64,000 nt of DNA from Bacteroidales bacterium (GTDB taxonomy: Bacteria; Bacteroidota; Bacteroidia; Bacteroidales; GCA-2711565), in contig JANQLW010000060.1 in the NCBI GenBank assembly GCA_028280405.1, forward strand, positions 1 through 64,000. Direction: 5' to 3'. Every line of letters starts with the position of its first letter. Positions within the stretch are counted from its first letter, which is position 1. Both the position numbers and the translations under genes were made by a program. Below, piece by piece: positions 1-64,000 of the stretch. The notes under the pieces were generated by a model. That model saw only the letters and a list, made by a program, of their open reading frames with translations. It was not told where the DNA came from and made no database searches.

Positions 1-358
1 AGGATGACATGGGTTACTCATTTACGACTGTCAGTATCTAAACATTACCTCTTTGTGAAGCTCTGCGCCTTCTTTGTGCTCTTTGTAATAGCTATACCAA
101 AGAGTTGCACAGAGCTTGTTAGACAGGGAATACATAAAATCCCAAATGAAAATATCTCTTAAATGACGGCCATGGGAAGCCATCCCCTCGACAAAGGAGG
201 GGATGGCTTCCCATGGCCGTCATTTAAGCTGTTTATATCATTGACTTTTATTGTTCTACAGAAATAAAAGCTTTTAATCATCCTAATCACTGCAGCCAGT
301 GAACCTTCCATGTCATCCTGAAACAAGTTCAGCATGACGCATTCATTATTATTTGGTC
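1..358. other. Intergenic region downstream of gap, without genes
   Basis: No credible coding sequence is seen. It holds a long perfect inverted repeat (158-228, listed separately), a CTTTGTGAAGCTCTG-type low-information stretch near 49-65 with a partial inverted match near 112-118, and near 310-338 a half copy of the TCATCCTGAAACAAGTTCA sequence that forms full hairpins at 31.7 and 52.0 kb. These are typical dispersed intergenic repeats of environmental Bacteroidota. Function unknown. Confidence 0.7.
158..228. repeat. Perfect 32-bp inverted repeat with 7-nt loop
   Basis: The left arm (158-189) and right arm (197-228) are exact reverse complements, separated by GACAAAG. The stem is GC-richer than its surroundings and includes GGCCATGGGAAGCC. 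It lies about 130 nt past the stop of gap but has no U-tract, so it is not a standard terminator. A small palindromic mobile unit, or a hairpin with an RNA or DNA role, is possible. The arms are certain; the role is not. Confidence 0.85.
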
Positions 359-1372
359 TTAAACAAATTTCTCAATCAATTCCACCAATCGGCAAGAATA
401 CCCAACCTCATTATCATACCAGGCAACAACTTTTACTAATTTATTCTTATCACCAAGAACAGCAGTCAGACCGGCATCAAAAACGGCAGAATGCGTATTT
501 CCAATGACATCCATAGATACAATCGGGTCTTCGGTATATTGGAGAATATTTTTTAAACAACCTTCAGAAGCTTCTTTAAATTTTGCATTAATTTCTTCAA
601 TACTGGTAGGTTTTTGCAGTGTACAAGTTAAATCAGTCAGGGATCCGTCAGGTACAGGAACACGGATACCGGCACCTCCTAAATTCGCTTTTAAGTGGGG
701 GAATATTTTAGTCACAGCTTTTGCAGCTCCTGTAGTTGTCGGAACAATGGAATAAGCAGCAGCTCTACCTCTTCTTAAATCTTTATGAGGCCCATCCAAA
801 AGATTTTGATCTTTGGTATATGAGTGAACAGTAGTCATAAATCCTTTCTCAATTCCCCAATTCTCATCAAGAATTTTAATTAAAGGCGCTACATTATTTG
901 TAGTACAGGAAGAATTTGAGATAATCACATCATCCTTATCTATTAGATGATCATTAACACCCAGTACAACATATTTAACACCGTTACTTTGCCCCTTGGC
1001 AGGAGCTGAAATAATTACCTTTTTCGCCCCGGCATCATTTATATGTTGAATCGCTTTACACTTCGTAACAAATTTACCGGTTGCTTCAATAACTACATCT
1101 ATATTCAATTCAGCCCATGGAAGTAAAGCAGGTTTCTTTTCTGTAATTACTTTAATGGATTTCCCGTCTACAATAATATGTTCATCATCATAACCAACAT
1201 TCCCTTCATATGTTTTATGAACTGAATCATATTTAAATAAATGGGCACAGGTTTTCGGTTCCATTAAATCATTTAATGCAATAACCTCCATACGTTCATT
1301 TCGTAATAGCTGACGTAAAACAATTCGTCCGATTCGTCCAAAACCATTAATGGCTACCCTGATCTTTTCCAT
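359..1372 (-). CDS. gap: Glyceraldehyde-3-phosphate dehydrogenase, type I
   Basis: Cytoplasmic glycolytic enzyme that converts glyceraldehyde-3-phosphate, phosphate and NAD+ to 1,3-bisphosphoglycerate. Visible marks are the Rossmann start INGFGRIGR (about residues 8-16), the catalytic SSCTTN with the nucleophile near Cys156, the GLT and RVPVPDGS segments and the C-terminal WYDNEVGYS. The 337-aa length is normal. The start is placed at the ATG before EKIRVAINGFG. A longer reading frame to 1423 exists, but its extra codons overlap the likely promoter. It stands alone, transcribed away from the flanking repeats. Family assignment is secure. Confidence 0.97.
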   Translation of the reverse strand: MEKIRVAINGFGRIGRIVLRQLLRNERMEVIALNDLMEPKTCAHLFKYDSVHKTYEGNVGYDDEHIIVDGKSIKVITEKKPALLPWAELNIDVVIEATGKFVTKCKAIQHINDAGAKKVIISAPAKGQSNGVKYVVLGVNDHLIDKDDVIISNSSCTTNNVAPLIKILDENWGIEKGFMTTVHSYTKDQNLLDGPHKDLRRGRAAAYSIVPTTTGAAKAVTKIFPHLKANLGGAGIRVPVPDGSLTDLTCTLQKPTSIEEINAKFKEASEGCLKNILQYTEDPIVSMDVIGNTHSAVFDAGLTAVLGDKNKLVKVVAWYDNEVGYSCRLVELIEKFV

Positions 1373-1394
1373 TTGTTCTTTAATTAAATCTTCG

Positions 1395-1423
1395 CAAAAA
1401 TAGGAATAAGTATCAAGATACAA
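1395..1423 (-). promoter_or_regulatory. Bacteroidota-type promoter of gap
   Basis: On the minus strand, TTG (1421-1423) is followed after 18 nt by TATTTTTG (1395-1402), which matches the -33 TTTG and -7 TAnnTTTG elements of the primary Bacteroidota sigma factor. The -7 box ends 22 nt before the chosen ATG, which supports the start at 1372. Inferred from consensus only. Confidence 0.6.
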
Positions 1424-1505
1424 GTATCAAGTATGAAGATAAATTAAAAATAAAAAGCTAAAAACTAAAAATATCCGGGGATTAGGTTTTATCCATTCAT
1501 TTAGA

Positions 1506-2684
1506 TTAAGGCTTTAGGACATTTTTCATTGATATATGAATGGTAATAAAACTGATCGAACATATCACAATTAATAAGGCCGGTGCCAAAATCCATAACA
1601 TATAATTACTACTTGCTTCAATACTCAATGCTTTATTTAGAAGATCAATCACTGAATCTCTAACAATCAGTGTAAGTACAACAGAAGCTAATAAAGCAAG
1701 CGTATTTAAAAAAATTACTGCAAACTGGAATGGATGAGATAGTTGTTTATAAGAATAACCCAGCAATAATAAATTTCTGAGTTTGTCTTTGCTTTTATAC
1801 AAGAAAACCGTAAAACTCAAAAGTAATAAGAACAATCCAAGTACAGTAATCACCAAGCCAATAGTACTCACAGCTCCTATACTAACTTTTAAGAAATAAG
1901 ATGACTTTCCCCCCTTGAGTATATCTTCATTGATGGCATAATTTTTTCCCTTAAAATAAGTAGCGATAGCCGGATCAGCTAAATTCTCCGTTTCAATGAC
2001 CACTCTTGAAGGTTTCACTTCTCCCCTGCCATACTTATGATTAGCATACATGATGAATGTTTCCGGTACCAATATAGAATTAATTTTATCACTAAAACCA
2101 ACAATTTTGCTTTTGTAATTATGTACCATCCCATTTCCATATGCCCTGATATTAAAGCTTACATTTTTAATAGTGTTTTCAGAGACCTGCGGTAAACCCT
2201 GGCTTTGAGCAAATCCAAAATTATAGAGCGTTAAATAATTTCTGGGAATAATTACCGGAAGGAAATCACTATGTTCAGCCCATTTCCAATCTTCAGCATA
2301 AACATCAATAAATTTCTTTGGAATGGCTTCCAAGAACATCTCCGTTTGAAATCCATTCATTCCCTGAACTTCTAAAGTAGCTTGTACCTTAAATGATACC
2401 GGTTTAAAAAAAGCGATGTCCTTCACAAAGGATTGTCGTTTAAGGTCTTCATATTCACGGGGAGAAATACTTACAGCTTTACCACTCAGAGTACCCAGTA
2501 GATTTACCTTTTTACTTACAACTAAAATATCATTTCCAAATATGCTTTTCTGATTAAATAAAGGAGATATGTCTTTAAACAAAGTCAGGCTTAATAACAG
2601 GATTCCGATTCCAAGTATTGAAGTTAGCAAGAATCCAATAATTTGACTGAAGTTTATATTTTGTTTTAATATCTTATAAATCAT
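1506..2684 (-). CDS. FtsX-like ABC transporter permease
   Basis: A membrane protein of 392 aa. It has an N-terminal membrane segment (about 15-37), a periplasmic domain of roughly 220 residues, and three hydrophobic segments in the last 130 residues, the layout of single-unit FtsX/MacB-type permeases. The stop of the upstream ATPase gene lies 5 nt before this start, so the two form an operon and probably one transporter. MacB/FtsX-type systems act as mechanotransducers or move lipoproteins or peptides rather than small substrates. The substrate cannot be read here. Some members carry two permease halves; only one is present. Confidence 0.75.
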   Translation of the reverse strand: MIYKILKQNINFSQIIGFLLTSILGIGILLLSLTLFKDISPLFNQKSIFGNDILVVSKKVNLLGTLSGKAVSISPREYEDLKRQSFVKDIAFFKPVSFKVQATLEVQGMNGFQTEMFLEAIPKKFIDVYAEDWKWAEHSDFLPVIIPRNYLTLYNFGFAQSQGLPQVSENTIKNVSFNIRAYGNGMVHNYKSKIVGFSDKINSILVPETFIMYANHKYGRGEVKPSRVVIETENLADPAIATYFKGKNYAINEDILKGGKSSYFLKVSIGAVSTIGLVITVLGLFLLLLSFTVFLYKSKDKLRNLLLLGYSYKQLSHPFQFAVIFLNTLALLASVVLTLIVRDSVIDLLNKALSIEASSNYMLWILAPALLIVICSISFITIHISMKNVLKP

Positions 2685-2689
2685 CCTGA

Positions 2690-3331
2690 CTATAATTTAA
2701 GCTTTTGGATACCTTCAAAATAATTTTCAACAGATAAGGTTGTAATAATAAGCCCGGCATTTTGCAAATCAACCTCTTGAGTAATAATTTCAGCTACCAG
2801 TTTCCGATTTCTTTCATCCAAATGACTAAAAGGTTCATCCAATAAAAGAAAATCATAAGGTTGACAAAGCGCTCTTACAATGGCCACTTTTTGCCTTTGG
2901 CCAAATGATAAAGTTCCTGCTTTCTTATTTATTTTATCGCCGATTTCAAGTTGATCCAGAAAGGATATAATTTCCGCTTCAGTTTTAAAACCCGTAAGTT
3001 TATTCTTCAACTGGATATTTTCCAAGGCTGAAATTTCACCAAATAACCTCAAGCCCTGGAATACTATTGAAAGTTTCCGATTTCTTATATCTGACCACTT
3101 TCCATTTTTATAATTTCTGATATTATCGAGATCAAATTCAATGATCCCCTGATAATCATTTCGTTCGCCATAGATATAAGCCAGTAAGCTACTTTTTCCT
3201 CCTCCACTCTCAGCCTGAACTAAATATTTACGGCCTTTTTCAAATAAAAGGATATTTTTCCAAATCTCTGATTCTTCTAATGTCAGATCAGAAAATACAT
3301 TTGGAAAAACATCCTTAAACTGAATATTCAT
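2690..3331 (-). CDS. ABC transporter ATP-binding protein (LolD/FtsE-like)
   Basis: A cytoplasmic ATPase of 213 aa that should power the permease encoded 5 nt downstream. It has Walker A as AESGGGKSS (about residues 40-48), a Q-loop near IVFQGL, the ABC signature LSFGQRQ and Walker B FLLLDEPFSHLD. The Walker A is slightly unusual, with AESGGGKS rather than GxSGSGKS, but keeps GKS. Length and motif order match LolD/FtsE-type subunits. The start codon gives a compact N terminus beginning MNIQFKDVFP. Confidence 0.88.
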   Translation of the reverse strand: MNIQFKDVFPNVFSDLTLEESEIWKNILLFEKGRKYLVQAESGGGKSSLLAYIYGERNDYQGIIEFDLDNIRNYKNGKWSDIRNRKLSIVFQGLRLFGEISALENIQLKNKLTGFKTEAEIISFLDQLEIGDKINKKAGTLSFGQRQKVAIVRALCQPYDFLLLDEPFSHLDERNRKLVAEIITQEVDLQNAGLIITTLSVENYFEGIQKLKL

Positions 3332-3346
3332 ATTGATGAATAATTA

Positions 3347-4945
3347 TTAGTTAACAATTTTATCAATCCCTTCCATGATGGCCTGTAAAGAATTCTTTTC
3401 AGTATCTAATTTAAGAATTCCCGTTGCATTTGGAGGATCCATTTGTCCATGGAACTCTAAACTTTTAAACAGGCTTATCATTTCAGCTGCGGCTGGGTTT
3501 CCGGCTATAAAGGGATTAGACATAAATCCTTTTACAATTTCCAAATTAAGAATCGACTCAATATCCATAAACATATATCCGGAATACTTTCCAATCACAT
3601 TATTGAAATCTGTTTTACTCAAGCTCAATTCACCTAAACCTCCTTTTGCATAGGCATCAGCAGTATTCTTATTCGTAGTGGCTAAAATAAGCTTGTCATT
3701 CATGGCCAAATAGATTGGCATTTGTCCACCAACTTCTAAGGTATAATAGTTCTCACCTCTTTGTCCGGCCATTGATAACAGCATATTTAGCTTTTCATTC
3801 AATTTGTCATCATTTAAACTAAAAGCCATATTGATATCGGCCATCATATTTTGAGCCTTGCCGCTTAAATCAGCGAAAGTAAATAAGACATCACCTTTAA
3901 TAGAATTCAACAGGTCTTCCATTTTAATTCCCATCTGGTTTTCCAAAGCCATTTCGCCCATAGCAAACATTCCAGGGCCCATTACTTCTTTCAAAAATCC
4001 ATAATAATTTTTAAAGTTAAGTCCGACAGACATTAAGCCTAATGCTTTATTAGGAACAAACAAAGGCAATACGGTATTATCAAATGTTTTTCCCATTGGA
4101 TATTTATCCATCAGTTCCTTCATCTTTTCTCCAAACATATAATCCATATCAGACCTGATTTCCCCCTTATTAAAGTTTACACGGGCAGTCATACTTCCAC
4201 CTTCAAGAAGTCCGTAAATATTATTCATATTTATCGGGATCGGCATTTGTTGATTTCCCAATTGTTGTTTTGCTATTTCAGTATATAAAGAGAAGTCAAA
4301 CCCGTAAGCTATGTCAGCCTCTTTTTCGGATAATTTTTTAAATAAAGGGGTTGATTTGGCAGACTCCGAAGATTTTTGGTTAAATAAAAGTTTAGCTTCT
4401 GCAAGAAAATCAAATTGAGGGTTTTGATCTGCATTTCCGATAACAATCATAAAATTTTTATTCCAACTAATAATAGCATCTTTTTTATTTCCAGGCCCTT
4501 GGAGATATTTTATTCCTTCATCCTCCTGTATCGTCAATTCTTCACCTGTTGTTTTTATAATTTCTTTTAACAGAGTTTCAAACTTACCGGCATCAGCTAA
4601 CTTGATCACACTACCTAACAGCCGGGACTCTTTCTGATATAGGAAAACATAAGCTTTTTCCTCTATATCAATCCCGGTGGAAGATGCATCCTTCTCAGCA
4701 GCTTCAATTATTTTTGCTATTTCCGGACTGGAGTTACCCACCTGAGCTACCAGTAAATCAACAAACTTATAATTACCTTCTTTAAAATTTGCTTTTTGAG
4801 AAAGAGATTCAAAATCAAATGCAGCAATCAGTTTAACATCTTTGGGGATTGCATTGGTATGATCCGTTTTTTTTACTGAACAAGATGTAAAAAAACTAAT
4901 TAAGACTATAAAAATTAAAATTCGGTTTAGGTTGGTTGTTTTCAT
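3347..4945 (-). CDS. DUF4836-family lipoprotein
   Basis: A secreted lipoprotein of about 532 aa. The start was set at MKTTNLN because this gives a clean lipoprotein signal ending in FFTSC; the frame extends 21 codons further upstream without improving it. The opening IPKDVKLIAAFDFESLSQK and the internal ALGLMSVGLNFK region match the DUF4836 family, a Bacteroidota-only group of envelope lipoproteins without known activity. No catalytic motif is seen. It lies 15 nt upstream of the ABC ATPase gene on the same strand, so it may be co-transcribed with that transporter. Confidence 0.75.
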   Translation of the reverse strand: MKTTNLNRILIFIVLISFFTSCSVKKTDHTNAIPKDVKLIAAFDFESLSQKANFKEGNYKFVDLLVAQVGNSSPEIAKIIEAAEKDASSTGIDIEEKAYVFLYQKESRLLGSVIKLADAGKFETLLKEIIKTTGEELTIQEDEGIKYLQGPGNKKDAIISWNKNFMIVIGNADQNPQFDFLAEAKLLFNQKSSESAKSTPLFKKLSEKEADIAYGFDFSLYTEIAKQQLGNQQMPIPINMNNIYGLLEGGSMTARVNFNKGEIRSDMDYMFGEKMKELMDKYPMGKTFDNTVLPLFVPNKALGLMSVGLNFKNYYGFLKEVMGPGMFAMGEMALENQMGIKMEDLLNSIKGDVLFTFADLSGKAQNMMADINMAFSLNDDKLNEKLNMLLSMAGQRGENYYTLEVGGQMPIYLAMNDKLILATTNKNTADAYAKGGLGELSLSKTDFNNVIGKYSGYMFMDIESILNLEIVKGFMSNPFIAGNPAAAEMISLFKSLEFHGQMDPPNATGILKLDTEKNSLQAIMEGIDKIVN

Positions 4946-5207
4946 TTTTCGATGTGTTTTAATTTGAGATATTAAAATTGACAAGTAAATATAAGCCTTG
5001 TTTCCCAAAATATCATTATTTAATTACATTTTAAAAGATCCTTAAAGATCAGGAAAAAGAAACACAATTCCTGTTAAAACTTTGACGAATAAAATCGGCA
5101 GTTGTTACAATTTATTTTGATTTGTTAAAAAACAATAATTCAAGCTATTTAAGATAATTAAATTTCTTAATTTAGTCATCCAATTTTAAAATTATAACAA
5201 AATTATT

Positions 5208-6578
5208 ATGGAACAAGCCAAGAACTATATTAAAGAAAATAGAGAAAGAATTCTTGACGAATTATTTGAATTGATTCGCATTCCTTCAATCAGTTCAATT
5301 TCAGATCATAAAGATGACATGATCAAAGCTGCTGAATATTGGAAAGAAGCAATGTTAAATGCAGGATGTGATAAAGCAGTAGTGATGCCTACCGAAGGTA
5401 ATCCTGTAGTGTATGGTGAAAAAATCATAGATCAAAATTTGCCAACAGTTTTGGTATATGGACATTACGATGTAATGCCGGTTGATCCGATAGATTTATG
5501 GGACAACCCTCCTTTTGAACCGGTAATTATTGATGACAAGATCTGGGCTCGTGGAGCAGATGATGATAAAGGACAGGCATTCATGCATGCGAAAGCGTTT
5601 GAAGCAATGATTAAAACAGACTCTCTTCCATGCAATGTTAAATTCATGGTTGAAGGAGAAGAAGAAATAGGTTCTCCAAATATGGGCAAATGGTGTGAGG
5701 ATAATAAAGAGATACTTAAAGCAGATATTATTCTTGTTTCGGATACAAGCATGATTGCTCGGGATATACCATCAATCACAACAGGCCTTCGTGGCTTAGG
5801 ATACTGGGAAGTTGAAGTTACCGGCCCTAACAGAGATTTACATTCCGGTTTATTTGGGGGTGCTGTTGCAAACCCAATTAATGTACTTGCCAAAATGATC
5901 ACAGATATGACTGATGAAAATGGCCACATTACCATTCCTGGTTTTTACGATGATGTTTTAGAAGTTTCTGAAGAAGAAAGAGCTAAAATGGCAGAAGCAC
6001 CATTCGATCTTGAAGGCTACAAAAAAGCAATAGATGTTAAAGAATTAAAGGGAGAAACAGGATATTCTCCATCAGAACATACCGGAATTCGTCCTAGTTT
6101 TGACGTATGTGGTATTTGGGGTGGTTATACAGGCGAAGGAGCAAAAACGGTACTTCCATCTAAAGCCTATGCTAAAATCTCCAGCCGTTTAGTACCTAAT
6201 CAGGATAATATTAAAATCATGGAGCTATTCAAAAAACATTTTGAAGCAGTTGCTCCTGATTATGTTAAAGTAAAAGTTGATTGTTTACATGGCGGGCAAG
6301 CTTACGTATGTCCGATTGATATACCTGCATACAAAGCAGCTGAAAAAGCGTACAATACAACCTATAACAAATTACCGGTCCCGGTTCGTTCAGGAGGAAG
6401 TATCCCAATTATTGCAACTTTTGAGGAAAAATTAGGATTGAAATCCGTACTTATGGGATTCGGATTGGACAGTGATGCAATTCATTCACCAAATGAAAAT
6501 TATCCTTTAGAGCAATTCTGGAATGGAATTGATACAATTATTGAATTCTATAAAGAATATGTGAATATTATGAAATAA
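5208..6578 (+). CDS. M20-family metallopeptidase (dipeptidase)
   Basis: A zinc-dependent exopeptidase of 456 aa, probably cytoplasmic because no signal peptide is present. Metal-ligand motifs are in place: GHYDVMPVD (His86, Asp88), the bridging aspartate in RGADDDKGQ (about 118-123) and the general base pair in VEGEEEIGS (near 151-153). The dimerisation insert is present. This layout fits the carnosinase/CNDP-like subgroup of M20 dipeptidases rather than ArgE or DapE, though the precise substrate cannot be told. It is the first of three plus-strand genes and is followed by a clear terminator. Confidence 0.92.
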   Translation: MEQAKNYIKENRERILDELFELIRIPSISSISDHKDDMIKAAEYWKEAMLNAGCDKAVVMPTEGNPVVYGEKIIDQNLPTVLVYGHYDVMPVDPIDLWDNPPFEPVIIDDKIWARGADDDKGQAFMHAKAFEAMIKTDSLPCNVKFMVEGEEEIGSPNMGKWCEDNKEILKADIILVSDTSMIARDIPSITTGLRGLGYWEVEVTGPNRDLHSGLFGGAVANPINVLAKMITDMTDENGHITIPGFYDDVLEVSEEERAKMAEAPFDLEGYKKAIDVKELKGETGYSPSEHTGIRPSFDVCGIWGGYTGEGAKTVLPSKAYAKISSRLVPNQDNIKIMELFKKHFEAVAPDYVKVKVDCLHGGQAYVCPIDIPAYKAAEKAYNTTYNKLPVPVRSGGSIPIIATFEEKLGLKSVLMGFGLDSDAIHSPNENYPLEQFWNGIDTIIEFYKEYVNIMK

Positions 6579-6627
6579 TTATAGGTTATGAATTAATTTC
6601 ATAATAGCAATTTAATTGAAAAATAAG

Positions 6628-6659
6628 AAAAGCCATTCAATCTTGGATGGCTTTCTTTT
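6628..6659 (+). terminator. Intrinsic terminator after the M20 peptidase gene
   Basis: AAAGCCAT pairs with ATGGCTTT around a 10-nt loop and is followed by TCTTTT. It sits about 50 nt past the peptidase stop codon. Confidence 0.8.
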
Positions 6660-6707
6660 GTAGAATAGTGAATTAGGAAATTGGTATATTAGTATCGTTT
6701 AAATTTT

Positions 6708-7826
6708 TTGATATTGGATACAAAAATCACTATCATTGGAGCCGGAGTAGTCGGTTTGGCAATTGCAGTAAAGCTTTCAGAAAATACAGATTCTATATTT
6801 TTAATAGAACGGAATAAGTTATTTGGGCAGGAAACCAGTAGCCGGAATAGTGAAGTCATACATGCCGGAATTTATTACCCCCAAGGAAGTTTAAAAGCAA
6901 AGCTATGTGTTGCCGGTAAAAAGAAATTATATTCTTTTTGTGACCAGTATGAAGTCCCATATTCACAATGTGGGAAGCTGATTGTTGCTACTTCTGGAGA
7001 AGAAGTTGAAATGCTAAGTGCTATCAAAAAACGGGCATTCAATAATGGTGTTGATGATCTGATCTTTTTAAATCAGGAAGAGATAAAAAAATATGAACCC
7101 AATATTTTTGCTTTAGCTGCTTTATACTCTCCATCAACAGGAATTATTGAATCTCATTCGTACATGAAACAATTAGAAACACTGGCTGTAAATAATGGTG
7201 TTGAGTTAGCTTACGGAAATGAAGTTACTGCCTTAAATAAAATTGATAACGGATATAAAATACATATTAAAGAACCCGATGGTTCAGCATATTCTTTTAC
7301 TTCTGAGAAAGTGATTAATTCGGCAGGATTAGAAGCTGATTTGATATCAGCTATGCTTGGGCTTCAAAATGAAGCCTTAAGAATCCAATTTTGCAAAGGA
7401 CAATATTTTAGAGTTAATCCACCTAAAAACAAATTAGTTAGCCGATTGGTTTATCCGGTTCCTAATCCCAACCTGACAGGTTTAGGCATACATGTTACCA
7501 CAGATTTATCCAAAGGTGTAAAATTAGGCCCTGATGCTACTTATTTAGATGAGAACATCTATGATTATAAGGTTGATCATACAAGACTAGATGATTTTTA
7601 TATCTCTGCTAAACGGTTTCTTCCATTTATTGAAAAAGAAGATTTAAGCCCTGAAATGGCCGGGTTACGTCCAAAGATTCAAAAGAAAGGGGAAAAAGTT
7701 AAAGATTTCTATATTCAAGAAGAAAGTAAAAATGGGTTACCAGGTTTCATTAATTTGATTGGTATTGAATCACCAGGCTTAACAGCATCCCTTGCTATAG
7801 CCGAATATGTTAAAAACCTATTATAG
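6708..7826 (+). CDS. FAD-dependent oxidoreductase, L-2-hydroxyglutarate oxidase-like
   Basis: A DAO-fold flavoprotein of 372 aa. The N-terminal dinucleotide-binding motif IIGAGVVGLAIAVKLS, then ERNKLFGQETSSRNSEVIHAGIYY, is the hallmark of the LhgO/YgaF group that oxidises L-2-hydroxyglutarate. The C-terminal LIGIESPGLTASLAIAEYV is the second FAD contact. No ATG is available upstream of the fold; the start is a TTG at 6708, with a second TTG two codons later equally possible. It lies between two terminators, so it is probably a single transcription unit. The exact substrate is inferred from family resemblance. Confidence 0.82.
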   Translation: MILDTKITIIGAGVVGLAIAVKLSENTDSIFLIERNKLFGQETSSRNSEVIHAGIYYPQGSLKAKLCVAGKKKLYSFCDQYEVPYSQCGKLIVATSGEEVEMLSAIKKRAFNNGVDDLIFLNQEEIKKYEPNIFALAALYSPSTGIIESHSYMKQLETLAVNNGVELAYGNEVTALNKIDNGYKIHIKEPDGSAYSFTSEKVINSAGLEADLISAMLGLQNEALRIQFCKGQYFRVNPPKNKLVSRLVYPVPNPNLTGLGIHVTTDLSKGVKLGPDATYLDENIYDYKVDHTRLDDFYISAKRFLPFIEKEDLSPEMAGLRPKIQKKGEKVKDFYIQEESKNGLPGFINLIGIESPGLTASLAIAEYVKNLL

Positions 7827-7872
7827 TTGTCATTCTATTAATTTCTATACCTTCATATTCTTTCATTTATTC

Positions 7873-7880
7873 TATCTTTG
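7873..7880 (+). promoter_or_regulatory. -7 promoter element (TATCTTTG) of the FKBP gene
   Basis: TATCTTTG fits TAnnTTTG and lies 27 nt before the ATG. No clear -33 TTTG is found at the usual spacing, so the assignment rests on the -7 box. Confidence 0.5.
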
Positions 7881-7907
7881 GCAAAAATTTAAATAAAACT
7901 TTAAATA

Positions 7908-8576
7908 ATGAAAACAATCAAAAACTTATTACTATTTGCACTTATTGCAACTTTTGTAAGCTGTCAGCAAACAAAAACAGACAAAGCTGTAAAACTTACT
8001 ACATTTCAGGATTCAGTGAATTATAGCTATGGAGTTATTATTGCTCAAAATTTTAAAATGCAAGTTCCGGATGCTGATCCTAATGTAGTAGCAGCAGCTT
8101 TAAAGGAAGCCTTAACTGATAAAGAGCAATTTGACCCAATGTTAGCTCAAGGTTTATTACAAAAAAAGCAATTAAAAGCAAGTGAAGGAAATAAAATTAA
8201 GGGTGAAGAATTTCTTGCTGAGAATAAAAATAAAGAAGGAGTGATCACTACTGAGAGTGGTTTACAATATCAGATTATTAGGGAAGGTACCGGTGAATAT
8301 CCTACAGCTACAAGTAAAGTAAAAGTTCATTATACTGGTAGCTTTGTTGATGGTAAAGAGTTCAACAATTCATATAAAGGCGGACAGCCAATAGAATTCC
8401 AACTTGATGGTGTTATCAAAGCCTGGACTGAAGGTGTACAATTATGCAAAGTAGGAGGAAAAATAAAATTATTCTGTCCTTATCAGCTAGCATATGGTGA
8501 AAGAGGTCGTCAAGGCACTATTCCTCCTTATTCAGTTTTAGTTTTCGAAATTGAATTATTGGAAATTGTAAAATAA
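7908..8576 (+). CDS. FKBP-type peptidyl-prolyl cis-trans isomerase, lipoprotein
   Basis: An envelope-anchored proline isomerase and folding factor, 222 aa. A lipoprotein signal ends at FVSC (Cys19). A helical FkpA-type dimerisation region follows (about 30-105, FQDSVNYSYGVIIAQNF). The FKBP domain runs from about residue 115 to the end, with VKVHYTGSFVDGKEFNNS, the active-site VIKAWTEGV and PYQLAYGERG. Start and length are normal for Bacteroidota FKBP lipoproteins. It could help fold the secreted proteins of the neighbouring loci, but nothing in the sequence ties it to them. Confidence 0.93.
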   Translation: MKTIKNLLLFALIATFVSCQQTKTDKAVKLTTFQDSVNYSYGVIIAQNFKMQVPDADPNVVAAALKEALTDKEQFDPMLAQGLLQKKQLKASEGNKIKGEEFLAENKNKEGVITTESGLQYQIIREGTGEYPTATSKVKVHYTGSFVDGKEFNNSYKGGQPIEFQLDGVIKAWTEGVQLCKVGGKIKLFCPYQLAYGERGRQGTIPPYSVLVFEIELLEIVK

Positions 8577-8590
8577 AATATTTTTAGTAA

Positions 8591-8618
8591 AAAAGGACGG
8601 TAATGCCGTCCTTTTTTT
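8591..8618. terminator. Bidirectional terminator between the FKBP gene and the propeller selenoprotein
   Basis: AAAAGGACGG and CCGTCCTTTTTTT form a tight hairpin with A and U tracts on both sides. It can serve the plus-strand FKBP gene and the minus-strand gene ending at 8640. Confidence 0.85.
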
Positions 8619-8639
8619 ATAGTATTATATTGTTTGTTT

Positions 8640-9845
8640 TTATTGTAAACTCATAAATACATATGCATGAGATTTAGATTTAGCAGTTAGCTTACTTAAT
8701 TTCCCCCAGATATCCTGAAATTCTTTCATGAGTTCGTTATATTCTTTATCTTCTTTCATGGCTTTCATCAGACCTTCTCTGTCATCTTTAAATTTCTCAG
8801 AAAGTTTTTTATAAAGCTCATCCATTTTCGGGCGCATTACCTCCATTTTTGCTTCTAAATCTTTTTTCTCTTTTTTCTGTGCATCTGTATGTTTAGGAGC
8901 TGGTAAGTTCACAGAACTTCTGCTTCCAACAATAAGATCCAGTTTACCATCGCCATTACAATCAGCAACAGCAACCTGCGTAGTTCTGCAAGTTCCGCCA
9001 TATTCACTATTTACAAAATCTTCGGCTTTAAGTAAGCATACTGCTTTATCAAAAGCAGGCTTTTTCTTACTACCGATATTTTTATAAAAGTAAACTCCGC
9101 CATCTTTGTCACCACCAATAATATCCCATAATCCGTCACCGTCCCAATCTACAAATGCATCAGCATAATGTTTTTTGATCACATGGATATTTTCTGTTCC
9201 GAAAACAGGATTCTTTTTAGTACCTTCATTAATACGTAACCATGCACCGTTGGTACCGCTAATGATTAAATCCAGATCTCCATCTTCATCCCAATCATGA
9301 GCCTTAACAAAGTCTCCTTTGTCACCACTTTTATTACGATCACCGATATATGTATTTTTTTCGAAATCATAATACATTCCTAAATGAATATCTGTGCCTG
9401 ATTTATCTTTGAGTACGACAGCTTTTTTGAATTTTCCACCATCTTGCCCCCAAAGAATATACGTTAATCCGGCATAACCTTCACCTAATAAATCAATGTT
9501 ACCATCTGCATTTAGGTCCACAAACTGTGGGCCAACTGCAGTACATCACCAATTACGGATTTCAGCTTTTTCACCTTCTGCCATGATGTATTCGAAACCA
9601 TCATACTTAGGAGCTGCATTTGTTCCAGTATTTTTATAAAATTTGAAATGCCCCTTGAAAGTTCCAACAATCAGGTCATTTTTACCATCCTGATCCAAGT
9701 CATAAATCGTTGGTCCTGCATAAGGGATCTTGTCGTCAATTGGTTCACCACCGGCTTTTACCAACATGGGTGTACCCATTTTCTGTGCAAAGGAAAAAGC
9801 TACAAGGCCTAATACCAATGCCATTGTCATCATTTGTTTTTTCAT
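8640..9845 (-). CDS. Secreted FG-GAP/VCBS propeller selenoprotein (copy A)
   Basis: Read through one in-frame UGA (9546-9548), this encodes 401 aa with Sec at residue 100. Signal peptide 1-20 (MKKQMMTMALVLGLVAFSFA), then VCBS/FG-GAP repeats with Ca-binding loops such as DLDQDGKNDLIVG, DLNADGNIDLLG, DWDEDGDLDLI and DCNGDGKLDLIVG, then a charged helical stretch (about 315-385) and a final HAYVFMSLQ strand. The Sec lies in NW-U-C-TAVGPQFVDL, a vicinal Sec-Cys pair between two repeats. Both halves share the frame, and the stretch after UGA starts without any start codon or gap. A hairpin fitting a bacterial SECIS follows 15 nt after UGA. Copy B, directly upstream, is a tandem duplicate of the same length with Sec at the same position. 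Function unknown; an envelope redox role is inferred. Confidence 0.85.
9518..9548 (-). promoter_or_regulatory. UGA-Sec codon plus SECIS hairpin (copy A)
   Basis: UGA at 9546-9548, 15 nt of spacer, then CCACA-GUU-UGUGG (9518-9530), extended by GG/CC beyond a C-A mismatch. The first loop base is G and the loop lies 21 nt from the UGA, within the known bacterial SECIS range. Confidence 0.8.
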
Positions 9846-9910
9846 CTGTTTTAAGAATTAATAATTTTTAAATAAAAGGATAATACCAAATACGGGCATT
9901 CAAATATACA

Positions 9911-9950
9911 GAAATAACTAAAGGAAGCATAAACTTCCTTTAGTTATTTC
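9911..9950 (-). terminator. 17-bp hairpin between propeller selenoprotein copies B and A
   Basis: A perfect stem (9911-9927 with 9934-9950) and 6-nt loop lie right after the stop of copy B. The U-run is weak. It probably ends or attenuates transcription before copy A. Confidence 0.6.
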
Positions 9951-9957
9951 ATTCTTC

Positions 9958-11163
9958 TTATTGAACACTCATAAATACATATGCATGCCTATCCATTTGA
10001 GGCATAAGCTTGCGATGTTTTTCAGCTATTGCCATATATTCTTTTATTAAGTTCTGGTAATCTTTATCAGCATCCAAAGCTTTCATCATCGCTTCACGAT
10101 CATCACTATATTTTTTTTGATATTTTTCTGCTGAAGCCCTTAATTCAGGCATTAAAACTTCCATTTTCTTGCTTAAAGAATTTCTTTCTTTAACCTGAGC
10201 TTCCGTAAATTTCTGTTCTGGTTTATTAACAGTATTATTATTACCGATTACCAAATCAAGTTTACCGTCACCATTGCAATCTGCAACAGCAACCTGAGTT
10301 AATCCGCTGTTTCCTCCATATTCTTTATTAACAAATTCAGAGGCTAACAATAAACATTCTTTTGGTGCAAATACAGGTTGGCCTGGTTTCCCAATATTTT
10401 TAGAAAAATAAACACCACCTTTTTTGCTTCCACCAATAATATCCCATAAACCATCACCATCCCAGTCGCAGAAAGCATCTGCATAATGGCCTTCAAGAAC
10501 TTTAATATTTAAAGTACCAAAGGAAGAATTGGTTTTAGTCCCTTCATTAATTCGAAGATATGCTCCTTTAGTTCCACTGATAATCAGGTCAAGGTCACCA
10601 TCATTATCCCAGTCGTGGGCTTTAACGAAATCACCTTTTTCACCCCACTTATCATCAAGGCCGATATAAGTATTCTTTTTAAAATCATAATAAGCACCTG
10701 CATGAATATCTGTACCTGATTTATCTTTAAGTACAACTGCTTCTGCAAACTTACCACCAGCTTGTCCCCAAAGTACATAAGTTAAGCCTGAATATCCTTC
10801 ACCAATAATATCAATATTGCCATCAGCATTTAAGTCCACAAACTGTGGTCCAACGGCAGTACATCACCAATTACGGATTTCAGCATCTTTACCTCCGGCT
10901 TGTATATACTCAAAGCCATCGTATTTAGGATTAGAGGAAGTCCCGGTATTCTTATAAAACTTAAATTTACCCTTGAAAGTTCCCACGATCAAATCATCTT
11001 TACCATCTTTATCCAAATCGTAGATTGTTGGCCCAGCATAAGGGATCTTGTCATCAATTGGCTTTCCCGCTGATTTTATCAACACAGGTGAACCCATTTT
11101 TTGAGCAAAGGAAAAAGCTACAAAGCCTAATACCAATGCCATTGTCATCATCTGTTTTTTCAT
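9958..11163 (-). CDS. Secreted FG-GAP/VCBS propeller selenoprotein (copy B)
   Basis: Tandem paralogue of copy A: 401 aa when UGA (10864-10866) is read as Sec100. The start is the ATG of MKKQMMTMALVLGFVAFSFA; the open frame extends 20 codons upstream, but those residues (rich in R/T/K and before a complete signal peptide) are not credible. The motif is NW-U-C-TAVGPQFVDL. Ca-binding repeat loops recur (DLDKDGKDDLIVG, DWDNDGDLDLI, DCNGDGKLDLVIG), followed by a helical segment and HAYVFMSVQ at the end. The two copies differ most in the helical tail, and the Sec region is nearly identical. It lies downstream of the thioredoxin pair on the same strand, in the SusCD locus 1 region. Confidence 0.85.
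10836..10866 (-). promoter_or_regulatory. UGA-Sec codon plus SECIS hairpin (copy B)
   Basis: UGA at 10864-10866, then 15 nt, then CCACA-GUU-UGUGG at 10836-10848. Stem core and spacing are identical to the other four propeller genes. Confidence 0.8.
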
Positions 11164-11308
11164 TGTAAAAGTTTTAGTTATTGTAAAAGAACGATTGGGT
11201 AGTAAAATAATATGGCGCATCAAATATATTAGAATAATTCTAAATAATCAAGTTTTTAGACTTAATCACTTTAATTTTCAACATAGTACAATTCTTATGA
11301 CAGAAAAA

Positions 11309-11340
11309 AAGAAAAAAACCCTTATTCAAATCGAATAAGG
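11309..11340 (-). terminator. Intrinsic terminator after the plug-like protein gene
   Basis: On the minus strand CCTTATTC pairs with GAATAAGG, followed by GTTTTTTTC. It is about 20 nt past the stop at 11361. Confidence 0.8.
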
Positions 11341-11360
11341 ATTTTAAACGATTTACAAAT

Positions 11361-11939
11361 TTATTTTTTTGTTGTCACAACTATGGCAGGTTTTCCATAT
11401 TTTGCAATATCTCCACTTTCATTTAGAACTTCAACTTTTTTTATCATACTAGGAGAAATATTTAACATCGTTGCAGGCAGAACTTCAAATTCATCTAAAA
11501 TTAGTTTTGGGGATTCCATTTTAGGGCCTCGTATATCGAAAAACTTTACTTTAAATTGATCATTGCTAATTTCAACTACACCTGCATATAAACCATTCAT
11601 TAAATCTTCAAAGCTGGTATATTGAGCATAATCAATTCCTGACTTTTTCAGTTTAATATCCAAGAAGTCAGATTTGTTCTTAATCTTAATGGTTTTAGTT
11701 GAATAATCTTCTGCAGAAATTTTAATCTTATCTTTTTTAGCACATTTAACGGAAAAAGTTCCATCCGCATTGACATGAAAATACTTCTTGGTACTTTTTA
11801 CATAAACCTTAGCTTTTATAATTTCTCCTTTAAGGTTAGTTACTTTTCCTTTCACTTCTACATCTTGAGCAAAAAGAGCTGAGCATAAGAATGTCAATAT
11901 TAAAGTAATAGTTTGTGAAAGCCTGATTATTTTTTTCAT
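11361..11939 (-). CDS. Secreted protein with carboxypeptidase-regulatory-like and TonB-plug-like domains
   Basis: A small exported protein of 192 aa. Signal peptide 1-24 (ends LCSALFAQ), then a carboxypeptidase-regulatory/CNA-B-like beta domain (DVEVKGKVTNLKGEIIKAKVYV...), then a region resembling the end of a TonB plug (MIKKVEVLNESGDIAKYGKPAIVVTTKK). These are the first two modules of SusC-type receptors without the barrel. Free-standing proteins of this type are common in Bacteroidota and their role is unclear; they may be periplasmic partners of SusC. Degenerate copies of the plug tail are seen just upstream (11985-12092) and at 23609-23719, so this small gene seems to multiply and decay in the region. 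Confidence 0.7.
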   Translation of the reverse strand: MKKIIRLSQTITLILTFLCSALFAQDVEVKGKVTNLKGEIIKAKVYVKSTKKYFHVNADGTFSVKCAKKDKIKISAEDYSTKTIKIKNKSDFLDIKLKKSGIDYAQYTSFEDLMNGLYAGVVEISNDQFKVKFFDIRGPKMESPKLILDEFEVLPATMLNISPSMIKKVEVLNESGDIAKYGKPAIVVTTKK

Positions 11940-11984
11940 AATGTATATTAGTTTTTAAATTTAATTCTATACAAAGGGAATAGT

Positions 11985-12092
11985 CTATAATTTCGTTTGA
12001 ATTTTAATTACCACATTATTTCTGGAATAGCTGGATATTTCGTTTGGATCGGTCAAAACTTCGACATTTTTTATATAATAACACAACTGCAT
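11985..12092 (-). pseudogene. Remnant of a plug-like protein C terminus
   Basis: A 35-codon frame ending in IKNVEVLTDPNEISSYSR then NNVVIKIQTKL aligns by eye with the end of the neighbouring plug-like protein (KKVEVLNESGDIAKYGKPAIVVTTKK). It has no signal peptide or N-terminal domain and no promoter, so it is best seen as a leftover of a tandem copy. It is too short to be certain. Confidence 0.5.
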
Positions 12093-12423
12093 AACAAATA
12101 TAATGCACTTTCAATTAATGACCAATCTACAAATAAGACACATAAAATCTAAATTACCCTAGTTTTATTTAATATTAAATTTATCAATAAACTTTCGAAT
12201 ATTAACATTTTTTAAGATTCACTATAAAATTATAGAATAAATATTGCGTTATTTCATAAAACAAAGACAGTTTAAAAACCGTAACATTTCTCATAATTAA
12301 AAAACTTGGTACAAGTTCCCGACACATGCCTTATGGGTCGGGTTTTTTTATACAAAAAACCGAACCCCATCTGGCAATAGGGTCCGGAATATATGAATCA
12401 AAATCAATGATGAGAAAATTGAC
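12093..12423. other. Non-coding gap with two back-to-back hairpins
   Basis: No gene is seen. On the plus strand CCCGAC...GTCGGG followed by seven T (12318-12349) is a textbook terminator, preceded by the palindrome AACTTGGTACAAGTT, but no plus-strand gene leads into it. The 20-mer TTTAATTATGAGAAATGTTA occurs here on the minus strand (about 12280-12300) and again on the plus strand near 42690, beside another orphan hairpin. A short untranslated transcript is possible but unproven. Confidence 0.5.
12354..12387 (-). terminator. Intrinsic terminator after the Cys-thioredoxin gene
   Basis: On the minus strand CCGGACCC pairs with GGGTTCGG (one G-U) and is followed by TTTTTT. It is about 37 nt past the stop at 12424. 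Confidence 0.75.
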
Positions 12424-13698
12424 TTACCGCATACGCATCGCTGGTATACCTCTCGTTTTCTTGTCTTTCCCGGAAACTTTGTTTTCTTCTCTTAACTTCT
12501 TATCATATTGAGATTGTTTACCTTCAAGGTATTTAATAAACTCCAATTCTGTTTTAAGTCTGGAAACCACATCTCTGTAATCATCACCTAAACGTTCATA
12601 TAATTTGATTTTAGTTTCCCAATACATCTTAAAGTAAAACATTCTGAAAAAGTCATTCAATTCATTGGCTTTATCAATCCAACTAATTGCTTTTTTCAGT
12701 ACCTCAACATCAGTAGTATTGCTACTCGCAATTGGCATATACCATCGATAGTAAGTCTGGAAATCATCAAGGTGTTTATAATACCCGGAAGCTACTAAGC
12801 TTTCAATTTTAGCAATATATGCTTTCCAATCTTTTTTAAGTTTTAGGATATTTAAACGCGTACTTTCAATTACACGGTTTTTAGATTCAAATTTTCTTTC
12901 ATCCATTAATTGAATTAATCGTTGAAATTCCATTTCATCAAAATCTTTTCCATCCTTGACTGCATATGCTAATTTATTGGCATAATTAAAATATTTACCA
13001 TGAAGCATCATCTCGACCGCTTGAGGAGTAAATTTTTCTTCAAATTTTACACGGTTAGCATAGATATACTCAATAATAGGAGAAAACGGAGTTTGAACCT
13101 GTCTTGCAATCATTTCCCAATTCTCTTTCTCTAAATATTTTTCTTTAGGAAGAATGGAAAGATAGTGTTTTGCAACATCTTTAGCCCTTGCATCATATGT
13201 TTTATTAAGATGATTGAAGTATTCTTTTACAATTGCTAAATTGTTCTTATTCTTTTTATATTTCTTTTCCAGGTCAGTGTTTATATTTCCACCTGCCAAA
13301 GCATTTTCACCTTCAGCAATTAACTGATCGGCATTACGTCCACCAACAATTTTATGAACAACATTACCTTTATGATCGACCCATAATAATGTTGGGAAAG
13401 CACCCACATGAAATTTATCTTTTAATTCAATTCCTTCACCTTTTTCCATATCAACTTTGTAATTGATAAAGCTTTTGTTAAAAAAGTCACCGACTTTTTT
13501 CAACGGAAATATATTTTTTTCCATTTGCTTACAAGGACCACACCACTCGGTATAGCAATCTATGAAAATAAGTTTTTTTGCTTTCTTTGCTTCTTTGGTA
13601 ACATCTGCCCAGGAACCTTTGCTAAATTTTATTCCATCCTGTGCATTTGCAAATATCATCATGAATGATAATAATGCAAGAATTGAGAATTTCTTCAT
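12424..13698 (-). CDS. Secreted thioredoxin-like protein, Cys form (WCGPC)
   Basis: An exported thiol-disulfide protein of 424 aa. Signal peptide 1-19 (ends MIFANA), thioredoxin fold about 25-140 with DCYTEWCGPCKQ near residue 50 and the cis-proline region VGAFPTLLW, then about 280 residues of charged helical, TPR-like sequence. It is a paralogue of the Sec form encoded directly upstream. In the active site this copy has TGG-TGT where the upstream copy has TGG-TGA, so the pair is a natural Cys/Sec contrast. Thioredoxin-fold proteins with such helical tails are common in Bacteroidota envelopes, but the target is unknown. It shares the strand with the Sec gene, 39 nt apart. Confidence 0.88.
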   Translation of the reverse strand: MKKFSILALLSFMMIFANAQDGIKFSKGSWADVTKEAKKAKKLIFIDCYTEWCGPCKQMEKNIFPLKKVGDFFNKSFINYKVDMEKGEGIELKDKFHVGAFPTLLWVDHKGNVVHKIVGGRNADQLIAEGENALAGGNINTDLEKKYKKNKNNLAIVKEYFNHLNKTYDARAKDVAKHYLSILPKEKYLEKENWEMIARQVQTPFSPIIEYIYANRVKFEEKFTPQAVEMMLHGKYFNYANKLAYAVKDGKDFDEMEFQRLIQLMDERKFESKNRVIESTRLNILKLKKDWKAYIAKIESLVASGYYKHLDDFQTYYRWYMPIASSNTTDVEVLKKAISWIDKANELNDFFRMFYFKMYWETKIKLYERLGDDYRDVVSRLKTELEFIKYLEGKQSQYDKKLREENKVSGKDKKTRGIPAMRMR

Positions 13699-13737
13699 TT
13701 TTAAGTGTTTTAATTAATAATTGATTGTTTCAATAGA

Positions 13738-14934
13738 TCAGTTCAATACTTCCTTGTCTTTTAACTGTTTTTTTGCAGCTCCTGGACGCATAGCAGGCGT
13801 TGGCATCATCCCATAAGGATTCCATGCTTTACCTTCCATCAGATCCTTGCATTTATTTTTTAATTCTTCAGAAGTAGTGTTCGCAATCACCATTTCAAAC
13901 CATTTGTTTGAAACAGCAACAACTTCTTTATCAAAATGTTTTCGACGGATAAGGCACGACCATTCATACATCTGGTAAGTTCCCAGTACAGATCTATCAT
14001 TTTTTACATAATTTTCTACAATTTCAATGCACTTTTTCATATCCGTACCAGCCAAAGTAAACTGAATATGTGTTAGTAAAAGATCTTTTTGCTCTATATT
14101 AAATTTATTCAATGAGTTTTCAAATTTTTTGTACGCCTCTTCATTAATAGCTCTGCTTCTGGTTTGTTTATTCCAAACCGCTACATTAAAGAGATCTTTT
14201 TTATAAAGATTCATCACTTTTTCATTTACAGCATCTTTCCCCACTGACTTAATATACTGTTCACGATTAGCTAGAAAATACTCTGCTTCATCCTTATAAA
14301 CATTTGTAAAATACCTATCAAAATATTGCCAATTGGTTTTATGAGTCCATTTTGACTTATCTTGTTCATTTAAAACTTTAGAAACAACAGTTTCCATTAA
14401 TTCAGTTTTACGTGCTTTTTTCAATGCAAACAGATACTCACTTACAAAAGTATCCTCTCTGTTCCCTTTATTAAATTGATCTGTAAGACTTCCTATGCCT
14501 TTCCCACTCAATGCAGTTTTAGCAGCAGCAATTAGGTGTTCAGGTTTACCTCCTCCAAGTTTACGATGAATCTCTTCACCTTCTTCATCTAAATAAATTA
14601 AGGTCGGGAATGCAGTAATACCCCATTTTTTTGAGAGTTCAATACCTTCGCCTTTTTCCATATCAATTTTTAAGTTGATAAAGTTTGCATTATAATAATC
14701 TGCTACCGATTTCTGTGTAAATATATCTCTAACTAGAGTTTTACATGGGCCTCACCATACGGTATAGCAATCTACAAAAATTTTCTTACCTTCCTTCTTG
14801 GCCATTTTCACAGCTTCCTTGAAAGAAACATCTTTAAAATCAATATTGTATTTTGGGGATTCCTGTGCTTTTATGCTGATACCCATAAATAATATCAACA
14901 CAAGTATTACTATTTTTCTTCCAGTTCCAATCAT
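13738..14934 (-). CDS. Secreted thioredoxin-like selenoprotein (W-U-GPC), copy 1
   Basis: Read through UGA at 14752-14754 this gives 398 aa with Sec61 in DCYTVW-U-GPCKTLV. Signal peptide 1-23 (ends GISIKA), thioredoxin fold about 30-140 (FPTLIYLDEEGEE holds the cis-proline), then a helical tail. The residues before and after the UGA both align with the Cys paralogue downstream, where a TGT Cys codon stands at this site, so reading UGA as Sec restores a full fold. A small hairpin lies 13 nt after the UGA. It follows the SusC, SusD and metzincin-like genes on the same strand. Sec instead of the attacking Cys lowers the pKa and should speed reduction of disulfides or peroxides. Substrate unknown. 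Confidence 0.9.
14727..14754 (-). promoter_or_regulatory. UGA-Sec codon plus candidate SECIS (thioredoxin copy 1)
   Basis: UGA at 14752-14754, 13 nt, then CUCU-AGUU-AGAG (14727-14738). The loop has G as second base and starts 18 nt after the UGA. The stem is short, so confidence is lower than for the propeller genes. Confidence 0.6.
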
Positions 14935-15009
14935 CTTTCACCTTTCTTTATTTTATAATGATGACTGGCTTCAGCAAATTCCACCAGCCATCGAATCTAA
15001 CTATAAATT

Positions 15010-16305
15010 CTAATTTGATTTTCCGTGTGCTCTCACAGGAGAGTTTTCAATTGCATATCTAATTCTCTTCACCTGATCTAAGGTAAATGTGTTTCTTAAA
15101 GAAGAAGTAGTTATTGCATCCATAGCATTATTTGCTTTAAACTTATTTCCATATATATCTGTTTTAATAAGTTTTGCCCAGTTATCATATGGTCCGGCTG
15201 ACTCATATCTTCTGGTATCTGTACAATAATCATCAGATGGGCTGGTTGGCGAATAAGTTGTTCCTCTTACGCTATAATAACCACCAATAAACCCTGAAAT
15301 TTCAGTTCTGGTTGTTTCTTCACCTCTGAAGAAAATCGTACGACCTGTAGAAACGCCATAATTTTCAACAGTAGTTTCAATAGAAGCAACATCTTCAGCC
15401 AAAATAGCCTCTCCCATACCTGGCATAGCTTCTTCACCTTCAGGTACTATTTGATATTTCACTGAGCGTGATGGAAGTCCCATATTTGCACCTAGTGGTA
15501 AAACATATACATTTAAGTAATTTGTTGGATCCCAGATATAAGTTGATGGATTATCATTAAACTTATCATAGAAATCTGAAGTTGTATAATACGTTCTTGG
15601 AGGATACCATGGATATGGTGGTGGTCCAATCCAGCTTTGATCATAAGTTACTTTATGATAACCTGGATAATCTAATTGAACACTTCCTTTATGAGTGGCT
15701 AATCTGAATTCTATATTAGCACTTGCACCATTAGGACCGTTTCCAAGTTGGTTATTCATCACAGCATTAAGATCATCAATGGCTTCCTGCAATTTTGCAG
15801 GATCAATTTCTCTGTATGAGATCGGATCATATTTTGAATCTGAAGTGCTTAATTCCAATACATGAAAGATTACATCAACATATATCTTTTCAAAAGCAGC
15901 TGGTTTTTCTCTCAAAGTAACCTCGTGAACGACAGATGAAATACTCCCAATTTGAGCAGTAAAAGTTTTCGTTCCTGCACTTGCATCTGAAACGGTATAC
16001 TTCATTCCTACATCGGTTCCTGATTCGTCAAGAATTTTTATTGAACCAGCCGGAAGCATTTTTGTATCTATTAAAACTTTAGTATCAAAATCATCACCTT
16101 CATATCTTACATTTCTATATGCATCTACAAAGAATTCCAATTCTGCTGTTCCATCGGCAATTAATGAGTATGCTCCTGTTGATAATGCTACAGAATCAAC
16201 ATCATTAACATTTGCCTCGTATAAATCATATTCAAATGATTTATCCTGACAACTATTCAAAATGATCACGAATAGTGTACAAACTAATATTATATATCTT
16301 TTCAT
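15010..16305 (-). CDS. Metzincin-like lipoprotein lacking the zinc motif
   Basis: A lipoprotein of 431 aa (signal ends VIILNSC, Cys19). A beta-rich N-terminal domain (about 40-150) is followed by a region that follows the Bacteroidota zinc-metalloproteinase lipoprotein family (BF0631 type): NVYVLPLG, DDYCTDTRRYE, and near the C terminus LRNTFTLDQVKRIRYAIENSP. In that family an HExxHxxGxxH helix precedes the DYC segment. Here the corresponding stretch reads GFIGGYYSVRGTTY and has no histidine, and the usual NIMDY methionine turn is NAMDAI. It is therefore probably a non-catalytic binding relative. It is 19 nt from SusD on the same strand, as the third gene of a SusCD operon, where a surface-exposed accessory lipoprotein is expected. 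Confidence 0.7.
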   Translation of the reverse strand: MKRYIILVCTLFVIILNSCQDKSFEYDLYEANVNDVDSVALSTGAYSLIADGTAELEFFVDAYRNVRYEGDDFDTKVLIDTKMLPAGSIKILDESGTDVGMKYTVSDASAGTKTFTAQIGSISSVVHEVTLREKPAAFEKIYVDVIFHVLELSTSDSKYDPISYREIDPAKLQEAIDDLNAVMNNQLGNGPNGASANIEFRLATHKGSVQLDYPGYHKVTYDQSWIGPPPYPWYPPRTYYTTSDFYDKFNDNPSTYIWDPTNYLNVYVLPLGANMGLPSRSVKYQIVPEGEEAMPGMGEAILAEDVASIETTVENYGVSTGRTIFFRGEETTRTEISGFIGGYYSVRGTTYSPTSPSDDYCTDTRRYESAGPYDNWAKLIKTDIYGNKFKANNAMDAITTSSLRNTFTLDQVKRIRYAIENSPVRAHGKSN

Positions 16306-16323
16306 TTCTTTAAAAATTTAAGT

Positions 16324-17838
16324 TTAAAATTCTATCATTACCCATCCCGGATTTGGAATCATATCCGGATTTTCCTGGATTTCTTTTAAAGGAATTGGCA
16401 ATGCATAACGAAAATCATTTGGACCAACAGAAATGTCATAATCTGTTCCAAAGAAATTTAATGAACGTGAATGCGTTGTATTCGCATAACGTTTAAGGTC
16501 TACCCAACGATAATCTTTAGTTCCAAAGAATTCTAATCTTCTTTCTTTTTGAATTTCAAGGAATAAATCTTCACCGGACAAAGCAGAGGCATCACCTGAA
16601 TTTCTAAACGACTTAAATTCATTTAATACATTTACAGCCATACCTTCATCACCTAATTGATAATAAGCTTCTGCCAATATTAAATAAGCCTCTTCAGGTT
16701 GGAATAAATGTACTTTATTGTTTTTACTATGATTTGGGTATCTAACATGTAAAGTTCCATCAGGATTCAACATATATCCTTTACGAATATCCGTATCTGA
16801 AAATGCATTCACAAAATCAGGATTCATTTTCATATTTAATGGATTGATAGTCATCCCCCAATTTGTAAAATAATAATATGCCGATCCGTAAATTTTAGAT
16901 ACTCCGGCCCACATATTGGATCCCATAGTATATACAGGATAACCGGTATGGTTCCCTTCACGCATTAAAGAGAAATCAGCCATCGTTTTTGGAATTGTTG
17001 GTTCAGTTCCTACAATCGCTTCCTGTGCATGCAATTTTGCATTTTCATAATCAGCACTTTCCATAGCTGGAGATACAGCTTTAAACCAATAAACCTGTGC
17101 TAGTAAATGGTTTATATATCTCTTATTATAGAAGATATTAAAATCACTCTGCGGATCAGTACGATTAATCATTTCAAGAGCCTTATTTAAATCTTCAAGG
17201 ATCACCTGATAAACTTCTGCATGTGATTTTCGTGGAACAGCAACTCCAACTACTTCCTGGCCTGTATGCAAGTAAACAGGAACGCCTAATTCAGAATTAT
17301 CAAGCGGTGCAAAGTATTGTAATAATTTAAAGAAATAGAATGCACGATGTGTATACATTTCCCCCAAAACTCTGTCTTTTTCTTCCTGAGTTCCATCAGT
17401 AACATCTGCCATCTCATCGATAAGAGCATTTAAGAAACCTATGGAGCTATAATAAGAGTTCCATAATAATTCTGGTGTATCCCAATCATTGAATAAGAAT
17501 AAATTTCCATAAATTTTTTCGATATCACTTTGAGGATATACTGTATAATTTCCAATTGTACTTAAATAGGTTCCTATTGAATTTTCAAAATCAATATTGT
17601 CTGCATAAGACTCAAACATAACAACTGCCTGGTCTGGCACAAATTGTTTTAATACAGGGAATGTTGAACCACCATAGGTATTATCAACATCAAATAAATA
17701 GCCTGAAAGTACGGATCTAATATCTTCCAAATTTTTTAAAGCTCTCTCATTTTTCGGAGCCAAGTTCAAATAATCGGTACAAGACGTAAAAATCGTAAGT
17801 ACTAATACTATATTGAATATTTTATATAATTTTTTCAT
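16324..17838 (-). CDS. SusD/RagB-family surface lipoprotein
   Basis: The ligand-binding partner of the SusC barrel, anchored to the outer leaflet of the outer membrane. 504 aa; lipoprotein signal ends at IFTSC (Cys20). The N-terminal SusD-like region (LNLAPKNERALKNLEDIRSVLSGYL) and the C-terminal domain (RRLEFFGTKDYRWVDLKRYANTTHS, FRYALPIPLKEIQENPDMIPNPGW) are typical. It begins 12 nt after the SusC stop, so the pair is co-transcribed. No glycan enzyme is nearby, so the substrate could equally be a peptide or another nutrient. Confidence 0.93.
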   Translation of the reverse strand: MKKLYKIFNIVLVLTIFTSCTDYLNLAPKNERALKNLEDIRSVLSGYLFDVDNTYGGSTFPVLKQFVPDQAVVMFESYADNIDFENSIGTYLSTIGNYTVYPQSDIEKIYGNLFLFNDWDTPELLWNSYYSSIGFLNALIDEMADVTDGTQEEKDRVLGEMYTHRAFYFFKLLQYFAPLDNSELGVPVYLHTGQEVVGVAVPRKSHAEVYQVILEDLNKALEMINRTDPQSDFNIFYNKRYINHLLAQVYWFKAVSPAMESADYENAKLHAQEAIVGTEPTIPKTMADFSLMREGNHTGYPVYTMGSNMWAGVSKIYGSAYYYFTNWGMTINPLNMKMNPDFVNAFSDTDIRKGYMLNPDGTLHVRYPNHSKNNKVHLFQPEEAYLILAEAYYQLGDEGMAVNVLNEFKSFRNSGDASALSGEDLFLEIQKERRLEFFGTKDYRWVDLKRYANTTHSRSLNFFGTDYDISVGPNDFRYALPIPLKEIQENPDMIPNPGWVMIEF

Positions 17839-17849
17839 CTTCAGTATTT

Positions 17850-20800
17850 TTAAAATCCAACATTAATAGATAACGTAAAACTCTTAGAGTTCGGATACCC
17901 GAATGGAGTAGAAAGTAATTCAGGATCTGATCCACTGTAATTAGTCCATGTAAACAGGTTGGATGCAATTAAATTAGCTTTGAAAGATTTAATAAAAGTA
18001 TTTTTCAATAAGCTGGATGGAGCTCTCCAACCGATAGAGATATTTGTTAATTTCAAATAATCTCCAGACTCAAGGTCAGAATCTATTAAGTAACGGTGGT
18101 AATTTGAAATATTTCTTGAGTAACCAGGAATATCTGTAACATCACCAAATTGTCTCCAACGATTTAAGTTTTCAACTAATCTATTTGTTCTACTAGCAGT
18201 AATATCATCGGTGGTTCCACTTGGTCCCTGATTTCGATCACTAAATTTCATTAATTTATTACCAACAGCATAAGTAAAGAATGCAGATAAGTCAAATGAT
18301 TTATATCTGATCAGGAAATTAAATCCACCATAAAGGTCCGGATTACGTTGGCCTAAATGATAGGTTCTATATTCTGTAGCTAATGTTTGAGAAGTTATAA
18401 CACTCAAATCTACTAATTCATCAGATAATTCAGTAACTACATTTCCATCAACTACAGTATTGGTTTCTTTTTGAGCAAATACCATAGCACCACCGGTTTC
18501 TGGATTAATATGTGAGAACTTATATCCAAACCATGAGTTGATAGGGAATCCTTCAATATTTCTTGTAACATTGCCTGAAATTGTTCTCGGAAGATCTGAT
18601 TCAAATACATCTTCCAGCCTATTATTTACTTTCGTAATATTACCGGAAACTTCAATTAATAAATCCCGGGTTTTTACAGCTTGTACCCTGACACTAATCT
18701 CAAACCCTTTATTAGATAAGGATCCAACATTAACTGTTGCAGATGGTCTACCTACAGATGCAGGAAGGATTAAATTATCTAATAGGTCAACTGTTTTTTC
18801 ATTAAAGTATCTACCTTCCAGGTTTACTTTGCCTTTAAATAAAGAAACTTCCAATCCAAGATTAAGTTCTTTTTTCTTTTCCCATTTAAGTACAGGGTTA
18901 CCATAAGATAACTCAGATGCTTTTGCATAACCACCCCATTGAATTGTACTTACTTCATAAGTATGGAATGGTAATACGGATCTATTAATACTACCTCTAT
19001 ATCCATAACCAACAGAGAATACCAATCTGCTAAAGATATCCTCGTAACGTTCCATAAACTTTTCATTATGAGCATTCCATTTCAAACCTGCTGACCAAAT
19101 CGGGCTAAACTGATTATCACTACCAATGATATCAACACCATCATAACGTACGTTCACATTTGCAACATAGCGATCATCATATGAATAAACTCCTGAACCG
19201 ATGAAAGAAACACTTCTGTCCTGTGCAAAGAAAGTTCCTCCAAAATTTTCAAGTCTTAGTTTTTCATATCTATCGATACTAATATCGTCCCATAATGGAT
19301 AACCTACAATTCTAAAATCTTGATTGTAAATCGGATTAAAATGCTGGAAACGATAATTTGTATTTTGGCTTACCTCATTAGCTGCAAATAACTGTAAGAA
19401 GTTTGGACCAAACTTTTTATTGAATTCAACCGTATTACGAACTGTATAACTTGTGTTACGGCCCATATACTCTCTTAAGAAACCTCTGTTAAACTCAGGA
19501 CCTACTTTACCAAACTCAGTTGCAGGGTTGAGCCAGTTATTTAACCATGAGCGATAAGTTCCGGCAATAGATTCATCTATATCATGAGTTGACGTATACT
19601 CATATACTGCTTGTCCAATGTATTTAAAATTTTTTAAAAAACTATACTCTATGGCTAATTGACCACGGATATTCCCGTAAGTATTAGTCATAGTATTCCC
19701 TTCCATCTCTCTAAAAATATTAAATTGATTATATACAAGGTCTCTACCTAAATAAAGGACATTACTACCTAAGTTTAAATAGCTTTTGTCAACTGCGAAA
19801 CTTCCATCATCATTAAACGGCTTTTCGTATGGATTTGCAAAAACAGCATACTTATATGGATCTATACCATTAGGCTCTATATTTTGTTTTAAAGTTGTAT
19901 AAAGGTTAAAACGGATTAAGAAATTTTTAGTAATAAAACGTGACAATTTCAAGTTCATACCTCCTCTTTTAAAGCTATTTCCTTTAAGTGTACCTTGTGA
20001 ATGTTGGTAGTTTATGGAAGCATGGTATTGCATTTTTTGTGATCCACCACTCATAGTTACATTATGAGATTGTGTATAAGCCGGACGATAAATTTCATTA
20101 ATCCAATCTGTATTGGTATTTTTCAAATTATTAATCTGGTTATCTTTTTCAGATTCAGAAATTAAACCATTATTATAATTATTAAGAATTTGAATTACTC
20201 GACCACCATAAGTTGGGTTAAAATCATCATAGACTTTTTGTTCAAAATCTACTTTTTGATCGGAATTCATGAAATCCCATTTGATATCCGGGCGGAAAGT
20301 AATACCAAATTTCCCAGAGTAGTTTATATAATCTTTTCCGGATTTACCTACTTTTGTTGTAATAACAACTACACCATTTGCAGCGCGCGATCCATAAACA
20401 GAAGCGGCAGTAGCATCCTTAAGAATAGTAATACTTTCAATATCTTCAGGAGGAATATTCCCAATACCATTAGTCATAAGTTGACTAATTCCTCCAGACA
20501 CTTCACCTTGCTGTAAAGGCATTCCATCCAAAATATATAATGGTTTTGTATCGCCAGTCATGGTATTAATACCACGAATCTGAATTTCACCAACTTCACC
20601 TGGACGACCGGTTCCTCTAACATAAACACCAGCTAATTGACCTTTAATGGCATTATCAATGGTTGTAATACCTTTAGTTTCCATAGCCTGAGCAGTTATT
20701 TTCTCAGTTGCACCAATCATCGTCGATTTATCACGGCTTTGCATACCGGTAATAACAACTTCCTCCAGACTGGTTGCAGATTCCACTAAAACCACATTAA

Positions 20801-21389
20801 TTGTAGTTTTTGTACCAACAGTTATAAGCTGTGTTTCAAAACCTATAAATGAAATTTTCAAAATGGTAGAATTTCCATCAACTTTGATTTTGTACTCACC
20901 ATTAGCATTTGTAGTAACACCACGCATGGTTCCTTCAACTAAAACAGTTGCTCCTGGTAAAGGAAGACCTGCTGCATCTGTCACCTTACCTTTAATTTCC
21001 TTTTCCTGAATAGCTTCTGTTGAGAATTCAGGATTTTTATTAATAATGATATGTTTATCAACTACTGTAGTTTCAAATTCAGTATTTTCAAAGCAATAAT
21101 TAAGAATTTCTTCAATACTTGCATTTGAAAAGTCTACATCTACATTTCCGAGTTTTTTAATATCTTCTACACTGTAAACAAATGAGAAATCACTCATTTT
21201 CTCAATTTCAACAAAGAGTTTTTGAAGACTTACATTCTCCAGTTTTAAACTCAAACGGGTTTGTTGAGAATAAACGCTGGCCTGAATATGTAAGGAAAAC
21301 AGTAAGAATAAAATACATGTCTTTACCATAATCAAAAAGAATTTCACTTTTTTGCCGGGATAAAATATCCCATTAGCTCGTTTTTTCAT
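17850..21389 (-). CDS. SusC/RagA-family TonB-dependent outer-membrane transporter with STN domain
   Basis: An outer-membrane barrel of 1179 aa that imports the ligand captured by SusD, powered by TonB. Order: signal and membrane segment (about 13-40), STN signalling domain (45-125, TRLSLKLENVSLQKLFVEIEK), carboxypeptidase-like domain (GKVTDAAGLPLPGATVLVEGT), plug (about 210-340, with SITILKDATAASVYGSRAANGVVVITTK), then the barrel ending in SINVGF. The STN domain is what contacts a FecR anti-sigma factor, and a FecR/ECF sigma pair lies directly upstream, so ligand binding should signal back to its own transcription. The frame is intact, unlike the second SusC in this window. Confidence 0.95.
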   Translation of the reverse strand: MKKRANGIFYPGKKVKFFLIMVKTCILFLLFSLHIQASVYSQQTRLSLKLENVSLQKLFVEIEKMSDFSFVYSVEDIKKLGNVDVDFSNASIEEILNYCFENTEFETTVVDKHIIINKNPEFSTEAIQEKEIKGKVTDAAGLPLPGATVLVEGTMRGVTTNANGEYKIKVDGNSTILKISFIGFETQLITVGTKTTINVVLVESATSLEEVVITGMQSRDKSTMIGATEKITAQAMETKGITTIDNAIKGQLAGVYVRGTGRPGEVGEIQIRGINTMTGDTKPLYILDGMPLQQGEVSGGISQLMTNGIGNIPPEDIESITILKDATAASVYGSRAANGVVVITTKVGKSGKDYINYSGKFGITFRPDIKWDFMNSDQKVDFEQKVYDDFNPTYGGRVIQILNNYNNGLISESEKDNQINNLKNTNTDWINEIYRPAYTQSHNVTMSGGSQKMQYHASINYQHSQGTLKGNSFKRGGMNLKLSRFITKNFLIRFNLYTTLKQNIEPNGIDPYKYAVFANPYEKPFNDDGSFAVDKSYLNLGSNVLYLGRDLVYNQFNIFREMEGNTMTNTYGNIRGQLAIEYSFLKNFKYIGQAVYEYTSTHDIDESIAGTYRSWLNNWLNPATEFGKVGPEFNRGFLREYMGRNTSYTVRNTVEFNKKFGPNFLQLFAANEVSQNTNYRFQHFNPIYNQDFRIVGYPLWDDISIDRYEKLRLENFGGTFFAQDRSVSFIGSGVYSYDDRYVANVNVRYDGVDIIGSDNQFSPIWSAGLKWNAHNEKFMERYEDIFSRLVFSVGYGYRGSINRSVLPFHTYEVSTIQWGGYAKASELSYGNPVLKWEKKKELNLGLEVSLFKGKVNLEGRYFNEKTVDLLDNLILPASVGRPSATVNVGSLSNKGFEISVRVQAVKTRDLLIEVSGNITKVNNRLEDVFESDLPRTISGNVTRNIEGFPINSWFGYKFSHINPETGGAMVFAQKETNTVVDGNVVTELSDELVDLSVITSQTLATEYRTYHLGQRNPDLYGGFNFLIRYKSFDLSAFFTYAVGNKLMKFSDRNQGPSGTTDDITASRTNRLVENLNRWRQFGDVTDIPGYSRNISNYHRYLIDSDLESGDYLKLTNISIGWRAPSSLLKNTFIKSFKANLIASNLFTWTNYSGSDPELLSTPFGYPNSKSFTLSINVGF

Positions 21390-21510
21390 AAATTTGATTG
21401 TTAATTAATAATTGATTTATTTCAATTGAATCAGGGAGATCATTGTTCGCGCTTCGTTCTCCCTTTTTTCATCGCCCTCCGAAACGTAGTGAAGGAGGGG
21501 TTATATCTTA

Positions 21511-22692
21511 TTACTCTTTAGCCATTACAACTACTTTATTACCTTCTGATCTAAATCTTACTTTTCCTGTTTGTTCCAGAATATAAAAGATCTCACCTAC
21601 ACTATTATAGCGTTTAAGCCTTGCTGTAAAAACTTCATTCATTACATCATCCGTATCATATTTATAATTGAAATCATACCATCTGGATAATTGTTTCAAA
21701 ATGTTTTCAAGACTGGTTTCTTTATAGGCAAAATAGCCATCCTTCCATGAAGTATAATAAAGTGTTTCAACTTTGTTTACCCTGATTTTATGATTTACCG
21801 ATATTACCTTAGCCTGATCTCCAGGTTTTAGGCTTACTGTTGATCTTTCATCATACTTATGACGAATATCAACACTACCCTCAACCAAAGTGGTTATATT
21901 GGTTTCTCCTTTATAAGCCTGCATATTAAAGGAAGTCCCTTTTACTTCAACGATAGATTTTTCAGTATGAACAATAAACTTCTTCTGAGCATTGTGTGCA
22001 ACTTCAAAATAGGCTTCTCCTTCAAGGTATACTTCACGGGTATTGCCTATAAAAGATACCGGGTATCTTAGTTTCGACTCTGAATTCAACCATATTTTGG
22101 TGCCATCACTCAATACCAAACTATGTTCCCCGTTTCTGGGTACTTCCATTGTATTATATAACATTACTCCTGAAAGCTCAGCCTGATTTTCATAACTTAA
22201 CACATCCCCACCAATATTAATCCGGGTTCCATCTTTTTCAGCGATCATTTTTTCCGGAGCATCTTTTTCAAGTACAATTTTATTTCCATCTGAGGTGCTT
22301 AAAACAGCTTTATTTTCTCCAGGGACATAAAGATTAAAAGCTGCTATATATTTTTCCTGGCTTATAGGAGTTTCCTTATTTAAGAAAAAAATTGTACCTA
22401 AGCCCATCAGTATGATAACAGATGCAGCAACTAACCAACTACTTCTATAAATTCTGAATTTACGGTCTTTTTCAAATTCATTACGTAAAGCATTTCTGGC
22501 AATACTTAGATCCAAATCCTGATGAATCATCATCCTATGGGCTGAATCATTCTTAAATTTCTTAAAGAAACTCTTATTGGATGGATTCTCCAACCATTTT
22601 TCGATCATTGCAGTTTCCTCTTCAGTACAGTTTCCATAGAGGTATTTTTTCAAGGATTCTGCAATTAATACGGTGCTTTTTATTCTTGTCAT
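21511..22692 (-). CDS. FecR-family anti-sigma factor
   Basis: An inner-membrane anti-sigma regulator of 393 aa. A cytoplasmic helical N-terminal part (1-85) is followed by one membrane segment (about 86-104, LVAASVIILMGLGTIFFL), a periplasmic FecR domain (LSDGTKIWLNSESKLRYPVSF, YLEGEAYFEVAH) and a DUF4974 C-terminal domain (TSLENILKQLSRWYDFNYKY). It should hold the ECF sigma factor encoded 149 nt upstream until the STN domain of the SusC encoded 121 nt downstream signals. Its own upstream region does not share the TTGTCACCC element found in locus 2, which suggests a different sigma specificity. Confidence 0.93.
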   Translation of the reverse strand: MTRIKSTVLIAESLKKYLYGNCTEEETAMIEKWLENPSNKSFFKKFKNDSAHRMMIHQDLDLSIARNALRNEFEKDRKFRIYRSSWLVAASVIILMGLGTIFFLNKETPISQEKYIAAFNLYVPGENKAVLSTSDGNKIVLEKDAPEKMIAEKDGTRINIGGDVLSYENQAELSGVMLYNTMEVPRNGEHSLVLSDGTKIWLNSESKLRYPVSFIGNTREVYLEGEAYFEVAHNAQKKFIVHTEKSIVEVKGTSFNMQAYKGETNITTLVEGSVDIRHKYDERSTVSLKPGDQAKVISVNHKIRVNKVETLYYTSWKDGYFAYKETSLENILKQLSRWYDFNYKYDTDDVMNEVFTARLKRYNSVGEIFYILEQTGKVRFRSEGNKVVVMAKE

Positions 22693-22841
22693 TTTAGGAT
22701 ACCTTTTTACCTATAACACAAAAAAGGTATGAGGGGGGTTAACTGTATTCAGAAAAATTTGAAAAAAATATAAAGGACTACCGGAATAATTGGCTATTTG
22801 ATTAAGCGATTTCAGATTGCAAATATCAGTTATTTAGATAG

Positions 22842-23384
22842 TTATAAAATAAAGAGATAGAGATCCTTTAATCCATCTTTTAATTGTTTGTGGGCGAGTT
22901 TGCGATGGGTTTTTACAGTATTAACGGCAAGATTTAATTCCTTGGCTATTTCCTTCATTGTTAATCCTTTCAATTTTAGAAGAATTACATTTCTTCTGGT
23001 TTCGGGGAGTAAATTTATATGCTTTAAAATCTCGGACTCTATTTCTGTAGCAATTATCATATGGTCGATAGCTTCTTCCAAATTCAAATTCTCTTTAACT
23101 TCCGTAGTTTGTTTAAACTCTCTTTGCAAATAATTTAAACAAGCATTACGAACAGTATTATATAAATAAACTTTAAAGGTAATTACCGACTTACATTCAA
23201 TATTTTTTTTCCAGATATTGATAAAGGCTTCCTGAACGATATCATAAGCCTGTTGATGATCATTTACTATTGAATTCGCAAAAACACAAGTTCTCGAAAA
23301 ATACATTTCAAATAACTCACTGGCTATTTTTTTATTCCCAGTTTTAAAAGGTTTATTCAATATGCCTGAAGGGAGTTTTTGCAT
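22842..23384 (-). CDS. ECF-family RNA polymerase sigma factor
   Basis: A transcription factor of 180 aa. Region 2 (about 25-95) contains AYDIVQEAFINIWKK and region 4 (about 125-175) contains LPETRRNVILLKLKGLTMKEIAKELNLAVNTVKTHRK, the helix-turn-helix that reads the -35 box. It belongs to the Bacteroidota FecI-like group that pairs with FecR and SusC. A good housekeeping promoter lies only 4 nt before the annotated ATG, so the mRNA would be almost leaderless, or translation may really begin a few codons later (for example TTG at codon 9). Confidence 0.92.
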   Translation of the reverse strand: MQKLPSGILNKPFKTGNKKIASELFEMYFSRTCVFANSIVNDHQQAYDIVQEAFINIWKKNIECKSVITFKVYLYNTVRNACLNYLQREFKQTTEVKENLNLEEAIDHMIIATEIESEILKHINLLPETRRNVILLKLKGLTMKEIAKELNLAVNTVKTHRKLAHKQLKDGLKDLYLFIL

Positions 23385-23388
23385 GTGT

Positions 23389-23420
23389 CAAAGGTAGAGC
23401 AAAATAAATGAATTTTCAAA
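23389..23420 (-). promoter_or_regulatory. Primary-sigma promoter of the ECF sigma gene, nearly overlapping the ATG
   Basis: TTTG (23417-23420), 20 nt, then TACCTTTG (23389-23396), a full match to the Bacteroidota consensus. The -7 box ends 4 nt before the ATG at 23384. Confidence 0.7.
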
Positions 23421-23608
23421 ATCAAGTGTTTTATTGCTTCAAGCTGACATGTTTTTATTTGTTGGAGTATAGTCTGTATAAACCTGTATAACAATTGAAT
23501 AGTTGAATTCATAATCAAGCCCTTCTAAGCTAAAGCTTCGAAGGGCAGTGAAAAAGCCCAGAGGCATATTATAACTGCCCCCGGGTACACAACAAATGAT
23601 GAACTATT

Positions 23609-23719
23609 TTATTTCTTTTTATTGGTCTTAATTACGATCAGACCAGCAGCTCTTTTTTGCCCATATTGAACGAGCCCGGCTTTTTGTCTTAAAACTTTTA
23701 TGGATTTAAAATAAAAGTA
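23609..23719 (-). pseudogene. Remnant of a TonB-plug-like C terminus
   Basis: A 36-codon open stretch, in frame after the stops of the upstream propeller gene, reads FKSIKVLRQKAGLVQYGQ then KRAAGLIVIKTNKKK and a stop. The pattern IKxxKVL...YGxxxAxGxIVIKT is the end of a TonB plug domain. There is no start codon, signal or upstream domain. I read it as a leftover of a plug-like or SusC gene. Confidence 0.55.
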
Positions 23720-23725
23720 TGTTCA

Positions 23726-25627
23726 TTACATGCGATTTTTTATTTCAACCGGAATATCTACCACTTTTTCAACAGGAGGCAAGCAACCGCTTTTATCACA
23801 AGTTTGATAATATATTTTTACATTAAAGATATATTTACCAGGTTTAACTTTCCATCCCGTTTTAAAAGATTGTTTGTAAGTCAAGCCTTTACCCATATAT
23901 ACTTCCGCTCCGTCTTTAATCTTTAATTGAGGAAATTCCATCTCACCAAAAGTCTTGATTCCTTCAGGAATTCCTTCAAAGCTTACTCTAGTGATAATAT
24001 TACCTTTATCTCGGTTTGCTTTGGTATCGGCGTATAAATACCAACCTTCCTGCATATCGAAAATAACAGATAAAGTAAAGAATGATTTTACATCCCCTTT
24101 CAGATTCACTTTATAAGCAACCGGACCGGATTTTTCACCACCCAGATCCTTAGAACTTATTTTATAATATTCAGGAAGCACAAAGTCTTTAGCCTTAATG
24201 CCGGTTTTTGCAATTGCTTTGTTTTTATTTTTCTTACCATACTGAACATAGACATATCCCCGATGACGTTGAGTTAATTCTTTTTTCTCTTCCTCGGTCA
24301 GATCACGGGTATATTTTTCATCAATCTTAATATTAGAATATTTTTTAGCCATATCCTCATACATTTTGCGATCTTTTTTATGCTTTTCATCTGCGGTTTC
24401 ATAAGTCACATAACGACCCGGATCTTTGCCGGCCATTTCAATTCCAAGCTCAGCTACCCAACCCCAGGCAAGGCGATCACTAACTTCATAACCCATTTGA
24501 GTAGGGATACTTAAACCCCATAACAGATCCATTACACCATCCATATTATAATCTACAACCGTTACGAATGGACAACTACCGGGAAATACTTTCTGTCCAT
24601 TTTCAGCTTCAAACAAAGCTTTTCGCTTTTCAAAACGTAATCCCTTATCAGTCATCACTCCACGGAAAAATTCCACCGGATTCTGTCCTTTTTTTGAATA
24701 TGAACTTGTAACAAATAAATCCAAAATACCATCCTGATCCCAGTCAACGGGTTGAATATAAGATTTAAAGTCCCCTGCAGGGCATGGGAAACCATAACTT
24801 AAGAATTGCTTTATTTGTTTTTTACTCAGCTCATAAATTGTTAACATATTTCCATCAATATCCAGTAATGGAGTTCTCTTACCAAACTCAGGTTTGTTTT
24901 TCGTACCCACATTTAGAGAAACACGAAGCCCGCCGGAGCCACCTACAAAGAGATCAATCAAACCATCTCCATTAAAATCGCCAAATCCGGCTGAAGAAAA
25001 ATTCCAGTAATCATTTGATCTTGTATCTGTAAATGGAAGGCTTTGAATTCCTCCTCTTTTACAATATTTATCATCGTATTGTTTGACGGGAACACCCGGT
25101 TTAAATCCACTCCCGGTGTTTTCCCACATAGTAATTACACCCGGGTTATATTGACCGGTAAGCATATCTTTTAATCCATCTCCGGTTAAATCCACAAACT
25201 GTGGATGAACACCAATACATCACCATTGATAAGCTGTGATCAAATTACCATCAGTATCCTTAGCATAATTGTATTCTCCACTATATTTTGGATTCTTATT
25301 ACTTCCTTCATTTAAATAAATTTTTATGTATGACCCTACTTCTCCTGTTTCAAATTCACCTACCAAAAGGTCTCTTTTTCCATCATTATTCCAGTCGAAT
25401 AAAGTTGGATAAGCCAGGCCATGTTTGCCAATACGGATCTCCAGTTTTTTACCATTAAGCATTTGTGGTTGTCCTAATACCGGAGCTCCTGGAATATTTG
25501 TATTTATAATTTTAGGAAACTTAGGTAAGTATTTTGTCTTTGCATTTGGGTCATCCTTAATCTTATCTGCAGCAATTGCAAACAAGCCAAAACTTAAGGC
25601 AACTAATATAAATATGAATTTTCTCAT
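23726..25627 (-). CDS. Propeller selenoprotein fused to a DsbD-N-like redox domain (copy C)
   Basis: With UGA (25220-25222) read as Sec136 the product has 633 aa. Signal peptide 1-19 (ends GLFAIAA), then FG-GAP/VCBS repeats with DWNNDGKRDLLVGEFE and DLTGDGLKDMLTG flanking AYQW-U-CIGVHPQFVDL, further repeats to about residue 450 (DFNGDGLIDLFVGGSGG, DWDQDGILDLFV, DYNMDGVMDLLWG), an RHRGYVYV strand, a linker, and a C-terminal domain (about 490-633) ending in YYQTCDKSGCLPP. That motif (C-x4-C before LPP) is the signature of the DsbD N-terminal/disulfide corrector domain. So a Sec-Cys pair and a Cys pair are joined in one secreted protein. It has its own ECF-like promoter. Close in layout to copy D. 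Confidence 0.87.
25192..25222 (-). promoter_or_regulatory. UGA-Sec codon plus SECIS hairpin (copy C)
   Basis: UGA at 25220-25222, 15 nt, then CCACA-GUU-UGUGG (25192-25204). Here flanking AU and AU extend the stem to 7 bp. The loop begins with G. Confidence 0.85.
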
Positions 25628-25673
25628 GTGTACTAATTTTTATTCATTATATAAATTACATCTCCTTTAATTT

Positions 25674-25703
25674 GTGACAATTGAAATTGGAAAGGGGTGA
25701 CAA
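25674..25703 (-). promoter_or_regulatory. ECF-type promoter element upstream of copy C
   Basis: On the minus strand TTGTCACCCC is followed by TTGTCAC; the two GTC cores are 23 nt apart. The same arrangement with identical spacing lies before the locus-2 FecR gene (41573-41602) and before the pseudogene at 26168. It is a likely promoter of the locus-2 ECF sigma factor. Confidence 0.6.
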
Positions 25704-25713
25704 GTTTTGCGAT

Positions 25714-25802
25714 AAAAAGGAAGCAATCCCATTCTTCTATTCAGCTTGAAAAACCAGCATACTATTTCCTCCTTTTGTAAATAAAGGGATTGCTTCCTTT
25801 TT
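25714..25802. terminator. Long-loop hairpin with A/T tracts between two transcription units
   Basis: GGAAGCAATCCC (25719-25730) pairs perfectly with GGGATTGCTTCC (25786-25797), with A-run before and T-run after, so it can act in both directions. The loop is 55 nt. It separates the 25812-26168 remnant from copy C. Confidence 0.7.
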
Positions 25803-25811
25803 ACAATGATT

Positions 25812-26168
25812 TTACTTATTCATTGCTTCAATCTTTTTATTGATTGCTTTTGTAAAATAATCTTCACCTCTTTGGCCTTTCACTAGTTCCAGAACTCTTT
25901 GGTAGTTTTTAAGGGCATTCTTTTTATCACCCAAATAAAGTTGGTAGTCTGCCATAGATTCAACAAGTCCTCTATCATTTGGATGGGCTTGTAAACCTTC
26001 TTTTAGGCGTTTCATAATTCTTTTTGCAAACTCTTCGTTTAGCAAATCTTTATAACGCATCATTAAAGTATTTGCAGAATTGTTATACATATACGATTTT
26101 AATGCCCTGAGAAAAACCACTTAGTGAAAATAACACCAAGGTGCTTAATATTAATAATTTTTTCATTG
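25812..26168 (-). pseudogene. Frameshifted small secreted helical protein (possible thioredoxin-family remnant)
   Basis: The 102-codon frame begins with a GTG at 26120 and has no signal. A typical signal peptide (LLILSTLVLFSLSGFSQGIK) is encoded just upstream in another frame, after ATG at 26168 and a run of eight A. Restoring the reading needs one shift at the A-run and a compensating one near 26105. The rest is a TPR-like helical stretch (NPDRG-type repeat: LQAHPNDRGLVESMADYQLY, then GDKKNALKNYQRVLEL). The SQGIK junction resembles the AQGIKW of the Sec-thioredoxin, so this may be such a gene that lost its thioredoxin fold. Sequencing error in the A-run is the main alternative. It has an intact ECF-like promoter. 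Confidence 0.55.
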
Positions 26169-26218
26169 TGTTAATTTGGTTTATTTATTACTTAATAATT
26201 TTTAGCTGTCCTTTTAAT

Positions 26219-26248
26219 TAGACAATAAAACTGAGCTTTGGGTGACAA
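26219..26248 (-). promoter_or_regulatory. ECF-type promoter element upstream of the frameshifted gene
   Basis: Minus strand TTGTCACCC, then ATTGTC, GTC cores 23 nt apart, as upstream of copy C and the locus-2 FecR gene. It lies 51 nt before the ATG at 26168. Confidence 0.55.
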
Positions 26249-26264
26249 AATTTAATGTTTAAAT

Positions 26265-26298
26265 ATCATTCTGCCTTGTTCATTTAAGGCAGAATGAT
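26265..26298 (-). terminator. 13-bp hairpin after the GldFG-like gene
   Basis: ATCATTCTGCCTT pairs perfectly with AAGGCAGAATGAT around an 8-nt loop, just past the stop at 26314. U-tract is weak (minus strand ATATTTAAAC). Confidence 0.6.
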
Positions 26299-26313
26299 CA
26301 GTTAGATTTTAGA

Positions 26314-28572
26314 TTATTTTTTTCTTCTTCTTAAAAGAACAATACTACCCAAGGCAAAAATAATTCCCGGTATCACTCCCACCAACACAGTCTTTGAGAT
26401 CAACTTACCGGTTTTGGTAATGGTTGTTTTCGTATCCGGATTTTTGGGTTTGCTTGTATTTAACGGAAATTCTCCATAAGTAAACCAAGAGAATATTTGG
26501 CCGACGATCTCTGCATTTACATTTCTTCGATCAATATTCCTTTGATATTCAGCATTACTCATAAAATCAGCATCTCCAAAAACCATAATTCTTTGTTCTT
26601 TTCCACCAACTTTCTTTGTAATATTATAAGCTACCGGTGCAGAGAAATTATTTTCTCCATTTTCAGTTACTAGCTTTGTATCCTTAGCTTTTACAAATAA
26701 ATAAGGCTTAATCTCAAAACCACTAGCAGTTGTATGGCTAAATGCAATAACATCCGGCATACTTACTTTTTTAGATTTTTCAATATACTCTTCCACATTA
26801 TCAGAGATTGATTTTGCCTCATTGGTAAAATCTGCTAAGATGAAACTCTTTTCAAATCCATCATTATTTTGATTTAATTGGCCATTAACAACACTAATCC
26901 CAAATTGGTTTATGATAGATAAAACATAATCTTTGGTTTCCGGTTCAATTGCCAACAACAGATTTCCCCCTTTAGCGATATAGTCATTAATTTTCCCCAG
27001 TTCAGTTTCCGTATATGGAGTTGTAGGACTTGCAATTACCAGTAAACTAGCATCACCAGGAATATTTTGTGATTCCAGATTCACTCTTTCAAAGTCAAAT
27101 CCTTTTTGTATCATCGCATGACGGAAAGTACGTAATGTCATCGCCATTTGATAATCTTTATCCATACTTTTTTCATAATCACGTTCTCCATGACCTGTAA
27201 CAAAATAAACTTTAGGTGTCTTTCCTGTAAGTCGCTTAAGTGCAGCTGAAGTTTCAGCTTCAGCGGGATACCTTTGTATATCATCAAACATACGTAAGAA
27301 GGATTGCTTTCCGTTATAATTAACCACTCTTACAAATTGATTGTCTTCTGTACTTAAATCTATTTTTTGTTTAATTTGAGAGGGGGTTAACAACTCCTCA
27401 AATTTATACTCCCAATTATCAGCAGTCTTACGGGCAATTGCCTCTAAACTTAATTCGGGATTATTTTGGATCATATAGCTACCTAAAGTAATAGTGTCCC
27501 AGAAATACACATATTCCATTTCCCATTGTGGAAGATATCTTAGGTAATTATCAAATCGTTTAAAGTCTCTTTTTTGATTCCTGGGAGTAGCACTAAAAGA
27601 GCTCATGTCCAGAATATTCACATAATTCACAATTTTTAAATCATCTCTCATATTCCTGACAACATCCTGACTAGGTGGTGTAAGTGTGTTCATCTTAGTT
27701 GCTGTAGTATCCCAATACCCAACTAAACGTGGACGAGAGCTTATGTAACCCAATAAAATTGCTATTGCAAATACCAAAATATAGGCTCTGGCTTTTATCC
27801 ACCAATGTCCTACAATTCGTCCACCTGAAATTTTACTTACGGCAAAGGCCAGGAATAAGGTTATAATAATTAAAAAATAAACGATATCTCGTGTATTAAT
27901 TAAACCAATAGCCATTTCATTCGTACGTCCTGAAATTGATAGCCAATAAGTCAAATCAGAAATAATCGGAACACTCTGACCAATTTTATCTACATAATTT
28001 AATCCCGCTAAGGTAGCAAGGGTTCCAATAGCAGCAACCACCTGATAGGAAGTTAAGCTGGATATAAACAAACCGATAGCTGAGTAAGAAGCTGCTAACA
28101 GGAAGAAGGCAAAAATGGCTGATAATACCAAACCGAAATCCGCATGCTCAATCGAGAGTCCTCCGGCCAACATAAGAATAAGTAGAACAAGAGCCAGGAT
28201 CAAGCAATAACCTATCATTGCTAAATATTTACCAATCACTAACTGACGAGCGTTTAGCGGAGAAGACATTAATAATTTAATGGAACCACTGGATATCTCC
28301 TTACTAATTAATCCCATTGTTAAAAGAGGGATATATAAATAAGTATTTTGGAATACATCTCTGAACATTCCGTAGTTAGGATGGTTAAATACCTGAAAAG
28401 TCATTCCGCCACCTATATTAAAGTTCAATTTTAAATAACGTTCAATCATTACGAATGTATCCGTATATATTAAACTTGTTTGTAACATAAAAATAATAAG
28501 TACCAACCAGGCAATTGGTGAATAGAACATGGTACTTAATTCAAATCTGGCAATTCTATATATTGTTTTCAT
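26314..28572 (-). CDS. GldF-GldG fusion: ABC-2 permease with auxiliary substrate-binding-like domain
   Basis: A membrane protein of 752 aa. Residues 1-245 form an ABC-2 permease with six hydrophobic segments. Residues 245-270 are another membrane helix, followed by a long periplasmic GldG-like domain (ABC_transp_aux, with VYFVTGHGERD and LLLAIEPETKD) and a last membrane helix before a basic RRRKK tail. GldF and GldG are usually separate genes in gliding Bacteroidota; here they are one reading frame. The partner ATPase gene is 25 nt upstream. In Bacteroidales without gliding this exporter exists too, with unknown cargo. It sits between two propeller selenoprotein genes. Confidence 0.85.
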   Translation of the reverse strand: MKTIYRIARFELSTMFYSPIAWLVLIIFMLQTSLIYTDTFVMIERYLKLNFNIGGGMTFQVFNHPNYGMFRDVFQNTYLYIPLLTMGLISKEISSGSIKLLMSSPLNARQLVIGKYLAMIGYCLILALVLLILMLAGGLSIEHADFGLVLSAIFAFFLLAASYSAIGLFISSLTSYQVVAAIGTLATLAGLNYVDKIGQSVPIISDLTYWLSISGRTNEMAIGLINTRDIVYFLIIITLFLAFAVSKISGGRIVGHWWIKARAYILVFAIAILLGYISSRPRLVGYWDTTATKMNTLTPPSQDVVRNMRDDLKIVNYVNILDMSSFSATPRNQKRDFKRFDNYLRYLPQWEMEYVYFWDTITLGSYMIQNNPELSLEAIARKTADNWEYKFEELLTPSQIKQKIDLSTEDNQFVRVVNYNGKQSFLRMFDDIQRYPAEAETSAALKRLTGKTPKVYFVTGHGERDYEKSMDKDYQMAMTLRTFRHAMIQKGFDFERVNLESQNIPGDASLLVIASPTTPYTETELGKINDYIAKGGNLLLAIEPETKDYVLSIINQFGISVVNGQLNQNNDGFEKSFILADFTNEAKSISDNVEEYIEKSKKVSMPDVIAFSHTTASGFEIKPYLFVKAKDTKLVTENGENNFSAPVAYNITKKVGGKEQRIMVFGDADFMSNAEYQRNIDRRNVNAEIVGQIFSWFTYGEFPLNTSKPKNPDTKTTITKTGKLISKTVLVGVIPGIIFALGSIVLLRRRKK

Positions 28573-28597
28573 TTCTATTGTCTTTTTTGATTAATTA

Positions 28598-29533
28598 CTA
28601 ATTTCCATTCTGATCTTTTGCAATTTTTGCAAATACATCATCTAAAGAACTACGTTCCACAGTGATTTCTCTCAATCTCCAGTTATTTTTTACACTTGCG
28701 GCAATAATGAGTTCAGTTACTTCCTGCGAAGTCGTAAATTCTAATCTTGCTTTTCGATCATTAATCATTTCAACTTTAGAAATACCTTCAATTTCCATTA
28801 ATTCACCCATAGATGGCAAATCTTCCATAGAAACCAAAATACTATTCGGTTCAATGTAATCATTAAATTCGTCAACCGTTCCTGAGAAGACCAATTTTCC
28901 ATCTTCGATCATTTTAATATCATCACAAATTGCTTTTACTTCGGAGAGAATGTGGGTTGAAAAGATCACGACTCTATCTTTTCCAATATTTTTAATAATT
29001 TTTCGGACTTCAACAATTTGTACAGGATCTAAACCATTCGTAGGCTCGTCCAATACAACCACTTTAGGATTATGAATAAGCGCACCCGCAATTCCAGTAC
29101 GTTGCTGGAATCCTCCCGAAAGATTTCTTATAAGTCTATCACTAAACTGAGTAATTCCTGTCTCTTTTTTCACTCTTTTTAAAGCAGCAGGAATATCATC
29201 CGGATTCATCATACGTAAATATGCACAATGTATTAAGTATTCATCCACTGTATGATCCTTATATAATGGAGCTAATTGTGGTAAAAAGCCTATTTGCTGT
29301 TTGGCTTGTACCGGATTTTTTCGGATATTTTCTCCATTAATTAAAACATCTCCTACTGTTTGATTTAAAACACCACACATGATGTTCATAATAGTTGATT
29401 TCCCCGCTCCATTCGACCCCAACAATCCTAAAATTCCTGTATTACAGATCTCAAAACTGACATCTTTAACTGCCCATTCCGCACTGTACTTGTGAGATAG
29501 ATTTTCTACACTCACGATTATTTTATTCTTCAT
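28598..29533 (-). CDS. GldA-like ABC transporter ATPase
   Basis: An ATPase of 311 aa with Walker A LGSNGAGKST (about 37-46), Q-loop FLPQLAPLY, signature LSGGFQQR, Walker B VVVLDEPTNGLDP and an H-loop in STHILSEV. The C-terminal extension of about 90 residues is shared with GldA/NatA-type exporters. It begins an operon with the GldFG fusion encoded 25 nt downstream and should energise it. Confidence 0.93.
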   Translation of the reverse strand: MKNKIIVSVENLSHKYSAEWAVKDVSFEICNTGILGLLGSNGAGKSTIMNIMCGVLNQTVGDVLINGENIRKNPVQAKQQIGFLPQLAPLYKDHTVDEYLIHCAYLRMMNPDDIPAALKRVKKETGITQFSDRLIRNLSGGFQQRTGIAGALIHNPKVVVLDEPTNGLDPVQIVEVRKIIKNIGKDRVVIFSTHILSEVKAICDDIKMIEDGKLVFSGTVDEFNDYIEPNSILVSMEDLPSMGELMEIEGISKVEMINDRKARLEFTTSQEVTELIIAASVKNNWRLREITVERSSLDDVFAKIAKDQNGN

Positions 29534-29735
29534 ACAAAATAAAGTTTGGTTAATAATTAATTTTATAGGGTAAAATGCTGCTTAATATTTTCTACATTTT
29601 ATTCCATTTTAACTAGTTTCATTAATAATTTCAAAAGACTGTTGGGTAAGAATTTGTCTTTTAATTAGGTATGGTGCGATAATGTGACAGTATTTTAATT
29701 AAATACCCTTATTAAAAACTGAAAAAAATAATAAA

Positions 29736-29770
29736 GGAACTGCACTAACACAACAAAAAAGCGCAGCTCC
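29736..29770 (-). terminator. Terminator after propeller selenoprotein copy D
   Basis: Minus strand GGAGCTGC and GCAGTTCC form a stem (one G-U), followed by TTTATTATTTTTTT. It is 14 nt past the stop at 29784. Confidence 0.7.
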
Positions 29771-29783
29771 AAAATGATATATA

Positions 29784-31664
29784 CTAATACATACTTATTC
29801 TTGTCTTTAATTTTATAGTTTCTTCTGTTGGTGGTAAACAACCATTTTCATCACATGTTTGGTAAAACACTTTCACTTCAATAATTTGTTCACCTGAAGG
29901 TGGCTTCACAGATCTATCCTTAGGATAATTAAGTCTAAATTTTTGTGCGAATCTTACATTATTTCCTTTATAAACCTGATAGGTTCCTTTCATTTGAGGT
30001 GTTGGTTCGATAGGCTTACCTATTTTCTCGAAGCCTTTAGGGAAAACATATTCAACCTTTGTTACCATTTGTCCCATGGCAATATTCCCTTCAGTATTTG
30101 CATATCCATACCAGCCTTTACGGAAGTTCATTATCACCTCAACTTCAAATTCTTCTCTAAATCTTAATCTCTCAGGAGCCTTAACACTAAATTGAACAGG
30201 GCTATCACCTCCCCCGGTTTGAGAAACTTCATTCTTAATTACTTTAGGAATATTCTTGGGTTTAGCTTTAACTGTTTTAGCAACTGCTTTCTCTTTATTC
30301 TTTTTTCCCAGCATCACATAAACATAGCCTCTATGGCGAAGTGTAAGGTATTTCGAATCCTCCAAACCACCTAAATAATAATTTTTCATGTGTGGCTGTT
30401 TTTTGATTTGTTTCTTAAGTGCTTCAATTCCACCTTTAACATATTTTATAGCACGACCTGCATCTTTACCTGGTTGTTGAATTTTAAGATCATGATTATA
30501 ATTCCATGAAACATAATCATCAATTTCAAATCCATTTACCGTTGGAATAGAAATACCAAAGATCAGGTCATTAACTCCATCATTATTATAATCGGCCACT
30601 TTAATATTTGGCGCGCAACCGGGAAAAGTTTTGCTCATATCTTCTGTTGTAAAAAGAGCTTTAGAAGGCTCAAATCGTAAACCATTCTGCGTTTTTACTC
30701 CACGGAAAAATTCTACAGGATTAGTTCCTTTATCTCCATAAAGATGGGTTATTAATAAATCCAATACTCCATCCTGATCCCAATCAATTGGGTTTAGGAA
30801 TGATTTACCTACTCCTGAATAATTTGGATAACGGCCATCTTTAGCCAGTTCAGCAATTTTTTCTTTACTTGGCTTAATCACAGCTAAAGGATCTCCATCA
30901 ACACCATATAAAAATGTTCGTTTTCCAAACTTTGGATTCTCCTTTGTACCAATATTCAAAGCAACTCTAAATGAAGTAAACCCTCCAAGGAAAAGATCTA
31001 ATAATCCATCTCCGTTATAATCAGCAAAAGAAGCAGAAGAAAAGCACCAATAGGCAAATGCTGAAGTATTCCATGGTTCAACACCCTGAGCAGCATCTTT
31101 ACCTTTTATATATTCTTCTTGCTCAACAAATACTTTTGGAAGAAATCCATCTTTAGCTCCTCTCCACCAGGAAATTAATCCGGGATGATATTGTCCGCTA
31201 AGCATATCAACATAACCGTCCTGGTCTAAATCCACAAACTGTGGATGAATACCGATGCATCACCATTGATGAGTGGTGATGGTATCTCCTTTCGTATCTA
31301 AAGCATAAAAATATTCACCTGAGAATTTAGGTTTTCTGTTGCTGCCTTCATTCAAATAAACTTTAATATTTGATCCTGTATCACCTGATTCAAATTCACC
31401 CAGCAAAAGGTCTTTTTTCCCGTCTTTATTCCAATCATAGAATGCCGGATAAGCCAAACCATGCTTATCTACACGAATTTCCTGTTTTTTACCATTCACG
31501 TGAAAGGGCTGTCCCAGAACTGGAGCACCTGGAATATTTGTATTTACAATTTTAGGAAACTTAGGAAAATTCTTTGAACGGACTTTATCAGTCGCTGAAC
31601 TTTGTGCCATTAACCCCAAATTCAGGAATAAGAGGGTTATAAATATTAAAATTATTTTTTTCAT
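29784..31664 (-). CDS. Propeller selenoprotein fused to a DsbD-N-like redox domain (copy D)
   Basis: 626 aa when UGA (31260-31262) is read as Sec135. Signal peptide 1-20 (ends LGLMAQ), repeats with DWNKDGKKDLLLGEFE before and DLDQDGYVDMLSGQY after THQW-U-CIGIHPQFVDL, more Ca-binding repeats (DYNGDGLLDLFLGG, DWDQDGVLDLLI, DYNNDGVNDLIFG), an RHRGYVYVMLGKKN strand near residue 455, then a DsbD-N-like domain (about 490-626) with FYQTCDENGCLPP. It is clearly orthologous in layout to copy C but more diverged than A is from B, so the duplication is older. It follows the DUF4369/NHL lipoprotein and the second Sec-thioredoxin on the same strand. Confidence 0.87.
31232..31262 (-). promoter_or_regulatory. 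UGA-Sec codon plus SECIS hairpin (copy D)
   Basis: UGA at 31260-31262, 15 nt, then CCACA-GUU-UGUGG (31232-31244), stem extended to 7 bp by AU pairs. Confidence 0.85.
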
Positions 31665-31702
31665 TACTATTAATTTTCGTTAAAAAATCATTAAGAACCC
31701 AT

Positions 31703-31783
31703 GTCATCCTGAACTTGTTTCAGGATCTCAATAATAAACGACCTACCTTAACGAAGGAGATCCTGAAACAAGTTCAGGATGAC
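31703..31783. repeat. Inverted repeat of the TCATCCTGAACTTGTTTCAGGATCT type
   Basis: Two 26-nt arms (31703-31728, 31758-31783) are perfect reverse complements, each itself nearly palindromic. Related sequences stand at 310-338 and inside 51939-52077. A dispersed intergenic repeat of Bacteroidota; not gene-specific. Confidence 0.85.
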
Positions 31784-31808
31784 AAGTCGAACAATTATTA
31801 TTGCTCAC

Positions 31809-33506
31809 TTAGATTACAACACATTTAACCAATCCTTTATCAGGAGAAGCCAAATAAATATTACTATTTTTATCGGACATCACCGGAATATGGAAACATC
31901 CGTCTACTAATTCTTCAATTCCCTGAACCAAAGTTGCACCGGCTTCTGTATATACTTTAATACGGGTTGGTGCTTTTTCTACTGTAATTACAGCTCCGTT
32001 ATGCAATTTTCTTACACTAACAGGATTACAGCAACTATGAAAATCATCCAGACTTCGGCCACGTTTACCAAAAGAAACAATTTTTTCACCGGTCAATTTA
32101 TATCCATCTACGCGGAAAGAACCTAAGTTTGCTGCTAAAACCTGTCCATCAGGAGAAACATCAAAATCAAGAATAGAACAACAAGGACGCAGATCATCAA
32201 TCGTTGATAATAATTTACCATCCTGAATATTATACATTCCTAAAGCCTGAGTACCGACATCTGAAACCATTAGTTTGTCTTTATAAATACGGGCACCGGT
32301 TGCATATTCACGACCTCCTAATTTATATTCTCTAAGTTTTTCACCTTTGGCATTAAAGACCATACATTCTACACCAACATTTTTTAAATACTTAGATACA
32401 CGGCCTCTGAATTTAGTTTCGATTTCTTTCTGTAAAGTTGCCAAAACGTAAATATTATTTTGAGCATCTACAGCAATTGAAGATGCCAAACCATTCGCCT
32501 TAACCGGAAAGCGCTTAACTTCATCTCCTTCAGGATTGATAATTTGAACAATGAAATTATAAGCTGCTTCATTCTTACCTTTACCATGTGCATTATAATT
32601 ATCATGTACTCCAAAATCACTGGTTAAGGCACAAAGATTATTATTGTTCATCATTGCCAGATACTTCACATTCTTATGCTTACTACCTTTATATGATGGA
32701 TCAACTTTATATTTGAAATTAGGAACACCGGCAACAAATTTTTCAAGGCCACCTTCGGTTGCTAACATGTTGTTTAACATATCGAACATCTTCTTTACAT
32801 AGGGGTGATTTCTGATAGAGACATCGATTGGATCAGCCCAAGCCTTTAATTCTTTTGCACTTTCACCACCAATTTTGGAAGTTAACCTTTGATATACTAA
32901 TTGAGCACAGAATGGATTCGTAGAGTTTTCACGAATATATTTTTTCTGGAATTCAAGTCCGGCCAATTCAACTTTTTTCATTTGTTCTTCAACTTCTTTC
33001 TTTTCCTTTTCAGATAAATTAGGATCATAGGATTTCTCTCTTAATTTCCATTCATCCGGTTGAGTTTTCTTAAACTCAGCAAGAGCTGCTCTATAATGAT
33101 CTTCTCCAGCCTGGAATTCTCCTCCTTTGATATCAAAGTTATATTTTTGATATGGATTCTTTGGTTTTTCCAGTTTAGTAATGTCTAGAGTCATCTTAAC
33201 GTTTTCAGCCCAGAATCTTATAAAGAATTCACCATTCTCAGCCTCAACGGTTAATTCTGTTGGTATGGGAAAATCATAGCTAAAGGAAAAAGTTCCATCA
33301 GTAATATCGATATTTTCAAGAACTTTTTGTCCATAATCAATAGAAAATTTTACTTTGCCTGTAAAATCTTTTATTGTTCCTATTAATTCAAACCCCTGTT
33401 TGTTCTCTGCTTTTCTTTCTTTAGCAGCATTATTACAACTCATAAATGTACATCCAAAGAATGCCATAATTATGAACATTATGCTTATTGCGTTTAGCTT
33501 TTTCAT
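31809..33506 (-). CDS. Lipoprotein with DUF4369-like domain and NHL-type beta-propeller
   Basis: 565 aa, lipoprotein signal ending FMSC (the Cys near residue 24, after an earlier FGC). Residues 35-150 resemble the DUF4369 beta domain that usually precedes a TlpA-like thioredoxin in Bacteroidota (GFELIGTIKDFTGKVKFSIDYG). Here a six-bladed NHL-type propeller follows instead (about 270-565: NKYLAMMNNNNLCALTSDFG-like blade starts, ASSIAVDAQNNIYVLATL, LDFDVSPDGQVLAANLG, SDKNSNIYLASPDKGLVKC). It has two vicinal Cys pairs, RPCCSI and HSCCNP, in adjacent blades. It lies between the Sec-thioredoxin and copy D. A second copy begins at the right edge of the window. A thiol or metal-binding partner of the redox proteins is my inference. 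Confidence 0.75.
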   Translation of the reverse strand: MKKLNAISIMFIIMAFFGCTFMSCNNAAKERKAENKQGFELIGTIKDFTGKVKFSIDYGQKVLENIDITDGTFSFSYDFPIPTELTVEAENGEFFIRFWAENVKMTLDITKLEKPKNPYQKYNFDIKGGEFQAGEDHYRAALAEFKKTQPDEWKLREKSYDPNLSEKEKKEVEEQMKKVELAGLEFQKKYIRENSTNPFCAQLVYQRLTSKIGGESAKELKAWADPIDVSIRNHPYVKKMFDMLNNMLATEGGLEKFVAGVPNFKYKVDPSYKGSKHKNVKYLAMMNNNNLCALTSDFGVHDNYNAHGKGKNEAAYNFIVQIINPEGDEVKRFPVKANGLASSIAVDAQNNIYVLATLQKEIETKFRGRVSKYLKNVGVECMVFNAKGEKLREYKLGGREYATGARIYKDKLMVSDVGTQALGMYNIQDGKLLSTIDDLRPCCSILDFDVSPDGQVLAANLGSFRVDGYKLTGEKIVSFGKRGRSLDDFHSCCNPVSVRKLHNGAVITVEKAPTRIKVYTEAGATLVQGIEELVDGCFHIPVMSDKNSNIYLASPDKGLVKCVVI

Positions 33507-33524
33507 TTTTATTTTTTGTTTTAT

Positions 33525-33585
33525 CTCGGCAAGCTCGATAAACGGGACATTTCATTAATTTTCCCGTTTGCTGAGCTTGTCGAAG
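33525..33585. repeat. Inverted repeat of the GAGCTTGTCGAAG type
   Basis: TCGGCAAGCTCGATAAACGGGA faces TTCCCGTTTGCTGAGCTTGTCGA with a few mismatches. The same family is seen at 50399-50482. It lies just upstream of the 31809-33506 gene. Confidence 0.75.
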
Positions 33586-33609
33586 CAAGTTTCTTTAGTG
33601 GTAAAATTT

Positions 33610-34803
33610 TCACTTAGGCAACTCTCCTTTTTGAATTGTTTTTACCAATTCTATATTGGCAGCATATTTTCTTTTACCTTCAACTTCTTTTATTAGTTTA
33701 TCGCCATATTTGTTGGCTAACTCCTGTGCTTGTTTTTTATCACCACAGAACCAAAGAATTTTAACGTAACTAGATAAAGAACTTATATCCTTGTCAATTC
33801 CATCTTTTTTGATGTATGGTAAACATTTCTTCGCCAAACCCTCAGGTATTTTGTTTAATTGGCGAACTGCCATAGGAACCATAAAATTCATCATAGGAGG
33901 TTCTTCATTATATTTCTCTTTAGCCTCAAATAATTTGATTAAGTAATTAAGATTATCTCCTTTAAAGCGCAACTGATCGATATCAGCATATTCTTTTATT
34001 TGAGCGAAGTAAGTTGGGAAACTAAAAGATACTCCTCTTTCAGCAGCTTCTTTTTCTTCCGGTGTATGCGCCATCATAATTAAGGTCCTGACCAGTTGTT
34101 TCTCCATTTTAGGATCATTCAATAAAGTCATCATCGAACGATTTTCAATGATGAAATCCATAAACTTATTTTTCCATCTTGCCTGGCCTATGATAAACTT
34201 TTGATTCTCTTCAGAGAATAATTTCTTTTCAGGATAACTCATCGCCAATTCCCAGTTTAACTCTTCGGTTGCATAATACTTGATGGCATTCATACGAGCC
34301 AAAATGTAATCTTTCAGGAACTGGGTTTTACGATTTCCTTTGCGATATTGGCGTTGGTACCATTCCCAGGTTTTCTTTTCTTTACCTATGGCAATACGCC
34401 CGATACGGGCAAACTTATCCGGTTCCATGGCACCAAAATGATTGGTTTCCCATTTTACACTTCCGTCAGGATTCAGGAATAATAAGGTAGGATAGCCTTT
34501 TACTTTATAGTGTTTTGCCAATGCCGTATTTGTCTCATTCAATTCTGAATCAAAACCGAAATTGATAAAATATTTGTTGAAAACTTTTCCAACTTCCTTA
34601 GAAGGAAACACGTCCTTCTTCAAACCTTTACAAGGGCCTCACCATGTAGTATATACATAGAAAAATATTTGTTTGTTCTCTTTTTTAGCTAATGCTTTTG
34701 CTTCTTCAAAGCTGCCTTCGAACCACTTGATGCCTTGAGCCATGGTTACATTTGTAATAAAAAGAAAGCTTAAAGCAAAAAATACAATTTTTAGTTTTTT
34801 CAT
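33610..34803 (-). CDS. Secreted thioredoxin-like selenoprotein (W-U-GPC), copy 2
   Basis: 397 aa when UGA (34639-34641) is read as Sec55. ATG at 34803 gives the signal peptide MKKLKIVFFALSFLFITNVT-MA, then AQGIKWFEGSFEEAKALAKKE, then YVYTTW-U-GPCKGLK, cis-proline KGYPTLLFL, then a helical tail to residue 397. Without readthrough the downstream half would have no export signal. A 7-bp hairpin follows the UGA. It resembles the locus-1 Sec and Cys thioredoxins in layout. Its position after SusD mirrors locus 1, so the SusCD plus Sec-thioredoxin arrangement occurs twice. Confidence 0.9.
34600..34641 (-). promoter_or_regulatory. UGA-Sec codon plus SECIS hairpin (thioredoxin copy 2)
   Basis: UGA at 34639-34641, 19 nt, then AGAAGGA-CGUGUU-UCCUUCU (34600-34619). 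Seven perfect pairs, loop G at the second position, 28 nt from the UGA: within the bacterial SECIS pattern. Confidence 0.75.
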
Positions 34804-35128
34804 ATCGAATATTAATTAATTATTTCGAGTAAGATTAGTATTATTCAGAATTACGGATCATTAAATATATGACCAATGATTTCCTATTTACCCTTACCTC
34901 AAACTCTTCATATTATAATTTAGTTAACTGATTAATTGACTGATAAGAATCATAGCACAGGGATCTGTCAATTAATATTTTTCATAAAATACTATTGGCC
35001 AAAGGCCATTAGGTTAATTCGATTATTTGGGAGAGAATTCTTAGGAATATGGTGCAATTCCTTAGTTTAAAGAAGTACTTAGCGCAGTACGGGCGCTAAG
35101 TACTTGCCATCTATCACTGAATAATAAA
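34804..35128. other. Gap between SusD and Sec-thioredoxin copy 2
   Basis: No gene seen. A perfect 13-bp hairpin (AAGTACTTAGCGC, loop AGTACGG; 35073-35105) lies about 24 nt past the SusD stop and probably ends or attenuates the SusCD transcript. The promoter of the thioredoxin gene should lie here but I find no clear match. Confidence 0.6.
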
Positions 35129-36517
35129 TTATTCTCTAGTGTTTTGTTCTATTTGGCCTTTACCTGTATCAATAACTTTTTGACTAATAGGTGCGGCCCA
35201 GTTAATACTATTAGGAGCCCAGGTTACACTTCCACGAGTTAAAGAGATCCCTGCATCATGAAGGGCATTTAAACGTTTTACATCATGGAAACGTCTTCCC
35301 CAAACGTGAAATTCACGGCGGCGTTCATCAATTACTTTTTGAATAGCATCTGTTTGATTTGCTGCTGTAAGAATGTGATCTCCGGCAGTTACTGATGCTG
35401 TCAGATAACGTTTTGCACGTAGGTCATTAACTATATCCATTGCATCTGTAGTACTTCCTGAACGAGCTAAACATTCAGCTTTGATCAACATCATTTCAGG
35501 TACAGTTGGTCCCATAATGAATCTGTATGAGGAATAGTTTGTATATCCATATGTATAGTTTCCGGAAGGTGTAAAACCAAATACACTTGTCAGACGATTA
35601 TCTTCCAATTCAAACAAAGCAACTAATTCATCAGAAAGTGTATACATACCTCTGTAATTAGGCCATTGGCCTATAGAAGTATTATATTCTTCTTTAATCA
35701 GATAGAACTCAGGATTGTTATTTCCAGATAGAGGGATTCCTACATTCAAAGTATTATAATCTACTAATTCAGAATTAAATGCAAGTGCATCATTCGCATA
35801 ACTTAATGCATTAGTATAATCTCCCATATGGAAGTATACTTTTGCCAATAAAGCCTGTGCAGAAGCCTTATGAGGTCTGGACATTGAAATTACTTTGGCA
35901 TCTAATTTTGCAATAGCTGAAGTCAGGTCATTTACCAGCATTTCATATACTTCATTTGTTGATTTACGCTCTAATGATTCTTCAGTATCTGCCGCTTTTA
36001 AAAGTACAGGTACACCTGAACCAGCTTCAGAAGCTTTAGTATGTCCGTAGTGATGTCCATATGTATTCACCAATTCAAAATAAGCATAAGCTCTATGCAC
36101 TAAAGCTTCAGCTATAAATGCATCTTTCTTAGTTTGCTCACCTTCTATAGTTTCTAAAACACCCATAATATAATTTGACTGAGCAATTCTTTGATAGTGA
36201 TATTGCCATCCGTAATCGGTTTGAGAAGCATCGAAAAATACAGGCTTCATCTCATAAATTTGTGCATAGTGTCTTGTCCAAGTACTATTGTTAATATCAG
36301 CAATGTCACCTTCAGACAATTGAACATTATCACTCAACAAATTTTGAATAGAGCTTGTGGTACGTGTAAAAACACTACCGTTATTTAGTAAAGCTTCAAC
36401 ATCAGACATGGATTTTGCAATAGCAGACCCTCTAGGTTCAATATCAACATATTTATCGCAAGATGTATAAATAACTAAACTTGTAAATATGATCAGTATT
36501 ATTTTTAATTTTTTCAT
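35129..36517 (-). CDS. SusD/RagB-family surface lipoprotein (locus 2)
   Basis: 462 aa, lipoprotein signal ending VIYTSC (Cys20). N-terminal DKYVDIEPRGSAIAKSMSDVEALLN and C-terminal DERRREFHVWGRRFHDVKRL, then SINWAAPISQKVIDTGKGQIEQN, are SusD hallmarks. It begins 12 nt after the SusC stop. The SusC partner carries an amber codon, so unless that codon is suppressed or the strain has a second copy, this SusD may lack a working barrel. Confidence 0.92.
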   Translation of the reverse strand: MKKLKIILIIFTSLVIYTSCDKYVDIEPRGSAIAKSMSDVEALLNNGSVFTRTTSSIQNLLSDNVQLSEGDIADINNSTWTRHYAQIYEMKPVFFDASQTDYGWQYHYQRIAQSNYIMGVLETIEGEQTKKDAFIAEALVHRAYAYFELVNTYGHHYGHTKASEAGSGVPVLLKAADTEESLERKSTNEVYEMLVNDLTSAIAKLDAKVISMSRPHKASAQALLAKVYFHMGDYTNALSYANDALAFNSELVDYNTLNVGIPLSGNNNPEFYLIKEEYNTSIGQWPNYRGMYTLSDELVALFELEDNRLTSVFGFTPSGNYTYGYTNYSSYRFIMGPTVPEMMLIKAECLARSGSTTDAMDIVNDLRAKRYLTASVTAGDHILTAANQTDAIQKVIDERRREFHVWGRRFHDVKRLNALHDAGISLTRGSVTWAPNSINWAAPISQKVIDTGKGQIEQNTRE

Positions 36518-36528
36518 TTTTCTACAAT

Positions 36529-39500
36529 TTAAAATTCGAATTTAAGACCCAAAACAAAAGAAGCAGGAACTTTCACACCAGGACGGTATGCCTGTGGGAA
36601 GCTTCCTCCAAATGTAATTTCACGACCTGAGAAAGGAACTGATTCAGGGTCAATATCAGCATCGTTAGCAGCCCAGATCAAACCCAGATTACGAGCCTGG
36701 AACATCAGACTAGCACGTTTGAAACCAATTTTACTAACAAAGTTTTTGTCTAATTCATACCATAGGGTAATATCTTTTAGACGGATATGGGCTGCACTGT
36801 GTAGTGCATAATCCGACATGGTAAATATATATCTACGGTCATAGCTGTTAAACTCAGCGGAATTACGTGCTTGTGCAGGGATATCTGTTGTTGCTTCATC
36901 ACCTGCTTGTTTCCATGCATTAGCTACATCTTTTTGTTTTGTTTTCACCCAATCAATTGATGATGCAGCCTGTGGATATTTCACTTCCAGATTTTCCTGG
37001 AACACATGTCCAAATTTGAACGTAAAAAATACATTTAATGTAAAATTCTTATACTTAAGAATATTATTTAAACCACCAAATACTGGTGCAATAAAAGGTT
37101 TAGTTGCAATCATCTCGTCTTGAGAGACATTAGCAAATTCAGGATCAGTGTAAGTTATTACGCTACCATCTCTTAATCGAATTTGAGGATCACCGTTATC
37201 ATTCAAACCGGCCCAATCAAAACGTACCTGAGAACTTACATCTTCTCCTATAAGTTTAGTTCTTCCACTTTGTACGTCATAATAATAACTGGTTGCGGAG
37301 GTTTCATCACGGTCACCATACTTAAGAACTTTATTTTTGTTATATGAGAAGTTCAGGTCAGCAGTCCATTTAAAATCGCTTGATTTAATAACATCTGCTT
37401 TTATACTTAACTCAACCCCTTTATTTGAAATTTCACCTTCGTTTACATAAACACTTCCAAGGCCATAAGATGGATTGGTATTTTGATTTACCATCAGATT
37501 TCTTGATTGTTTACTATAAACATCAAAGCTTGCAGTTACCCGGTTGAAGATTGTGAAATCAAGGCCGAAGTTAAGGGTTGTTGTTTCTTCGGGTGCAAGG
37601 TTTGGATTACCCCAACTATCAATAGATGCATCCGGTTTACCGGTATAGGTATCAGAAGAACCATATTTAATGGTTGTTGCTGTAGTTTGTCCTCTTCTAA
37701 GATTACCGTTTTTACCAAGAGATGCTCTAAATTTTAATGCGTCTACCCATTTAACATTAAAGAAATCTTCTTTTGCAATATTCCATGATCCGCTGATTGC
37801 CCAGTAAATATTTTTTGATAATCTTTTATTGATACCAAAAGCAGTAGCCTGGTCAACCTTTGCTGAACCTTCAATATTATATTTTGCCTTATAACTATAA
37901 CCAAGGTTTGAGAATGCAGAAACACTTCTACTTAGAATTTCAGGTATAAATGAGTTGTTTCCATGATATGCACCTCCAAGTATAGATTCATTAATAGAAC
38001 CATAAGGAGCAAATTGATTATGGTCAAATAATGCATCATAAGTGCCTGTACGGTCATCCCATCCAACAAATGTTTGCTGGTTGAAAGTATAAGTATTAGA
38101 AGAAGCTTCCATACCGGCTACACCACTTACTACATGATTTTCAGCAATAGTTTTGAATAAATTCAAACTTCCACGGGCAACATGATTTGTATTAACTGTA
38201 GATTGTTTTTCTAAAACACCTCCATAAGGAACAGCTCTTTCTACTCCTGATCCAGCCTCATTATATGCTGTAATATATGAGTTATTTCCTCTTCTAATTT
38301 CATATAGGTCAAGGCCTTTGTTGTTTTCAATATTCGATTCAATTCTATTATATTGATATTTCAAATCTACATTTAGCTAATCTGTTATTTTGTAATTCAT
38401 ACCTCCGGCGATTCGGATATTGAAAGATGAGGTGTTGTTATCACGTAATTTGTAATCAGTTATAGGGCTGAATCCAATCGGATCAAATCCTCTTTCCAAA
38501 AATTCAGTTTCACGATCACCATACTGCCATCTAATATCAAGCGGATTACCCTGATCATCTACTAATTGATCATACATATTTATAATAGGAAGGCGAGAGC
38601 CTGTATATAAAGTGGCAACACCAATTCCATTATCATTATTATTACTGGTAACAAGCGAAACATCTACCTGAGCTTTCCATTTATCGGTAAGATTAAAATC
38701 ATTTGTTAATGAAACATTAAAACGTTCAAAATCATCACCCATATTTGGATCTTTTTCCTGAGTATGAGATACCGTAAGGTTATAATTTGAATAATTGGAA
38801 CCACCACGAATACTTACAGTATTTTGAGAGTTAAAACCACCTCTCAATAAATGATCTTCAAATTGTTTTAAAACATTTCTTTGTCCAAGATTTGTAAGTA
38901 ACTGATCACGTTCAGTATCAGTAATACTACCCTCGTAAAACTGAGCCCAAATATTATCATAAGCATCTACTGTAGCATATTTATATCCCAGATTTTCCTT
39001 TACAACCTGAGTCCATCCAAGTACCGGATCATAAACCCAGCTTAAAGCAACATAATTGACAACATTATATGCAGTATTTTGGTATGTCGGCATATAATCC
39101 ATAGCTGCATTTTTCAAAGCGATAATATCAGCTGAAGAAGCTAAACCAAAGCCACTTAGATCCTGTTTAGTTCCGAAAGTCCAGTTGGAAGAAACAGCTA
39201 CAGTTGGTTTTCCTGCTTTACCACGTTTTGTTGTAACAACGATTACACCATTAGAAGCGCGCAAACCCCAAAGTGCAGTAGCAGATGCATCTTTCAAAAC
39301 GTCAATTGATTCGATAGTAGCCTGATCAATATCATTAAACGGACCTTCATAAGGGAAACCGTCAACAACGATCAATGGTTGTCTGTTTAATGAATTTCTG
39401 TCCTGCATTGCTGCATCAAAATTATCACCTTCTTCATCAAAGGTACTGATACCACGAAGGATCAATTCGATTTTTTCTTGTCCACCGTCTCTGGTAATTG

Positions 39501-40281
39501 TATTGATATTCAAACCTGTAGAAAGACCTTCCATACGATCGGAAAGATCAACAGTAACCTGTCTTTCAACATCAATGGCGGCAACTTTTGTTGCTGATGA
39601 AGAAGAACGCGTTTTACTTGTTTTGGTATATCCGGTTACTACAACCTCTTCTAAAGAAGAAGCAGATTCTTTCATTATAACATTCAAAACACTTACACCT
39701 TTGACAGGAATGATTTGAGTTTCAAAACCTATATAAGAAATTTTAAGTTTTGCATTTTGATTGGATACTTCGATAGTAAATTCACCATTTGCATTCGATG
39801 TTACACCATTAAATGTTCCTTCTTCTAAAATCGTAGCACCCGGAAGAGGAACACCATCTTTATCTTTAATGGTTCCTTTTACTTCTACAGCTTCTAATTC
39901 AGCTTCATTTGCTTCCGCTAATTCTTCTTCAGCCCGTTCAAAAAAGATAACCTGATTGTCCATCACGGTATAAGAAAAACCTTGAGGAACAACATATTTA
40001 TCAAGGATTTCCTCAACTGTAGATTCTTTTACATTTATATTCACCGGAGGTAAATTATCAAATAAGTCGGAGCGATAAAGGAAAGTATAATCACACTTAG
40101 CTTTCATTTGCTCTAACATTTGTTCAATGCTTACTTGTTTAACATCAAGGTTAAATTTACTACTCTGAGCATTAACACTTGCTGAAACGTGCATTGTACT
40201 GATAATAAGAATTAAGATCGTAATCTTCATAACTAGCAGTACCATTTTTCCTCTATTAAAGAGGTCTCGTTTTTTTTTCAT
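36529..40281 (-). pseudogene. SusC-family TonB-dependent transporter interrupted by one in-frame UAG
   Basis: The reading frame runs 1250 codons with one stop, UAG at 38377-38379 (codon 635), and no frameshift. Upstream: signal, STN domain (about 40-120, SKFNLDVKQVSIEQMLEQM), carboxypeptidase-like domain, plug (SIDVLKDASATALWGLRASNGVIVVTTK) and the first barrel strands. Downstream: the rest of the barrel to FVLGLKFEF. The UAG stands in YKITD-stop-LNVDLKYQY, where SusC proteins usually have a Trp, so TGG to TAG is a likely single change. SusD downstream and FecR/ECF upstream look intact. Recent loss, phase-like variation, sequencing error or suppression are all possible. Confidence 0.85.
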
Positions 40282-40367
40282 AAATTTGTAACGTTAATTT
40301 GGTTGAACTTAATTGTTTAACTGTGTTTTAAGTGGAGATCGTTGGCAGACGATCCCACTTTTTTATT

Positions 40368-41546
40368 TTAATAAATTACTATACCTTCATAATCAGACTT
40401 GAATCGCATTTCATTTGTGTGTTCAAGTATTTCTAAAATATTTTCCAGATTCTTACTTCTGTCAAATTCTCCTGTAAATCTTATATCCTTATATTTCTCA
40501 TTCTCAAAAATGAATTCTATATCGTACCAACGTGTGAGTGTTTTCATAATATCTTCCAGGCGCTTGGATTTAAAGAGATAAAGGTCATTTCTCCAGGAAA
40601 TATACTCTTCAACATTAACTTTGGCCTTATAAGCATCTCCGGTTTCTTTTGAAAAATTAAGTTGATATCCCGGCTCCATCTCATAAACATTTTCATTTAG
40701 CTGATTAGAAATTTTAATTCTTCCCTCAGCTAATGTGGTATGGATATTTAGTTCGTCTTCATAGGCACAAATATTAAACTCCGTACCTAATACTTCTATA
40801 ATTTGATCACCGGTTTTAACTTTAAAAGGACGATTTGCATCTTTGGCAACCATTAAATAAGCTTCTCCAATTATTTCTACTATTCGATCACCATTCGGAT
40901 CGAATTTTACAGGATATCTCATTTTAGTTTCAGAATTTAACCAAACTTTAGTACCATCTTCTAAGACAAGATCATATTTATGTCCTCTTTCTATATTGAG
41001 AATGTGATACTTTGGTTTAAAGTCAGTCATTGATTTTACATCCTTTCCACTATAAATCAATTTAGATCGATCATTTTTTATTTCTGTATTCTGAATACTG
41101 GCTACAAACTCTTCATTATTATTTAGGCTTATAGTTTTCCCATCATCCAAAGTAAGTTTAGCCATACTGATTCCGGGAGGTATTTCTTTATTCAGCCTTT
41201 TAGATAAAGGAACATCAGAAGGTTTAATATTTAAAACCATATATGCAGAGACAACACATAGTATTAATAAAGATGCAGCTCCTGCAATTTTAGGCCATAA
41301 ATAAGGAATTTTTCTTTTCTGAGACTTCAGAAGAGGTTCAAACTGATTCCACATTTGCTGAACGTTAAATTCTTTCTCATTAAGAACTTCACCATCTTTA
41401 TAATACGCTTTTGCTCTTTTAAAATAATCCTTATGTTGAGGATTGGATTGAAGCCATGATTCCAACAACATTTCTTCTTCGTTGGTTAAGGAGTCATTTA
41501 GTTTCCTCCAAATCAAACTAATATCTATTTCTCGTTGCTTCATCAA
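40368..41546 (-). CDS. FecR-family anti-sigma factor (locus 2)
   Basis: 392 aa with N-terminal cytoplasmic part, a membrane helix (about 87-108, AGAASLLILCVVSAYMVLNI), FecR domain (LEDGTKVWLNSETKMRYPVKF, IIGEAYLMVAKDANRPFKV) and DUF4974 C-terminal part (RLEDIMKTLTRWYDIEFIF). Two ATGs lie at the start (MMKQ). It is preceded by an ECF-type promoter (41573-41602), so it seems transcribed separately from the sigma gene 257 nt upstream, probably together with SusC. Confidence 0.93.
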   Translation of the reverse strand: MMKQREIDISLIWRKLNDSLTNEEEMLLESWLQSNPQHKDYFKRAKAYYKDGEVLNEKEFNVQQMWNQFEPLLKSQKRKIPYLWPKIAGAASLLILCVVSAYMVLNIKPSDVPLSKRLNKEIPPGISMAKLTLDDGKTISLNNNEEFVASIQNTEIKNDRSKLIYSGKDVKSMTDFKPKYHILNIERGHKYDLVLEDGTKVWLNSETKMRYPVKFDPNGDRIVEIIGEAYLMVAKDANRPFKVKTGDQIIEVLGTEFNICAYEDELNIHTTLAEGRIKISNQLNENVYEMEPGYQLNFSKETGDAYKAKVNVEEYISWRNDLYLFKSKRLEDIMKTLTRWYDIEFIFENEKYKDIRFTGEFDRSKNLENILEILEHTNEMRFKSDYEGIVIY

Positions 41547-41572
41547 AGTTTTTTTAAAGTACTTTCACTTAT

Positions 41573-41602
41573 GTGACAATTGAAAATTATTTGGGGTGAC
41601 AA
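41573..41602 (-). promoter_or_regulatory. ECF-type promoter of the FecR-SusCD operon (locus 2)
   Basis: Minus strand TTGTCACCCC then TTGTCAC with GTC cores 23 nt apart. 31 nt here align with the element before copy C with only a few differences in the spacer. It is likely the target of the sigma factor encoded at 41804. Confidence 0.65.
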
Positions 41603-41803
41603 AAAAAATGAAGAATTTATTATTTTTAGATTAAGGAAAAGCTCCCATTAGCATCAACTTAAGAGAAGATTTTATTTTTTGTTTTGTGTATTCCTTGTCT
41701 GATGAACTCTGCGAAGTCATACGATTACACCGGAATACATATTTCCTAAAATCCTATTTAGGGTCTTTTGTAAACTTTAGTTAGATTATAGCATTTAAAA
41801 TGG

Positions 41804-42358
41804 CTATAGGAAAAAATAAAGGTGTGTTTTTTTGAATAAGGATTCACGGAGCTTGATTCTTGCTCTTTTTAATTGTGTTTTTACACTATTGACTGAAATA
41901 TTCAATTGTTCTGCAATTTCATTTTGTTTCATTCCATCCAGATGTTTGAGTTTTATTATTTTGGCCATTTGGGGAGGTAAGTCATCCATCGATTGTTTTA
42001 TCTGGTCAATAATCTCAGGATCAAAGAAAGCTGCTTCATCTTTCGAATTCAGCAGAGCATCTACATAGATTACATTCTTTTCATCCTTAACCTTTAAACT
42101 CTTAAGGTAATTCAGACATCTATTTTTTAATGATTGATAAAGGTATGCTTTTATAGAAGTATGTATATTTATTCGGACAGCATTTTCCCATATATATAAA
42201 TATAGGTCCTGTACAATGTCTTCACTGGTTTCCCGGTCTAATACATATTGGTCGGCAAAACGAACGAGATGCGCATAATAATCAGAAAACAAAGCTTCAT
42301 AAACAAGCTTATTTCCTTTTTTAATTTCATTGAATATTATTTTATCTTCAATTCGCAT
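41804..42358 (-). CDS. ECF-family RNA polymerase sigma factor (locus 2)
   Basis: 184 aa. Region 2 has SEDIVQDLYLYIWENAVRI and KAYLYQSLKNRCLNYLKS, region 4 has LPPQMAKIIKLKHLDGMKQNEIAEQLNISVNSVKTQLKRA. It is a FecI-like ECF factor paired with the FecR encoded 257 nt downstream. Its likely targets are the three TTGTCACCC elements in this window, which would place copy C of the propeller selenoproteins in its regulon. Confidence 0.92.
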   Translation of the reverse strand: MRIEDKIIFNEIKKGNKLVYEALFSDYYAHLVRFADQYVLDRETSEDIVQDLYLYIWENAVRINIHTSIKAYLYQSLKNRCLNYLKSLKVKDEKNVIYVDALLNSKDEAAFFDPEIIDQIKQSMDDLPPQMAKIIKLKHLDGMKQNEIAEQLNISVNSVKTQLKRARIKLRESLFKKTHLYFFL

Positions 42359-42833
42359 ACAGAAAATTTATCGCAAAGTAATGAAGAAATTCAAAAATTC
42401 ACAAAACCTATACTAAACAGATGCTAATCTAAAATCATAATTAATCTAAATAGGTTATTTGAAATACTGTAAAAATAATCAAACAGTTACATCTGTAACC
42501 ATTAATAATACTGGCTTTTATCAACACTTTTAAATTATTAAAAAATATATAAAAAACTGATGAAAGGTTAAAATATATAGATATATCGAAGTTTTTTCTT
42601 GATTTATATTATTTTTTTTTATAATTTAACTTTAAATTAAGGCATGTGAAATAGCCATCCTCCCCGGGATGGAGTAATATGAATCAAGTTTAATTATGAG
42701 AAATGTTATTAAGAGTTGGGTCCCTCCCAACTTTTAGTAACATTGTTTTTTTAGATATTTCTCCTCAATTAATTTTTAGAAAACAACTCTCTGTGAAGCT
42801 CTTTGGTACTCTGTGGTACAATGATTTTTTAAT
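42359..42833. other. Intergenic gap with an orphan plus-strand hairpin
   Basis: No coding sequence seen. On the plus strand a compound stem (42702-42744: AATGTTA outside, AGTTGGG/CCCAACT inside) is followed by GTTTTTTT, a terminator-like structure with no gene leading into it. Upstream are CCATCC...GGGATGG (about 42655-42672) and the 20-mer TTTAATTATGAGAAATGTTA that also occurs near 12290. A small transcript here is possible. An AT-rich stretch (42420-42640) precedes it. Confidence 0.5.
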
Positions 42834-44783
42834 CTAATGTTTAATAATCTTATGAAAATTAGGATTTAGAAAACGTTCGTCACCTTTTCGCAAAAGGAAT
42901 TTTTCTCCTTCAAATATTTCAAACAATTGAATGGCAACCTTTCTATTTCCATCAATTAAATCTCTGAACTGAGAAACAGTAATACCCCCTTTATTCTCAG
43001 ATAAAAACTTAGAGACAGTCTTTCTGGCCCTATCTACCATTACGTGATAGAATGAAAGATCTCCATGACGGATAATTTTTTTCTGACTACCAAGAAATTT
43101 AATGATATGCTTAAATGTTTTTTCTTCTATTCCTTCATAAGAAGCTTCTTTCGCCATTTTTTCTATATCAAATCCACTCATCCCATTTTCAAGAAGTAAA
43201 GCTTCAACCAGCTTGATTTGTTTCTTTTCCACATCACTAAGTTCAGTTTTCTGGTTTGGTAATTTCCAATTATTTGCAATACGTGATAGTTGTTTTTCCT
43301 CTTCCAGTTCTTCAATAACGAAACCAAGTATTTCGTCATTTGTAGCAGCATCAGATGAATTAAGCGAATTTTCCGCAAAAAGAGCTAATTTCTTTTTCGA
43401 TACGCCAGTTACATTCAGCGGATTATTTTTATGATATTTTTCCAGATTTTGAAGTAATATATGTTTTATACGGGAAATCTGCTTTTTGTCAAAAATAAAT
43501 TTTACACCCTGGCGTGATTTCAAATAGCGAATACTTTCCGATTGATCAATAAGGACAAGTACTTTTTCTTCTTTCATTTGTAAAGCATTCACAAAATAAT
43601 CAACAGAGGTTAAATGAATCCTTTCATTTACTTTGAATTCAATATAAGCCAAATTATCTTCAGCATATTTCTCTAATGCCTCAACCAGTTTTTCTGATTT
43701 TTTTTTATGATTTAAAGGAAGCGGATCAATTACTACTCCTCCACCAATAGTGGTATCTGAAGATGTGTTTCTTAAGATAAAGTGTTCTCCTTTGACAAAG
43801 TACCAATCTTCTTTTAAATAGATTTGAGCCACACGTTTTTCTTTGGATCCCTCAAAATCCTTATCCAGCAATTTAACCTGAACAGACATTTTATTGGTTC
43901 CAATTAACAAAATTGCATCAAAGCGCTTTGCATTATCTTTTATAGCTTCAAGCAAAGTAAGTTTAACATCTATTCTGGAACTTTTAGGTAAATCTGTTTT
44001 AGTTAAAATATCACCTAATTGAATGTCTCTTTTTTTAATTCCTGTTATATTAATTGCAACTCTGGAACCTTGTTGGGCAGTATCAACGGTTTTTCCATGA
44101 CGTTGAATTTGACGAATTCGCACTTCATTATCATTGGGTAAAAGTTTTATAACATCATTGGTACCTATAGCATCAGCTAAAATAGTACCTGTAGCGACTG
44201 CTCCGAATCCACTCACATTAAAAACCCGATCTACATACATTCTGAAAAAGTCTTGTTTTTCTTTCAGAATAAGGTCATAATCTTCATCTTGCAAATACTC
44301 TTTTAACTCTTTTATCCCATCACCTCTTAAAGAAGAAACCTGAAAGATGGGCTTATCCTCTAAAAAAGTACCTTTTACCAATTCTGAAACTTCCTCCGTA
44401 CAAAGTTCCAGCATATCATCATCAACCATATCTTTTTTATTAATGACGACAATACCGTTTTTAATGCCAAGTAAGCTACATATTTTCAAGTGTTCAATGG
44501 TTTGAGGCATTACACCGTCATTAGCAGCTACAATAAGCATTACAAAATCGATTCCCGACACTCCGGATATCATATTACTAATAAAACGATGATGGCCGGG
44601 AACATCGACAAAAGCAAGGTATTTATCATCTTTCAATGGCAAATAGGCAAACCCAAGATTGATTGTAATTCCACGTTTTTTTTCTTCGGGATGCGTATCG
44701 CAATCCATATTTGTGAGTGCTTTAATCAAACTTGTTTTCCCGTGGTCAATATGTCCTGCCGTACCGATTATAAAATGTTCCAT
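42834..44783 (-). CDS. selB: Selenocysteine-specific elongation factor SelB
   Basis: A GTPase of 649 aa that brings Sec-tRNA to the ribosome at UGA codons followed by a SECIS. The start is the ATG of [23 protein letters not shown]; the frame opens 21 codons earlier, but the EF-Tu-like G1 motif (AGHIDHGKT) begins naturally here. G3 is DVPGHHRF and G4 NKKDM. Domains II-III follow, then the SelB winged-helix repeats from about residue 370 to the end, which read the SECIS hairpin. A TTTG-N20-TAATTTCG promoter-like pair lies upstream. It is close to, but not in an operon with, selA and tRNA-Sec. Confirms that the organism inserts Sec. Confidence 0.97.
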
Positions 44784-45154
44784 GCTTAGTTTCCAGTAAT
44801 AAATATATGTATTTGCGAAATTAGGGGATAATTTGGGAATTGGCAAATAAGGGGGATGTAAATTGGTGTATTTGTAAATTAGTAAATTGGTGGATGGGTA
44901 AATTGGATATTGTTATGATCCATTGACAGATAGTTTTGTTTGGTGGGAAATATCCTAAACATAGGATACTTACTAGTTATTTTATATAAAAATAAAGAAA
45001 GGGCTATTTTAAAAGTAATCATAATTTTAATTATAGTCAGGGCGTGAATTGTTAATAGATTAAGTGTATGAGTTTGATCTTTTGAAGAATCTTTTAAATA
45101 TATTCACACCCTGACTTTTGAGACTGCCTATTCCTTAATTTAAATAATCTAAAT
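44784..45154. other. Intergenic gap between propeller copy E and selB
   Basis: No gene seen. It holds AAATTGGTGTATTTG-like simple repeats (44860-44915) and one copy of the GTCAGGGCGTGAATT inverted element (45036-45115). Confidence 0.6.
45036..45115. repeat. GTCAGGGCGTGAATT inverted element, copy 1
   Basis: GTCAGGGCGTGAATTGTTAAT at the left and ATTCACACCCTGAC at the right are inverted and nearly perfect; the interior includes TTTTGAAGAAT. A second copy with the same interior lies at 50748-50827. Size and ends suggest a non-autonomous palindromic element. Confidence 0.8.
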
Positions 45155-46273
45155 TTATTTGCCTAGAAGTAAATAAATGTGTCCGTAATTTTTCATTGAT
45201 TTAAAAAATTTCATCATAGCACGAGAATCCCTTTTCCCGTTCTCATCTTTAAATTGAGCCAAAAAGTCTTTTTTAAGATTATTATAATCTTTAAAATATT
45301 CGCCTTCTCTATATGCAATACTTGCACCTACCAATAGATCTGTTTTTCCATCATTATTCCAATCAGTAGCACATATCCAATGCGCTCGTCCGGGCACATA
45401 TTTTTTCCCCTTCTTATTTTTAACAATCGCAACAGGAGCGGCAAACTTTTCATTACCCATTCCTTTAAAATAACATAGTCCTACATCCTTAGAGTCAGGG
45501 TTATTACCATCTGTTGAAACGATATCCAATACTCCATCATTATCCCAATCCATAACAACAATAGTCGGATGAGTGGTTTTTAAAGGTTCTCCTTCTGTTG
45601 TATATAACAATTCTCTATTTCCAAATTTGAAATTCTCTTTGGTTCCTACATTTCTATTAAACCAAATATGGTCAAAGCCATAAGTAAAGAGGTCTAAGTC
45701 TCCATCATTATCAAAATCAACAAAATGGGGAGTAGCCTTATATTGTGGTGGAACCCCCTTCAATTTTTCCTGACCTTCTTTTAATTTAAGTGGCCCCTCT
45801 TCAATAATAACTCCTTTTTTAAATCCTTTTGAACTGCCTTCAAACCAGGTAATATGATTTGGATAATATTTACCTGAAACCAAATCCATATATCCATCAT
45901 TATTTAAATCCACAAACTGTGGTGTAAAACCAATGCATCAGCCAGTTTCAACGAAAAGAGGATTTCCATCTATATCTTTTCCATAAAAGAAATCATCATT
46001 AAATTTTGGTTTACTATCCGATCCTATATTTAGATAAACTCTGAATTTAGCTTTGGCTTCAAACTCTCCAACAATTAAATCTTTTTTCCCATCTTTATTC
46101 CAATCATAAACAGCAGGATGAGCATAACCATATGCTTCAATTTTTAAGGGACCTGACTCACCTTTTATAATTTGTGGTTTACCTAATTTGTTAATCTTCT
46201 TTTTTGCAGCATAAGTAGTTATACTAATGCAAAACAAGGCTAATAAAAGCAATACATTTGTTTTTTTCATCAT
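45155..46273 (-). CDS. Short FG-GAP/VCBS propeller selenoprotein (copy E)
   Basis: 372 aa with UGA (45938-45940) read as Sec112. Signal peptide 1-22 (ends ISITTYA), repeats DWNKDGKKDLIVGEFE and DLNNDGYMDLVSGKY around VETG-U-CIGFTPQFVDL, then DFDNDGDLDLFT, DWDNDGVLDIVS and DWNNDGKTDLLVG, and a final GHIYLLLGK strand. It lacks the DsbD-like tail of C and D. The residue before Sec is Gly rather than Trp, showing that only U-C and PQFVDL are fixed. It lies between selB and the selenium metabolism operon, the closest client to the machinery. Confidence 0.86.
45910..45940 (-). promoter_or_regulatory. UGA-Sec codon plus SECIS hairpin (copy E)
   Basis: UGA at 45938-45940, 15 nt, then CCACA-GUU-UGUGG (45910-45922). 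The 13-nt core is unchanged although the flanking codons differ from the other four genes. Confidence 0.82.
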
Positions 46274-46504
46274 AATTCTGATTTAAATTAATGTTAATAT
46301 TAACTTAATCCGAAAAGGTGCTTTAATTATAGAGATAAGGATCACCAAATAGGGTGAAAGGTTCTATAATTTTTAATAAGACATTATAAAATTATAAAAA
46401 ACCTTAAGTTTGAGAAAAAATATTGATCAAAATTTTAAAACTCAATTCGGATAGAGTCTAATTTTCAAGAATAACTATCAATTAACTCTCTGAATTGAAA
46501 GCTT

Positions 46505-47254
46505 CTAAACAATAATATCTGTTTGTTTTTTAAATGAGATTAGTTCCTTATCGCAATCATTCAAACAATCTCCACAATTCGTACAATTTTGTTCCAGAGG
46601 TAAAGTATCCATGCTACATGACTTTCTACATTGATTACAATATGTACAAGATTTCGCCTTTCTAATTTTGAAGATTGAAATTTTATTGAACAGCTCAAGA
46701 ATTCCGCCGGTAGCACAGAAATAACGACACCAGATATTAGGGATTAACAAACTAAAAACGATCAAGCCCGAAATTATTAAAGTTCTATATATCCACAAAT
46801 TATCAGCATGTTGAAATGTCAATCCTACTGATTGAAAGAATTCACCTGTTCTTATAGGAATAGCCCAACGAGGATTACTTAATACAAACAGATAGATCAA
46901 TGAAGCAGCCAGTACAATGTATTTTCCAGCAGATAAATATTTATCAAGTGTTCTACCGATTTTTATTTTTATAAGTTTAAATTTTGCGAAGATATCGGAT
47001 AATGTTCCGGCCGGACAAGCATATCCGCAAAAAGCACGGCCAAATATAATGGCACTTCCCAAAATTGCAATCCAAGTGGAAAGCCAAATTTTCTTACCCG
47101 GGCATTGTACAACAGGGCATGTTTCACAACTAACATAAGGGATTGCAAAAGGACAACGAAATATACCATAAAAAGCAAACTCCCCAAGAATAACCATAAA
47201 GACAGCCCGCATACTCCATCTTACTCTTTTAAATATAACAGCTACTTTAGTCAT
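46505..47254 (-). CDS. NapH-like polyferredoxin membrane protein
   Basis: An inner-membrane electron carrier of about 249 aa. Hydrophobic segments lie near 15-30, 50-70, 108-125 and 155-175. The CxxxCP motifs GYACPAG and WCRYFCATGG and two C-terminal 4Fe-4S clusters (CTYCNQCRKSC, CTNCGDCLNDC) are those of the NapH/CcoG/RnfB-type family. It starts at ATG 47254 inside the end of the solute-binding gene (8-nt overlap), so the two are translationally coupled. It could feed electrons to whatever the upstream radical SAM and binding protein make or handle; this is inference. Confidence 0.8.
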   Translation of the reverse strand: MTKVAVIFKRVRWSMRAVFMVILGEFAFYGIFRCPFAIPYVSCETCPVVQCPGKKIWLSTWIAILGSAIIFGRAFCGYACPAGTLSDIFAKFKLIKIKIGRTLDKYLSAGKYIVLAASLIYLFVLSNPRWAIPIRTGEFFQSVGLTFQHADNLWIYRTLIISGLIVFSLLIPNIWCRYFCATGGILELFNKISIFKIRKAKSCTYCNQCRKSCSMDTLPLEQNCTNCGDCLNDCDKELISFKKQTDIIV

Positions 47255-48104
47255 CACTTACTTTATATTTTTGGGTTAAACGTTTTCCTTCATCAGATAT
47301 AGCAGGAATAAAACCTGCCTTTTCGAAATAATTTTGGCCTTCTTTTGATAAGATGAAGTCTACATATGCTACAGCTAACTCCATATCTTTAGCATACTTC
47401 ATAATACCTATTGTAAAAGGAACAGGTACAGCAGGAATAAACTCTTCAGGTATATCCAATACCTCAACCTTCCCTTTCACATTTGATAAATGAACAATAC
47501 GTTGTTCGACAATTCCAACATCGGCTTTTCCATCAATAACTTTATTTACATCCATTTGAACACAATCTCCTTTGTATTCAATATTTTTTGTTGCTTCTTT
47601 GATGATCCCGGATTTTTTAAGTATTCCCATAGTAGCTTTTCCTCCGGGAGGTGAAGCCTTAGGCGATAATGAAATCCGGACACCCGGGCGACTTAGATCT
47701 TTTATGCTTTGAATATTTGCAGGATTACCTTTGGGTGTGATTAAAATATACTTTGTAAAACATAAGGGTTTATAGTTAAGCATCAAGCCCTGTTTTTTTA
47801 ACTTTTGGGCTAATGCCAGTACCCTGGGGGCAAATACTTCTGTTTGTGCACCACCAAATAAAGATTTTCCAAGAGCTGCAGCAAAAGCCCCGGAATAATT
47901 TATAGATGCACCATAAATTTCTTCAAACCTTTTATTAGCCGGCTCCATAGCTTCTGCCAGTCCTCCGCAGGACCATACTTTTAATTTACTATCTTGAAAA
48001 CTAGAAGCCGGAATATTATTAGCTTGTACAGACCCCAAAGCAATGGAGCCCAATAAAGCCGTTCCCGAGCTTTTCAAAAAATTTCTTCTATCTGATTTTT
48101 TCAT
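47247..48104 (-). CDS. ModA-like periplasmic solute-binding protein
   Basis: 285 aa. An RRNFLK motif (residues 6-11) before a hydrophobic stretch suggests Tat export. The rest is a class II binding-protein fold (KVWSCGGLAEAMEPANKRFEEIYG, GKADVGIVEQR, FILSKEGQNYFEKAGFIPA) like molybdate/tungstate or anion binders. No permease or ATPase gene is adjacent, so it may act as a carrier or sensor rather than as part of an ABC importer. It belongs to the operon running from yedE to the polyferredoxin. A selenium or molybdenum oxyanion ligand is an attractive but unproven guess. Confidence 0.72.
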   Translation of the reverse strand: MKKSDRRNFLKSSGTALLGSIALGSVQANNIPASSFQDSKLKVWSCGGLAEAMEPANKRFEEIYGASINYSGAFAAALGKSLFGGAQTEVFAPRVLALAQKLKKQGLMLNYKPLCFTKYILITPKGNPANIQSIKDLSRPGVRISLSPKASPPGGKATMGILKKSGIIKEATKNIEYKGDCVQMDVNKVIDGKADVGIVEQRIVHLSNVKGKVEVLDIPEEFIPAVPVPFTIGIMKYAKDMELAVAYVDFILSKEGQNYFEKAGFIPAISDEGKRLTQKYKVSDD

Positions 48105-48130
48105 AAGTTTTTAGTGTAAATGATTAATAA

Positions 48131-48970
48131 TTATTCTTCCAGGCCGGGAATTCCAGCAGCATCAGCCCTGCATTGTTTGCAATTTGTAAATACGTTTATG
48201 TATTTACCGGCCTCAGCTTGCAATTCTTCAATCCTTGCAGTTGGGGGCCTGCTAATGTGTTTAAAATTACCACGTGGAATTACCGGCGTAATATTATGCG
48301 TAAAACATCCCAGTTCCGACATCATCTGAGAGATCCTAATGATCTGATCATCATTAATCCCCGGAATTAAAATGCTATTTATTTTCACATGCATACCATA
48401 ATTAATGGCCATTTCAATTCCATCAATTTGGTTCTTAAGTAAAATTTCGGCCATTTTTTTCCCTTGAAATCTTGATCCTTTTAGATTGATATATGAATAA
48501 ATCTTTGAAATTACGTCTAAGTCTAAAGCACTCACCGTAACACTTAAATGATGAATTCCTAATTCAACCAGTTCATCCATATAATCAGGTAGATTTAATC
48601 CGTTTGTACATAAGCATAACTTGATATCAGGATAAGCATTTCTGATCATTCTAAAAGTTTCGATTGTTTCCGGGTTGGCTAAGGGTTCTCCGGGCCCTGA
48701 GATTCCAACTACAGAATTTTCACCCCGATGACCCAGAAACTCTCCTGTTTTAATTAATGCCTCCAAAGGGGATAATAGTTTGTCAGCTAGACCCGGGCAG
48801 ATATGATTGATGTTTGAAGGACAAATATTTCGTTCACAATAATTACATTTAATATTGCATTTTGGTGCAACCGGTAGATGTATTCTTGCAACTTTATGAT
48901 GAGATTCATTACTCATGCACGGATGATCAATTGTTCTTCCATCTTTTATCAAAGGTTTACAATTCGTCAT
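48131..48970 (-). CDS. NifB-like radical SAM protein
   Basis: 279 aa matching the radical SAM core of NifB, which fuses Fe-S clusters into the NifB-co precursor of nitrogenase cofactor. Seen: HPCMSNESHHKVARIHLPVAP, the cluster motif CNIKCNYC (CxxxCxxC), VGISGPGEPLANPET, LCLCTNGLNLPD, VKINSILIPGIND, and the C-terminal CKQCRADAAGIPG. The first and last match NifB closely and include its extra cluster-ligand cysteines. It lacks the NifX-like domain of many NifBs. No nif structural genes are in the window, and the neighbours are selenium genes, so it may make a different metal-sulfur or metal-selenium cofactor. Overlaps the next gene by 4 nt. Confidence 0.83.
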   Translation of the reverse strand: MTNCKPLIKDGRTIDHPCMSNESHHKVARIHLPVAPKCNIKCNYCERNICPSNINHICPGLADKLLSPLEALIKTGEFLGHRGENSVVGISGPGEPLANPETIETFRMIRNAYPDIKLCLCTNGLNLPDYMDELVELGIHHLSVTVSALDLDVISKIYSYINLKGSRFQGKKMAEILLKNQIDGIEMAINYGMHVKINSILIPGINDDQIIRISQMMSELGCFTHNITPVIPRGNFKHISRPPTARIEELQAEAGKYINVFTNCKQCRADAAGIPGLEE

Positions 48971-49185
48971 AACTTTATAATTGTATCAAACTCTACATTA
49001 TTATTTATTAAGAGATCATCAATATGCTCTTTACTTTTATCAAAAAATTCAACACAATAACCGCAATCAGAACTTAGCTCACGCGGTACCGGAATCATTT
49101 TATGCTTTATATCACTTTCCTTTAAAACATCCGCTGCCCACATGGCTTGATTCGTAGAATAAAAAAGGATTATTTGTCGACTCAT
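48967..49185 (-). CDS. DUF3343 protein, putative Se/S carrier-like
   Basis: A 72-aa cytoplasmic protein. It matches the DUF3343 family in size and in FYSTNQAMWAADVLKE then PVPRELSSDCGYCVEF, where the conserved Cys pair may carry sulfur or selenium. The family recurs with selenium genes such as yedE, yedF and the EF2568-type desulfurase. It is 19 nt after the desulfurase gene and overlaps the NifB-like gene by 4 nt, so it is firmly in the operon. Confidence 0.75.
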   Translation of the reverse strand: MSRQIILFYSTNQAMWAADVLKESDIKHKMIPVPRELSSDCGYCVEFFDKSKEHIDDLLINNNVEFDTIIKL

Positions 49186-49204
49186 TGAAAAAAGTGTTTT
49201 GGTG

Positions 49205-50377
49205 TTAAAGTGTTTTAGTATTTATTTTCTTTGAAATTTCAGCTAATGCCATAGTGGCTTTATCTATTTCATCCTTTGTGTTAAAAATATTAAATCCAAA
49301 GCGGCATGTTCCATTAGGGAAAGTGCCCAATGTTTGATGGGCAAGCGGAGCACAATGTAAGCCTTGTCTGCAAGAAATTGCATATTTTTCAGACAAAACC
49401 TGAGCTAATTCCGATACGGAAATTCCTTTAATAAAGAATGAGCAAACATTTATACTCTTATCTGTATATCCTACAGTTTGAAATCCTTTAACATTACTTT
49501 TTGCACTTTCAACAAAATACTTTAAAAGATTCTTTTCATGTTGATATATGTTTTCAAGTCCGGTTTCATTGATAAAATCTAAGCCTGCTGACAATCCGGC
49601 GATACCGGCAATATTCATTGTTCCACTTTCAAAACAATCAGGAAGAAAGCCGGGCTGGACAGTTTGATCAGATAAACTACCTGTACCACCCTGTTTTAAA
49701 GGTTTAATTCTTTTATAATCAAAATCATCAGCAATTAATAAGCCTCCTACACCTTGTGGACCAAATAATGATTTATGGCCCGTAAATGCATACAAACTAA
49801 TATTTGCTTTATTTACATTTAAAGGGACCACTCCTGCACTTTGTGCTCCATCTACAATAAGAATTAAATTATGTTTTTTGGCTAAAGCCCCAATTTCTGA
49901 GATTCGCTGTTCACAACTACATACATTAGAAACATGATTAAATACAAAGGTTGTGGTTTTATCAGTAATTTCTCTTTCAATATCATTAACATCAACAACG
50001 CCATCAGCTTTTGCATGAACAATAGATAAAGTAATTATTCCGCTACTTTTTAGCTCATTAAGTGGCCTGATCACACTATTATGTTCCATCGAAGAAGTAA
50101 TCACATGATCGCCTTGCTTAACAACTCCTTTCATCGCAAGATTTAAAGTATCCGTTGCATTATAGCCAAAAATGACATGCATCGGATTTTCCAATCCAAA
50201 CATTTTCGCCAATTTTTTTCGGGTATTAAAAACAATTTGCCCTGCTCCTATTGCAGCTTTATGGCCTCCTCTACCCGGGTTTGCTCCGATATTCATCAAA
50301 TAATGATTTATTGCTTCAATAACACCGGGTGGCTTGGGAAATGAAGTGGCTGTATTGTCGAAATAGATTTGTTTCAT
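49205..50377 (-). CDS. Class V aminotransferase, EF2568-type cysteine desulfurase/selenocysteine lyase
   Basis: A PLP enzyme of 390 aa that takes S or Se from Cys or Sec. IYFDNTATSFPKPPGV and GANPGRGGHKAA mark the EF2568-type subgroup, which occurs with selenium genes. The PLP lysine is in AFTGHKSLFGPQG, the catalytic Cys probably in SCRQGLHCAP. Placed between the yedF-like and DUF3343 genes, it probably supplies or recycles selenium. Whether it prefers Cys or Sec cannot be told from sequence. Confidence 0.88.
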   Translation of the reverse strand: MKQIYFDNTATSFPKPPGVIEAINHYLMNIGANPGRGGHKAAIGAGQIVFNTRKKLAKMFGLENPMHVIFGYNATDTLNLAMKGVVKQGDHVITSSMEHNSVIRPLNELKSSGIITLSIVHAKADGVVDVNDIEREITDKTTTFVFNHVSNVCSCEQRISEIGALAKKHNLILIVDGAQSAGVVPLNVNKANISLYAFTGHKSLFGPQGVGGLLIADDFDYKRIKPLKQGGTGSLSDQTVQPGFLPDCFESGTMNIAGIAGLSAGLDFINETGLENIYQHEKNLLKYFVESAKSNVKGFQTVGYTDKSINVCSFFIKGISVSELAQVLSEKYAISCRQGLHCAPLAHQTLGTFPNGTCRFGFNIFNTKDEIDKATMALAEISKKINTKTL

Positions 50378-50398
50378 AATTTTTATTTAAAATTCCGA

Positions 50399-50482
50399 TG
50401 ACTGAGCTTGTCGAAGTCCTATTTCTAATTCGACACACCTCTCGACAAGCTCAAGGACCCGTTTCGGCAAGCTCAAGGACCT
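50399..50482. repeat. GAGCTTGTCGAAG-type repeats
   Basis: GAGCTTGTCGAAG, then CGACAAGCTCAAGGACC and GGCAAGCTCAAGGACC, form inverted and direct repeats between the desulfurase and yedF-like genes. Same family as 33525-33585. Confidence 0.7.
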
Positions 50483-50485
50483 GAA

Positions 50486-50692
50486 TTATCTATTAACTAT
50501 AAAAGTTTTATAATCTTCAGTTTGAGAAACTTCGGCAGTCAGGTCGAATTGCTCTAGTGTACGTAGAATATTCTCACTTGCGGTTCCACCATCAACCAGA
50601 ATTTCCAAAGAAGAGCTATCTTCTTTAATAGCCCTGCTTACTAACATTACAGGCTGAGGACATGAAAGCCCTCTTGTATCTATTTGTTTCAT
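50486..50692 (-). CDS. TusA/YedF-like sulfur or selenium carrier
   Basis: A small protein of 68 aa, starting MKQIDTRGLSCPQPVMLVSRAI. The CPxP motif (Cys11) is the sulfur/selenium-binding signature of the TusA/SirA/YedF fold. The frame is open for 10 codons further upstream, but those codons lie in the arm of an inverted repeat (50712-50726), so the start at 50692 is preferred. Full-length YedF has an extra C-terminal domain that is missing here. Neighbouring yedE and the desulfurase point to selenium. Confidence 0.82.
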   Translation of the reverse strand: MKQIDTRGLSCPQPVMLVSRAIKEDSSSLEILVDGGTASENILRTLEQFDLTAEVSQTEDYKTFIVNR

Positions 50693-50711
50693 TTTATTAT
50701 CTTTTTTAACG

Positions 50712-50840
50712 GGCTTGTCCAAAAAGTGTTAAAAAATTGATTTTTAAGTCAGGGCGTGAATTGTTAATTGATTAAATACATGCATTTTATCTTTTGAAGA
50801 ATTTTGCAAGTAAATTCACACCCTGACTTTTTGGACAGCC
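50712..50840. repeat. Nested inverted element, copy 2 (GTCAGGGCGTGAATT inside GGCTGTCCAAAAAG)
   Basis: Inner arms GTCAGGGCGTGAATT (50748) and AATTCACACCCTGAC repeat the element at 45036. Outer arms GGCTTGTCCAAAAAG (50712-50726) and CTTTTTGGACAGCC (50827-50840) are inverted. It lies between yedE and the yedF-like gene without separating their order. Confidence 0.8.
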
Positions 50841-50855
50841 TCGTTGGGTTAATAT

Positions 50856-51920
50856 TTATTTATGTCTTTTAATCATAAAGAATCCAACTAATAAGCAGAA
50901 TACAATACCTATGATCGTTGCATATTCACCATAAGGGCCTAATCCCTTAGGAGAACTTGACAGACCAAAGTTATGAGCAAAGCCAGCTCCAACGAGCATT
51001 CCAAGCACAAATACTCCGGAATCGGTATTTCCTTCGCCAGTCAATACAATTTGACGTCCCGGACACCCTCCAGCCAATACAAAAGCTAATCCTGAAAGTA
51101 CCATACCTAAGAAATTCCAGATATGAAGGTTATGGGCAATCGGCTGGCCCTCAAATCCCATATTAAACTGACCAAGAATTAAGTTCATTACAAGGACTGT
51201 TACAAAAAATGCTGCAAGGCCCGTAAATAAGTGGAAGTTTCTAATGATAAAGATATCTCTTAAAGAGCCCATGGTACAAAAGCGGCTTCTTTGTGCAAGG
51301 TAACCAACGATTAGTCCCGCTCCCAAACTAATAAGCATAGGTGCATGCATAGCTCCCGGTCCTTTTGAACTAATCATAATTTTACCAAAATCAAAAGCAA
51401 ACAGAAGAAATATTAACCCGAAAAAGCCCGGAATAATGTAGCCTGATAATTTCCCTTCAGATGGCAATGCTCTACCCAGATTAAATCCTTTCTTAAGAAA
51501 TAATGTTCCTATATAAATTCCTGTCGCCAATCCGGCAATTCCAAGGATTGCATTCAGATCTCCACCTGCTAATCTTAAAAAAGCTCTCCATGGACAACCC
51601 AAGAAAACCAATGCACCTATCATTGCAAAAGCTCCTAAAAAGAAACGAATGATGGCAGAGGAACCTCCTCTTGGTTTAAATTCTCCTTTAATAACAGAAA
51701 TAATTAAAGCTCCGAAAAGTATTCCAATAATTTCAGGCCTTACATACTGAACAACACCGGCTTTATGTAAACCTATAGCACCTGCAATATCTCTTACAAA
51801 ACAGGCCATACAAAATCCCATATTTGCAGGATTGCCCAGGTATTGTAAAAATGCAGCTATTCCACCGATAAAAACACCAGCGATAATAATGCCCCATTTT
51901 GATGCAAAAAAGTTTTTCAT
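50856..51920 (-). CDS. yedE: YedE-type selenium metabolism membrane protein (putative Se/S transporter)
   Basis: An inner-membrane protein of 354 aa with about nine hydrophobic segments. It matches YedE in two repeats of the sulf_transp fold: GFCMACFVRDIAGAIGLHKAG and LGCPWRAFLRLAGGDLNAI in the first, RSRFCTMGSLRDIFIIRN and LAGGCPGRQIVLTGEGN in the second. The membrane-embedded Cys residues (FCMAC, GCPWR, FCTMG, GGCPGR) are thought to pass the S or Se substrate. YedE is the usual partner of YedF in selenium-using bacteria. First gene of the operon running to 46505. Confidence 0.9.
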   Translation of the reverse strand: MKNFFASKWGIIIAGVFIGGIAAFLQYLGNPANMGFCMACFVRDIAGAIGLHKAGVVQYVRPEIIGILFGALIISVIKGEFKPRGGSSAIIRFFLGAFAMIGALVFLGCPWRAFLRLAGGDLNAILGIAGLATGIYIGTLFLKKGFNLGRALPSEGKLSGYIIPGFFGLIFLLFAFDFGKIMISSKGPGAMHAPMLISLGAGLIVGYLAQRSRFCTMGSLRDIFIIRNFHLFTGLAAFFVTVLVMNLILGQFNMGFEGQPIAHNLHIWNFLGMVLSGLAFVLAGGCPGRQIVLTGEGNTDSGVFVLGMLVGAGFAHNFGLSSSPKGLGPYGEYATIIGIVFCLLVGFFMIKRHK

Positions 51921-51938
51921 AATTTTTAATTTTTTGTA

Positions 51939-52077
51939 ATGAGTTTATCTAAAAAGTAACCATTAAAATAACTGTCCTCTGTCATGCTGAACTTGTTTCA
52001 GCATCTAAACCAGCTATTAAGATGCTGAAACAAGTTCAGCATAACGGTGGTTGATCATACTTTTTAGATAAACTCAT
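51939..52077. repeat. Nested inverted repeat (ATGAGTTTATCTAAAAAGTA outside, GTCATGCTGAACTTG inside)
   Basis: Outer arms 51939-51958 and 52058-52077 are perfect reverse complements. Inside sits the TCATGCTGAACTTGTTTCAGCATCT pair (51981-52006, 52020-52042) related to the repeat at 31703. Two palindromic elements appear to be inserted one in the other. Confidence 0.85.
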
Positions 52078-52083
52078 CATGGA

Positions 52084-53061
52084 CTAAATTTTAATTTCTA
52101 AATTCATAAATATCCCCGTCATATATTTTTGAGCTGCATCCTTTGGATTCCATCCCTGATAGTTAGGAGCAATCTTAACACCTTTTACCGGAGCGTATTC
52201 CAGGCCGATGATCAATATACTACCATCTTTAGCCAAATTCCATTCCATGTCCATGGCATCAGAAGAACTCAGTTTATCATATCTTCCGAAGATTTTTACT
52301 TTTTTACTTGCTTTATATGTTGTGTGGAATGAAAAACCATCCAAATCTTTATCAGCTGCATTAGTTGTATTTAACTGTTTGTTGTATTCCAAGCCAAAAC
52401 TGATATCACCGGTTTTGTAACCAGCAAATAATGCAAGTGATTGTTGGTTTACATTATGTTTTTCAATGAAATCATAATAAGCTCTTAATGTAAGAGCTTT
52501 GACAGGATTTACTGTGACTCCTAATCCTACTCTTAAACTTGAATCTGCAGCTAGTTTTTTATATCCTTCTCCATTACTTAAAATAAAGTCTGCACTAAAA
52601 GCTTTTGAGAATTTATAAGCTACTCTAACACCAAGATCTGCACTTGAATTAAATTTATGTTGATTCTGGAATGTTTTATAAATATATCTGTACCCCCATG
52701 CTTTTCTCTGAAGTTCAAACTGAGTAGTTCCTATTAAACCAAAGTCTACTTTAAAACCATTTTGTTTATAAGTTAAAAATGCATGCTTTAACAAAGCCGT
52801 CATTTCCAATCCGCCGACTTTTGGGTTAGCCACATCCAAAGTGATTTTGCCTGAAAAATGCTTACTAAAATTGTATCCATAACCAAAATATGCTCTTTTA
52901 ATTTCAAATGCATTGGCATTTTCCCCATCAGAAAATGAAGAATGGAAGTTTGAAAATATTTTCACATTCACTTTTCCATTTGGTTTAAAATCCTTATCTG
53001 CTGCATTAGCTTGAATTCCTGCAAACAATGCTAATATTAATAAAATGCTAAGTTTTTTCAT
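52084..53061 (-). CDS. Outer-membrane beta-barrel protein (porin-like)
   Basis: 325 aa, signal peptide 1-20 (ends IQANAA), the rest alternating beta strands with a C-terminal MNLEIKI, typical of an OprO/OprP-like or OmpL-like barrel. Start at MKKLSILL; the frame extends 23 codons upstream into the preceding gene's end, but that part is lysine-rich and not a signal. It begins 10 nt after the stop of the transglutaminase gene, so both form an operon. Substrate unknown. Its place next to the selenium operon suggests oxyanion uptake, but this is speculation. Confidence 0.72.
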   Translation of the reverse strand: MKKLSILLILALFAGIQANAADKDFKPNGKVNVKIFSNFHSSFSDGENANAFEIKRAYFGYGYNFSKHFSGKITLDVANPKVGGLEMTALLKHAFLTYKQNGFKVDFGLIGTTQFELQRKAWGYRYIYKTFQNQHKFNSSADLGVRVAYKFSKAFSADFILSNGEGYKKLAADSSLRVGLGVTVNPVKALTLRAYYDFIEKHNVNQQSLALFAGYKTGDISFGLEYNKQLNTTNAADKDLDGFSFHTTYKASKKVKIFGRYDKLSSSDAMDMEWNLAKDGSILIIGLEYAPVKGVKIAPNYQGWNPKDAAQKYMTGIFMNLEIKI

Positions 53062-53071
53062 TGTCTTTGTA

Positions 53072-54040
53072 TTATTGCTGATTAGTTTTTTTGTAATTAA
53101 ATGATTTTTCGACTTTATACTCCTTACCATTTACTAAACAGTATGGATAAATAAAGAAGTTCAGGGTTTGGATATTTTTACTTCCCTTAACTTCAATATC
53201 TCTTCCCATTGTAAACTGAATACGGTCATAATCCAAATTTCCAAATAAGTATTCTTTTTTATGAGGATGTTTGCATGCTTCAGAAGCATCAACAGGAATC
53301 CAGCCTTTTCCATCAATGTAGAATTCAGCCCAACAGTGATAACCCTTAACTTTGCTTTCTTTTACATTTTCAGGAAATGGAAATCCCATTGCAAAACGAG
53401 CAGGAATATCAATGGAACGGCACATGGCAATAAATAAAGAATGAAAGTCAGTACAATTACCTCTACGCTCATCACAAACAAATATTACATCACCATTACC
53501 CCAGCCTTCACCGCTTTTATCATATTTTACACAAGAAACAATATGATCATAAATAGCTTTTGCCTGATTAAACTTTCCATTTACTCCTTTAATAACATCT
53601 TGAGCCTCTTTACGAATTTCATCTGTTATTAATACTTTGGAACTTTCACCTAAATACATCTCAGCATTTTTCAATTTAGTTGCTTTGCCTCCATTTCTTT
53701 CGAAACGACTGGCTTTTACAGTTAGGTTTACATAACCTCCTTTTTTAGCATCGGATTTTAGGTATAAGTATTTATTATTAAATTGTTTGTCCTTTTTAAT
53801 TGAATATTTATAGTCTGTTTCAATACTAACATCATTAATTTTTTGATAATTATCAGATTGAGGAATGGGAATCCATAATTCCATTGTATTTGATTGCCCC
53901 TCAAGTTGAGGAATTTTTACTTTATATGTAAATTCAAAATTATTAGATTCAACATTTGATTTTTTGGGACTAATAGCATAGCTATTCATCGTAATTAGTG
54001 CAACAGCACAAATAGTAAATACAGTTTTAATAGTTTTCAT
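53072..54040 (-). CDS. Secreted transglutaminase-like protein
   Basis: 322 aa, signal peptide 1-22 (ends MNSYA), an N-terminal beta domain, then the transglutaminase core with Cys in RRGNCTDFHSLF, His in VKGYHCWAEFYI and Asp in WIPVDASEA. In bacteria such folds are mostly peptidases. It may process a peptide in the envelope. Upstream, a TCACC-N5-GGTGA palindrome lies at 54184-54198; a similar one lies before propeller copy E. Confidence 0.85.
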   Translation of the reverse strand: MKTIKTVFTICAVALITMNSYAISPKKSNVESNNFEFTYKVKIPQLEGQSNTMELWIPIPQSDNYQKINDVSIETDYKYSIKKDKQFNNKYLYLKSDAKKGGYVNLTVKASRFERNGGKATKLKNAEMYLGESSKVLITDEIRKEAQDVIKGVNGKFNQAKAIYDHIVSCVKYDKSGEGWGNGDVIFVCDERRGNCTDFHSLFIAMCRSIDIPARFAMGFPFPENVKESKVKGYHCWAEFYIDGKGWIPVDASEACKHPHKKEYLFGNLDYDRIQFTMGRDIEVKGSKNIQTLNFFIYPYCLVNGKEYKVEKSFNYKKTNQQ

Positions 54041-54284
54041 GATTAATTTTATAAAATGAATGAATAATGATTGATTAGTTTATATGTACAGTGTGGAATA
54101 TACTGAAAATGAATTTTTCATGTATATCCTACAGCTTAATAAATAAAGGTAGCTTTGCTGTACACAGCTTATAAGGAAATCGGTCACCATTTGGGTGATC
54201 CTAATAGTGATAGATAATTGTTATTATTTATTAGAATAACAAATAAATTCAGCGACTGATATTTGGGGGCTCTTTCTTTCATGA

Positions 54285-55694
54285 CTAAAACACTTTTGTG
54301 TAAGCTTCCCTTACAATATTAGCAACTTCTTCTATCCTATTTTCCTGAAGAGTCAAAACATCAAGATAAATATATCCACTCTTCAAATTCGTTAATATGG
54401 GCGTATCATGATTGAGCAATTCATGGAACAATTTCTTTGCTTTACCTTCCTGGCGTTCTTTTTTCTCTTTAAATTCAAGTTTTACAGAATAACTATCGAT
54501 TTCAAGATCAGGAAGTGTACCTCCACCGTATTGGCCTTTACTTTTTGCAATACTGGATTCAATATTGAATTTTTCTAGAGATGATCTCAATTTTTCAGCT
54601 GTTTCTGATAAAAGCTCATCTGTCTTATTCAGCATATTAAACAATGGATTGTATTTAAACAATTTCTCATCATTCAAATAATAACTGCAAGCTGTTTCCA
54701 ATATCGTCAAAGTTGTTTTACAAACCCTTAAAGCACGCATCATAGGATGCTTACGTAAAACATCAATATATTTCTTCTTACCTGCAATAATACCGGCCTG
54801 GGGACCACCCAATAACTTATCGCCACTAAAACAGACGATATCTATTCCCTCTGCAATGGCCTGCTTCACATCCGGTTCATTTTTAAGTGCTTTTTCATCT
54901 ACCTTTCGCAATAAACCTGAACCAATATCATATACAAATGGGATATCTTGTTTTTTACTCAGCTTAACCAGCTCATCAATTTCAGCTTCATGAGTAAAGC
55001 CCTTTATCACATAATTGGATTTATGAGCCTTGAGAAACATGGCTGTATTCTCGGTAATGGCATTTTTATAATCATCAACTTTAGTCTTATTGGTAGTACC
55101 TACCTCAATCATTTTACAGCCGGAGGCAGCCATGATATCAGGAACACGGAAGGAACCTCCTATTTCAATTAATTCGCCCCTGGAAATAATTACTTCTTTA
55201 TCTCGTGCAAATGTTCTCAGAACAAACATTACTGCAGCGGCATTATTATTCACAACTAAAACATCTTCAGCACCTGTCAAAAATTTCAGAATTTCAGAAG
55301 CATGAACATTGCGTTGTCCTCGAGCTCCTTTTTCAAGATTAAATTCAAGATTATTATAACCAACTAAAACTTCAGAAATACTTTTTACCATTTCTTCACC
55401 TAAAGGGGCTCTTCCAAGATTGGTATGCAAAACGATACCGGATGCATTGATTACAGGACATAAACTACGATCACCAACTTTCTTGGTTAATTTAGTAATA
55501 CGAGCAATAATTATTTCATCATTAGGAAATGGTTTATCACTAAGAATATCTTGTCGGAATGTGGAAATGGTTTCCCTGCAGGCGTGTTTCACAAGGCTTT
55601 CTCCATAAAGAGCAATTAACTCTTTTACTTGTGGCTGACAAAGGAGTTTGTCAATACCCGGAAGATTTTTTAAAGCTTGTTTCTTTAAATCCAT
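54285..55694 (-). CDS. selA: L-seryl-tRNA(Sec) selenium transferase SelA
   Basis: 469 aa, a PLP enzyme that converts Ser-tRNA(Sec) into Sec-tRNA(Sec) using selenophosphate. The N-terminal tRNA-binding part (LKNLPGIDKLLCQPQV) and the core RSLCPVINASGIVLHTNLGRAPL, ASGCKMIEVGTTNKT and CFSGDKLLGGPQAG (PLP Lys293) are diagnostic. It starts 28 nt downstream of the tRNA-Sec gene on the same strand, probably as one transcript. Its substrate selenophosphate needs SelD, which is not in this window. Confidence 0.97.
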   Translation of the reverse strand: MDLKKQALKNLPGIDKLLCQPQVKELIALYGESLVKHACRETISTFRQDILSDKPFPNDEIIIARITKLTKKVGDRSLCPVINASGIVLHTNLGRAPLGEEMVKSISEVLVGYNNLEFNLEKGARGQRNVHASEILKFLTGAEDVLVVNNNAAAVMFVLRTFARDKEVIISRGELIEIGGSFRVPDIMAASGCKMIEVGTTNKTKVDDYKNAITENTAMFLKAHKSNYVIKGFTHEAEIDELVKLSKKQDIPFVYDIGSGLLRKVDEKALKNEPDVKQAIAEGIDIVCFSGDKLLGGPQAGIIAGKKKYIDVLRKHPMMRALRVCKTTLTILETACSYYLNDEKLFKYNPLFNMLNKTDELLSETAEKLRSSLEKFNIESSIAKSKGQYGGGTLPDLEIDSYSVKLEFKEKKERQEGKAKKLFHELLNHDTPILTNLKSGYIYLDVLTLQENRIEEVANIVREAYTKVF

Positions 55695-55722
55695 AGTATT
55701 GTTTTAGCTGCAAATCCTTTTA

Positions 55723-55816
55723 GCAGAGAGGGCAGGGATCGAACCTGCCACAGTAAGTTTTATCCGTCTGTTACTGGTTTTGAAGACCAGATGAAACACC
55801 AGTTTCGTCCTCTCTG
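55723..55816 (-). tRNA. selC: tRNA-Sec (anticodon UCA)
   Basis: 94 nt. 8-bp acceptor stem CAGAGAGG/CCUCUCUG, D-arm GAAAC-UGGU-GUUUC, anticodon arm CUGGU-CUUCAAA-ACCAG with UCA, a long variable arm closed by ACAG/CUGU, and T-arm GCAGG-UUCGAUC-CCUGC. The 8+5 acceptor/T layout and long extra arm are specific for bacterial tRNA-Sec. CCA is not encoded. First pair C-G and discriminator C are unusual, so the ends could shift by a base. Confidence 0.95.
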
Positions 55817-55831
55817 GATTGTTGCAGATAA

Positions 55832-55839
55832 CAAAAGTA
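55832..55839 (-). promoter_or_regulatory. -7 promoter element of tRNA-Sec/selA
   Basis: TACTTTTG on the minus strand matches TAnnTTTG and lies 15 nt before the tRNA 5' end. No clear -33 TTTG. Confidence 0.55.
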
Positions 55840-55883
55840 TAAATTTTTTTAATAAAAAGACTTAATTTTTTAAAAAGGGTGAA

Positions 55884-56261
55884 GTGGTGTGGGACATTCT
55901 AACACAAGAAGAAATGGACAATTGGATGTCACAGATTGTGATATCCAATTCTGAAAAAATGGGATTTAGAAAAAAACCAGTGGTTTTTTCTGAACATGGA
56001 ATAGCTATGTTATCAAGTATATTAAATAGCAAAACAGCCATTGCAGTGAACATACAAATTATCCGCACATTTACCCGAATGAGGCAAATGATTTTGACAA
56101 ATCAAGAAATTCTATCAAAACTGGATCAAATTGAAAAACAAAGTTTAAAAAATAAAAAAGACATTCAACTAGTTTTTAATTATTTGAAAAAATTGTTAAT
56201 CCCTGCCGATCAAAAAAACAGAAAACCTATTGGTTATAAAAGAAAATTGAATAATAAATAA
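55884..56261 (+). pseudogene. N-terminally truncated ORF6N-domain protein
   Basis: 125 codons matching the second half of the ORF6N domain (SQIVISNSEKMGFRKKPVVFSEHGIAMLSSILNSKTAIAVNIQIIRTF) and the following coiled helical tail. The expected N-terminal half (the YxVxTRxLNQAVKRN part) is absent, and it starts from a GTG about 70 nt from the tRNA-Sec gene on the opposite strand. ORF6N proteins are phage- or mobile-element-linked, so this may be what remains of an element that entered beside the tRNA. It overlaps nothing and ends 4 nt before the convergent 56265 gene. Confidence 0.7.
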
Positions 56262-56264
56262 AGG

Positions 56265-57563
56265 TTAGAACCCAAACCTAGGATTTACAATGGAGCTAAA
56301 CATGGAACCAAAGGAATAGCTGAACCCTAATAGCACCATAAAGTTATACCCGGATTTTACTTGTTGTTGCCTAAGTAATAACTCTTCCAATGAAAGGTCT
56401 CCCCCTGCCAGATTGATCTGATTATTCGTAATGCTATAATTCCCGTTAATATTAAAAGAAAGCCCGCTAATTATTCTAAGATTAGCCCCAATATTGAAGT
56501 TCAAAGCATATAAGTCTTTATCCTTTAAATAGGCTTCATAAGAAAAGTTACCATAGATATTACCCCAGGTTTGATTTACACTGCCTCCAATACTTAATTG
56601 ATGCTCCCAAACAATTTCGTCAGTTTCATCAAAAATTGTTCTTTCAACATAATTAAATTTTGAAAAGCCAATCATATAAGAAACAGTCAATTTCTTTTTT
56701 GTAGAAACCTCATAATCAAAAATACTATACTCTATAGCCGGTTTGATTGAATAATAAAAATCCCAGTTACTGTATGTAGAACTACCAGCATCTGCAAATG
56801 CGCCAACTGACCAATGATCACTAATACTGATTACATTTGTCATAGTAACTTCAGTCGTTTTTGCTATTGATGTAATATCGGTTTCTCCATAAGTAAAAAC
56901 CGATTTATTATAACTATGACTAAGTCTGAATGAAAACTTATTTTTCTTTTTAACTTGTTTTACACTGATATTTCCACTTAACATATAGTTTTTGGAAGTT
57001 TCCTGTCCATATAAAGAACCATTCATCCCCAGGTTAAATACCCAGTTATTCCATTTATCTTTTGGAATTACAGGCTTTTTAACAGTTTCTTCTTTTTCTG
57101 CATTGGAACTACTATCATTTTGAATCAATTGCTTTTCCCATAAGTAGCTGTACTTTTCGTAATGCTTAGACCGAAAGCTCATTAATCCTTGAGTAAGGTT
57201 TAATAAAACAATATCTCTAATTTCACTTTCTGTATCATTAGGAGATACAAAGAAAGTATACTTATGATAAATGTGTTTAAAATCACCTACACCCATATAT
57301 TCCAGTTCATACTGGATTCCTCCGCTACCTGTTTGTTGAACTCTGGATTTAATATGAACATCTGCAAATTTCTGATCTCTGACAAAGTCAAAATGATTTA
57401 ATTCTTTTCTCATATAATCCATATCAATTACGTAGCTATCAATAAAGAGCTTCATCTTAGGGATAAGTTTAAAAGGATTGGTATCAGTAGTATCATTTTT
57501 AACTTCTTGATTATAAGCTAAAGTACTAATGAATAGAGTCAGTATTAATAATCTGATCTTCAT
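56265..57563 (-). CDS. Outer-membrane beta-barrel protein, putative LytTR target
   Basis: 432 aa, signal peptide 1-18 (ends TLAYNQ), N-terminal periplasmic part with a conserved-looking IDSYVIDMDYMRKELNHFDFVRD, then alternating strands ending FSSIVNPRFGF, a typical last barrel strand. Start at MKIRLL; the longer frame adds 16 codons without signal character. Its promoter has the same paired-repeat operator and spacing as 60675-62648 and 62912-63613. It lies just downstream of the LytTR regulator gene. No known family is certain. Confidence 0.7.
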   Translation of the reverse strand: MKIRLLILTLFISTLAYNQEVKNDTTDTNPFKLIPKMKLFIDSYVIDMDYMRKELNHFDFVRDQKFADVHIKSRVQQTGSGGIQYELEYMGVGDFKHIYHKYTFFVSPNDTESEIRDIVLLNLTQGLMSFRSKHYEKYSYLWEKQLIQNDSSSNAEKEETVKKPVIPKDKWNNWVFNLGMNGSLYGQETSKNYMLSGNISVKQVKKKNKFSFRLSHSYNKSVFTYGETDITSIAKTTEVTMTNVISISDHWSVGAFADAGSSTYSNWDFYYSIKPAIEYSIFDYEVSTKKKLTVSYMIGFSKFNYVERTIFDETDEIVWEHQLSIGGSVNQTWGNIYGNFSYEAYLKDKDLYALNFNIGANLRIISGLSFNINGNYSITNNQINLAGGDLSLEELLLRQQQVKSGYNFMVLLGFSYSFGSMFSSIVNPRFGF

Positions 57564-57585
57564 ATGTTTTTCTGCAATGTTTGGG

Positions 57586-57656
57586 TAAAGGTAAGGCTGT
57601 ATAATATTCAAAAAAAACTAAATGTATTGAAATGTTAAAAACGAGTAATGAAATGA
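57586..57656 (-). promoter_or_regulatory. LytTR-type operator and -7 box of the 57563 gene
   Basis: Plus-strand repeats TGTATTGAAATGT (57623-57635) and AGTAATGAAATGA (57644-57656) have a 21-bp period; 29 nt lie between the near repeat and TACCTTTA (57586-57593, minus strand). Geometry equals that of the two other promoters, though the repeats are weaker. Confidence 0.6.
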
Positions 57657-57756
57657 TAGGTATTCAAGAATCAAGAAGCAGAAAAATACATAAACCAGTT
57701 TTGTACAGCTAAAAAATCAGAACAAAACTCCCGGATCTACTAATGAAAATCGGTTA

Positions 57757-58524
57757 TCAGTTTCCTTCAAGCCACTGTTTAAAATCAGCTACTTTCTCGC
57801 GACTTACAATAATTTCTTTGTCTGTTTTAATAGCTTTTGGGTTTATTTTTAAGCGACTGTTTGAGTAAACACTTACATCTTCAATTTCATTAATATTGAT
57901 GATGAATGTTCTGTTTACCCTAAAGAACATTGAATCAGCGATCAGGTTGGTTAAATCTTCAAGGTTATAATCTATAATATATTTTTTATCCTGATTAGTA
58001 ACTAAGAATACATTCCGGCCTTCAGCAAAGAACAATGCAATATCTTCTGTATTTACTGAATGAATATGATTCCCAAGCCTCACTAAAAAGCGATCCTTTA
58101 CTTTTTTCTGATTAAAAGATTCAGAAACTTTAGCCACTATTTCTGGGGGAAGTAAGGCAGATTGAAATGATTTAAGCTTGCTTAGTGCTTGAGATAAAGC
58201 TGTAAATGTAACTGGTTTAAGAAGATAGTCAACACTATTTACTTTAAAAGCATCTATCGCATATTCATCATATGCCGTAGTAAAAATAATAGGTTTACTG
58301 ATTTTTACCAGATTGAATATTTCAAAGCTTAATCCATCTGTTAACTGTATGTCCATAAAAATGACATCAACCTCCTGATCTCCATTATTACTAAACCATT
58401 TAACCGATTCAGCAACACTAGGTAACTTTGCAAGTATTTCAATTGTTGGGTCGTATTTTATCAAATACCTGCCAAGTTTTTCCTGAGCTAACTGTTCATC
58501 TTCTATAATAACAACTTTCATCAT
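57757..58524 (-). CDS. LytTR-family response regulator
   Basis: 255 aa. Receiver domain 1-125 with DE pair VVIIEDEQLAQEK, phospho-acceptor in VIFMDIQL (Asp near 56) and Lys in YLLKPVTF, then a LytTR DNA-binding domain (about 150-250, FLVRLGNHIHSVNTEDIALFFAEGRNVFL, FRVNRTFIININEIEDV). LytTR proteins bind paired direct repeats of about 9 bp with 12-bp gaps; such pairs lie before three nearby genes. Third gene of an operon with two kinases, 11 nt after the second. Confidence 0.95.
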   Translation of the reverse strand: MMKVVIIEDEQLAQEKLGRYLIKYDPTIEILAKLPSVAESVKWFSNNGDQEVDVIFMDIQLTDGLSFEIFNLVKISKPIIFTTAYDEYAIDAFKVNSVDYLLKPVTFTALSQALSKLKSFQSALLPPEIVAKVSESFNQKKVKDRFLVRLGNHIHSVNTEDIALFFAEGRNVFLVTNQDKKYIIDYNLEDLTNLIADSMFFRVNRTFIININEIEDVSVYSNSRLKINPKAIKTDKEIIVSREKVADFKQWLEGN

Positions 58525-58535
58525 ATTTTTTAAGT

Positions 58536-59561
58536 TTACGATACGAGTTGAAGTTTTGGTAAAGTTAAAATTCTTTTATTTCCATCTTCTTCTGAAATTT
58601 CAATTCTTTTTTCACTGTATATGGAATAGGCTCTTATAATTTCCGATAAATTATTTTGATTAAAGCCTTTGGAAATTCTGTCTTTAGACCTGTATTGTAT
58701 GTATAAAGTATCATTAACATCTCTTAATTCTATTTTCAATTTCAGGTTTGCAGAAATAATGGTACTCCTAACAATTTCACCCATTATTATTAATAAAGAG
58801 CCTGGGACCACAAGAAAATCAGATTGTATAGACATATCAAATTGAATATTTCTGTAAGGTAACTGATTAAATAGATGTTCCAGTTCTTTCAGGGCTCCTA
58901 CCTCTTCTTCAATCGATATCAATTGTTTGGATTTACTTGCCAATACATGGCGGTAAATAGTAGACAAACAATCGATGAATTCATCTGCTTTATCTTTATC
59001 ATTCTGAATCAATACAATTAAAGATTCAAAGCTTTCTAATAATAAGCTAGGGTTTATTTCATTCTTGAACTGAGAAAAGTCCTTTTCAATATTCTGCTTT
59101 ATCAAAATCTCATTTTCCAGATTTCTTGTATTGACTTTATACAAATACTGATGGCTAATGAACAGAAAGTTATAAATCAGCATCAATCCACTAAAAATTG
59201 CATTAAACCGCACCAATTCCTGCATGATAGGATTATATCCAATTACAAATATGAAATACAAATAAATAGATATGGTAACAACGATGATACACAGAAATAT
59301 TGAGAATACAATTTGTAGCACCATACCAATTGCTATTGAAAACATTTGAGGTAATCTATTAAAAAACAGCAACCAGGCCCTTGAGAACTCCTGAACGATA
59401 TAAGCTAAACCAATACTAAAATACAGTTCTTCTCCCAGAAACTGCTCCTGTATTTGGGTAACATTATTACTAATCATTAATAATAGCATATAAACTATAA
59501 TCCCGGTAAAAACAGGGCTTAATAATCTGAACAACGGCTGATGAATAAATAATTTCTTCAT
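58536..59561 (-). CDS. Degenerate LytS-type histidine kinase without the phospho-acceptor His
   Basis: 341 aa: four hydrophobic segments (about 10-30, 45-65, 75-105, 120-140) then a His_kinase-like region. The usual QxNPHFLFN box reads NEINPSLLLESFESL (about 187-201), with Ser in place of His, and the ATPase N-box reads MGEIVRSTIISA instead of LVENAxKH. So neither autophosphorylation nor ATP binding is expected. It overlaps the canonical kinase gene by 4 nt. A sensory partner or heterodimer subunit is likely. Confidence 0.85.
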   Translation of the reverse strand: MKKLFIHQPLFRLLSPVFTGIIVYMLLLMISNNVTQIQEQFLGEELYFSIGLAYIVQEFSRAWLLFFNRLPQMFSIAIGMVLQIVFSIFLCIIVVTISIYLYFIFVIGYNPIMQELVRFNAIFSGLMLIYNFLFISHQYLYKVNTRNLENEILIKQNIEKDFSQFKNEINPSLLLESFESLIVLIQNDKDKADEFIDCLSTIYRHVLASKSKQLISIEEEVGALKELEHLFNQLPYRNIQFDMSIQSDFLVVPGSLLIIMGEIVRSTIISANLKLKIELRDVNDTLYIQYRSKDRISKGFNQNNLSEIIRAYSIYSEKRIEISEEDGNKRILTLPKLQLVS

Positions 59562-60574
59562 CGTATAATTGGAACTTTAACTGTAAATTTATCTTTCTTA
59601 TCAATTATAATTTCTTTATTAAAAAGAATCTGATACCTGGCATTTATATTATTCAAGCCAATTTTAAACGAAGGTACTTTCCTGGGTTCTTCTGTAATAT
59701 TGTTTTGTACACATATATGTTCATCCTCAAAGTAAATGTTTACCATAAGCGGCTCTTTCTCACTCATCAAATTATGCTTAACCGCATTCTCGATAAGCAT
59801 TTGCAAAGCTAATGGAGGAATTTTTGTTTCATTAATATCATCTGGTAAATCAATTTTACATTTAAACACATTTTCAAACCGGGTTTCCAATAAGAAAATA
59901 TAAGATTTCACAAAATTTATTTCTTCTTTTAGTAAAATTAATTTTGAGTTATAACTACTTAGCGTGTAGTTATACATATTGGATAATCTTCTGATAAAGA
60001 TTTCAGCTTTATTTAAATCCCGGTAAATTAATGAAGATATAGTGTTTAATGCATTAAACAAAAAATGAGGGCTAAGCTGAGATTTTAAAGCGTTTAGTTG
60101 CAAATCAATTTGTTTACGTTCCAGCTTAACCTTTTGAATTTGTAAGGTAGAGTATGAATAATAAGAATAAAGGGCAAAGTAGACCACTGCAAAAATCTGA
60201 ACGATTATCAACCATAAAATAGCAAATTTTATGACCATGGGTTTATAAATATCAGCAAAATTTACATCACCCTTGGCAAACAAATCATACAAATAAAACA
60301 ATCCTACAGCAATAACCAATCCGGTAATAAAATGAACAATCAAACCAATTAATAGTCGATTTGTCATTTGTGTTTGCCAGGGAAATAATTTATCCAGCCT
60401 CACGGATGCTCCATAATTTACATAAGTAACCAAAATTCCTATTAATGCAGAAAAGGCCAGCTCAACATTTGAAAAATGCTGCTGAGCTTCGGGGTCATTA
60501 AACATAAGGTAATAGCTAATAAATATCCCCAATCCTATTCCTAAGACATTTATAATTAAATGCTTTTTTATCAT
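59558..60574 (-). CDS. LytS/YehU-type sensor histidine kinase
   Basis: 338 aa with four membrane segments in the first 135 residues, then SQLSPHFLFNALNTISSLIYRD (phospho-acceptor His near 165), and an HATPase domain with PPLALQMLIENAVKHNL and GLNNINARYQILF. These are canonical. It is the first gene of the three-gene operon. No periplasmic sensor domain, so it may sense membrane state. No LytTR operator is seen before it, so autoregulation is not apparent. Confidence 0.93.
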   Translation of the reverse strand: MIKKHLIINVLGIGLGIFISYYLMFNDPEAQQHFSNVELAFSALIGILVTYVNYGASVRLDKLFPWQTQMTNRLLIGLIVHFITGLVIAVGLFYLYDLFAKGDVNFADIYKPMVIKFAILWLIIVQIFAVVYFALYSYYSYSTLQIQKVKLERKQIDLQLNALKSQLSPHFLFNALNTISSLIYRDLNKAEIFIRRLSNMYNYTLSSYNSKLILLKEEINFVKSYIFLLETRFENVFKCKIDLPDDINETKIPPLALQMLIENAVKHNLMSEKEPLMVNIYFEDEHICVQNNITEEPRKVPSFKIGLNNINARYQILFNKEIIIDKKDKFTVKVPIIR

Positions 60575-60674
60575 ACTGAATAAATATACTGAAAAAATGT
60601 ATAATCAAAACAATCACTAATCTGCAAGTGAATGCAAATTAGTAATTGTAAAGTTTAAATATCATATTAAGGAA

Positions 60675-62648
60675 TTATTTACTTATAGCTTTTACAGCTC
60701 TTCCATAGTAATAGTCATTTCGAATTTTCTTGGCACAATTCATATATGCTTCTCTCAATTTAGCATTTGAACTATTTTTAACTTTTGGAGCAAAGGAGTA
60801 CAACACACCTGATAAATAAGAATCTGAATTAGCAGTACTTCTCAGGCTGGCAAATATTTTTATCAACTGTGTATCCGTTAAGTTTTTTTGCTTGGCCAAT
60901 GATTTATACAATCCGGAAGTATAATGGACTGAATTAAAACCTGCTGCCTGTTTTAATAACAAATCAATCATTTTAGAATCAAGCTGTCTGGTTTTCAAAA
61001 CCTTATTTAATGCCTTCATTTTGTAATTGTCGTTTCCGATATCATCAACATATTCAAAATATTTATCAAACATTTTATCAGAAGCATTTTCAGGATCAAA
61101 TAATTCAGAGAGTATTTGTTGTTTATAATAATCTGAATTTAATTGATCTGAAAAGTTTAATAAAGTCATGCGGTCTTCATCATTTAGATCAACTTTCCTG
61201 TTAATCGAAAATATGGCAGAAGTCAGGTAATTGTCATTATCCATTTTTTCAAGTAATGGTAGTACTTCATCTAAAGTATACACATGGTTATCAGATCTGT
61301 TGAATAAACTATTCAATAAGTTACTCTTATAATTATCAGAATTCATTTCTGCTGTAGATTCCATAATTTTAGCAAATGCAGCTTTAGAAACATTACCTTT
61401 TGTTAATAATGAATTATACAGTAAATACTTGTTATAGTCTGATTTAATATTATCAGAAATTTTAATAATTTCTTCCACATTCCGACTTGTAAGTTCTTCA
61501 CCACGAGTGATAAGGTTAATTGCACTTACCATATGATGGTCCGATTTCATTTCTCCAATTAAAGGAAGAATTTTATTTATACTATTACTCTTAACCTCAG
61601 AGTTTTTGATAAGCTTTTTAAACATTTCCAGTCTATAGTGATCAGAATTTATATTTTTAGATAATTCCAGAACTTTGTCAACATTCGCATCACTTAGTGT
61701 CCTGTACTCTATAAAGTTATTCAACATCATTACCAAATAATGGTCTGAACTTAATTGATCAAAATTGTCAAATATTTTGTACAATTGTTTATCGGTTACA
61801 TCATCATCTTTAATAATTCTTTTTAACACACTAGAGACATAATGGTCACTTTTTATTCCTTTAATTGCTTGTAAATAGGCAGTCATGACTTTATCACTAC
61901 CTGTAAATTTATCCAGATTTTTGATTAATAAATCTGACACATAATGATCCGATTCAAGATGTCTGTCCAATTGATCAAGAATGGTAACCATACCTGATGA
62001 TTTAATATTTTTTTCCAATAGTAACTCCAAATAATATGCTTTCATATCGTCACTATTAAAACTATCCAGTTCATCCAATACGCCACGTACTCCACCTTTT
62101 TTATAAAAACGATCTACTCTCGACTTAGCACCGATCTTAGAACTCCTAACTATTTGCGGCAATACTTCTTCTAACCATTCTCTTCCATCCGGTTCAAAAT
62201 CCTTTTTAGAATGACCTACGTAATATTTGCGAATCAGCTTACCTCCCACAGATTCAATAATGATTTTACGGCTGCTTCCAAATGAGGATCTTTTAATTTC
62301 AAGATACCCGCCTCTTGAAATAGCCTTAATATCCTTATCATTATCAGCAATAATAATTTCACCGTCAAATCTTACCTGGTAATTACCTCTCCTTCCTAAA
62401 TATTGGTACTTATAATTACCAGTCCTGTCTTGATCATATAAAGTGATCCCCCTAACTCTAACTCCACCATGATTTTGGCTTACCTCTGGAACAGACATAA
62501 CCATAACAGTCCTGTCTTGATCATGCAAAGTAATCCCCTTAACTCCATCAAGGTTTGGGGTTGCCTTTGAAACAGGAACACTCATAAAGAATGCTATCAT
62601 GATCAACATACCGAATATTGCTTTTCTAAGTGTAGCTAATTTTTTCAT
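60675..62648 (-). CDS. Secreted alpha-repeat protein with about 13 SDHY repeats
   Basis: 657 aa. Signal peptide 1-29, then two short copies of GITLxDQDRT (about 34-42, 66-74), a beta region (75-150), and from about residue 190 to the end about 13 repeats of roughly 36 residues with the core [N/K/S]SD[H/N/Y]Y at one helix start (SDHYVSDLL, SDHYVSSVL, SDHYLVMML, SDHYRLEMF, SDYYKQQIL, NDNYKMKAL, SDSYLSGVL, NDYYYGRAV). This looks like a HEAT/TPR-like solenoid. I do not know its function; similar tails occur on some M56-type sensor peptidases, but the peptidase is absent. Strong LytTR-type operator upstream. Confidence 0.7.
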   Translation of the reverse strand: MKKLATLRKAIFGMLIMIAFFMSVPVSKATPNLDGVKGITLHDQDRTVMVMSVPEVSQNHGGVRVRGITLYDQDRTGNYKYQYLGRRGNYQVRFDGEIIIADNDKDIKAISRGGYLEIKRSSFGSSRKIIIESVGGKLIRKYYVGHSKKDFEPDGREWLEEVLPQIVRSSKIGAKSRVDRFYKKGGVRGVLDELDSFNSDDMKAYYLELLLEKNIKSSGMVTILDQLDRHLESDHYVSDLLIKNLDKFTGSDKVMTAYLQAIKGIKSDHYVSSVLKRIIKDDDVTDKQLYKIFDNFDQLSSDHYLVMMLNNFIEYRTLSDANVDKVLELSKNINSDHYRLEMFKKLIKNSEVKSNSINKILPLIGEMKSDHHMVSAINLITRGEELTSRNVEEIIKISDNIKSDYNKYLLYNSLLTKGNVSKAAFAKIMESTAEMNSDNYKSNLLNSLFNRSDNHVYTLDEVLPLLEKMDNDNYLTSAIFSINRKVDLNDEDRMTLLNFSDQLNSDYYKQQILSELFDPENASDKMFDKYFEYVDDIGNDNYKMKALNKVLKTRQLDSKMIDLLLKQAAGFNSVHYTSGLYKSLAKQKNLTDTQLIKIFASLRSTANSDSYLSGVLYSFAPKVKNSSNAKLREAYMNCAKKIRNDYYYGRAVKAISK

Positions 62649-62676
62649 AACTATTTATATTTTAACATTGTTGAAA

Positions 62677-62747
62677 CAAATATATACTAGGTATTTAAGT
62701 AAAAAAAATAGAATGTAGTGAATTGTAAAATGTTTGTAGTGAACTGT
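62677..62747 (-). promoter_or_regulatory. LytTR-type operator and -7 box of the SDHY-repeat gene
   Basis: Direct repeats TGTAGTGAATTGT (62714-62726) and TGTAGTGAACTGT (62735-62747), 21-bp period; 29 nt to TATATTTG (62677-62684, minus strand). Read on the minus strand the far repeat contains ACAGTTCAC, close to the LytTR consensus. Confidence 0.75.
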
Positions 62748-62830
62748 GGTTTAAAATTAGCTCTTCAACTTTTATACAACATTCAATATTCTTCTTGTTA
62801 CTCTTTAATCAAACTTACTTAATCATAATA

Positions 62831-62870
62831 AAAAAACCTTTCCAAAAATTTTTGAAAAGGTTTTTTATTT
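62831..62870 (-). terminator. Terminator after the SIMPL gene
   Basis: AACCTTTTCAAAAA/TTTTTGGAAAGGTT stem on the minus strand followed by TTTTTTATTATG. 42 nt past the stop at 62912. Confidence 0.8.
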
Positions 62871-62911
62871 ACTACTTATAATAAAGCTTCTTATAAATCC
62901 TTCATTTGAAT

Positions 62912-63613
62912 TTATTTAATTCCAAATCTTACTTTAAGCTGACTACTAATTTTTATTTTATCATTTCCGGTAGGATGGTATTTATCAGTTAAATAATTAT
63001 TTACTCTATAATATCCTCCTAATTCAACAATCGACAACACCTCTCCCAATTTTTTATCAAGACCTTCCACTAATTTTCTTGCTCTGACTTTTGCATTTTC
63101 CAATGCTTCAGCATTTAACTGATCTTCATAATTCTTGGCTTTAGAGCTGGCAAGCCGTCCAATGGTTATTGAACTAATCCCTCTAATTTTAATATCATTA
63201 AAAATTGCATCAACAGTTTTAAATGAGTTTACCTTTACAGAAAGGCTTCTACTTTGTTTAGCTTTATAGTTACTTCTTAGAAGATTCCCGCTTGGACCAC
63301 TCCAACGTCTTGTATTACGTTCAGTTTTAATAGCATCTCGTGATACTCCTAATTTACGTAAGGCAGATATAAGTTCGGTTTCTACTTCACTAAGGCTAAC
63401 TTTTTCACGTTTTTTATTAGGATCATAATTTTCTCTATCATAATAATCGTTTTTATGGTATTCATGAATAGAGATATTTAAAAAGATCTGGTCAGGAGTT
63501 ATTTCTTTTACCGCCTTACCTGTAACTTCTACAAATTTTTCTGATTTTTCATTTTGAGCATAAGTTGTCCCCAAACAAAATAATACAGCTAGTAATAATA
63601 ATAATTTCTTCAT
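62912..63613 (-). CDS. Secreted SIMPL-domain (DUF541) protein
   Basis: 233 aa, signal peptide 1-19 (ends GTTYA), then the SIMPL domain: FVEVTGKAVKEITPDQIFLNISI, VSLSEVETELISALRKLGV, then ALENAKVRARKLVEGLDKKLGEVLSI and the C-terminal KISSQLKVRFGIK. SIMPL proteins are periplasmic or lipid-linked and protect against oxidative or envelope stress, mechanism unknown. It shares the operator layout with 60675-62648 and 56265-57563, so the three are probably co-regulated. Confidence 0.9.
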   Translation of the reverse strand: MKKLLLLLAVLFCLGTTYAQNEKSEKFVEVTGKAVKEITPDQIFLNISIHEYHKNDYYDRENYDPNKKREKVSLSEVETELISALRKLGVSRDAIKTERNTRRWSGPSGNLLRSNYKAKQSRSLSVKVNSFKTVDAIFNDIKIRGISSITIGRLASSKAKNYEDQLNAEALENAKVRARKLVEGLDKKLGEVLSIVELGGYYRVNNYLTDKYHPTGNDKIKISSQLKVRFGIK

Positions 63614-63650
63614 GTTCTTAAGTATTAAATTAAGGATTCATATAATAAGG

Positions 63651-63721
63651 CAAATATATACTAGCTGAGTTTTTTGCAAAAACGAAATGAAGTGAACTGT
63701 TGAATGATTGTAGTGAATTGT
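63651..63721 (-). promoter_or_regulatory. LytTR-type operator and -7 box of the SIMPL gene
   Basis: Repeats TGAAGTGAACTGT (63688-63700) and TGTAGTGAATTGT (63709-63721), 21-bp period; 29 nt to TATATTTG (63651-63658, minus strand), exactly as before the SDHY gene. Confidence 0.75.
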
Positions 63722-63740
63722 AGATATAAATATCTGAACA

Positions 63741-63771
63741 AAAAAAGCAGCTCTCCATTATGGAAAGCTGC
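63741..63771 (-). terminator. Terminator of the right-edge gene
   Basis: Minus strand GCAGCTTTCC...GGAGAGCTGC (one mismatch) followed by TTTTTTTG. About 50 nt past the stop at 63822. Confidence 0.85.
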
Positions 63772-63821
63772 ATGTTTATAATAGATATGAATGATAGAAT
63801 CAATAGATGTTGTTTACACTA

Positions 63822-64000
63822 TTAATTCACGGAGATACATTTTACCATTCCTTTTTCGGGAGATGCTAAGAACAAATTATCCTTGCTATCTACGATCATA
63901 GGAATATAAGAACATCCTTTAACCAATTCTTCAATACCAGCAATTTGTTTAGCTCCATCTTTACTATAAATCTTGACTCTGGTTGGATCTTTCTCAACGG
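63822..64000 (-). CDS. NHL-propeller lipoprotein, second copy (partial, 5' end outside the window)
   Basis: The last 58 codons before a TAA. The visible part, VEKDPTRVKIYSKDG, then IEELVKGCSYIPMIVDSKDN and LFLASPEKGMVKCISVN, aligns with the end of the 31809-33506 lipoprotein (VEKAPTRIKVYTEAG, IEELVDGCFHIPVMSDKNSN, IYLASPDKGLVKCVVI). The Cys of GCS/GCF and VKC are shared. A further redox locus may begin beyond the window edge. Confidence 0.8.
   Translation of the reverse strand, partial: VEKDPTRVKIYSKDGAKQIAGIEELVKGCSYIPMIVDSKDNLFLASPEKGMVKCISVN

What the first reader, a model, noticed from the sequence alone, without database searches (positions are those of the whole stretch)
8640..46273. 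Five FG-GAP/VCBS propeller proteins with a Sec-Cys pair: an apparently undescribed selenoprotein family
Five secreted propeller genes are each split by one in-frame UGA at the same place: x-U-C-(I/T)-(G/A)-x-x-PQFVDL, at 9546, 10864, 25220, 31260 and 45938. In every case the downstream part continues in frame, lacks its own signal, and has no start codon near the UGA. The nucleotides after UGA are conserved as a hairpin. selA, selB and tRNA-Sec lie in the same window. Decay would not hit five genes at one codon. I know of no published FG-GAP/VCBS selenoprotein.
Basis: partly seen in the sequence, partly recalled or inferred. Interest (0 to 1): 0.95.

Follow-up and report, generated by a model that had tools for sequence, protein, structure and literature searches.

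The report
Selenocysteine-bearing FG-GAP propeller protein family
Five genes here carry a UGA codon at the same place, which is likely read as the selenium amino acid selenocysteine instead of as a stop, and relatives with the same UGA occur in six other named bacterial phyla, so this appears to be a widespread selenoprotein family that gene databases often list as cut-off proteins.

Summary
All five propeller genes have one in-frame UGA at the same alignment column (U-C-x-x-x-x-P-Q). The same genome has 21 such sites, every one UGA. Two more UGA genes lie in the window: thioredoxin-like proteins with W-U-G-P-C. tRNA-Sec, selA, selB, a seleno-type YedE and (elsewhere) a UGA-bearing selD are present. 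Among the best 66 database hits, 59 of the 60 that span the site have Cys-Cys. A hairpin (CCACA-GUU-UGUGG) starts 15 nt after the UGA; it fits the published bacterial SECIS model, shows compensatory changes across phyla, is held by codon choice (Val GTG 20/20 against 11% in the window's genes), and its four outer pairs are complete in only 3 of 13 Cys-Cys genes. UGA versions occur in six further named phyla; of 119 Planctomycetota genomes, 29 have a match and all 35 matches carry one TGA. In a search with one planctomycete member, 118 of the 120 listed proteins begin just after the UGA. A review table of 119 prokaryotic selenoprotein families and NCBIfam show no such family. Selenium insertion is near-certain by sequence but untested. 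The redox role of the Sec-Cys pair is inferred; the substrate is unknown.

The parts
8640..9845 (-). FG-GAP propeller, 401 codons, read through UGA
   Evidence: FG-GAP_3 64.7 bits, U-C site in alignment
9546..9548 (-). in-frame UGA (predicted Sec)
9518..9530 (-). SECIS-like hairpin CCACA-GTT-TGTGG
9958..11163 (-). FG-GAP propeller, 401 codons, read through UGA
10864..10866 (-). in-frame UGA (predicted Sec)
10836..10848 (-). SECIS-like hairpin
23726..25627 (-). FG-GAP propeller with C-terminal DsbD_N domain, 633 codons, read through UGA
   Evidence: FG-GAP_3 69 bits, DsbD_N 26.5 bits (cut-off 25)
25220..25222 (-). in-frame UGA (predicted Sec)
25192..25204 (-). SECIS-like hairpin
23756..24079 (-). 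DsbD_N domain with C-x4-C (YYQTCDKSGCLPP)
   Evidence: (residues 517-624), sequence
29784..31664 (-). FG-GAP propeller with C-terminal DsbD_N domain, 626 codons, read through UGA
   Evidence: DsbD_N 29.4 bits (cut-off 25)
31260..31262 (-). in-frame UGA (predicted Sec)
31232..31244 (-). SECIS-like hairpin
29808..30158 (-). DsbD_N domain with C-x4-C (FYQTCDENGCLPP)
   Evidence: residues 503-619
45155..46273 (-). FG-GAP propeller, 372 codons, read through UGA; predicted five-bladed
   Evidence: (pLDDT 89.8)
45938..45940 (-). in-frame UGA (predicted Sec)
45910..45922 (-). SECIS-like hairpin
13738..14934 (-). thioredoxin-like protein with W-U-G-P-C (start 14934 or 14886)
14752..14754 (-). in-frame UGA of the thioredoxin-like gene
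33610..34803 (-). thioredoxin-like protein with W-U-G-P-C
34639..34641 (-). in-frame UGA of the thioredoxin-like gene
12424..13698 (-). thioredoxin-like protein, Cys form (W-C-G-P-C)
42834..44846 (-). selB
   Evidence: TIGR00475 368.7 bits, cut-off 242.25
54285..55694 (-). selA
   Evidence: TIGR00474 538.9 bits, cut-off 267.9
55723..55815 (-). tRNA-Sec (anticodon TCA)
   Evidence: RF01852 60.2 bits, cut-off 47
50856..51920 (-). YedE family putative selenium transporter
   Evidence: TIGR04112 485.9 bits, cut-off 200
49205..50377 (-). cysteine desulfurase family protein, possible selenium donor
   Evidence: TIGR01977 437.8 bits, cut-off 377

Best explanation
Each of the five genes has one in-frame UGA followed by a conserved RNA hairpin, and this UGA is predicted to be read as selenocysteine, which would give a likely exported FG-GAP propeller, predicted to be five-bladed, whose neighbouring selenocysteine and cysteine likely form a redox site. 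How it would work: (1) SelA charges tRNA-Sec with selenium from selenophosphate; SelB carries it to the ribosome and recognises the 13-nt hairpin whose loop begins with G-U about 20 nt after the UGA (genes and hairpin shown; the process is inferred from the known bacterial pathway). (2) The full protein is exported (inferred from the N-terminal hydrophobic stretch). (3) The vicinal Sec-Cys pair cycles between selenol/thiol and a selenenylsulfide while reducing a substrate outside the cytoplasm (inferred). (4) In Bacteroidota the pair is re-reduced by the DsbD-N domain fused to or encoded next to the propeller and by Sec- or Cys-thioredoxins of the same cluster (inferred from fusion and gene order). 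I put about 0.96 on Sec at this codon, about 0.6 on a thiol/selenol reductase role, and leave the substrate open.
For: 21 of 21 family sites in the genome are UGA. Sec machinery is complete: tRNA-Sec, selA, selB, seleno-YedE in the window and selD with its own TGA elsewhere in the genome. Cys-Cys at the site in 59 of 60 site-spanning proteins among the best 66 hits. UGA-Cys in 17 loci, six named phyla; in 119 Planctomycetota genomes 29 have a match and 35 of 35 matches hold one TGA (the centre genome and one more were known before). Codons: CAG 21/21 (36% in the window's genes), GTG 20/20 (11%), CCA 19/21 (28%), while the next Asp, Leu and Gly codons vary. Hairpin covariation on 33 sites: 90.8% paired, 12 cells with changes on both sides, 0 of 500 shuffles as high; slid controls at most 49.5% paired. 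In 30 of 30 planctomycete loci fetched later the four outer pairs form at the preset offset (26, 4; L215 repeats L113); control offsets in the 26 gave 9 of 156. The same four pairs are complete in 19 of 21 own sites, 20 of 22 others at the preset offsets (the two WOR-3 sites L111 and L114 form the stem one base later) and 3 of 13 Cys-Cys sites. Published bSECIS criteria: met in 56 of 69 UGA sites, 3 of 13 Cys-Cys sites. The tree needs 8 Sec/Cys changes. dN/dS downstream of the UGA is 0.08-0.42 in 7 of 7 chosen pairs. Redox link: DsbD_N in two window genes and in 19 of the best 66 hits, with the C-x4-C motif in 18 of those 19; Sec-thioredoxins in the cluster and beside propellers on contig C88; an all-Cys locus of similar gene order in Seonamhaeicola, with a separate DsbD_N gene (36.1 bits, cut-off 25); a thioredoxin-like DsbH protein just upstream of the UGA propeller in L126 (242 bits).
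Against: No protein or RNA data exist here. 3 of 17 UGA-locus genomes lack selA above cut-off and 5 of 17 lack tRNA-Sec at E 1e-8; L111, whose record is titled a chromosome, and L122 lack both, L111 having only a partial selA match (70 bits). 2 of 8 Cys-locus genomes have selA and 3 of 8 a tRNA-Sec. 13 of 69 UGA sites miss the -7.5 kcal/mol threshold, 8 of them in this genome. In the codon test one unrelated position also stands out (Ala GCC 9 of 13 six codons before the UGA, p 3e-5), and its p-values treat related genes as independent. Outside Bacteroidota no general electron donor appears: of nine neighbouring proteins from six UGA loci scanned, one (L126) is thioredoxin-like. Distant relatives have Gly-Cys at the site, which a two-residue redox centre does not explain. 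One database relative has Trp-Cys.
Confidence: 0.82

Rival explanations
1. The UGA is decoded as selenocysteine, but the Sec-Cys pair binds a soft metal or a cofactor instead of cycling between thiol and disulfide, or serves as a rigid vicinal bridge as recalled (not from a call) for methanol dehydrogenase.
For: Adjacent Cys-Cys pairs also occur twice in the DUF4369 protein encoded next to one propeller; the second Cys stays when the first position is Gly in many distant relatives; the protein carries FG-GAP repeats, recalled to bind metal ions.
Against: Repeated Sec/Cys exchange (8 changes) and fusion to a DsbD-N domain with its Cys pair fit reversible redox chemistry better.
Confidence: 0.25
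2. Each gene is really two cistrons: the first ends at UGA and the second starts at the GTG or ATG about 9-24 nt later.
For: Gene callers place starts there: 118 of 120 listed database proteins begin just after the site, and the downstream window ORFs begin with GTG.
Against: The residues between UGA and that start are conserved as protein and the UGA aligns with Cys in intact homologues; the GTG lies inside the hairpin and its codon choice follows base pairing; the second half would lack an export signal.
Confidence: 0.02
3. The organism reads UGA as a sense codon throughout (code 4 or 25).
For: None beyond the open frames.
Against: 4 of 41 window genes examined end in TGA, among them both Sec-thioredoxin genes, and only 7 sense-strand TGAs with 40 open codons on each side were found; a tRNA-Sec and SelB are present.
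Confidence: 0.01
4. The genes are decaying pseudogenes or carry assembly errors.
For: One copy on contig C74 also has a TAG and is short.
Against: 21 of 21 sites at one codon, one TGA in 35 of 35 matches in other genomes, dN/dS well under 1 downstream of the UGA, RNA covariation.
Confidence: 0.01

Closest known systems
Bacterial selenoproteins with a bSECIS element (general kind; PMC13188914 sections 5-7)
   Same: In-frame UGA, hairpin 16-37 nt downstream with G in the first two loop positions, Sec/Cys homologue pairs, sel genes in the genome.
   Different: No listed family of the 119 in Table 1 is named FG-GAP, VCBS or propeller; the scaffold is not a thioredoxin fold.
Sec-thioredoxins and thiol:disulfide interchange proteins (UxxC)
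   Same: Extracytoplasmic thiol chemistry likely; two UxxC genes lie in the same cluster.
   Different: The propeller's pair is adjacent (U-C), not UxxC.
DsbD N-terminal domain (PF11412)
   Same: Two window propellers end in this domain, above Pfam's cut-off.
   Different: Here it is fused to a propeller, without the DsbD membrane and thioredoxin parts (domain order of DsbD recalled).
FG-GAP/VCBS propellers (integrin alpha, CRTAC1)
   Same: PF13517 and PF01839 repeats; weak sequence matches to integrin repeats.
TsoB (NF045694) rhodanese/DsbD-like selenoprotein
   Same: Its C-terminal part matches the two thioredoxin-like UGA genes weakly (51.0 and 49.7 bits; cut-off 805).
   Different: Far below cut-off; no propeller.

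Membership tests
Bacterial selenoprotein | UGA aligned with Cys of homologues in Sec-less organisms | tested here: met
   (59 of 60); 6 of 8 Cys-Cys genomes tested lack selA above cut-off
Bacterial selenoprotein | bSECIS: hairpin, loop 3-9 nt, G in first two loop positions, 16-37 nt from UGA, MFE at most -7.5 | tested here: met
   56 of 69 UGA sites meet all (13 of 21 in this genome), 65 of 69 at -4 kcal/mol; criteria read
Bacterial selenoprotein | tRNA-Sec, SelA, SelB, SelD in the genome | tested here: met
   for this genome; elsewhere selA 14 of 17, tRNA-Sec 12 of 17
Bacterial selenoprotein | UGA-bearing homologues in other organisms | tested here: met
Bacterial selenoprotein | selenium found in the protein | not testable with these tools
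   needs 75Se or mass spectrometry
FG-GAP / VCBS propeller (PF13517) | Pfam score above gathering cut-off | tested here: met
   5 of 5
FG-GAP / VCBS propeller (PF13517) | propeller fold | tested here: met
   (predicted model of one member)
Thiol/selenol oxidoreductase | known redox partner or fold | tested here: inconclusive
   DsbD_N fusion and Trx neighbours in Bacteroidota; in other phyla a thioredoxin-like neighbour in one of six UGA loci scanned
UGA-reassigned genetic code | UGA not used as stop | tested here: not met
   4 of 41 genes end in TGA
Curated NCBIfam selenoprotein families | score above a selenoprotein model's cut-off | tested here: not met
   nine propellers scanned (four of the window's five); no selenoprotein model among the matches; above cut-off only an XAC2610 domain (L112) and a type IX secretion tail (L106)

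The most novel reading that the evidence does not exclude
A major overlooked class of extracytoplasmic selenoenzyme: propeller proteins with a vicinal Sec-Cys catalytic pair, spread over at least seven bacterial phyla, present in about a quarter of sampled Planctomycetota and expanded to some twenty copies in one Bacteroidota genome, working with Sec-thioredoxins and DsbD-type reductants beside SusC/SusD uptake systems, and stored in databases as proteins cut off at their N-terminus.
Probability: 0.6. Interest if true: 0.95.

Novelty: new variant of a known kind. Interest (0 to 1): 0.9.

Why it matters
Selenoproteins are missed because gene callers treat UGA as stop. Here the loss looks systematic: for one planctomycete member, 118 of the 120 listed database proteins start just after the Sec codon. 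If confirmed, the family would be among the more common bacterial selenoproteins, would put selenium into a propeller instead of the thioredoxin fold, and would document heavy Sec use in what I infer to be a Bacteroidota genome (a 2006 survey, PMC1794560, detected the trait in none of that phylum). Its hairpin, with strong covariation inside a protein-coding stretch, gives a natural SECIS series for studying SelB recognition. The Sec/Cys exchanges allow a direct test of what selenium adds.

Tried and rejected
Considered and rejected: reassigned code, decay, two cistrons, assembly error (see rivals). Tried without profit: searching 60 relatives: the five same-genus genomes (three of them under 90% complete) have no family member, and the order-level matches have no TGA and look like generic FG-GAP proteins. 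A sample of 395 genomes of the window's own phylum found only the window's genome at E 1e-40, but only about four candidates per genome were scored, so rarity in that phylum is not established. tRNA-Sec presence alone does not separate UGA from Cys-Cys genomes significantly (12 of 17 against 3 of 8, p 0.19), while selA does (14 of 17 against 2 of 8, p 0.0099). Foldseek gave no close solved structure; matches by sequence to solved structures cover only FG-GAP repeats. Neighbours outside Bacteroidota gave no common partner. Rows left out before counts: L103 and L137 (UGA-Gly) from all UGA sets; the second L108 site, L127 and L153 from the Cys set; one short own copy (L048) from the tree. Only 25 genomes of the 80 fetched loci were tested for sel genes (the 17 UGA-Cys and 8 Cys-Cys ones). 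The covariation alignment A4 holds 22 sites from other genomes and 11 of the 21 own sites; six of its rows are paralogues of one genome (L106). The first hairpin script recovered 26 of 30 new loci by its motif filter; the other four were read. Five of the 35 matches were not fetched, so there the TGA's place was not checked. For the two Sec-thioredoxin genes a short hairpin can be drawn by eye after the UGA, but it was not tested. A groundwater metagenome study that the 2026 review cites as reporting unvalidated new candidates is not held, so prior mention there cannot be excluded.
Full report
OBSERVATION. They align with the UGA in one column, followed by an invariant Cys and PQFVDL. A scan of both strands for TGA codons with 40 or more open codons on each side returned nine sites: the five, two more on the coding strand in thioredoxin-like genes (W-U-G-P-C, at 14752 and 34639), and two on the plus strand, antisense to minus-strand ORFs.

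MACHINERY. tRNA-Sec, selA, selB, a YedE of the selenium-transporter type and a cysteine desulfurase family protein are in the window. selD lies on another contig and itself carries one TGA, and SelD is a listed selenoprotein in PMC13188914. UGA also serves as stop: 4 of 41 window genes examined end in it, including both Sec-thioredoxin genes.

THE FAMILY IN THIS GENOME. A profile of the five gives 25 matches. 21 of them carry TGA, and reading them gives 21 distinct U-C sites on 12 contigs, one in a short copy that also has a TAG. Of the other four matches, two are downstream pieces of one of these genes by position and two are short fragments without the site. Five genomes of the same genus have neither the family nor a tRNA-Sec above cut-off; three of them are under 90% complete.

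HOMOLOGUES. With UGA read as Cys, the best 66 database hits include 60 that span the site: 59 have Cys-Cys, one Ala-Cys; six start after it (the window's own fragment and five metagenome proteins). Named ones include Flavivirga, Pedobacter, Flagellimonas and Carboxylicivirga. Ranks 67-120 are more distant, many of them planctomycete VCBS proteins with Gly-Cys. In 119 Planctomycetota genomes, at most 13 candidates scored in each, 29 had a match at E 1e-30 and all 35 matches held exactly one TGA; for the 30 fetched loci the TGA is at the U-C site. A protein search with one planctomycete member listed 120 proteins (of 2455 under the E-value limit), of which 118 begin just after the site, one has Trp-Cys and one Cys-Cys: databases hold these genes as truncated products.

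SEL GENES ELSEWHERE. Of the 17 UGA-locus genomes 14 have selA above cut-off and 12 a tRNA-Sec at E 1e-8; of 8 Cys-Cys genomes 2 and 3. The selA contrast has Fisher p 0.0099, the tRNA contrast 0.19. Two UGA genomes (L111, L122) lack both.

RNA SIGNAL. After each of the five UGA codons the mRNA holds CCACA-GUU-UGUGG. In the 21 own sites Gln is CAG 21/21 (36% in the window's genes), Val GTG 20/20 (11%), Pro CCA 19/21 (28%), Phe TTT 20/20 (74%), whereas the adjacent Asp, Leu, Asn and Gly codons vary; one position upstream (Ala GCC 9 of 13) also departs from usage. Across phyla the stem changes on both sides: CCGC/GCGG, CCAUG/CAUGG, CCUC/GAGG, UCGCA/UGCGA. On 33 sequences 90.8% of cells are paired, 12 cells have changes on both sides, and none of 500 shuffles reached the percentage, the cell count or the covariation score; sliding the partner drops pairing to at most 49.5%. 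Some of the 12 cells come from the six paralogues of one genome. In planctomycete loci fetched after the offset was fixed, 30 of 30 form the four outer pairs there (26, 4; L215 repeats L113); control offsets in the 26 gave 9 of 156. The same four pairs are complete in 19 of 21 own sites, 20 of 22 other UGA sites and 3 of 13 Cys-Cys sites; the two others that miss, L111 and L114, form the stem one base later. The published bSECIS criteria are met in 56 of 69 UGA sites and 3 of 13 Cys-Cys sites. Cys-Cys genes with the same PQFVD peptide (L093, L099, L101) break the stem by synonymous bases.

EVOLUTION. A tree of 141 members (68 UGA, 73 Cys-Cys; quick method) needs 8 changes of state, and the well-supported branches alone force 8, against a mean of 47 for shuffled labels. 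The window's genome has UGA members in both main halves of the tree: 13 form one clade and one long-branch row lies elsewhere in the UGA-rich half, while six sit in the half made up mostly of Cys-Cys proteins. Both parts of the genes look to be under purifying selection: downstream dN/dS 0.08-0.42 in 7 of 7 chosen pairs, upstream 0.07-0.16 in the 6 computable, though dS is over 1 in several pairs.

MECHANISM. Sec insertion by the usual bacterial route is the committed reading. For function I propose a vicinal selenol-thiol redox centre outside the cytoplasm. Support: two window members end in a DsbD-N domain, as do 19 of the best 66 hits, with the C-x4-C motif found in 18 of those 19; Sec-thioredoxins stand in both ECF-FecR-SusC-SusD modules of the window and beside propellers on contig C88; a Seonamhaeicola genome without selA or tRNA-Sec has SusD, propeller-DsbD-N, thioredoxin-like genes, ABC transporter, GldG-like gene, a second propeller and a separate DsbD_N gene, with Cys at the propeller and thioredoxin sites. 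In other phyla the link is thin: of nine neighbouring proteins from six UGA loci, only the DsbH-type thioredoxin-like protein upstream in L126 fits. One member of a six-copy tandem array carries a type IX secretion tail (35.5 bits, cut-off 23), which fits a place on the cell surface there.

NOVELTY. Library searches for selenoprotein or selenocysteine with FG-GAP, VCBS or propeller gave nothing relevant (listings only, 15 of 86). I read sections 5, 6, 10 and parts 1-2 of 3 of section 7 of PMC13188914, whose Table 1 is said to hold 119 families: none that I saw fits. NCBIfam has no selenoprotein model for it (nine propellers scanned). Subscription papers, preprints and one cited groundwater study were not seen, so 'undescribed' means not found in these sources.

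Noticed in passing
window 36529-40281 (-): The second SusC-like gene is one frame of about 1250 codons broken by a single in-frame TAG at codon 635; likely a damaged gene or an assembly error.
   Followed up: partly
window 31809-33506 (-): DUF4369 protein beside a Sec-propeller has two vicinal Cys-Cys pairs (RPCCSIL, HSCCNP) of its own.
   Followed up: no
window 46505-48970 (-): Fer4_5 protein, extracellular solute-binding protein and a NifB-like radical SAM protein (275.9 bits, cut-off 343.65) sit between selB and selA; a link to selenium is unknown.
   Followed up: no
L103:2976 and L137:535: Related propellers with UGA followed by Gly instead of Cys, still with a hairpin.
   Followed up: partly
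L106: Six Sec-propeller genes in tandem in one unnamed bacterium; the one scanned carries a type IX secretion sorting tail.
   Followed up: partly
L126:7642-9534: Thioredoxin-like DsbH-type (DUF255) protein, 242 bits, directly upstream of a UGA propeller in an Aegiribacteria genome.
   Followed up: partly
G000:C51:89201-90118: selD of this genome carries one in-frame TGA, so it is likely a selenoprotein itself.
   Followed up: no
G000:C88:101114-102220, C31:5550-5909, C85:3186-3608: Further thioredoxin-like genes with one TGA; the C85 one also has a TAA.
   Followed up: no
P0065-P0120: Distant planctomycete VCBS proteins keep the second Cys but often have Gly at the Sec position.
   Followed up: no
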